This document shows, piece after piece, positions 1 through 24,484 of a DNA stretch of 24,484 nucleotides. The stretch is from a virus. Under the pieces are notes generated by a model that had not been told where the DNA came from, did no database searches, and saw only the letters and a program-made list of their open reading frames with translations. Location of the stretch: positions 1 to 24,484 of IMG/VR virus record IMGVR_UViG_3300029952_000124; one strand, given 5' to 3'. Each line of letters opens with the position of its first letter. The first letter of the stretch is position 1. Both the position numbers and the translations under genes were made by a program.

Positions 1-390
1 TCGTTACGACAACGTTTAGGATTTAACTGGACTGAATTTAGCGACGGGTACCCAAGTACAGCCTCAGTGCAAACAGATAACGCGCCTACTGACGTGTCAG
101 TTCAGTTAGATATTCACGGTCCGCTGGCGGCCGATAATTTACAGATACTGACAACATTGTTCTGGTCAGGCTGGGGGTGTGATCAGTTCGCCACATCTGG
201 ATTCGATATTACACCGCTATGGTGCAGCACTCCGGTTCAGGCACCTTTTTTAAATGCAGAACAGCAGATTGAAACGCGCTGGACTGTGGACTTTCATATG
301 CAGGTAAACGCTGTTGTCACAATCACCCAACAATTCGCTGCAGCACTGGACGTTGAACTGGTTTCTGTAGAAGCGGTGTATCACCCTTAA
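1..390 (+). CDS. Tail terminator / neck protein, LIC_12616-like (5' end missing)
   Basis: The reading frame is open from the first base of the window to TAA at 388-390, so the gene begins upstream; the GTG at 67 lies inside the protein and is not the start. The visible 129 residues contain features I associate with the LIC_12616 / gp12-like neck terminator family: an early 'RLGF' segment, a 'VQLDIHGPLAADN' strand, 'PLWCSTPVQAPFLNAEQQ', and 'RWTVDFHMQVNAVVTITQQFA' split over a strand and helix. Such proteins cap the tail tube and join the tail to the neck. Its position directly before the sheath gene fits that job. The family call rests on remembered motifs and gene order, and the N-terminal part cannot be judged. 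Confidence 0.72.
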   Translation, partial: SLRQRLGFNWTEFSDGYPSTASVQTDNAPTDVSVQLDIHGPLAADNLQILTTLFWSGWGCDQFATSGFDITPLWCSTPVQAPFLNAEQQIETRWTVDFHMQVNAVVTITQQFAAALDVELVSVEAVYHP

Positions 391-436
391 TTTAATTTCA
401 CAGCTTGCTTTTAGCAGCTTTTATATGGAGTAACGC

Positions 437-2374
437 ATGAGTACAATACCAGCATCGGCCATTGTCCAGGTCAACCCCAGTGTTTTATCGGCCGGCGGTT
501 CTGGCTTAGATTTATCCGGGCTATGTCTGGATAACGGCACTCGCACACCAATCGGAACAGTTCCTTCATTTCCTTCAGCACCCGCTGTCGGTGCATATTA
601 CGGATTAGCTTCAGTACACTACGCTAACGCTCTTATATATTTCGCGGGTTTTCAAGGTTCGAACATTAAGCCTGGCGCATTATTGTTTGCGCAATACAAC
701 CAAAACGCCGTACCCGCATATATCCGCGGCGGTGCAACAGCGGCTTTATCACTGACAGCGTTACAGGTTCTTAGCGGCACGTTAATCGTCACTGTAGAAG
801 GCGTACAGAAAACGTCGGGGGCGATCACTTTATCTGCGGCTACCAGCCCCGCAAACGCTGCGACGATCATTACCACAGCATTCGGCGCGTACGACGGTGT
901 TACCAGCGCCGCGACAACTATCGCTACAGGCACGACAACCAGCGTAACAGGCTCAATCACCGGCTATACCCTGACAGTGACTGCTGTCGGTTCAGGCGCT
1001 TTAGTTGTCGGCGGCGTACTGTCTGGCACAGGCGTTACGACAGGTACAGCGATTACGGCACAACTTACTGGCACGACGGGAGGTATTGGCACTTATACTG
1101 TCAGCCTTAATCAGACAACAACATCAACCACGATTACGCAATCATACGGGTTGATGACTGTTGCAGCGATGTCGTCAGGTACTCTGTATGTCGGATCAGT
1201 CATATCAGGAGGTACTACTGCAGCCGGTACAACCATTACAGCTCTGGGCACCGGTACAGGTGCAGCAGGTACATATATTACGTCAGGCGGCGCGCAAACA
1301 GTATCTGCGACCACAATCAGTTCAGGTCCGCTCACCTGTACTTATGATAGCGTTTCCGGTAACTTCGTTTTAACCGGCGGCGCCCCCGGTGCAGCAGGTA
1401 CGATTGGTTACTGTACCGGCACACTGGCTACTGCTTTGTCGATGACTTCGGCGACCGGGGCCGCATTGTCGCAAGGCGCGGTACCTGGAACACCTGCAGC
1501 CTTCATGGCGGGCATCGTCGCGCAGACAACTAACTGGGCAACTTTCTTTACCCTGTTCGATCCTGATAATGGTTACGGCAACGTGAATAAACAGGCGTTC
1601 GCTAACTGGGACGGCTTGCAAAATAGCGAATTCGCTTATGTTGCGTGGGATCTCGATATCACTCCGACGCAATCGAACGCAGCAACAAACAGTCTCGGCT
1701 ATATTCTTAAAAATAACTCAACTTCGGGAACTATTTGCGTTTACGACCCAAATAACACCGGACTGGCAGCTTTTACTTCAGGTTCTATTGCATCGATCGA
1801 TTTCACGCAGTTAAACGGACGTTCGACACTGGCGTTTAAATCGCAGTCCGGATTTACGTCAACTGTCTCGTCACAGACTGTATCTTCTAATCTGATCGCT
1901 AACGGATACAATTTTTACGGCTCTTACGCGACAGCCAATCAGGGTTTCCAGTTTTTTAATCCAGGCCAGATTTCAGGTCAGTTCCAGTGGGCGGATAGCT
2001 ACGTTAATCAGATATGGATGAATTCAGCGTTCCAGCTAGTGTTAATGACACTGCTGACCAGCGTGAAAGCTATTCCTTACAACTCGCAAGGTTACGCTTT
2101 AATTCGCGCAGCGTTAAGCACAGTGATTACGCAAGCGGGTAACTTCGGCGTATTTCAGCCAGGCGTTCAGTTATCTGCTTTGCAGATTGCCGAAGTCAAT
2201 ACGGCGGCAGGCACGCCGATCGATGCGATTTTGTTTTCACAAGGGTATTATTTGCAGATTTTGCCTGCCACTGCGCAGGTGCGGGGGGCCCGCGGTTCTC
2301 CGCCGATGACTTTTTGGTACATGGATGGCGGATCAGTACAAAGCATGAATTTAGCCTCAGTCGAAGCTCAATAA
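437..2374 (+). CDS. Contractile tail sheath protein (DUF3383 family) with inserted repeat domains
   Basis: This 645-residue protein begins at an ATG with GGAG ten bases upstream. The N-terminus ('[18 protein letters not shown]') and the C-terminal half ([22 protein letters not shown], and the terminal '[15 protein letters not shown]') resemble DUF3383 sheath subunits, which polymerise around the tube and contract to drive it through the envelope. Residues about 100-150 and 298-350 look like the usual surface domain of this family. Between them lie about 146 extra residues (about 152-297) carrying two copies of the Gly/Thr-rich beta domain found elsewhere in this window. The protein is therefore longer than the usual roughly 500 residues. 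The inserted domains should decorate the outside of the tail; that is inference. Confidence 0.85.
944..1138 (+). repeat. Recurrent beta domain, copy 1 (sheath residues ~170-234)
   Basis: Starts '[17 protein letters not shown]', then '[11 protein letters not shown]', a glycine/threonine turn and 'GTYTVSLNQ', closing with 'TTIT'. This is the same ordered set of motifs as the copies in the baseplate J and fiber genes. Confidence 0.8.
1148..1321 (+). repeat. Recurrent beta domain, copy 2 (sheath residues ~238-295)
   Basis: A more diverged and shorter copy lying directly after copy 1: '[20 protein letters not shown]', '[16 protein letters not shown]', ending 'SATTIS'. The first strand of the motif is shortened. 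Confidence 0.7.
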
Positions 2375-2389
2375 TAAAGGATATTCACC

Positions 2390-2818
2390 ATGAGCATTAC
2401 TTCAGCAAACAGTACCCTTTATCTGGGCGTAACAAGTTTGTTTAACACCCCGCAACAAATGATAGGCTTCGCACAAGATGACGCCTATGAGGTTGACGCG
2501 GTAGATCCTGTCGAAGCCCTGATCGGCGTTGACGGAATTATGTCGACTGGCTGGGTGCCGCAGATTAAAATTATGCACGTCACCCTGCAACCGGATAGTG
2601 TGTCGAATGTCTTTTTCGAGGCGTGGTACGCATCGCAGGAAGCGCAACGTGAAATTTATCAGGCATTCGGTACGATATATCAGCCTGGCATCTCACGGGC
2701 ATACGCGTTAACGAATGGAGTTCTGGCTAATTACACGCCTTTAGCTGCGGGTAAGAAAGTGCTGGCACCGCGCCGGTTTCAGATCAAATGGCAAACAATC
2801 TTAGGAGCACCTGCATAA
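2390..2818 (+). CDS. Tail tube-like structural protein
   Basis: A 142-residue protein with its ATG preceded by AAAGGA. It follows the sheath gene after 15 bases and its TAA overlaps the next ATG by one base. The position (sheath, then this, then chaperone, then tape measure) is where contractile phages keep the tube gene, and the size suits a tube subunit. Motifs seen are 'SANSTLYLGVTSLFNTPQQ', 'GFAQDDAYEVDAVDPVE', and a C-terminal 'KKVLAPRRFQIKWQTI' strand. I recognise this as a phage family often annotated only as a tail or hypothetical protein, so 'tube' is inferred mainly from order. Confidence 0.65.
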   Translation: MSITSANSTLYLGVTSLFNTPQQMIGFAQDDAYEVDAVDPVEALIGVDGIMSTGWVPQIKIMHVTLQPDSVSNVFFEAWYASQEAQREIYQAFGTIYQPGISRAYALTNGVLANYTPLAAGKKVLAPRRFQIKWQTILGAPA

Positions 2819-3225
2819 TGCGTAAAACCGCAACCATTACGATCGCGGCGGAAGGACGGGATAAAGGCAAAGTATTTCAGCTGAAAGAATTGCCTGCTTC
2901 ACAAGCTGAACGTTGGGCGATGAAAGTTTTTCTGGCTTTGGCTAAAAGTGGCGTCGATATACCGGAAGATGTCATGCAATCAGGTATGGCAGGGATCGCT
3001 GCCGTCGGGTTCAAAGCTTTAGCGGGTATGAATTACTATGATGCGGAACCGCTGATGGATGAGATGTTCCAGTGCGTGCAGGCCGTGCCAGACCCGGGTA
3101 AACCGGCGGTGCTTCGCAATCTGATTGAAGATGACATCGAAGAAGTGCAAACCCGGTTGTTGCTACGTAAAGAGATTCTTCTGTTGCACGTAAATTTTTT
3201 GCCAGCCGCCGGAAACACGCTGTAA
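2818..3225 (+). CDS. Tail assembly chaperone, short (0-frame) product
   Basis: Start chosen at the ATG at 2818, which overlaps the previous stop by one base (TAATG); an upstream in-frame start at 2788 would lie inside the tube gene. The 135-residue product is mostly helical and charged ('LKELPASQAERWAMKVFLAL', 'EPLMDEMFQCVQAV', 'EEVQTRLLLRKEILLLHVNF'). It corresponds to the gpG-type chaperone that binds the tape measure during tail assembly. Near its 3' end it carries slippery heptamers and a stem-loop, giving a longer fusion through the -1 frame. It is immediately followed by that extension and then by the tape measure gene, the standard arrangement. Confidence 0.8.
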   Translation: MRKTATITIAAEGRDKGKVFQLKELPASQAERWAMKVFLALAKSGVDIPEDVMQSGMAGIAAVGFKALAGMNYYDAEPLMDEMFQCVQAVPDPGKPAVLRNLIEDDIEEVQTRLLLRKEILLLHVNFLPAAGNTL

Positions 3226-3236
3226 GATTCGGCGGC
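3192..3236 (+). promoter_or_regulatory. Programmed -1 ribosomal frameshift signal
   Basis: In the 0 frame the codons read GTA AAT TTT TTG, giving two overlapping slippery heptamers: A AAT TTT at 3192-3198 and T TTT TTG at 3195-3201. Three bases later GCCGCCG (3205-3211) pairs perfectly with CGGCGGC (3230-3236) around an 18-base loop, a suitable stimulatory stem. A -1 slip leads into an open frame of 71 codons ending at 3416. Confidence 0.88.
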
Positions 3237-3416
3237 ATACCTGATCAGCGCCGTATTGATTATCTGAATGTCCCCCGTACGCTCGGGATGGTACTTTCGC
3301 ATAAAATGGCGACGCTGGAACAATTAGATACGATTTACAGTGTTGAAGATGTGTACGATATGATCGAAATAATCATGGTAGATAACTACAACACGAATCT
3401 TGACAGAGAAGAATAA
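3201..3416 (+). CDS. Tail assembly chaperone, -1 frame extension (gpGT-like)
   Basis: This open segment of 71 codons has no start codon at its beginning and is reached by a -1 slip at 3192-3201, giving a fusion of about 199 residues from the ATG at 2818. The extension reads through motifs such as 'RFGGIPDQRRIDYLNVPRTL', 'LSHKMATLEQLDTIYSVEDV', and ends 'NTNLDREE'. I recognise this as the second domain of phage tail assembly chaperones. Its TAA at 3414-3416 overlaps the ATG of the tape measure gene by one base. In lambda the corresponding GT product recruits tail tube subunits to the tape measure; a similar role is inferred here. Confidence 0.85.
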   Translation, partial: ASRRKHAVRFGGIPDQRRIDYLNVPRTLGMVLSHKMATLEQLDTIYSVEDVYDMIEIIMVDNYNTNLDREE

Positions 3417-5092
3417 TGCCGACAGTAATTGATTCTTTTGTTGTATCGTTAGGGCTTGACGCTAAAGGCTTCACGCAGGGGCAGAAAGACGCGGCCAAAG
3501 CGTTGACAGATATGGAACGTCAGTCCGTTAAAACGGGTCAGCAAATAGAAAAGGCAGGTAAAGCATCAGTAGCCGCGTTCAGCTCTCTGAAACGGGAATT
3601 GTTTGCAGTTATAGGGCTGCTTGTTGCGGGGGCAGGCGTTAAGTCGTTTATCGGCGGTATGCTGGATATGACGGCATCAGTAGAGCGAATGTCGACTAAT
3701 TTTGCGTTAAATAAGCGCAGTATTTTTGAGTGGCGCGTAGCAGCTGAACAGGCAGGGGGAACGGCTGAAGAAGCCACAGCCGCAATCTCTAAAGCGAATG
3801 ATGAGTTTGCGCGATTTCATAAATACCGTGAAGTTAGTCAGGGCGTTCTGGTCAATGGTGTCGATATTTCTGGTGCTTCAGACGGATTAGATTTACTGCT
3901 TAAAAAATCAGAAGCCATTGCGCGTGTAAGGAATAACGTACTAAATAAAGGCGGCTCGCAGGGGCAAGCTGAAGCAGCAGGCAATTTAGCGACATCCGAA
4001 CTGGGTATCGCGCTAAGTTTGTACCCGATTCTGAAAGATGGCCCGGAAGGAGCTAAAAAATTATTGCAGGCGAATAAAGCTTTAGTTGATCAGGAATTAA
4101 AACTAGCTGCGGATTCTGAAAGTTTACGTAAAGAATGGAACAAAGTAACTAATAGTTTATCGGCTGCTGGGCTTAGCGTGTTAAATCATTTTATGCCAGC
4201 GATAAAAAAATTCGCAGACTATTTGTTAACCCCGGAATTTCAGACTGATTTAGATAAATTAACGCAAGGCGCAGCTGATGTAGGCGACGCTTTAGTGTGG
4301 CTAGCTCGTAAATTAAAATGGGTTATAGGCGATAGTTCGCCGACAGGGGATACCCCCCGCGTTAAAGGTAAAAATGGATACACCTACAAAGACGGCGTAA
4401 TCGATAAAAACGATCCAAATAACTATGTTGGCGGCACCACAGCAACCGGGCACACGTTAAATGATGCGAATCCAGAGTATCAGCAAGCATTACGCGTTCA
4501 GGGATACGAAAACGCGACTAATTTAAATGAAAAAAAATTGCGCATCACTAATAAATTAAAAGCGATGGGCTATACGACGGATCAGGCGCGCGCCATCGCA
4601 GGAAATTTACAAGCTGAAAGTGGGCTAGATACCGGAGCTTACAATCCGCGGGGCGGAGGGCAAGGTGCGAGAGGGTTAGGTCAATGGCGCGGCGCGCGGC
4701 AAGATGCGTTCAAAAAAATGTTCGGGCATGGCGTTGAAGGTAGCACTGAAGATGAACAACTGAAATTTCTGAAATATGAATTGGATACGAACTTAAGGTA
4801 TAAAAACGCCTTGTCAGGATCGTCAGTAGGTGCAATGACTGAATCATTCGCCCGTATTTATGAAGCGCCGAGCGCTGCAGAGTTATCATCGTCTTTGAAA
4901 AAACGGCTAGGCTACGCGGGGGCGCTCGGGGCGAATGCAACAGCAGTGGGCAAGAGCGCCAGTAATTCGTCATCAACTACGGTGAATATCGATTCAGTTA
5001 ATATAAAAACAGCAGCAACCGATGCACCAGGTATTGCAGGGACGATTAAACCTGCGATTCAGGTGGCGATGGCGACGACTGGAGTGCAATAA
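3416..5092 (+). CDS. Tape measure protein with C-terminal tail lysozyme domain
   Basis: A 558-residue protein starting at an ATG that overlaps the chaperone stop. The N-terminus ('DSFVVSLGLDAKGFTQGQKD', then a charged helix) is typical of tape measure proteins. A hydrophobic segment lies at about residues 63-82. Residues about 365-500 form a phage tail lysozyme domain (Phage_lysozyme2-like): 'GYTTDQARAIAGNLQAESGL' with the likely catalytic Glu at residue 401, 'ARGLGQWRGARQDAF', and a late 'FARIYEAP' motif. The protein sets tail length and its lysozyme would open peptidoglycan locally during injection. At about 1.5 angstrom per residue it implies a short tail of roughly 80 nm; this is an estimate, not a measurement. 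Confidence 0.88.
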   Translation: MPTVIDSFVVSLGLDAKGFTQGQKDAAKALTDMERQSVKTGQQIEKAGKASVAAFSSLKRELFAVIGLLVAGAGVKSFIGGMLDMTASVERMSTNFALNKRSIFEWRVAAEQAGGTAEEATAAISKANDEFARFHKYREVSQGVLVNGVDISGASDGLDLLLKKSEAIARVRNNVLNKGGSQGQAEAAGNLATSELGIALSLYPILKDGPEGAKKLLQANKALVDQELKLAADSESLRKEWNKVTNSLSAAGLSVLNHFMPAIKKFADYLLTPEFQTDLDKLTQGAADVGDALVWLARKLKWVIGDSSPTGDTPRVKGKNGYTYKDGVIDKNDPNNYVGGTTATGHTLNDANPEYQQALRVQGYENATNLNEKKLRITNKLKAMGYTTDQARAIAGNLQAESGLDTGAYNPRGGGQGARGLGQWRGARQDAFKKMFGHGVEGSTEDEQLKFLKYELDTNLRYKNALSGSSVGAMTESFARIYEAPSAAELSSSLKKRLGYAGALGANATAVGKSASNSSSTTVNIDSVNIKTAATDAPGIAGTIKPAIQVAMATTGVQ

Positions 5093-5781
5093 TGGGTTCA
5101 GGTATCCCCCAACTGGTTAACGATATCGGTTTAGCCGTCGACGTTGCGGTTTTGCTGACTTCCGATATTATTATCGGCGCTAACGGTTTAGTTAACTCCG
5201 CGCAGCAAGCCAATAATCAGGGCGTTAATCAGGCAATTTATAACGGCATATACGCAGGTATCACTCAAACGCCGATTAAACTGCAGTGGGGTATTTATCT
5301 TAATGGTGTACCGGTCTTGCAGCCAGATACAGTGCTGTCACTTGAATACCATAAAGAATCGAGCGTACCAGATTATCCAGTTGAAGGCGGCTCCTTTGGG
5401 CAGTACAATAAAATTGCAAAACCCTATGAGGCACGGATACAGATGGCTGTTGGCAGCAACGGACCTGACGGGTCGGCTAACAGGGCATTTTTTTTAGATG
5501 ATTTAGAAACATTGGAAGCCAGTTTCGATCTGTATGATATTGTCACGCCAGAAAAAACATACCTGAATGCGAATATCACCGGGTTTGATTACCGGCGCAC
5601 ATCTGGTCAGGGTGCCGGTATGATTGTCGCTGATATTTCGCTGGTCGAAATCAGGGTTAGTACTTCTGCAGCATTTAGCAATACGGCGCAACCTGATGGT
5701 GCTGCGGCCCAGCCAAATCAGGTAACACCCCAACCACCGCCGGTTAACGCCCCGGCGGCCTCGACTGTTTTAGGAAATTAG
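5092..5781 (+). CDS. Dit-like baseplate/tail protein
   Basis: 229 residues; the ATG overlaps the tape measure stop (TAATG). After a hydrophobic N-terminal part (residues 1-60) comes a domain I recognise as the Dit-like phage tail protein N-terminal domain: 'WGIYLNGVPVLQPDTVLSLE', 'SVPDYPVEGGSFGQYNKI', 'DLYDIVTPEKTYLNANITGF', 'ADISLVEIRVS'. The last 35 residues are Pro/Gln/Ala rich and probably disordered. In related phages this protein sits where the tube meets the baseplate hub. Position between the tape measure and the plug/hub genes supports this. Confidence 0.75.
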   Translation: MGSGIPQLVNDIGLAVDVAVLLTSDIIIGANGLVNSAQQANNQGVNQAIYNGIYAGITQTPIKLQWGIYLNGVPVLQPDTVLSLEYHKESSVPDYPVEGGSFGQYNKIAKPYEARIQMAVGSNGPDGSANRAFFLDDLETLEASFDLYDIVTPEKTYLNANITGFDYRRTSGQGAGMIVADISLVEIRVSTSAAFSNTAQPDGAAAQPNQVTPQPPPVNAPAASTVLGN

Positions 5782-5783
5782 CT

Positions 5784-6095
5784 ATGCAAACTATCCCGCT
5801 GATTGATGAATATGCACAAACGATCACGGTAGGGTTAGGCGGCCAGAATTGCACAATTAATTTATACCAGAAGTCGACCGGATTCTTTTGCGATCTGTAT
5901 GTAGGCGGCACACTTATTGTGGGCGGCGTACTGTGCAATAACTGGACCAAAATAGTCCAGAATACCTATCTCGGTTTTCTGGGTGATCTGGCTTTTTACG
6001 ATACGCAGGGAACAAATCCCCCAAGTAGTCCGGGACTCGGCGCGCGATATCTTCTTTATTATTTACAGGTATCTGATTTGAACGGGGCAGGTTGA
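5784..6095 (+). CDS. Baseplate plug protein (Pam3 gp18-like)
   Basis: 103 residues, starting two bases after the previous stop, with TTAGGA upstream. Motifs 'IPLIDEYAQTITVGLGGQNC', 'GFFCDLYVGG', 'NTYLGFLGDLAFYDTQGTNP' and 'GLGARYLLYYL' match my memory of the cyanophage baseplate Pam3 plug gp18 domain family. Such small beta proteins close the channel around the baseplate hub. Its TGA overlaps the start of the hub gene by one base. Confidence 0.72.
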   Translation: MQTIPLIDEYAQTITVGLGGQNCTINLYQKSTGFFCDLYVGGTLIVGGVLCNNWTKIVQNTYLGFLGDLAFYDTQGTNPPSSPGLGARYLLYYLQVSDLNGAG

Positions 6096-6985
6096 TGAGT
6101 TTCGTTAAACGTGTCATTGAAGTCACGCTCACATTAGGTACAGGCGATTTTGGAAACGGTCTTGGTAGTAGCGTAACGTTGTCAGGTTATCGTGTCCGGT
6201 GCGATTGTCAGATTCATGGCGGCGATGCTGGCGCCGCCGTACAGTTGCGTATATCCGGGGTAACGCTTCCGCTAATTAACCAGTTAACATGTCTTGGCCA
6301 AATTTTAGGCCAGTACAAAGGCGGTAATACAGTACGGGTTGCGGTCGGAAATAGCGGTTCAGCATTGACAACTATTTTTACAGGCTCGATTATCACCGCT
6401 TGGGGTGACTTTGCGTCGCCGCCCGATTCAGCATTGAATATTACCGCGATAGCCTATTTATGGCACGCAGTGTTGCCGGTGAACGCCTCAAGTTTTCCTG
6501 GTACAACGTCCATAAATACGATATTTCAGGCTATCGTAGCAGGTATGAATAATGCGGTGCCTTCACTTAATCTGACTTATTCCAATCCGCAAAATATTGC
6601 TACGACACTGACTAATATGTATCTTCCAGGGTCAGGCTTAGATCAGATCCGTGAATGCGCGGCGGCGGCAGGTGTAAATTATAAAATAGAATTAGGCGTA
6701 TTGACGATATGGCCGGTGAATGGTTTTATCCCGAATATAGGGTTAATACCTATCATATCGCCTAGTAACGGTCTGGTTAGTTACCCTACTTTTTCACAAC
6801 AGGGGGTTGATATAAAAACTGTATTTTTACCGAATCTGAGTCAGGGCAACCGATTTACGGTAACTGACAGCGCATTAACACTGGCTAATAACACCTGGAC
6901 CATTGCTTCTGCTGTACATACGCTGGAAAGCGAAACGCCGGGCGGCGCGTGGTTCACAGTATTAAAGGGGATATGGGTTGGATGA
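6095..6985 (+). CDS. Baseplate hub protein (gp27/gpD-like)
   Basis: I start this gene at the ATG at 6095, which overlaps the plug stop as TTGATG; the TTG three bases earlier is also possible but less likely. The 296-residue product is beta rich, starting 'FVKRVIEVTLTLGTGDFGNG' and containing 'LINQLTCLGQILGQ', 'NSGSALTTIFTGSIITAWGD' and 'LTYSNPQNIATTL', with 'YKIELGVLTIWPVNG' in the second half. The order plug, hub, spike, gp25 wedge supports a hub that links the tube to the spike. I see the fold type more by order and length than by a signature motif. Confidence 0.7.
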   Translation: MSFVKRVIEVTLTLGTGDFGNGLGSSVTLSGYRVRCDCQIHGGDAGAAVQLRISGVTLPLINQLTCLGQILGQYKGGNTVRVAVGNSGSALTTIFTGSIITAWGDFASPPDSALNITAIAYLWHAVLPVNASSFPGTTSINTIFQAIVAGMNNAVPSLNLTYSNPQNIATTLTNMYLPGSGLDQIRECAAAAGVNYKIELGVLTIWPVNGFIPNIGLIPIISPSNGLVSYPTFSQQGVDIKTVFLPNLSQGNRFTVTDSALTLANNTWTIASAVHTLESETPGGAWFTVLKGIWVG

Positions 6986-7754
6986 TGATGCTTATCAGAG
7001 TACGGCGACTGCAGCTAATATGCAGGGCGACTATAACGCGCTGATCTACACAATAACCCAAATACTAAATCGCAAACACACAGCAACATTAGTGCAGGTT
7101 GTTTCAGTCACTAATACGGGCACAGACGCCGCGGTTGGATTCGTTAGCGTACAGCCCCTAATTAATCAGACGGATGGATACGGTAACGCTATACCTCATT
7201 CTATTTTGAGTGGTGTGCCTTATTTCCGTATGCAGGGAGGGGCGAACGCAATAATTTTAGACCCACAAAAAGGCGATATCGGGCTGGCAGTTTTTGTTGA
7301 AAAAGACATCAGTAAGGTCGTGGCTAATAGCGCGTCAGCGTCATCCTCTACGGCAGGCACACCTAATAATCCGTTACTAAGCAACCCCGATTCGAACCGT
7401 CGGTTTTCCATGTCAGATGGCGTGTATTTTGGCGGATTTTTGAATGGGATACCAACGCAATACGTTCAGTTCAGTGCGACCGGTATAACGCTGGTATCGC
7501 CAAATCTGATCGAGCTGCAGGCAACGGATATTAAATTAGTTGCACCTACTATAGAGCTTAACGCAACATCGTCGGTCACAGTGACGACACCTACATTTAC
7601 GGTTAACGGTAACGCAGTGGTGACAGGCAGCGTGGCGGCGACTGGCGATGTAACAACAGCAGTAGGTGGGGGTCACAGTTTAACTACGCACCATCATCAG
7701 GTGGTTAACGTACAGACCGGCAGTTCAACTATCAACACAGGAACTACAGTTTAA
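6978..7754 (+). CDS. Baseplate central spike protein (Gp138 N-terminal domain)
   Basis: No ATG is available near the start in this frame; a stop lies at 6963-6965 and TTG at 6978 is preceded by AAAGGGG with about eight bases spacing, so I take TTG as the start, overlapping the hub gene by eight bases. The 258-residue protein has a Gp138-like OB domain ('TATLVQVVSVTNTGTDA', 'GFVSVQPLINQTDGYGNAIP', 'DPQKGDIGLAVFVEKDISKV'), then a repetitive beta-helix stem ('ITLVSPNLIELQATDIKL', 'TIELNATSS'), and a histidine-rich tip 'LTTHHHQV' (His238-240). In related spikes such histidines bind a metal ion at the membrane-piercing tip. Downstream ATG at 7020 lacks a ribosome site. Confidence 0.82.
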   Translation: MDDDAYQSTATAANMQGDYNALIYTITQILNRKHTATLVQVVSVTNTGTDAAVGFVSVQPLINQTDGYGNAIPHSILSGVPYFRMQGGANAIILDPQKGDIGLAVFVEKDISKVVANSASASSSTAGTPNNPLLSNPDSNRRFSMSDGVYFGGFLNGIPTQYVQFSATGITLVSPNLIELQATDIKLVAPTIELNATSSVTVTTPTFTVNGNAVVTGSVAATGDVTTAVGGGHSLTTHHHQVVNVQTGSSTINTGTTV

Positions 7755-8191
7755 TGAACACATTATTTTTGCTGCCGTCGACCTGGGATTTAGCGCAAGA
7801 TGCTTTCGGTAACATCGCAATGTCAACCGAACCTTACTCACTGGTGCAAGACGCGGCCAGTACCGTCAGGACATTCGCAGGCGAAGTTTATTATGATACG
7901 ACGCAAGGACTGCCTTATTTCACTCAGATTTTCGGTGTCACCCCTATACCCTATGAACTGATCCGCGCTAACGCTATTGCAGCAGCGAATACAACACCTG
8001 ATATCGCTTCGACACAACTGTTTTTTACCGGGCTTGTTAACCGCAGTTTATACGGTCAGCTTCAGGTGACGTCTGTAACCGGCGCAACAGCAGCTCTGGC
8101 TGTACCACTATCAGGCGGGCAAGGCGTACAGGGCGCGCAAACATTCACATTAGATGCATCCGTGTTAGGCGGCGGCGACATTTTAGGATGA
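7754..8191 (+). CDS. Baseplate wedge protein, gp25-like
   Basis: 145 residues; the ATG overlaps the spike stop (TTTAATG). The sequence 'TWDLAQDAFGNIAM', 'YSLVQDAASTVRTFAGEVYYDTTQGLPY' (seen across residues 28-55) and 'LIRANAIAAANTTPDIASTQ' is typical of the gp25/DUF2634-related wedge family, which forms the inner baseplate ring and seeds sheath contraction. It is followed at once by the fiber-like gene and then by baseplate J. Confidence 0.82.
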   Translation: MNTLFLLPSTWDLAQDAFGNIAMSTEPYSLVQDAASTVRTFAGEVYYDTTQGLPYFTQIFGVTPIPYELIRANAIAAANTTPDIASTQLFFTGLVNRSLYGQLQVTSVTGATAALAVPLSGGQGVQGAQTFTLDASVLGGGDILG

Positions 8192-8193
8192 CT

Positions 8194-9285
8194 ATGAAAA
8201 AAATTATCGTGTTTGTGCTGTTTCTGTCGGCGGGTGCACTGCTTTATTCGCAGACAACAGGATTTCCCTGGTCTGAAGGTCAGACAGTAACAGCGACATC
8301 CCTGAATAATGCTTTTACTGCACGCGTAACTTATACCTCTGGCCCACTCTTAAAATACGGTGTGATGCTGGGAAACGGTTACGGCGACAGCCAGACGCTT
8401 AATAACTACGGTCTGAGTAGCTACGTACTAACATCTAACGGTCCTGGTGTACCGCCTTACTGGGCGCCGGGCGGCGGCGGGTCATTTACTTACCCAGGTG
8501 CCGGGATACCTAATTCGTCCGGATCTGCATGGCTTCCTTCTTACGCTACAACCGGAACAGGTAACGTTGTTTTATCTAACGGCGGCACTTTAGTCGCCCC
8601 TGCGCTGGGTATGCCAGCGTCAGGCGATATAACGAATCTGACAGGTACGTGCGCTGCTTGTAATATTAGCGGAAACGCAGCAACAACTACATTGGCCGCT
8701 GAAGCGACCGCTACAGCGGGCGGGACCACGAATACTATTTCCTACCAGACAGCGCCAGGTGTGACGGCCTATATCACGGCGCCGGTATCATCATCAACAT
8801 TTTTAGAGTGGAACGGCACATCTTTTATTTGGGGCACTTCACCAGGAGGCTTCACTAACCCGATGACGACGGCGGGCGATCTGATTTACGGCGGCGCCAG
8901 CGGCACCCCAACCAGATTACCAACAGGGTCAGGCGTTCTTGTTGGCGGTACCACACCAAGCTACAGTTTAAATGTGCCCGGCTTAACGGCAGGCTACGCC
9001 ACCTTAGCGGCTACAGCGGTTAATGTGTACGGCGGATCAGTCAGCACAAACAGCGTAACACTGACCAGTGGGCGTGCAGGCACATTTACCTGCACATCGG
9101 GGGGATCGATCACGATCACAAACACGAATATATTATCAACGTCTAACGTTATCATCTCAACGAATACCCCAGGCGGTACTGTTTCATGGACGCCAAACAT
9201 TAAAACGATTACCAGCGCGACGTCTTTTGTTGTTATTTGCGCTACCTCAGACACCAGTATTTATAATTACGTCATTTTGAATTAA
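8194..9285 (+). CDS. Fiber-like protein with N-terminal signal peptide
   Basis: Two ATGs are available, 8188 and 8194; AGGA at 8185-8188 is correctly spaced only for 8194. The product (363 residues) starts MKKIIVFVLFLSAGALLYS, a Sec signal peptide, with likely cleavage just before 'QTTGFPW'. The mature part looks like phage fiber material: 'WSEGQTVTATSLNNAFTA', 'GTGNVVLSNGGTLVAPALG', 'NPMTTAGDLIYGGASGTPTR', and a C-terminal beta strand set ending 'NYVILN'. The place in the baseplate cluster, between gp25-like and baseplate J genes, suggests a tail component, but a signal peptide is odd for a cytoplasmically assembled virion. It may be a secreted or membrane-anchored protein. Confidence 0.7.
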   Translation: MKKIIVFVLFLSAGALLYSQTTGFPWSEGQTVTATSLNNAFTARVTYTSGPLLKYGVMLGNGYGDSQTLNNYGLSSYVLTSNGPGVPPYWAPGGGGSFTYPGAGIPNSSGSAWLPSYATTGTGNVVLSNGGTLVAPALGMPASGDITNLTGTCAACNISGNAATTTLAAEATATAGGTTNTISYQTAPGVTAYITAPVSSSTFLEWNGTSFIWGTSPGGFTNPMTTAGDLIYGGASGTPTRLPTGSGVLVGGTTPSYSLNVPGLTAGYATLAATAVNVYGGSVSTNSVTLTSGRAGTFTCTSGGSITITNTNILSTSNVIISTNTPGGTVSWTPNIKTITSATSFVVICATSDTSIYNYVILN

Positions 9286-9318
9286 ATGGTACCAGGCTAT
9301 TAATAATTAGGATTCTCA

Positions 9319-10731
9319 ATGTCGACAAACGTACCATTTCCAAGTATAGGCACGAACGGTTGGGTACCGCCAACTGAAGAAGCAATACTGACTGGCGTTC
9401 AGGCGGATTTAAACCAGGCTTTCGGCGGTAATCTTAATCCTGCACTGACATCGCCCCAAGGTCAGTTAGCGACATCGCTGACAGCGATTATTGGCGACGT
9501 GAATAGTCAGTTTTTGACGCTGATGAATAATGTCGACCCTGCGTTTTCTTCCGGGCGGATGCAAGACGCTATCGGGCGCATTTATTTTATGACCCGTATC
9601 GCTGCGCAGGCCACTGTCGTTACCTGCACCTGCATAGGCGCTGTCGGGGCAATTATACCTATTAACGCTACGGCGATCGATCAGGCAGGCAATATCTATC
9701 TGGCCACAGCAGGCGGAACAATACCAACAGGCGGCAGTATATCGCTGACGTTTGAATGCAGTACCGCCGGACCTATCGCCTGCCCTATCGGCTATTTAAG
9801 TTCTATTTACAAAACGGTACCTGGCTGGAACAGCATTTACAACCCGGCTGCAGGTGTAGTCGGGTACAACACGGAGACACCCCAGGCATTCGAATTGCGC
9901 CGCGAACAATCTGTCGCGATTAATGCGCAAGGTAGTCTGCCGGCGGTTGTGTCGGCCTTATTCGCCGTAGCTGGCGTGGAAGATGTTTACGTTATTCAGA
10001 ACCCGCTACCCATTGCGAGCGGCGCTGTTGTTACAGGCAGTATTTCAGGCACAACGTTCACTGTTACTGCAGTAGCATCCGGTACTGTTGCGGTCAATCA
10101 GATGCTGACAGGAAGCGGTATTACGCAAGGCACTTATATCACATCGCTGGGTACAGGCACAGGTAGTACGGGAACATACGCGCTGAATTTTTCACAGACT
10201 GTCGGCAGTGAATCCATCACCTGTGCAGTAGGCGGTGTTCAGTTGCTGCCCAACTCAATTTATGCGTCTGTATATGGCGGCGTTGCACAAGCAATCGGTA
10301 ACGCCTTGTGGGCTAACGTCAGTCCCGGGTGTAACTACAACGGAAATACGACCGTGACAGTGTATGACACCGCTTCAGGTTATAACCCGCCCTACCCGTC
10401 TTATCAGATTGCTTTTGAAACACCGGCGGCCACACCAATACTGTTTAGTATTTCTATGCAGTTAAATAGTAATACGCCTTCTAACGCTATCGCTTTAGTT
10501 CAGGCTGCGGTAATTCAGTCTTTTGCAGGGCAAGACGGCGGCACTAAGGCGCGTATTGGCAGTTCTCTTTATTCCAGCAGATACTACGCTAATATTGCCG
10601 CGCTCGGTTCGTGGGCGGTTATTTACTCAATAGAATTAGGCGTTACAGCACCGACGCTAAGTTCGGTGTTGATGGCAGCGAATCAGGTTCCGACTTTATC
10701 AGCAACGAATATCGCCGTAGTTTTCTCTTAA
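9319..10731 (+). CDS. Baseplate wedge protein J (gp47/gp6-like) with inserted beta domain
   Basis: 470 residues; TTAGGA precedes the ATG. '[20 protein letters not shown]', '[19 protein letters not shown]', '[20 protein letters not shown]', '[11 protein letters not shown]' and 'SIYASVYGG' mark it as a Baseplate_J family wedge, the ring component of contractile tails. Between 'YVIQNP' and '[17 protein letters not shown]', where homologues normally have only a short strand connection, there is one copy of the recurrent beta domain (residues about 239-302). The next gene starts one base after the stop. Confidence 0.87.
10033..10224 (+). repeat. Recurrent beta domain, copy 3 (baseplate J residues ~239-302)
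   Basis: '[20 protein letters not shown]', '[13 protein letters not shown]', '[20 protein letters not shown]', 'ESITC'. It interrupts the usual link between two conserved baseplate J strands. Confidence 0.82.
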
Positions 10732-10732
10732 T

Positions 10733-12229
10733 ATGCAAAATTTAGAACAAACAATTCTTGCTCAGTACGCCAATTCGCCAACACTAAATAGTGTGGTTCA
10801 GGCATGGAATTCTGAGTTAGACCCAACAACTAATATCAATAATTTTTACAATAACGTATGGAATATTGAAACGGCGACCGGCTACGGTCTGCAGGTGTGG
10901 GGGCGTATCGTTAATATCGGTAACACGGTGAGTTTGCCTGCGGGTATGCCATTTGGTTTTGAAGAAGCAACAACAGCCAGCGCGGCGGAATTCGGGCAGT
11001 CCAATTTCTATAACGGAACGCAAACAACCAGTAATTACGTGTTGTCAGATCCAGTGTTCAGGACGCTTATTCTGGCTAAAGCGCTCATGAATATCAGCAC
11101 ATCGACGTCATCTGCCTACAACCAGATTTTAATGGCGTTATTCCCCGGCAGGGGAAACGCTTACGTAACAAATTTAGGTAACATGCAGGCCAGGCTGACT
11201 TTCGAATTTACGCTGCAGCCTTACGAATTAGCGATTATTAAGCAGACAGGAGCGATCACACCACCGACCGGCGTTCTGTTTGATGTTATGCAGGTTCAGT
11301 TGCCTTTTGCTTTTGGTTTTGCTGAAGCCGATGGCGGGTCAGCTTTTCCTGCCGTCGTTATTAATTCTATTTACGCCGCGACGTGGCAGGGTAACCAATT
11401 ACAGTACACAACACCCCGGACTAACTATCTGGACAATGCAGCATTAAATGTGCTGACACAATGTACGGCCACCTATAATAATGCAACGTCACCAGACGGT
11501 ACAACTGATGCTACGTTAATCACACTAAGCGCAGCAGTTACCGCGCCAGTTTGCGGATGGACTTCAGCAGGCACACCTTTTTCGTCCACTAATTTTTCAG
11601 GGTTAGCAACTACTTTTTCTGTTTATGTTTTGGTTGGCACACTAACCTGCACGGTTGATCTGTTCATTAATGACGGCAGCGGAACGCTGCAGGCTAACAG
11701 TACGGTAAATATTGCCACAGGCGCGATTACGAATATAGCTGCCGGGGGTGTTGTAGTTACTCCTTTAGCGGGCGGTTGGTATTGCTTCGCCATAACGGCT
11801 ACGTTTGCCGGCGGCTCTGCAAACGGTTACGAATGCTATGTCACGCCAGACGCCAGTTCAGCTAACGATAACCAGACATTTTGGATTGCTAATTCACAGT
11901 TTGAATCGGGGGCAGGGCAGACCAGTTTCATACCGACATCAACCACGTCTGGCGCTACGGTCACAGATTATACGCCCGGCGTGGATAACAGCACAGTCAC
12001 TTTTAGTGTCGCACCTGCAGCCACAGTCGCCCTGACATGGAATGGTACAGCACAAAGTAACATCGTTAGCGGCGACAGCGCGACAGCACAAAACGCGCTG
12101 TTTGGAACCGGAAACGGTACTACAACAACATTCAACATGACGAATAATTTGCCAATTACGATATATTTAAGCGGGTTAGGCAGCGCTACAGGATTTAATA
12201 CCGGCACACTTTTTGAAGGGTACTCTTAA
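10733..12229 (+). CDS. Baseplate protein DUF2612 (gp48-like) fused to a carbohydrate-binding-like domain
   Basis: 498 residues beginning at an ATG one base after the J stop (CTCTTAATATG). No clear ribosome site is seen, so reinitiation is likely. Residues 1-200 resemble DUF2612: '[20 protein letters not shown]', '[20 protein letters not shown]', '[19 protein letters not shown]', '[19 protein letters not shown]'. Residues about 225-420 look like the lectin-like domain common in phage head and tail spikes: '[11 protein letters not shown]' at its start and '[20 protein letters not shown]' at its end. The C-terminus adds a second small beta region. The fusion suggests the baseplate itself carries a surface-binding head. 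Confidence 0.75.
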
Positions 12230-12230
12230 T

Positions 12231-13517
12231 ATGCAAGTAGCAAATGTTCCGGCAGGGTTCCCGATTCCCTTCGCTAATAACGCGGGAGCCGGATTTATAC
12301 GAACAATCCCGACAGCTTCTCAGATAGGCATCACAGCAGGGGCGGCATCGCTTACTGACGGGTTCCCCCCTCTGACATTTAACCCTACAGCCGCTGGCGG
12401 CGTACCTCCTTTCGGTCAGGATTTTAACGGCATACTGAAGGAAATAACTGCGGCGATTCAAGGTTTGCAGGCCGGGTATATATACGGTTTTAGCCCTACA
12501 TTTTGCGAAGCGATCGGAGGCTATCCAAACGGCGCAATTATCGCAAATGCTGCGCGTAATACGTTCTGGGTATCGACAGCGGATAACAATTTAACGAATC
12601 CAGACGCAGCTAACGCCACCTTTACAGGGTACATTACCGGCACAATTCTGACTGTTACGGCTATCAGTACAGGTACTGTCGCTATCGGACAACTTTTGTC
12701 TGGCACCGGCGTAACTTTAAATACGCAGATTGTTAGTTTTGGCACAGGATCTGGCGGTACAGGAACGTACAACGTACAGACGACGCAAACCAATAGCAGC
12801 ACGACGATTACGGCTGCTGGTGCATCGAACTGGCAGTATTTCATTCAGACACTAGGTAACTTAAGTGTTGAGGCTTTTTCGGCCGTTAGCGCCGCTATCA
12901 GCGGTAGTTTTTCCGCATCAGCATTAAACGCATCGGGTACGGCGTTAGGTATTACCAACGTATCAGGATCTGGTACGGCGTGGTACAAATCTTTTTTCGG
13001 CGTATCAGGATCGGCCATTTTTCTGTTGTCATCTTCAGTACAGGCATCCCAGGCTGCGGCAAATGCGGCGTCATACACTTCTTACCGGCCCTTCCAGTGG
13101 AATGCCAGTACAGGTGCAGTGACAATAGATGCCACGGGAGCGGGAGCTTATTTTGGCGGGGCGGCCTTCGCGGCGACAGCAGCATCAAATACGGCGACAA
13201 CACAGCTGGCAACAACGGCTTTTGCTAATCCTGGCAATTCCATCAGCGCAAACGGCTACGTAAAACTGCCTAGCGGGATTATTTTTCAGTGGACGCAAGG
13301 GGCTAATCAGGCAGTTGCAGGCAGCCAGGTTGTTAACTTCCCGATCACATTCCCCAACGCAGTGCTGAAAGTGTGCGTATCGAGCTTATATTCATCCGCT
13401 TCTCAGTACGGGACTTACGGATTCTATTCATCAGCAGTTGGCTCAGCAGCCGTGATACGGAGCAATTCAGATAACGGTAATGGTGTCACCCCGGTTATTT
13501 TCGCCATCGGGTATTAA
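12231..13517 (+). CDS. Tail fiber protein 1 (gp53-like C-terminal domain)
   Basis: The ATG at 12231 is one base after the previous stop and has GAAGGG upstream; an in-frame TTG at 12213 lies inside the preceding gene and is rejected. The 428-residue protein has the prophage-type fiber N-terminus ('[20 protein letters not shown]', '[14 protein letters not shown]', '[20 protein letters not shown]'), one recurrent beta domain (132-195), an alanine/serine-rich shaft, the '[15 protein letters not shown]' linker, and a gp53-like tip ('[17 protein letters not shown]', '[19 protein letters not shown]'). It probably contacts the receptor. It is paralogous to the next gene. Confidence 0.8.
12624..12815 (+). 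repeat. Recurrent beta domain, copy 4 (fiber 1 residues ~132-195)
   Basis: '[20 protein letters not shown]', '[19 protein letters not shown]', '[15 protein letters not shown]', 'TTITA'. Closest to copy 5 at the nucleotide level. Confidence 0.82.
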
Positions 13518-13532
13518 TTAAAAAGGTAACGC

Positions 13533-14477
13533 ATGCAAGCTTCTAACGCACCAACCCCTTTTCCGATACCTTTTGCGAATGCCGCCGGAGGTTCTTACAC
13601 AAGGCCCATACCGACTGCTTCGCAGATTAACGTAACACCAGGGGCGGCATCATTAACTGACGGTTTTCCCCCGCTCACTTTCGTATCGGTATCTAACGGC
13701 GGGGTCCCTCCTTTCGGTCAGGATTTTAACGGGCTGCTAAACGAAATAACGTCAGCTATACAGTGGCTGCAGGCGGGTTTCACCCCAAGCTATAACGCCG
13801 CGTTTTGCCAGTTTGTGGGCGGCTATGCATCAGGCGCCGTATTAGGTAACGCAGCCGGAACAACATTCTGGAAATCGACAGCCGATAATAACTTTTCTAA
13901 TCCTGATGCGGCAGCAGCCTCTGTTACCGGCACAATTACCGGTACAGTTTTAAATGTGACCGCTGTTGGTTCAGGTACGCTGGTTTTAGGTCACATTTTG
14001 TCAGGTACGGGTGTGACGACCGGCACACAGATTGTCAGTTTTGGTACAGGATCAGGCGGGACAGGGACGTATAACCTGCAAAACTCGATGACGGTCGGGA
14101 GCGAAACGATTACAGCGGCAGCAGCGGCCAACTGGGTTATTTATAACCAGCTAGGCGCAACGCAAGCGACGAACACCAGCAACACGACGCTGGCCACCAC
14201 GGCGTTTGCTAACCCCGGTGCGTCGCTGGGCACATCAGGCTACGCTAAGCTGCCTAGCGGACTGATTATACAGTGGGGAACCGTGTCAGCAACCACGGCA
14301 GGTGTCGCCGTGACTTTTGCGATTACCTTTCCAACCGGCGCTTACACCTGTACGCCGGCAGCGCAGAACGGCGCTACCGTCGCGGCCTTGTCATCTTCAG
14401 TACCGACAACAACGGGGGCCACGATTTATGCGGCTTCCGGAACCGTTGCCGCAACTTATATTACTATCGGCCATTAA
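13533..14477 (+). CDS. Tail fiber protein 2, tandem paralogue of fiber 1
   Basis: 314 residues with its ATG after AAAAGGTAAC. The N-terminus ('[20 protein letters not shown]', '[20 protein letters not shown]'), the position of the inserted beta domain (again residues 132-195) and the gp53-like tip ('[20 protein letters not shown]', '[13 protein letters not shown]') match fiber 1. It lacks about 100 residues of the shaft. Several nucleotide stretches in the first 250 bases are identical between the two, pointing to a tandem duplication followed by divergence of the tip. Two fibers with different tips could widen the host range; that is inference. Confidence 0.8.
13926..14117 (+). repeat. Recurrent beta domain, copy 5 (fiber 2 residues ~132-195)
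   Basis: '[20 protein letters not shown]', '[19 protein letters not shown]', '[20 protein letters not shown]'. Same position and near-identical core as copy 4. Confidence 0.82.
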
Positions 14478-14490
14478 TTAAAGGACTACC

Positions 14491-15084
14491 ATGAACGTGC
14501 TTTACTCCCCTTCGGCGCATGCCAACACAACGGTACCAAGCAAAGGTTTTTATTTCGCGACAGATGTCAATGCACCGGCGGATGCTTTTTTGGTATCTGA
14601 TGCTGACCACATGACTGCGGTTAATCTGCCGCACGGTTCATCGTACAGTTTCACCGCGCCCACTTCACCTTTTACCGAAGTGGAAGGGGAACAGGTTGCG
14701 GTTTACGCCGTGCTCACCACCACAGCACCAAGTGAAGACGTGCTGATTAAACAGGCGCAAGAAAACCAGACAGCACTTATCACAGCCGCTTATCTGGCTG
14801 CAATTAACGAGCCTGTAGAGTATATGGGTACAACGTTTAACGCAGATCAGACATCGCTGACTACATTGAATAACGCCGTCGCTGCTGCAATGGGCAATGC
14901 CCCGCCCGGGTTTGCCTGGTATGATACAAAAGACAATGCCGTACCGATGACTTTCTCACAACTGCAAGGGCTGGCAAGCGCTATATTTTTGCGCACACAG
15001 CCTTTATTCGTCCATAAGCAAACACAAAAAGCGGCCATATTCAGGGCATCGTCAATTGCTGCTGTACAAGCTATTAACTGGTGA
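14491..15084 (+). CDS. Tail fiber assembly-like protein (DUF4376 C-terminus)
   Basis: 197 residues, ATG after AAAGGA. The N-terminal part ('FYFATDVNAPADAFLVSDAD') is fiber-chaperone-like. The C-terminal half ('QTALITAAYLAAINEPVEYM', 'GTTFNADQTSLTTLNNAVAA', 'GFAWYDTKDNAVPMTFSQLQ', 'AAVQAINW') fits DUF4376, a domain found in phage genes just after fibers. Its likely role is to help fold or attach the fibers encoded upstream. Confidence 0.75.
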   Translation: MNVLYSPSAHANTTVPSKGFYFATDVNAPADAFLVSDADHMTAVNLPHGSSYSFTAPTSPFTEVEGEQVAVYAVLTTTAPSEDVLIKQAQENQTALITAAYLAAINEPVEYMGTTFNADQTSLTTLNNAVAAAMGNAPPGFAWYDTKDNAVPMTFSQLQGLASAIFLRTQPLFVHKQTQKAAIFRASSIAAVQAINW

Positions 15085-15131
15085 AGTAAAATACGGTCTT
15101 TAGCAGCATAAACTTTTATACGGAAAGCATC

Positions 15132-15344
15132 ATGGATAACACAGAACCACAAAGCGACCTGAAGGCTGACGCAGAAAAACTGCTTACTGACGTCGAGCAA
15201 ATAGTTGGCAATTTTTTTAAAGCTGACAGTGCAGACAGCGCTGCACCTGAAGCCGCTGGTACCCAACCCGAAGCGGCACCTGAAACAGCGCCCGAAGTGA
15301 CGCCTGATGTTGGCGGCAATTTACCAGAACCACCTAAAGGCTAA
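15132..15344 (+). CDS. Small acidic hypothetical protein
   Basis: 70 residues; a GGAAAG motif precedes the ATG. Residues 1-30 ('DLKADAEKLLTDVEQIVGNF') form a likely amphipathic helix. The remainder is a Pro/Glu/Ala-rich tail without order-promoting residues, ending 'GNLPEPPKG'. I do not recognise a family. It starts the run of lysis-region genes and is followed two bases after its stop by the next gene. Confidence 0.6.
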   Translation: MDNTEPQSDLKADAEKLLTDVEQIVGNFFKADSADSAAPEAAGTQPEAAPETAPEVTPDVGGNLPEPPKG

Positions 15345-15346
15345 TC

Positions 15347-15760
15347 GTGCGCGGGCTACAGTCGCGGATAACAGCCTTTTTTATTTTGCTTTGGGCTGAC
15401 TGCTTTTCGCATCACATTTTAAGCCTCATTCCAACGAATGAGGCTTATTTATTTGTATGTGTTAATTTCAATTTACTGGCGCTGCTGTTTTTAATTAAAA
15501 CGAAGCCGACTAAGTTAATGAAAGATATTTCTCTTTTGGTCCTGGCTCAGATGGGCATTCAAATTGTGGCCTGGTTTGTTTTAAAATGGCCCGCTTACCC
15601 TTATTTTTACCACGACGCTATCACCGGTATTGTCGCATTAACTTATCTAAGACTACTTTTAATAAGAAAAACAGATGGCGACTTTAAGCGATATCCTCGT
15701 TGGGTTGTATTTTCTCGCGATTATAATCTGGTCCATTTATTTAGTGAAAGAATTTCATAA
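15347..15760 (+). CDS. Small multi-pass membrane protein
   Basis: 137 residues with a GTG start at 15347, preceded by AAAGG at a good distance. Four hydrophobic segments are visible at about residues 8-27, 33-50, 62-79 and 87-106, the last ending 'YLRLLLIRKTDGD'. It has no signature I can name; it may belong to the holin or accessory lysis group because an endolysin and other small membrane proteins follow. Two odd features lie inside it: a terminator-like hairpin near codon 25-34 and an overlapping ORF from 15675. Its TAA overlaps the next ATG by one base. Confidence 0.65.
   Translation: MRGLQSRITAFFILLWADCFSHHILSLIPTNEAYLFVCVNFNLLALLFLIKTKPTKLMKDISLLVLAQMGIQIVAWFVLKWPAYPYFYHDAITGIVALTYLRLLLIRKTDGDFKRYPRWVVFSRDYNLVHLFSERIS
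15421..15446 (+). terminator. Terminator-like hairpin inside a coding region
   Basis: AAGCCTCATT (15421-15430) pairs perfectly with AATGAGGCTT (15437-15446) around a six-base loop CCAACG, extendable by one T-A pair, and is followed by ATTTATTTG. The shape resembles a factor-independent terminator or attenuator with a weak U tract. It lies about 75 bases into the preceding membrane-protein ORF, so function is uncertain. Confidence 0.4.
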
Positions 15761-15866
15761 TGAACATACTTACCCAGATAGTCACCGAGAAAGTGAAAGA
15801 GATTCTGGAAACCCCGACGGCGGCGGCGACGACAGCCATATCGACGGGACTGATGGGGTTCCTTGA
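15675..15866 (+). CDS. Overlapping small single-span membrane protein (possible)
   Basis: A 63-residue frame with ATG that overlaps the end of the 15347 gene by 86 bases and the start of the 15760 gene by 107 bases. It begins 'MATLSDILVGLYFLAIIIWS', one clear membrane span, and ends in a hydrophilic Asp/Gly/His-rich tail. No strong ribosome site is visible. The hydrophobic N-terminus and position before a holin and endolysin would suit a regulator of lysis timing, but hydrophobicity could also be a by-product of the frame it shares with its neighbours. Uncertain. Confidence 0.38.
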   Translation: MATLSDILVGLYFLAIIIWSIYLVKEFHNEHTYPDSHRESERDSGNPDGGGDDSHIDGTDGVP

Positions 15867-16050
15867 AATTGCATACCACGTCAGCCAGGATGCGCTGGGC
15901 TGGATATCTCTGTTTCTGGGTTGTCTTATCGGGTGTGTCGTATTAAAAATAAAAATAAGCGAGTTGAAAATAACCCGGTTGCGGGAGAAACGCGAAGGGT
16001 TATTAGAAGACAGAACCCATACAGATAAGGATGACTATGACGCCGGCTGA
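15760..16050 (+). CDS. Putative holin
   Basis: 96 residues; ATG overlaps the previous stop (ATAATG). A helix with charged residues (1-20) leads to hydrophobic segments at about 27-42 and 47-66 ('GWISLFLGCLIGCVVL'), then a charged C-terminus 'ITRLREKREGLLEDRTHTDK'. Two spans and a basic/charged tail next to an endolysin gene are typical of class II holins, which permeabilise the inner membrane. An inner-membrane spanin is a less likely alternative, because it would need an N-terminal anchor and long periplasmic coil. The endolysin start overlaps its last 14 bases. Confidence 0.58.
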   Translation: MNILTQIVTEKVKEILETPTAAATTAISTGLMGFLEIAYHVSQDALGWISLFLGCLIGCVVLKIKISELKITRLREKREGLLEDRTHTDKDDYDAG

Positions 16051-16528
16051 TTTTATTACTACTATAGCCCCGGTTGCGCAATCTGGTTTTGCAGCATCAG
16101 GCATCTGGCCTTCCTTTGTCATCGTTCAGGCTATTTTTGAATCGAGCTGGGGCGGCAGTGAACTAACCCAGCAAGCTAACAATCTGTTTGGCATCAAGGC
16201 GGATTCAGGCTGGACCGGCGCGACGTTTTCGATGCCTACTGGCGAAGATGTTTTGGTTGACCCAACTAATCCGGCAAGCGGATATAAAAAAATTATTGTG
16301 CAGGCGAACTGGCGTAGCTATCCTGACTGGCTTTCATCAATTCAGGACCACGCTAATTTTCTGCGTACTAATCAACGTTACGCAGCCGCGTTTCAGACAA
16401 CAAATGTGAATGATTTTATTCAGGCGATTGCGGCAGCCGGTTATTCGACAAACCCTAATTACGCAACGATGCTGACGGACGAAATAAGCGCGCGTAATTT
16501 AACTCAGTACGATACGGTGACATCATGA
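16037..16528 (+). CDS. Endolysin: N-acetylglucosaminidase
   Basis: ATGs occur at 16031 and 16037; AGGA at 16028-16031 is properly spaced only for 16037, giving 163 residues. The sequence is a single glucosaminidase domain of the FlgJ/LytG type: 'FITTIAPVAQSGFAASGIWP', then 'QAIFESSWGGSELTQQANNL' with the likely catalytic Glu at residue 35, 'FGIKADSGWTGATFSMPTGE', and 'WRSYPDWLSSIQDHANFL'. It cleaves the glycan strands of peptidoglycan. No signal peptide is present, so release should depend on a holin; candidate holins flank it on both sides. Confidence 0.88.
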   Translation: MTPADFITTIAPVAQSGFAASGIWPSFVIVQAIFESSWGGSELTQQANNLFGIKADSGWTGATFSMPTGEDVLVDPTNPASGYKKIIVQANWRSYPDWLSSIQDHANFLRTNQRYAAAFQTTNVNDFIQAIAAAGYSTNPNYATMLTDEISARNLTQYDTVTS

Positions 16529-16740
16529 ATCCTAACTTAGCGGCAGTATTAAAATTTTTAAGTTATGCCGGCGTAATTGGCGGTCTGGCGTTCATTCAAT
16601 ATTTAAAAGTTGTTTATCCGACGTACGACGGATCATTAGTCGTTATGGGTTTAACCGCGGCGGGAACCGGCCTCGGTATTTTTAATACGTTAGGTTCATC
16701 TAAAAGCCCCGCTTCACCACTTAATGAGGATACAAAATGA
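16525..16740 (+). CDS. Small two-span membrane protein, holin-like
   Basis: 71 residues; the ATG overlaps the endolysin TGA (ATGA). Hydrophobic spans lie at about 8-25 and 38-55, separated by 'KVVYPTYDGS', with a short polar C-terminus. It could be the holin or an antiholin; the gene at 15760 is the other candidate. Its own TGA overlaps the next ATG, so the three genes are translationally linked. Confidence 0.6.
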   Translation: MNPNLAAVLKFLSYAGVIGGLAFIQYLKVVYPTYDGSLVVMGLTAAGTGLGIFNTLGSSKSPASPLNEDTK

Positions 16741-17054
16741 GCAAGTTATTCAGTTTTTTGGCCGTTATGTTGTGCCTTGGTTTAACCGCCTGCGCAACAA
16801 CTCAGTCGGCGCAAGTTGGTTTCGTTCAGGCATGTACGGCTTACAAAACCAGTTTCGCCACCATTTTACAGTTACGGGACGCAGGCAAGCTGACAGCAGT
16901 TCAGATCAGCGCTATCAACACGCTGGACAGCCAGGTGACACCACTATGTACGGGAAAAGCACTACCGGCGAGTCCGGACGCAGCGACGGCGCAGATTACC
17001 GCTGCTGTAACGACACTGGCAGCAACAATTGCAGTTCAACAGGGAGCAAAATAA
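16737..17054 (+). CDS. Phage lipoprotein, possible outer-membrane spanin-like
   Basis: 105 residues; ATG overlaps the previous TGA, with GAGGA upstream. The N-terminus 'MSKLFSFLAVMLCLGLTAC' is a lipoprotein signal with lipobox LTAC (Cys19). The mature part is Ala/Thr/Gln rich and contains 'LRDAGKLTAVQISAINTLDS', 'QVTPLCTGKALPASPDAATA', suggesting helices with one further pair of cysteines (Cys31, Cys74). Position after endolysin and holin genes would suit an o-spanin, but it is longer than usual and I see no overlapping i-spanin. It stays a lipoprotein of unknown role. Confidence 0.7.
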   Translation: MSKLFSFLAVMLCLGLTACATTQSAQVGFVQACTAYKTSFATILQLRDAGKLTAVQISAINTLDSQVTPLCTGKALPASPDAATAQITAAVTTLAATIAVQQGAK

Positions 17055-17353
17055 TGGACTCAACTAACGAACCAGGTACAGCGTCAACTATTGAAACGAC
17101 GCTGGTATCGACACTAACTGCTTTAGCGCCAGCTTTAGTCGCGGCAAACCCTGCGGTATCCAGCGCTGCGGCGCTGGCACCGCTGGCTTTGCAGTTTTTG
17201 CAGGCCGCGCAGCAAATTCAGGCTGCAGGGCTGATGACGCAGGCTGAACTGGCGTCAACATTCGCCACCATTGGCCAGGGTGTGCTGGCTACGCATACAG
17301 CGTGGGTAGCACTCAACACACCGGCAACTGAAGTACAGCATCAGCCTGCGTGA
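17054..17353 (+). CDS. Small helical hypothetical protein
   Basis: The ATG at 17054 overlaps the lipoprotein TAA by one base. The frame is open further upstream to 16724, but that part is a shadow of the lipoprotein gene, with no sensible composition. The 99-residue product is alanine, leucine and threonine rich ('TLTALAPALVAANPAVSSAA', 'LQFLQAAQQIQAAGLMTQAE') and probably all helical. I do not recognise it. Gene order links it to the lipase one base downstream of its stop. Confidence 0.6.
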   Translation: MDSTNEPGTASTIETTLVSTLTALAPALVAANPAVSSAAALAPLALQFLQAAQQIQAAGLMTQAELASTFATIGQGVLATHTAWVALNTPATEVQHQPA

Positions 17354-17354
17354 T

Positions 17355-18014
17355 ATGAGCGATTTAACTAATGCGGCGAAATTGGCTTGTACGTATATCT
17401 ACTTTCCGATTAATAAAGCCGCATTCAGTAAGCTGTATCAGGCTGGTGAAACCATCTGTGGAACCGCTATCGTTGATGGCGTGTTTCACATTTGCTTTCA
17501 GGGCACGGCCAATCTGCACGGCTGGATTGCCGACTTCGATGTGCTACCTTACCGGCACCCGACGTTTGGCAATGTTCACAGTGGCTTCTACGAGAATCTG
17601 CCCGCCATTTTAAAGTTCCTGATACCTGATATTCCTGCGGGTTTTAAAATCGTTGTCAGCGGCCACTCTAAAGGCGCAGGTGAAGGCGTACTGTGCGCAG
17701 CGGAACTGATACTGGCAGGTTTTAAAGAAGTGTCCTGCATTCTGTTCGCCTGTCCTAACGCGGGTGAAAAACAATTTTGCAGCTGGGTGCAAAAAAACAT
17801 ACCGGGTATATCGTTTCGTAACGTGTTTAAAAAACTAAAGTGGTTCGGCGATTTGGTACCAGTGGTACCTGAATACCCCTACGGGCCGCCTTATCCGCAC
17901 ACTTTTATAACCCGGTACCCGCCGGGTTTTTTACGTTTTCTTCCTGCCCACTGGCATTCATCTAAACTGTATTATCAGGGCACGCTAAAATTTAGCGCCC
18001 ATCCGGAGAAGTAA
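17355..18014 (+). CDS. Class 3 lipase / esterase
   Basis: 219 residues, starting just after the previous stop. It has the class 3 lipase signature: the oxyanion strand 'FHICFQGTANLHGWIADF' (residues 44-61), 'VHSGFYEN' (74-81), the nucleophile elbow 'VSGHSKGAGEG' with Ser105, a likely catalytic Asp166 in 'FGDLVPVVP', and His201 in 'HWHSSKLYYQG'. It would hydrolyse acylglycerols or other esters. No signal peptide is present, so it may act at lysis, on membrane lipids, or be carried in the virion. It lies between the lysis genes and a secreted GH18 protein. A lipase is uncommon in phage late regions. Confidence 0.83.
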   Translation: MSDLTNAAKLACTYIYFPINKAAFSKLYQAGETICGTAIVDGVFHICFQGTANLHGWIADFDVLPYRHPTFGNVHSGFYENLPAILKFLIPDIPAGFKIVVSGHSKGAGEGVLCAAELILAGFKEVSCILFACPNAGEKQFCSWVQKNIPGISFRNVFKKLKWFGDLVPVVPEYPYGPPYPHTFITRYPPGFLRFLPAHWHSSKLYYQGTLKFSAHPEK

Positions 18015-19439
18015 ATGAAAAAATTAGTTTCTTTTGTTTTATTTGCGCTGATGTTTTCCGTTGCCAGTGCGCAGGTCACTTTTGCCCCTTTCATGTTGTA
18101 TAGTGACGACTACACCTATACGTCCAATACGGCGGCAAATGCGTCAGGGGGCCTTTATCCTTACGACCCTCACTACGCGATCTACCCTAATTCAATTATC
18201 ACATCGCTGACTACGCAAACTGTGTCCACGCAGTTTGCGCAAAGTGTCTGGTCCTCAATGCCACCGGATCTTAAAACGCTAACCTGGGGATTCACTGTTA
18301 ACAACCCGGCATCAACAACCTGTCCGATGCCCATCTTCGAGCCTAATATTCCGGCTGCTGTTGCTGCTGCTGTCAACATTCCCTCATTCATTGCAAACGG
18401 TAAAACCTATTTTGTCTCCGCCGGGGGTGCAGGGCACACCTTTAAATGTAATTCAGGCACCAGCCCTAATAATACGGCGTTCATGACTTACGTGAATACG
18501 TTCGTGAGTCCTAATTTGTTAGGTTTTGACTTTGACATTGAAGGGCAGACTATTGTCAACAGTTCTTATACGGGCACTATTTGTAATTCTGGCTGCACAG
18601 GTGTGGGTAACATCCTGACAGTGACCGCCGACACTACGCCGGTATCACTGGGGCAGGAAATATATAATAACGGTCTGGCAGTGGGTGTGTACTATATCAT
18701 CGCGATGAGCGGTTCCCAGCTAAACGGGGTGACTGCCTGCGGATCCTGCACTGGGACAGGCGGAACAGGGACGTATTTAGTTGGTAAGGTGAATAATGTA
18801 GCGGCCAGTTTAAATATAACATCGGGGGTATTTGGCACGTCAACGCCGAACTATTCCCAAAACGACGTCTTTAATCTTATCGAAGAGATGAACTACGCGC
18901 AGACGACTTACCCAGGTCTGCAATGGAGTTTTCAGGTTGGCGGCAACGCCTGTTCAGTCGGATGCTCTACCGGCTTCTCTCAGTATGCTGTCTGGATTCA
19001 GGAAGCTATGGCGGTCTATCCGGTTACTAATTACGTATTTGTGCTGCAGGCTGGCGATTTTTTACAGCAATCTAATCAGTGCGTTATTTCGGCCGGCGTG
19101 TGCGAGATGGGGTTATCGGTTATTCAGGAGATGCAGAACGCGCATAACTACAACGGAATCCCTTACGCTAATCTTGGTGTAAATCCGTATATAGGCGGCA
19201 ATGACTGGGTGGGAGGTACGATCGACTTTCTTACGATTGCCGATGTGGCTACAATAACGACCTGGTTCACTGCAAATGGCTTAAACCGGATCACCCCCTG
19301 GGCCTATTCGCGCGATTTTGATTGTGCCACCCAGGCGTCACCTAACACGTCAAGTGACACCTGTAATAATTACGGTAGTGTCGGTACGGCTGGCACACTG
19401 GGATTTACCAAAGCGTTTTTATCCGGGCTGGGGCAGTGA
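18015..19439 (+). CDS. Secreted GH18 (chitinase-like) glycoside hydrolase with inserted beta domain
   Basis: 474 residues; the ATG directly follows the lipase stop, with CGGAGAAG upstream. Residues 1-19 are a Sec signal peptide (MKKLVSFVLF, then 'SVASA' before the cut). The GH18 active-site strand is 'LLGFDFDIEGQ' (residues 168-178, acid Glu176). Near the end 'GVNPYIGGND' and 'LNRITPWAYSRDFDC' resemble the last conserved strands of bacterial GH18 chitinases. Residues about 185-271 hold a Cys-containing variant of the recurrent beta domain, right after the active-site strand, and lengthen the enzyme. It would cleave chitin or another beta-1,4 amino sugar polymer outside the cell. Substrate is not shown. 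Confidence 0.78.
   Translation: MKKLVSFVLFALMFSVASAQVTFAPFMLYSDDYTYTSNTAANASGGLYPYDPHYAIYPNSIITSLTTQTVSTQFAQSVWSSMPPDLKTLTWGFTVNNPASTTCPMPIFEPNIPAAVAAAVNIPSFIANGKTYFVSAGGAGHTFKCNSGTSPNNTAFMTYVNTFVSPNLLGFDFDIEGQTIVNSSYTGTICNSGCTGVGNILTVTADTTPVSLGQEIYNNGLAVGVYYIIAMSGSQLNGVTACGSCTGTGGTGTYLVGKVNNVAASLNITSGVFGTSTPNYSQNDVFNLIEEMNYAQTTYPGLQWSFQVGGNACSVGCSTGFSQYAVWIQEAMAVYPVTNYVFVLQAGDFLQQSNQCVISAGVCEMGLSVIQEMQNAHNYNGIPYANLGVNPYIGGNDWVGGTIDFLTIADVATITTWFTANGLNRITPWAYSRDFDCATQASPNTSSDTCNNYGSVGTAGTLGFTKAFLSGLGQ
18567..18827 (+). repeat. Recurrent beta domain, copy 6 (GH18 residues ~185-271), diverged
   Basis: 'YTGTICNSGCTGVGNILTVT', 'SLGQEIYNNGLAVGVYYI', 'GSCTGTGGTGTYLVGKVNNV', 'SLNITSG'. It keeps the motif order of the other copies but gains two cysteine pairs (Cys190/194 and Cys242/245). 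Confidence 0.65.
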
Positions 19440-19441
19440 TA

Positions 19442-19502
19442 GCGGTTAAGTTAATCTGTGCGCTGCCCGGGCGCGGTACTTATCGGGCTTAACTTAAACC
19501 GC
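19442..19502. terminator. Inverted repeat between convergent operons (possible bidirectional terminator)
   Basis: GCGGTTAAGTTAA (19442-19454) is the reverse complement of TTAACTTAAACCGC (19489-19502) with one extra A. The 34-base loop is GC rich. It sits just past the + strand operon stop at 19439 and covers the stop of the minus-strand gene at 19451. There is no T tract, so strong intrinsic termination is not assured. Confidence 0.4.
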
Positions 19503-19687
19503 CCATCTTCCATCTGAATTTGTCCGCGTATCCACAACAACCCGTCCGCACTGCGATAAGCGTACGCTGGTTCGCCAGTTGATTCGATAAAGCATTGTGA
19601 CGGTTCAACTTCTATCCGGTAGCCATGACCAGTTTTAATGTGCGTTACCTGATCACCGACATGAAATTTAGCAACTATTCTGGTCAT
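19451..19687 (-). CDS. Small hypothetical protein, KOW/SH3-like
   Basis: 78 residues, last gene of the minus-strand operon. ATG at 19687 overlaps the TGA of the 30-residue ORF upstream, and GGAG lies eight bases before it. Motifs 'KFHVGDQVTHIKTGHGYRI', 'GEPAYAYRSADGLLWIRG' and 'MEDGRFKLS' are those of small phage proteins with a beta-barrel of the KOW/DUF1653 type, whose role is not known to me. Confidence 0.7.
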   Translation of the reverse strand: MTRIVAKFHVGDQVTHIKTGHGYRIEVEPSQCFIESTGEPAYAYRSADGLLWIRGQIQMEDGRFKLSPISTAPGQRTD

Positions 19688-19776
19688 TTCAATTTCTCCT
19701 GTAATAGCTTAATGACTGATTCTGATTCAGAATCCAGATTAATCTCTGCCAGCTTCAATATATCGGCTTGGTTCAT
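19684..19776 (-). CDS. 30-residue coupled small protein
   Basis: This ORF is too short for most gene callers. Its ATG (19776) overlaps the TGA of the 75-residue gene (19773-19775) and its TGA (19684-19686) overlaps the ATG of the next gene (19687), both as ATGA. AAGGA stands six bases before its ATG. The peptide is an acidic then basic amphipathic helix ('NQADILKLAEINLDSESESV', ending 'QEKLK'). Coupling on both sides argues it is translated. Function unknown. Confidence 0.6.
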   Translation of the reverse strand: MNQADILKLAEINLDSESESVIKLLQEKLK

Positions 19777-20000
19777 GGTTGTTCCTTAATAAACTTAAGG
19801 TGACTGGCAGGCACAATCTCAACCTTGCCCTTATCACGCTCGATAATAGCAATCGGGAACATGCAACCACCAGATTCGAATTCTTCATAATCTTGGCCGA
19901 ATTGGTGGAATACTGCCTTACCATCAGGCACCAGATGCTTAGCCTTGCAGGTTTTTGGATCAATCCATTCATACCTAAAAATTTCGACTGTGCGGTTCAT
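19773..20000 (-). CDS. Small hypothetical protein
   Basis: 75 residues. ATG at 20000 overlaps the upstream TGA (ATGA) and GGAGG lies upstream. The sequence 'EIFRYEWIDPKTCKAKHLVP', 'FGQDYEEFESGGCMFPIAII' and 'GKVEIVPASHLKFI' looks like a small beta protein seen in phage accessory operons; I cannot assign a function. A plus-strand ORF in the same place is an antisense shadow. Confidence 0.65.
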   Translation of the reverse strand: MNRTVEIFRYEWIDPKTCKAKHLVPDGKAVFHQFGQDYEEFESGGCMFPIAIIERDKGKVEIVPASHLKFIKEQP

Positions 20001-20725
20001 TTCACTTCCTCCGTAGTTGGCATTGCTTCATTCAGCTTCTGCAACTCCGTAATCCTGCTCAAAATAACCTGATCCAATGCTTCCAGTGGTGGGCATACTT
20101 CATCAAGGAAATCTAACCCGGCTTGGAAGCTAGCTTCTTTCATGGCGGCGTACCCGGCGGACTTGGCGTACTGGGCGGCGTACTGGGCGGACTTGGCGGC
20201 GGACTCGGCGGCGGACTGGGCGTACCCGACGGCGGACTCGACGGCGGACTCGGCGGCGGACTGGGCGTACTGGGCGTACTTGGCGTACTGGGCGGACTCG
20301 ACGGCGTACCCGACGGCGGACTTGGCGTACCCGACGGCGGACTCGGCGTACCCGACGGCGGACTTGGCGTACTCGACGGCGTACCCGGCGTACCCGGCGG
20401 ACTTGGCAAAATATGCTGCCAGTCTCGCGTTAAATTCCGCATACTTAACAACTGCTTTCAATCGACGCTCCATCTCAACTTTGTTGTCTGTAGCAGAGCC
20501 GAATGCACGTAGAATAAACGGCACCATACGCTGACGCAGTTCGTCATCAGCAAAATCGTTTAGCCAGATTGCTATTAGCCTGATCGTAGGGCAAACGCAG
20601 GTTGATTTATCGGTTATTTGTGCTTCACCATTAAGATAACTGATGACATTCATAAAACAGCCGTGACCAGTTGTAGCTGTATCTGCGTGCGTTCCTGATA
20701 GTAATTTAATTGCTTCGATTTTCAT
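19997..20725 (-). CDS. Hypothetical protein with alanine-rich heptad repeat
   Basis: 242 residues, ATG at 20725 with GGAG upstream. Residues 9-75 ('LLSGTHADTATTGHGCFMNV', 'YLNGEAQITDKSTCVCPTIR', 'LRQRMVPFILRAFGSA') match a conserved phage hypothetical family whose role I do not know. Residues about 107-194 are built from units of three or four residues ending S/Y-Ala, for example AKSAVGY AESAVGY, averaging 3.5 residues per alanine. That is the a/d spacing of an alanine coiled coil. The tail (195-242) is an ordinary helix. The repeat DNA is much richer in GC than the flanks and so may expand or shrink. Confidence 0.75.
   Translation of the reverse strand: MKIEAIKLLSGTHADTATTGHGCFMNVISYLNGEAQITDKSTCVCPTIRLIAIWLNDFADDELRQRMVPFILRAFGSATDNKVEMERRLKAVVKYAEFNARLAAYFAKSAGYAGYAVEYAKSAVGYAESAVGYAKSAVGYAVESAQYAKYAQYAQSAAESAVESAVGYAQSAAESAAKSAQYAAQYAKSAGYAAMKEASFQAGLDFLDEVCPPLEALDQVILSRITELQKLNEAMPTTEEVK
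20144..20407. repeat. GC-rich short tandem repeat tract (9/12 bp modules)
   Basis: About 264 bases made of modules such as GGCGGACTTGGCG, GGCGTACCCGACGGCGGACT and close variants, in units of 9 or 12 bases. On the minus strand each encodes x-Ser/Tyr-Ala or Val/Ala-x-Ser/Tyr-Ala. Both strands are open in several frames because of the composition, so plus-strand ORFs here are artefacts. Confidence 0.85.
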
Positions 20726-20913
20726 TTCACTTCTCCGTTAGGTTGTACTTCTGTCGGCATTGCTTCTAGTTCTTTGATGGCTGCGCGGATTTTTTCGCCT
20801 TTAATTCTATATCGGTCTTTGCATATACTGTCTGCCAGCAGGTATTCAAATCTAATTTGGTCTTCGCCAATCCGCAGCGCGTTCATTAGCATATCTTTCT
20901 GTTGTGGGGTCAT
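20722..20913 (-). CDS. Small helical hypothetical protein
   Basis: I start this gene at ATG 20913, preceded by AAGGAG; the frame is open further but would run into the SGNH gene. The 63-residue product begins 'MTPQQKDMLMNALRIGEDQI' and ends 'ELEAMPTEVQPNGEVK', helical and charged. Its TGA overlaps the ATG of the next gene. Its C-terminal tail resembles that of the downstream 242-residue protein (both contain AMPT and end E-V-K). Confidence 0.6.
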   Translation of the reverse strand: MTPQQKDMLMNALRIGEDQIRFEYLLADSICKDRYRIKGEKIRAAIKELEAMPTEVQPNGEVK

Positions 20914-20923
20914 TTCGCTCTCC

Positions 20924-21622
20924 TTAAATTGCCAATAAAGGTGCCAGAACTGAGGCTTCGTTCTGCGCTTTAATCGCATAGAGAGCGTCGTCTGGGTGAG
21001 TCCCATCGCTCAGCATTGAACACCATCCGGGAATCGCCAAAATAGCGTCATACTGTTTTATGAGTGCCAGGTTATATTCCGCAGCGGTGTCGTCGATAAC
21101 CTGAACTAAGGGGTTCGGGTAAATTTGTAGCCCTGTCATTTTGTCACACTGAGGGTTAGGCTCCTCTAGTACAACCACTTTACCGGCGGCTTGCGAAAGC
21201 TGGATAAAAGTTATTAAGTTCTGTTTAAACTGTTCTGGCGTATCGTGAGCTGCGTCATTGATCGCAAAATTCTCGACGATGATATTTGCCGGATTGTTAG
21301 TTATCTCAGTTGCAAAAGGGGTTGTGTAAAGATCGGTACCATCTAATAACTCAGCCAGTGTAGTTCCGCTTTCACCGTAATTTTTAGTTGTAACGCCGTC
21401 GCCAAAAGTAGCTTGCAAATCAATTTGTAAATCGGCAGGCGCATTATTTTTAGTGATGATGTACCCTCCATTCACGTAAGTAGCTCCTGCCATCGTAGAG
21501 TCGCCGTACATGGCAATTTGGACTTGTATTTCTGGCTTAATCGTACTCGGCGTGTTTTGACTAGAGCTGCCTCCGCCGCAACCAGCTAAAGCGGTAAAAA
21601 TTAATAAAATTAACGTTTTCAT
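20924..21622 (-). CDS. SGNH/GDSL hydrolase lipoprotein
   Basis: 232 residues, ATG at 21622 with GGAGAAAC upstream. The N-terminus 'MKTLILLIFTALAGCGGG' is a lipoprotein signal with lipobox Cys15. The mature enzyme shows the SGNH blocks: 'IAMYGDSTMAG' (nucleophile Ser42), the Gly region 'KNYGESGTTL', 'ENFAINDAAH' as the Asn block, and 'DGTHPDDALY' with Asp206 and His209. It should be an esterase or acetyl hydrolase tethered to the cell envelope, perhaps acting on acylated polysaccharide. A putative promoter lies about 70 bases upstream. It may modify the host surface; substrate is unknown. Confidence 0.82.
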   Translation of the reverse strand: MKTLILLIFTALAGCGGGSSSQNTPSTIKPEIQVQIAMYGDSTMAGATYVNGGYIITKNNAPADLQIDLQATFGDGVTTKNYGESGTTLAELLDGTDLYTTPFATEITNNPANIIVENFAINDAAHDTPEQFKQNLITFIQLSQAAGKVVVLEEPNPQCDKMTGLQIYPNPLVQVIDDTAAEYNLALIKQYDAILAIPGWCSMLSDGTHPDDALYAIKAQNEASVLAPLLAI

Positions 21623-21692
21623 AGTAGTTTCTCCGTATTGAATTGTAGTGTTTAGGGTTTCAGTTCAGCTTAAAAACTCAACTGACACCCAA

Positions 21693-21721
21693 AGCATAAA
21701 GCATTAAAAATACAATTGCAA
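21693..21721 (-). promoter_or_regulatory. Putative sigma70 promoter upstream of the SGNH lipoprotein gene
   Basis: On the minus strand TTGCAA (21716-21721) and TATGCT (21693-21698) are separated by 17 bases, each matching four of six consensus positions. The leader to the ATG at 21622 is about 64 bases and contains an imperfect hairpin (21661-21684). This is the only non-coding gap of over 100 bases in the minus-strand operon, which supports a start of transcription here. Confidence 0.4.
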
Positions 21722-21742
21722 GAGATTTCTTTACGCTAGTGG

Positions 21743-22096
21743 CTAAAATACGTCGCGTTCGTCTGGCGGGTTAAGCCCTTGCGCGCTGCACCATTCATGC
21801 AATCGTTTCAAGCGGTCATTAGCTGTGTTCAGTTCGTGCTGAAGTCGATGACGATAATCTTTACCCGGATTACCCTTAGTGAATAAATCAACCCACCATT
21901 GCGCATGCTCGACCATATGGAATTTAGTTCGCCAGAAACTATCTTTTGGCAAATCATCCACTACGTGAGCAAGATCGTAAGCGCAGCGCCGCGCCAATTT
22001 AATTAACGTTTCGTAATCCGAGCGTAATGCTTCATGTGGATTACATTCAGCGCATTCTTGCGTCGGGCCGTGGTCACAAGTAATAATTTTATCCAT
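21743..22096 (-). CDS. Small hypothetical protein with Cys-His cluster
   Basis: 117 residues, ATG at 22096 preceded by GGAG and overlapping the HNH gene by eight bases. The N-terminus 'ITCDHGPTQECAECNPHEAL' carries three cysteines and two histidines and may bind zinc. The rest is helical with several Trp/Arg residues ('FWRTKFHMVEHAQWWVDLF'). I do not recognise a family. Confidence 0.62.
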   Translation of the reverse strand: MDKIITCDHGPTQECAECNPHEALRSDYETLIKLARRCAYDLAHVVDDLPKDSFWRTKFHMVEHAQWWVDLFTKGNPGKDYRHRLQHELNTANDRLKRLHEWCSAQGLNPPDERDVF

Positions 22097-22472
22097 AGTG
22101 AAACTCCAAAATCATTTGATATTCAGGCATATCAGGCCTGTGCCGATTGCTTTTTGCTGCATTTTCTTTATACGGTATGATTTGTAAATTATTAGCTACG
22201 TGCAATCCACAAACTAACGGGTTATTTAGCGGTATGATGTGATCTACTGCCCAAACCCTAGCACCATCTAATTTTGCTAACCGGCGTTGCTCGTTATATA
22301 CCGCGCGGATCGCTGCTTTATCCGCCCATTTCGGCGTGTTACGACATTCCGCGGCACGCCTGGCAAACCCTGTTTTAAACAGTTCCCGTTTCGTTGGGCG
22401 CCTAATTCTGGGCTCAAATAGCCTACCGATATGCCAACCGTCCGTTTCAGGTTTAAAAAGATTAATTTGCAT
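22089..22472 (-). CDS. HNH endonuclease
   Basis: 127 residues, ATG at 22472 with AAAGG upstream. The HNH core is 'VWAVDHIIPLNNPLVCGLHV' followed by 'ANNLQIIPYKENAAKSN': Asp77-His78 start the metal-finger, His91 and Asn95 follow and Asn104-Lys107 close it. Basic residues at 21-40 ('PRIRRPTKRELFKTGFARRA') could bind DNA. HNH nucleases in phages can be homing enzymes, packaging nucleases or host DNA degraders; nothing here decides. It overlaps the zinc-ribbon segment upstream by 11 bases. Confidence 0.8.
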   Translation of the reverse strand: MQINLFKPETDGWHIGRLFEPRIRRPTKRELFKTGFARRAAECRNTPKWADKAAIRAVYNEQRRLAKLDGARVWAVDHIIPLNNPLVCGLHVANNLQIIPYKENAAKSNRHRPDMPEYQMILEFHYG

Positions 22473-22650
22473 TTTTTAACCTTTCCGGCCAATATTCAGC
22501 GGGAATATCTTCATCTGTTACGCCTTGTCTTTTTGCCTGGTTGTAAATACCTTCTGGATGCTGCTCACAATAGGGATGTGTCGTTCTATGCGGATAGTTT
22601 ACTCCTACATCAGATACCGGTCCGCTGCAGTAGCATATACGCCCTATTCT
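22462..22650 (-). pseudogene. Zinc-ribbon protein, +1 frame second half (frameshifted or recoded)
   Basis: This frame is open from after a TAG at 22651-22653 to TAA at 22462 but contains no ATG, GTG, TTG or CTG. It reads 'RICYCSGPVSDVGVNYPHRT', 'THPYCEQHPEGIYNQAKRQG', 'EDIPAEYWPERLKNAN', clearly coding in character, with Cys/His pairs that continue the zinc ribbon encoded upstream in the other frame. It is either reached by a +1 shift between 22612 and 22650 or is the remains of a gene broken by one inserted base (for example one G of a GGG run at 22642-22644). Confidence 0.65.
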
Positions 22651-22780
22651 CTATTCGCCACCCTTTTTGTTTTCCGCAACTGGGGCATTTCGGAATAACT
22701 TTATACGCATCGGGGTGCTTACGAAATACCCGGCGATGTCGGCATACGGTATGCCGACATCTAACACTGTACGTTGCCAT
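22610..22780 (-). CDS. Zinc-ribbon protein, first-half reading frame (56 residues)
   Basis: ATG at 22780 is 37 bases after the previous gene stop, with no clear ribosome site. The frame encodes 'YSVRCRHTVCRHRRVFRKHP', then 'KCPSCGKQKGWRIENRAYML' and ends at TGA 22610-22612. CxxxxC and CPSCG motifs indicate zinc binding. Alone it looks cut short; the expected continuation lies in the +1 frame immediately downstream. A perfect 27-bp palindrome covers codons 7-15. Confidence 0.6.
   Translation of the reverse strand: MATYSVRCRHTVCRHRRVFRKHPDAYKVIPKCPSCGKQKGWRIENRAYMLLQRTGI
22735..22761. repeat. Perfect 27-bp palindrome inside the zinc-ribbon gene
   Basis: GATGTCGGCATAC (22735-22747), a single central G (22748), and GTATGCCGACATC (22749-22761) are exact reverse complements. 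The mRNA would form a 13-pair hairpin 19 bases after the start codon; the DNA could be an operator. Confidence 0.85.
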
Positions 22781-22817
22781 TATTGATTACACATTCTGTA
22801 TTTATTTAGTTTTGTGT

Positions 22818-23048
22818 TCACTGTACCCGTTCAATGCGCAGTAAATAGACGATATTGCCCAGTTTTTCCGATCCTATCGCCGTGAACGTCCGACAGGTAA
22901 ATTTCCAGTTTTTCATTTGCGCCGGATAGCGCGAGGCCGCTGTGATACGTCGCACAATGGCGCTACTCTTATCCAGCGGCACTTCAATCCAACGCACCGC
23001 GCCGACCTGCATCTTGGCCAGATTGGCGTTAAGACTTTTGGTTTGCAT
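22818..23048 (-). CDS. Small hypothetical protein
   Basis: I choose ATG 23048 (76 residues); a GTG at 23057 would add three residues. Neither has a strong ribosome site, but the start lies inside the end of the upstream gene, so coupling is likely. The sequence 'KMQVGAVRWIEVPLDKSSAI', 'VRRITAASRYPAQMKNWKFT' and 'FTAIGSEKLGNIVYLLRIER' belongs to a small phage family with basic helix and beta strand pattern. I do not know its role. Confidence 0.62.
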   Translation of the reverse strand: MQTKSLNANLAKMQVGAVRWIEVPLDKSSAIVRRITAASRYPAQMKNWKFTCRTFTAIGSEKLGNIVYLLRIERVQ

Positions 23049-23250
23049 TTTGCGCACCCAACTTTTTATCGATTCGCGTCGCTAACCGGCGCACCCGTTT
23101 TTGTTCCTGCTCATATTCTTCGATAGCCTCGGCGTGTTCAACTATATCCGGGCAAGTCGCGATCATGTTGTGCAGTTCATCTAGAGCTAAATTTAATGAA
23201 CTACGTACCAAAGCCAGGTTATCGCCTGAGAATGTCATTGTGGTTGTCAT
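23029..23250 (-). CDS. Small coiled-coil hypothetical protein
   Basis: 73 residues, ATG at 23250 preceded by AGGAG. Residues 10-65 form one long amphipathic helix ('VRSSLNLALDELHNMIATCP', 'AEAIEEYEQEQKRVRRLATR'), then a basic tail. No family recognised. It overlaps the next gene by 20 bases. Confidence 0.6.
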   Translation of the reverse strand: MTTTMTFSGDNLALVRSSLNLALDELHNMIATCPDIVEHAEAIEEYEQEQKRVRRLATRIDKKLGAQNANQKS

Positions 23251-23262
23251 GATTTTCTCCTG

Positions 23263-24484
23263 TCAGCTTTCAAATGCAGGTTGATAGTCCTGCCAATGTT
23301 TAAATGCGAAATCGCCGCTTAGTTCATCGCGCCATGTAGACGCGACTGCCGCCTGACATATTCTGGCTGCGTCTCCGCCATAAGCGTTAGGGTCGACCCG
23401 CATCAGATAGCGTTTTACACTACCATCTGGTTCCGGTGTGGAATTCAATAAATCAATGAATACGACAGGCTCATCATTTGCAATCTGTTTTACCAGGAGC
23501 TTTGCGTCACGTAACCCGACAATAGCGTGATTGATCGGGCACGAATCTACACATACTGCGTCGCAATCCTGAATATAGCGTTCGTAACCGTAACGCTCCA
23601 TCATGACGCGCCGTATTTCAGCATTTTGTTCAGCTTCAATTTCATTCACGGTGATTGTCTCAGGGTGTAAGATTATGTGGCGTTTATCTTCCGGTATTGC
23701 TACACCGTGGAAGAAATACAGCGCCCAGCCATCACGCCATTGATGCGACGGACCCTCATCACAATGGGGGCGATTTTGCTCATCCACTTTAAGTACAGAA
23801 GGAAAATCCGACACGATGCAAAAATCTTCATGCATAACGCGAAATCCGCCTTCAATTGCGCACTCTTCCCAATATCTATATTTATCATGTTCAGGCAATT
23901 TCAAGTCTAGAATATCCCGTGCAGCAGTCAGATAACTCGGTACGGCGGCCCACATATTGCCGCCTTGATAGTTGGCATACCAACGCTGGCCGCAATCCAC
24001 CATAAATTTAGCTAGTTTATTATCGCCCGATATCTCAAGCGCTAATTCATACGCCCAATTTGCCGGAAGATTGTTGCGCGTCGCGTTGTCCGTCGCGTTG
24101 AGCGTCGCGTTGTCCGTCGCGTTGCGCGTCGCGTTGTCCGTCGCGTTGCGCGTCGCGTTGTACGTCGCGTTGAGCGTCGCGTTGCGCGTCGCGTTGTCCG
24201 TCGCGTTGAGCGTCGCGTTGTCCGTCGCGTTGAGCGTCGCGTTGCGCGTCGCGTTGTCCGTCGCGTTGAGCGTCGCGTTGTCCGTCGCGTTGCGCGTCGC
24301 GTTGTCCGTCGCGTTGCGCGTCGCGTTGTACGTCGCGTTGAGCGTCGCGTTGCGCGTCGCGTTGTCCGTCGCGTTGAGCGTCGCGTTGTCCGTCGCGTTG
24401 AGCGTCGCGTTGCGCGTCGCGTTGTCCGTCGCGTTGTCCGTCGCGTTGAGCGTCGCGTTGCGCGTCGCGTTGAGCGTCGCGTTG
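23263..24484 (-). CDS. DUF6745-like protein with a long N-terminal tetrapeptide repeat (5' end outside window)
   Basis: The frame is open from the stop at 23263 to the window edge; the ATG at 24003 is internal, since the frame continues upstream through 'NLPANWAYELALEISGDNKL' into the repeat tract. The visible part is 406 residues. The C-terminal half ('YWEECAIEGGFRVMHEDFCI', 'NRPHCDEGPSHQWRDGWALY', 'FFHGVAIPEDKRHIILHPET', 'EIRRVMMERYGYERYI') matches my memory of DUF6745, a domain of unknown role found in phages and bacteria. The N-terminal part is at least 34 copies of Ala-Thr-x-Asn with x = Asp, Arg, Leu or Tyr. Confidence 0.78.
   Translation of the reverse strand, partial: NATLNATRNATLNATDNATDNATRNATLNATDNATLNATDNATRNATLNATYNATRNATDNATRNATDNATLNATDNATRNATLNATDNATLNATDNATRNATLNATYNATRNATDNATRNATDNATLNATDNATRNNLPANWAYELALEISGDNKLAKFMVDCGQRWYANYQGGNMWAAVPSYLTAARDILDLKLPEHDKYRYWEECAIEGGFRVMHEDFCIVSDFPSVLKVDEQNRPHCDEGPSHQWRDGWALYFFHGVAIPEDKRHIILHPETITVNEIEAEQNAEIRRVMMERYGYERYIQDCDAVCVDSCPINHAIVGLRDAKLLVKQIANDEPVVFIDLLNSTPEPDGSVKRYLMRVDPNAYGGDAARICQAAVASTWRDELSGDFAFKHWQDYQPAFES
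24074..24484. repeat. 12-bp tandem repeat array with 168-bp higher-order period, running off the window edge
   Basis: Thirty-four units of GTTGxxxGTCGC are present, with xxx being only CGC, TCC, AGC or TAC (10, 12, 10 and 2 times). Units 1-16 equal units 15-30 in exact order, so the array has a period of 14 units (168 bases). On the minus strand the units read Ala-Thr-x-Asn without interruption. Confidence 0.92.

Follow-up and report, generated by a model that had tools for sequence, protein, structure and literature searches.

One beta domain of about 65 residues occurs six times in five proteins of the window (the whole stretch of DNA that was analysed, a 24,484-base virus record from a contractile-tailed phage, spanning its tail and lysis half): twice in the tail sheath protein, once each in baseplate J and in two tail fibres, and once, in a divergent form, in a GH18-like enzyme. 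The copies share a common ancestry and constitute one domain family. The chances are, in our view, about even that this is a self-folding insert that was acquired repeatedly in exposed loops of virion proteins, is displayed there and confers weak, avidity-driven binding.

Detection of the domain copies

Copies were detected by a leave-one-out (jackknife) procedure, in which a profile built from five copies was searched against the six-frame translation of the window for the omitted copy. Five copies, all on the + strand, were recovered: sheath a (932-1144; 46.8 bits), sheath b in tandem with it (1127-1327; 27.2 bits, E 4.9e-8), baseplate J (10018-10230; 61.0 bits, with further support from alignment and structure prediction), fibre 1 (12609-12821; 70.8 bits) and fibre 2 (13911-14123; 76.3 bits). 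When the window proteins were shuffled, none of 20 sets gave a match to the same profiles. A common profile, on which the first-pass annotation had made its proposal of one domain recurring in these proteins depend, thus exists, and the proposal is upheld for five copies at 27.2-76.3 bits and for the sixth as a divergent but significant member.

The sixth copy (18558-18827, + strand) lies in the GH18-like enzyme (18015..19439, + strand), which has an apparent N-terminal signal peptide, is matched by phmmer to Exochitinase 1 (9buf_A, E 2.2e-4), gave no match in a Pfam search, and carries the motif DFDIE at residues 172-176 (read from the sequence; context GFDFDIEG, to be compared with the DxxDxDxE-type motif of GH18 chitinases). 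The copy was missed by the five-copy profile and found by a profile of 54 diverse copies (E=0.002, profile positions 5-61 of 63), and it outscored all of 5000 composition-preserving shuffles with both profiles. It contains two extra loops with one Cys pair in each, and is inserted about five residues past the glutamate of the GH18 catalytic motif. Since the 54-copy profile finds it and every shuffle was outscored, it can be regarded from its sequence as a real but divergent member of the family; the single-sequence AlphaFold2 model (pLDDT 33) is uninformative as to its fold. A search of IMG/VR with the whole enzyme returned no relatives besides the identical phage.

G, T, S and V are abundant in the domain segments, whose motif is repetitive, as would be the case if low-complexity Gly/Thr segments had come to resemble each other by convergence rather than homology. 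This reading is hardly credible: shuffled sequences never match, the segments correspond to a single confident fold with structure-level matches at TM>0.9, and an ordered motif with near-invariant G/Y positions is preserved across the 54 diverse copies. At the DNA level the window copies are only 38-65% identical, and identical residues share their codon in 21-52% of cases, so the similar nucleotide identity between copies that had been anticipated was not found.

Host proteins and insertion sites

The sheath gene (437..2374, + strand; Pfam DUF3383 3.7e-108, phrog_205 tail sheath 6e-71) encodes a protein with phmmer matches to the sheath chains 9b42_S, 8fvg_A and 8env_A. Its two tandem copies lie in one insert of about 148 residues (about residues 150-297; 884..1327, + strand), which occupies a single loop at a position equivalent to residue ~148 of 492 in PA-1, with both flanks conserved, and which is missing from the aligned empty homologues of Pantoea PA-1, Pseudomonas Amjad_SA, Klebsiella RCIP0114 and a Helicobacter pametensis prophage. 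All related sheaths keep two tandem copies. The baseplate J gene (9319..10731, + strand; phrog_6, with baseplate J gp44 (8env_J) and 7kh1 gp16 as phmmer matches) carries its insert at PA-1 residue ~237 of 410, again with conserved sequence on either flank of the alignment. As sheath and baseplate J homologues without the domain align straight across the insert, the domain is a loop insertion in these proteins, and the suggestion that it had been added between conserved segments of its hosts is confirmed. Both fibre genes (fibre 1, 12213..13517; fibre 2, 13533..14477; + strand) encode a phrog_12796 N-terminus and Gp53-like_C.

In the baseplate J family, the site used by the window phage is common to two relatives (IMG/VR loci L011 and L022), and other sites are ~343 and ~384 (L112), ~384 (L107), ~138 and ~274 (L083), and a position near the N-terminus and ~146 in L036, for which the alignment is less certain. 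At least five different insertion sites are thus used in this family, and they represent independent insertions. Neck proteins of relatives also carry the domain: a tail-terminator-type protein at ~70/181 (L092, L112 and L039) and a gp28-type collar protein at ~40/127 (L092 and L112), the window phage's own versions of both being empty. In the part of this phage that lies upstream of the window (L111:5069-6238, - strand), a 389-aa capsid cement-type protein (XM1 gp53 / phrog_2122) contains three tandem copies inserted at ~132 of 162, a site common to L084, L086, L090 and L112. The head of the window phage would accordingly be decorated too, as predicted from these three copies.

Several window proteins recur at 100% identity in a 57,168-base IMG/VR contig, a longer copy of the phage, in which Pfam matches were obtained for the XM1 gp53 minor capsid protein, a tail terminator and, below threshold, E217 gp28. 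The best solved relatives of the window phage are 8env/9b42 for the sheath and gp44 for baseplate J. By these similarities the phage is placed with the E217/Pam3/XM1-like myophages.

Other genes of the window were noted as follows. A short protein at the tape-measure position (3416-5092, +) contains a tail lysozyme domain (PF18013, E 4e-21), and a fibre-like protein between the baseplate genes (8188-9285, +) has a signal-peptide-like N-terminus and a weak K1-lyase match at its C-terminus. Two overlapping reading frames (16724-17353 and 16737-17054, +), the inner one encoding a small lipoprotein, possibly form a spanin-type pair; a lipase-like protein with a GHSKG motif (17355-18014, +) adjoins the lysis genes. 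On the opposite strand are a protein with a long YAxSA-type repeat run of ~90 residues (19997-20725, -) and a lipoprotein-like protein whose GDSTMAG start resembles an SGNH hydrolase (20924-21622, -).

Distribution and family status

Among the IMG/VR matches listed, at least 607 copies were found in 445 proteins of ~76 host-protein families at 320 loci (overlapping loci of one contig being counted more than once). Host families of the head and neck comprise capsid, lambda D, cement, head closure, adaptor, terminator and collar proteins; those of the tail comprise tube, two sheath families, wedge, baseplate, S74 fibres, the Mtd N-terminus and tailspike lyases; and enzymatic or lectin hosts are represented by pectate lyase, SASA esterase and LamG proteins. 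Hosts to which a function can be assigned by sequence are predominantly virion parts. In bacterial chromosomes the domain is rare: among 298 further genomes from the phylum of the Sulfuritalea MAG, a single one carries it, and the domain is therefore considered mainly viral.

The domain is covered by no Pfam or NCBIfam family and by no PDB sequence; PDB sequence searches with the 6-copy profile, the 54-copy profile and a single copy returned nothing usable. In PHROGs it occurs only inside larger proteins: phrog_21413 and phrog_38233, which are unnamed or fibre PHROGs, are long proteins, and most copies match a single stretch in each (about 396-470 and 550-625), but these are whole-protein families in which the domain is neither separated nor named. 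A tblastn search of the bare domain against cultured phages was empty, probably through low-complexity masking, and says nothing on absence. Strings of the domain motif had no match in the literature searched, which left most subscription papers outside its reach. The kind of element is already known, being a promiscuous accessory virion domain, and it is the family itself that was apparently unclassified before.

Predicted fold

When the baseplate J copy was modelled by AlphaFold2 from an alignment of all six copies, the model was confident (pLDDT 95.5, pTM 0.82), with strands at 3-21, 29-31, 40-44 and 52-70, that is, two outer strands of 19 residues and two short ones. The segments are accordingly predicted to be self-folding, as had been proposed, rather than integral pieces of different folds. 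The compact beta sandwich that had also been expected was recovered in part only: the single beta fold is confident, but a sandwich is not evident from two long and two short strands with no high-ranking Ig match. Long first and last strands that reach both ends of the model would suit loop insertion.

A fold search of BFVD returned parts of HK97 major capsid, P22 gp10-like, side tail fibre and pectate lyase proteins at TM 0.84-0.96, and the same fold inside many unnamed phage proteins. Two further BFVD entries from Indivirus ILV1, A0A1V0SCQ2 and A0A1V0SDM6 (56% and 32% identity), are collagen-repeat proteins with the same predicted fold; the presence of the fold in this giant virus of eukaryotes could reflect either true sharing or a binning error. 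In the PDB the sole good match was 8ECI chain 1 (8eci_1; 124 residues, from a capsid entry of Arthrobacter phage Bridgette), with probability 1.00, TM 0.72 of the query, 27% identity and E 0.016. This chain is the best solved match, but it is separate rather than a loop insert, and it is only presumed to be a cement protein.

Ig-like domains were absent among the high-ranking PDB matches, antibody and MHC chains appearing only at TM 0.20-0.23, and 54 diverse copies searched against Pfam matched no Ig family even at E 0.1 and nothing convincing. By sequence and by predicted structure, then, the domain is not Ig-like. Kinship with E1_FCCH (PF16190) was considered on account of one Pfam match and weak Uba1 fold matches and was rejected. 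E1_FCCH is likewise a small beta domain and is present in some of the proteins carrying the domain, but none of three iterated hits overlapped the copies, the hits checked in sequence fall outside them, and hhalign gave a probability of 0.1, with no profile similarity.

Relationships among copies within and between phages

The first-pass annotation had suggested a domain that moves between the genes of one phage. Several unrelated genes of one phage do carry it, both in the window and in the 57-kb relative, as expected if it were currently jumping within a genome. Mean identity was 0.593 for the same site in different phages, 0.472 for different proteins of one phage and 0.496 between phages; belonging to one phage thus did not make copies in different proteins more similar to each other (permutation p=0.85). 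For only 1 of 117 copies did the closest one lie in another protein of the same phage, and no pair from unrelated proteins reached 85% DNA identity among the at least 607 copies listed, the best pair having 80.6%. On grounds of identity, codons and DNA near-identity, current jumping is very improbable, and the earlier claim is not supported as a description of an ongoing process; near-identical DNA, as expected of a recently mobile or intragenic transposing unit, was not observed. Codon sharing was higher within one phage (0.45 vs 0.30), which fits common codon usage. Given neither raised identity within phages nor near-identity of DNA, movement is old or rare and followed by inheritance in place; by sequence comparison the insertions are old, partly independent and vertically retained at their sites. 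Broad shuffling of protein fragments in phages is established (PMC10684548).

Proposed role and alternatives

The following mechanism is proposed. Tailed phages would repeatedly have acquired the ~65-residue domain in exposed loops of their virion proteins, each insertion being subsequently inherited in place, so that the particle surface would display hundreds to over a thousand copies. These copies may bind surface polymers of the host or matrix, probably glycans, weakly and by avidity, and such binding would keep the phage close to cells ahead of specific receptor binding. Next to the active site of the secreted GH18-like enzyme, the domain would play the part of a carbohydrate-binding module. 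In the related E217 virion the sheath consists of 204 subunits, and 180 copies of trimeric gp24 decorate the head (PMC10329688); if each sheath subunit carried two domain copies and each cement subunit three, a particle would bear ~900 or more domains. Surface display is itself deduced from homology to E217-type virions. Ig-like domains of phage Douge, displayed on its capsid and tail tube at 919 per virion, bound glycans of the mycobacterial surface (PMC13033339), and by analogy with phage Ig-like domains the most likely role would be adhesion to surfaces at low affinity through avidity. A point against adhesion is that the conserved core, rich in glycine and threonine, offers no obvious binding site.

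The domain could instead be a structural cement, with copies of neighbouring subunits touching each other and stiffening the head, sheath or baseplate against internal pressure or shear, and with no binding to the host. The closest fold in the PDB belongs to a phage capsid entry, and this capsid origin fits stabilisation of the modelled domain equally; three tandem copies occur in the XM1 gp53 / cement-type capsid protein and two in every related sheath, with further copies in HDPD, Phage_cement and Phage_capsid hosts, and stabilisation of the tail is one possible role of extra sheath domains (PMC9230969). We nevertheless consider this unlikely, as a lattice role makes no sense in fibres, tailspike lyases or a secreted enzyme, empty homologues assemble without the domain, and the set of domain-bearing neck proteins differs among relatives. 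Polymer binding is favoured over cementing because the domain is present in fibres, in lyases and, right after the catalytic motif, in the secreted GH18-like enzyme. Less probable still is a nearly neutral spacer, tolerant of insertion, whose robust fold survives in loops without selected function: its tolerance by many loops and hosts and its drift to about 50% identity would be accounted for, but not its maintenance in place across divergent phages (same-site copies being more alike, 0.593 vs 0.496), the retention of tandem copies in all sheath relatives, or its non-random accumulation in virion proteins.

Phage Ig-like domains, the precedent for the adhesion reading, are likewise small accessory beta domains found in many unrelated virion proteins, in many copies per particle, and missing from close homologues. 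The accessory presence in unrelated virion proteins is shared, with ~76 host families among the at least 607 copies. Ig-like domains differ in being seven-strand sandwiches, whereas the present domain has two long strands and two short ones over ~65 residues, and no ongoing exchange is seen here; moreover, the domain matches no Ig family in Pfam, and no Ig fold ranked high among its structural matches. The likeness that had been drawn to them therefore applies to distribution and not to sequence (no match at E 0.1) or fold. Type 2 and 3 tail sheath proteins also have extra domains, mostly Ig-like and sheath-specific, for which a role in adhesion or stability was proposed (PMC9230969). These are similarly beta-rich additions to the conserved sheath core, away from the tube, but the present domain is also found in head, neck, baseplate, fibre and enzyme proteins.

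Significance

Most domain-bearing proteins hit the same two PHROGs, which confuses annotations of environmental phages, and naming the domain would remedy this. It is plausible, at somewhat less than even probability, that this unnamed non-Ig family is a general display module of the whole virion in environmental tailed phages, recruited independently into proteins from capsid to enzyme, present in the order of a thousand copies per particle, and forming a second adhesion system as broad as that of the Ig-like domains. If it is an adhesion module, the inserts would point to loops of sheath, cement and baseplate proteins where a folded insert is naturally accepted, and several unrelated folds would have converged on decoration of the whole particle.

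Follow-up and report, generated by a model that had tools for sequence, protein, structure and literature searches.

How does a tailed phage come to carry a secreted GH18-fold enzyme that is broken open right behind its catalytic strand, and what does the inserted piece have to do with the virion? This question is raised by an open reading frame at positions 18015-19439 of a 24.5 kb virus record (IMGVR_UViG_3300029952_000124, 24,484 nucleotides), which is analyzed here as a whole and called the window. An initial annotation, made from the sequence alone, had described the product as a GH18 enzyme interrupted by a beta domain that recurs in the proteins of the same phage. All features below lie on the plus strand unless stated otherwise.

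Read directly from the sequence, the frame starts with ATG, is served by a Shine-Dalgarno sequence (GGAGAAG, 18005-18011), and encodes a GH18-fold secreted protein of 474 aa. It is the final plus-strand gene of a late block comprising tail sheath, baseplate and fiber genes, a fiber-assembly-like gene, a glucosaminidase endolysin (16031-16528; PF01832, E=7e-31) and a class 3 lipase (17355-18014; PF01764, E=9.6e-14). The stop codon of the lipase abuts the GH18 ATG with zero gap, and minus-strand genes converge on the GH18 gene. The N-terminus carries the signal peptide claimed by the initial annotation: residues 1-19 (18015-18071) read MKKLVSFVLFALMFSVASA, a Sec signal with cleavage likely after ASA, and N-termini of the same kind are seen in two phage relatives described below (L121 and L122). 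A sibling phage of 57 kb, IMGVR_UViG_3300037262_000028 (G001), shares 98.6% identity with the window over a common 8 kb including the GH18 gene. Its GH18 protein is identical at 473 of 474 residues; the single change, G193D, falls inside the insert, and the corresponding codon change is the sole nucleotide difference in the gene. The lipase gene, directly coupled to the GH18 gene, encodes no obvious signal peptide, and a pattern-limited scan of IMG/VR matched it elsewhere only in the sibling phage.

Is the protein a GH18 member at all? Scans of Pfam, PHROGs and NCBIfam with the protein itself returned zero matches, and the direct PF00704 search proposed earlier thus left it unmatched. A PF00704 match is a detection aid for GH18 and not a defining trait, and the miss can be put down to divergence, because bacterial relatives do match this model and a phage relative that lacks the insert (L121) gets no further than E=0.18. 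Relatives of the protein were not found by tblastn against 50,697 phage records, and a class-wide genome search gave none closer than those known. A phmmer search against the PDB detected the exochitinase 9buf at E=2.2e-4, and tblastn led to an insert-free protein of Burkholderia arboris that serves as a bridge, matching 9buf at 1.2e-21, a Pyrococcus furiosus chitinase at 4.4e-11 and PF00704 at 8.8e-4. Closer Burkholderiales relatives are about 40-41% identical to the phage protein. Among ten close relatives scanned in full, PF00704 was detected at E < 0.01 in every one (above the curated cut-off in two), and eight bear CBM5/12 chitin-binding modules. The best bacterial relatives belong to Burkholderiales, a taxonomy that is no proof of the phage host.

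Structure prediction points in the same direction. An AlphaFold (AF2) model, built from five sequences only (pLDDT 53.5, pTM 0.60), has an alternating beta/alpha pattern with a TIM-barrel-like core in which the insert is not resolved. Searching the PDB with this model in Foldseek gives seven matches at E < 0.001, every one a GH18 chitinase; the best is 9buf_B, at E=3.2e-8 and with a target-based TM-score of 0.70. The barrel is composed of two parts, residues 20-177 (18072-18545), which hold an SAGG motif at 135-138, and residues 281-474 (18855-19436), with 41% identity to bacterial GH18 over 281-473. The earlier reading had been staked on a TIM barrel with Glu176 at its mouth; the model contains the barrel and places E176 just behind the strand 168-175. 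Together with the link of the relatives to PF00704, these matches uphold the claim of a GH18 enzyme at the fold level, and we regard the predicted fold as a solid assignment despite the modest confidence of the model.

The active-site motifs are largely kept. FDFDIEG, named in the initial annotation as the catalytic strand, is found at residues 171-177 (18525-18545), and its D172, D174 and E176 are invariant in 18/18 aligned bacterial relatives. They provide the DxDxE signature of GH18 with the catalytic Glu ending beta-4; in the longer DxxDxDxE form the first Asp is replaced by Leu169, and this Asp is absent from insert-free relatives too. The SxGG motif and the beta-8 Trp of GH18 are represented by SAGG and by the invariant W429, the first residue of the late WAYSRD motif, which was likewise found where it had been read (residues 429-434; 19299-19316). 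D397 is kept as well. The departure lies in beta-6, where NLMxMDYG is nearly invariant in the family and, with its Tyr, is a trait of active chitinases in this GH18 subgroup. The phage protein lacks this trait and has VLQAGDFL at residues 343-350 (19041-19064) instead, with the changes N343V, M345Q, M347G, Y349F and G350L, so that Phe349 stands in place of Tyr. The altered motif may entail lowered or abolished activity, or a changed substrate. A protein with abolished activity would be a non-cutting binder of GlcNAc polymers with a GH18 fold, comparable to chitinase-like lectins, and the insert would be an added binding surface. The loss of five nearly invariant beta-6 residues speaks for such a binder, but D172, D174, E176, SxGG, D397 and W429 are all retained, and Phe also replaces the beta-6 Tyr in a Pfam-positive relative (L003, MTMSFG), which makes this alternative unlikely in our estimate. 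Judged by its residues, the protein is probably an active but altered GlcNAc-polymer hydrolase.

Between the two barrel parts lies the inserted beta domain, residues 178-280 (18546-18854). From the catalytic Glu to the position in helix 4 equivalent to L288, all 18 bacterial relatives have 9-11 residues, compared with 111 in the phage protein, in agreement with the earlier placement of an insertion right after the catalytic strand. The insert of about 103 residues is absent from 18/18 bacterial relatives and from both other phage relatives. By this alignment, the interruption of the barrel behind the catalytic residue is real, and the arrangement is unusual. The two new cysteine pairs ascribed to the inserted domain correspond to four new cysteines, C190, C194, C242 and C245. 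A further phage-specific pair, C313/C317, lies outside the insert, and the pairs 103/145, 356/363 and 437/450 are common to many relatives.

The proposed source of the insert is a beta domain of 60-69 residues, rich in Gly and Thr. In this phage it is found in the tail sheath protein (ORF 437-2374; copies at 938-1144 and 1145-1327), a baseplate J-like protein (ORF 9319-10731; 10027-10224) and two tail fiber proteins (ORF 12213-13517, copy 12618-12818; ORF 13533-14477, copy 13920-14120). It is the region common to phrog_21413 and phrog_38233, and a limited scan of IMG/VR that used four domain copies as queries confirmed over 300 loci. When 25 domain-bearing proteins of other phages were compared with PHROGs, every matched family with a known function was a head closure, virion structural, baseplate or tail family, and none was an enzyme; these proteins were picked from the best matches to the virion copies, a sample that may miss rarer enzyme cases. 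The scans run contain no dedicated Pfam model for the domain, PDB sequence searches with it gave nothing credible, and tblastn found little, probably through masking by the low-complexity filter. The sibling phage has a further ORF of 392 aa with three tandem copies of the domain (L006, minus strand from 17247).

Is the insert a copy of this domain? A profile HMM of length 64 was built from 160 viral copies, and the insert matches it with 13.7 bits in one collinear alignment covering HMM positions 7-60; its extra length falls in one hairpin, which bears C242 and C245. Residue shuffles of the insert (n=2000) reached 6.1 bits at best, the reversed insert scored -4.6 bits, and bacterial GH18 relatives scored at most 1.6 bits. 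Among 1220 tiles, the GH18 insert alone exceeded 7 bits outside the domain-bearing virion proteins. The insert might nevertheless be an unrelated Gly/Thr-rich expansion that merely resembles the tail domain, given that its pairwise scores against single domain copies are weak (p 0.005-0.19) and that 1 of 2000 three-residue-block shuffles outscores the real sequence. Such an expansion is hard to reconcile with a collinear match over most of the profile at more than twice the best residue-shuffle score or with the low score of the reversed sequence. Nor does the structural model favor it: modeled alone from 78 aligned rows (virion protein copies and the insert of the sibling), the insert is predicted to be all-beta, at a pLDDT of 52.7 and with no significant Foldseek match in the PDB. 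We therefore consider an unrelated expansion quite unlikely. Pairwise comparison alone would miss the kinship, so it is the profile level that carries the claim, and at this level the insert is probably a diverged, remote copy of the virion domain of this phage. The identification of the insert with the recurrent domain thus holds at a remote level, and the proposed tie to the virion genes stands in the sense of shared ancestry of the domain and does not extend to the enzyme being part of the virion. The cysteines set this copy apart: 156 of the 160 viral copies have none and no copy has two or more, whereas four are present in the GH18 insert, as would suit an exported protein in an oxidizing compartment.

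Comparison with other phages helps to place the insertion in time. An integrase-bearing phage, IMGVR_UViG_3300015202_000020 (L121), encodes a GH18 protein without the insert at 6001-6990, and the gene follows a lysozyme gene and other lysis-type genes where the late genes end. Over the 40 of 42.6 kb searched, this phage has only the fiber C-terminus, the fiber-assembly-like gene and the GH18 gene in common with the window, and no copy of the recurrent domain was found in that stretch. It provides a new case, an insert-free GH18 orthologue at the same late-operon position in a phage whose searched stretch is free of the domain. A second phage, IMGVR_UViG_3300048796_000091, has a GH18 gene (L122:5923-8823) that adjoins its tail sheath gene and encodes 966 aa; the product is extended far at its C-terminus, and this part weakly matches CBM5/12. 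When the tree is calculated without the insert, the three phage GH18 proteins form one clade (support 100/99) among Burkholderiales sequences; the window and L121 proteins are sisters (99/97), a placement to be read with caution on account of long branches. The simplest history suggested by these sequences is a single phage GH18 lineage in which the insertion was gained in the line with domain-rich virion proteins. One may then ask whether the enzyme is a virion-borne depolymerase attached through the inserted domain. The domain is otherwise found in virion proteins, both of this phage and of the sample of others, and the L122 gene adjoins a tail sheath gene. However, the Sec signal peptide and the extra cysteines fit export and not cytoplasmic virion assembly, the gene is grouped with lysis genes and not with tail genes, and the L121 orthologue does without the insert. 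We find attachment to the virion very doubtful.

The best explanation, to which we assign a probability of roughly 0.55, is a late exported GH18 hydrolase of GlcNAc polymers with a virion-type beta domain at the rim of its active site. Such a protein, of a phage GH18 lineage, would be made late in infection together with the lysis genes, exported by Sec, folded with the aid of disulfides in the periplasm, and released on lysis. E176 would act as acid/base and D174 would position the N-acetyl group of the substrate, as in the usual GH18 route. Polymers of beta-1,4-linked GlcNAc are the most likely to be cut, the first candidate being chitin-like material around the host. Chitin is favored because most close relatives bear chitin-binding modules and because a phage-borne chitinase, the prophage chitinase of Pseudomonas phage KT1, supports its host on chitin (PMC11788074); the KT1 enzyme differs from the window protein in being a GH19 of 177 aa. 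As for the insert, the phage's own tail-protein domain would have entered the loop that follows the catalytic strand once this lineage had split from the insert-free phage relative. From this position, just past the catalytic Glu, it would be expected to contribute to the rim of the substrate cleft, probably as a binding or docking surface, and would take over from the CBM5/12 module of the bacterial relatives. That the window protein itself has no chitin-binding module counts against this explanation, as do the altered beta-6 motif, the low confidence of the AF2 models and the remote kinship of insert and tail domain.

Peptidoglycan as substrate and pure binding are less likely readings. The former would make the protein an auxiliary of lysis, a GH18 enzyme in the periplasm that cleaves the glycan strands of peptidoglycan alongside the glucosaminidase endolysin. 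Its signal peptide suits this role, as does the position of the gene, which adjoins the endolysin and lysis genes in the window and lies behind the lysozyme gene in L121. Yet a full endolysin is already present in each phage, the nearest relatives belong to the chitinase type and bear CBM5/12, and no sequence feature indicates peptidoglycan specificity; we rate the role as somewhat unlikely. A broader and clearly speculative idea, with the odds well against it, is that phages move a virion "decoration" domain among unrelated proteins. Its entry into the rim of an exported glycosidase would here create a tail-like binding surface, so that enzyme and particle could share a target or aim at each other.

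Among characterized systems, the hydrolase domain of Streptomyces venezuelae chitinase 1 (9buf) and the Pyrococcus furiosus chitinase domain (2dsk) resemble the window protein in the barrel, SxGG, the DxDxE region, and the beta-7 ND and beta-8 Trp motifs, but they have no insertion behind the catalytic strand and an intact beta-6 MDY. Burkholderiales CBM5/12-GH18 proteins (L014, L015, L016 and L026) match both barrel parts at about 40% identity with conserved cysteine pairs, but have N-terminal chitin-binding modules in most cases, no insert and an intact NLMxMDYG. The L121 protein belongs to the same clade, also has a signal peptide and is likewise encoded where the late genes end, but lacks the insert. 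Inserted domains are known from GH18 enzymes: the chitinase insertion domain (CID) of subfamily A is an alpha+beta domain between beta-7 and alpha-7 that is native to chitinases (PMC2805709), and ChiW has two insertion subdomains (PMC5132251). The present insert resembles the CID as a domain able to wall the substrate cleft, but is not a CID, since it follows beta-4, is predicted to be all-beta and is of virion type. The limited literature sample describes no GH18 insertion after the catalytic strand or of virion type. The locus is a clear-cut natural example of an enzyme into which a virion-type domain has been inserted, and because bacteria and another phage have orthologues that lack the insert, the effect of the insertion is directly testable. 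It also gives a handle on a common phage domain and documents a phage-specific GH18 lineage.

Several other genes in the window deserve mention. On the minus strand, 19997-20725 encodes a protein with long repeats of the YAKSA/ESAVGYAQ type, a stretch that differs between the window and the sibling phage, and 20924-21622 encodes a GDSL-type hydrolase whose N-terminus is signal-like. The alignment with the sibling stops at about 20920, and hence the hydrolase gene lies outside the aligned stretch. In the tail region, 8188-9285 encodes a protein whose N-terminus looks like a signal peptide, of a kind also seen in the GH18 protein, and which weakly matches the C-terminal domain of a K1 lyase.
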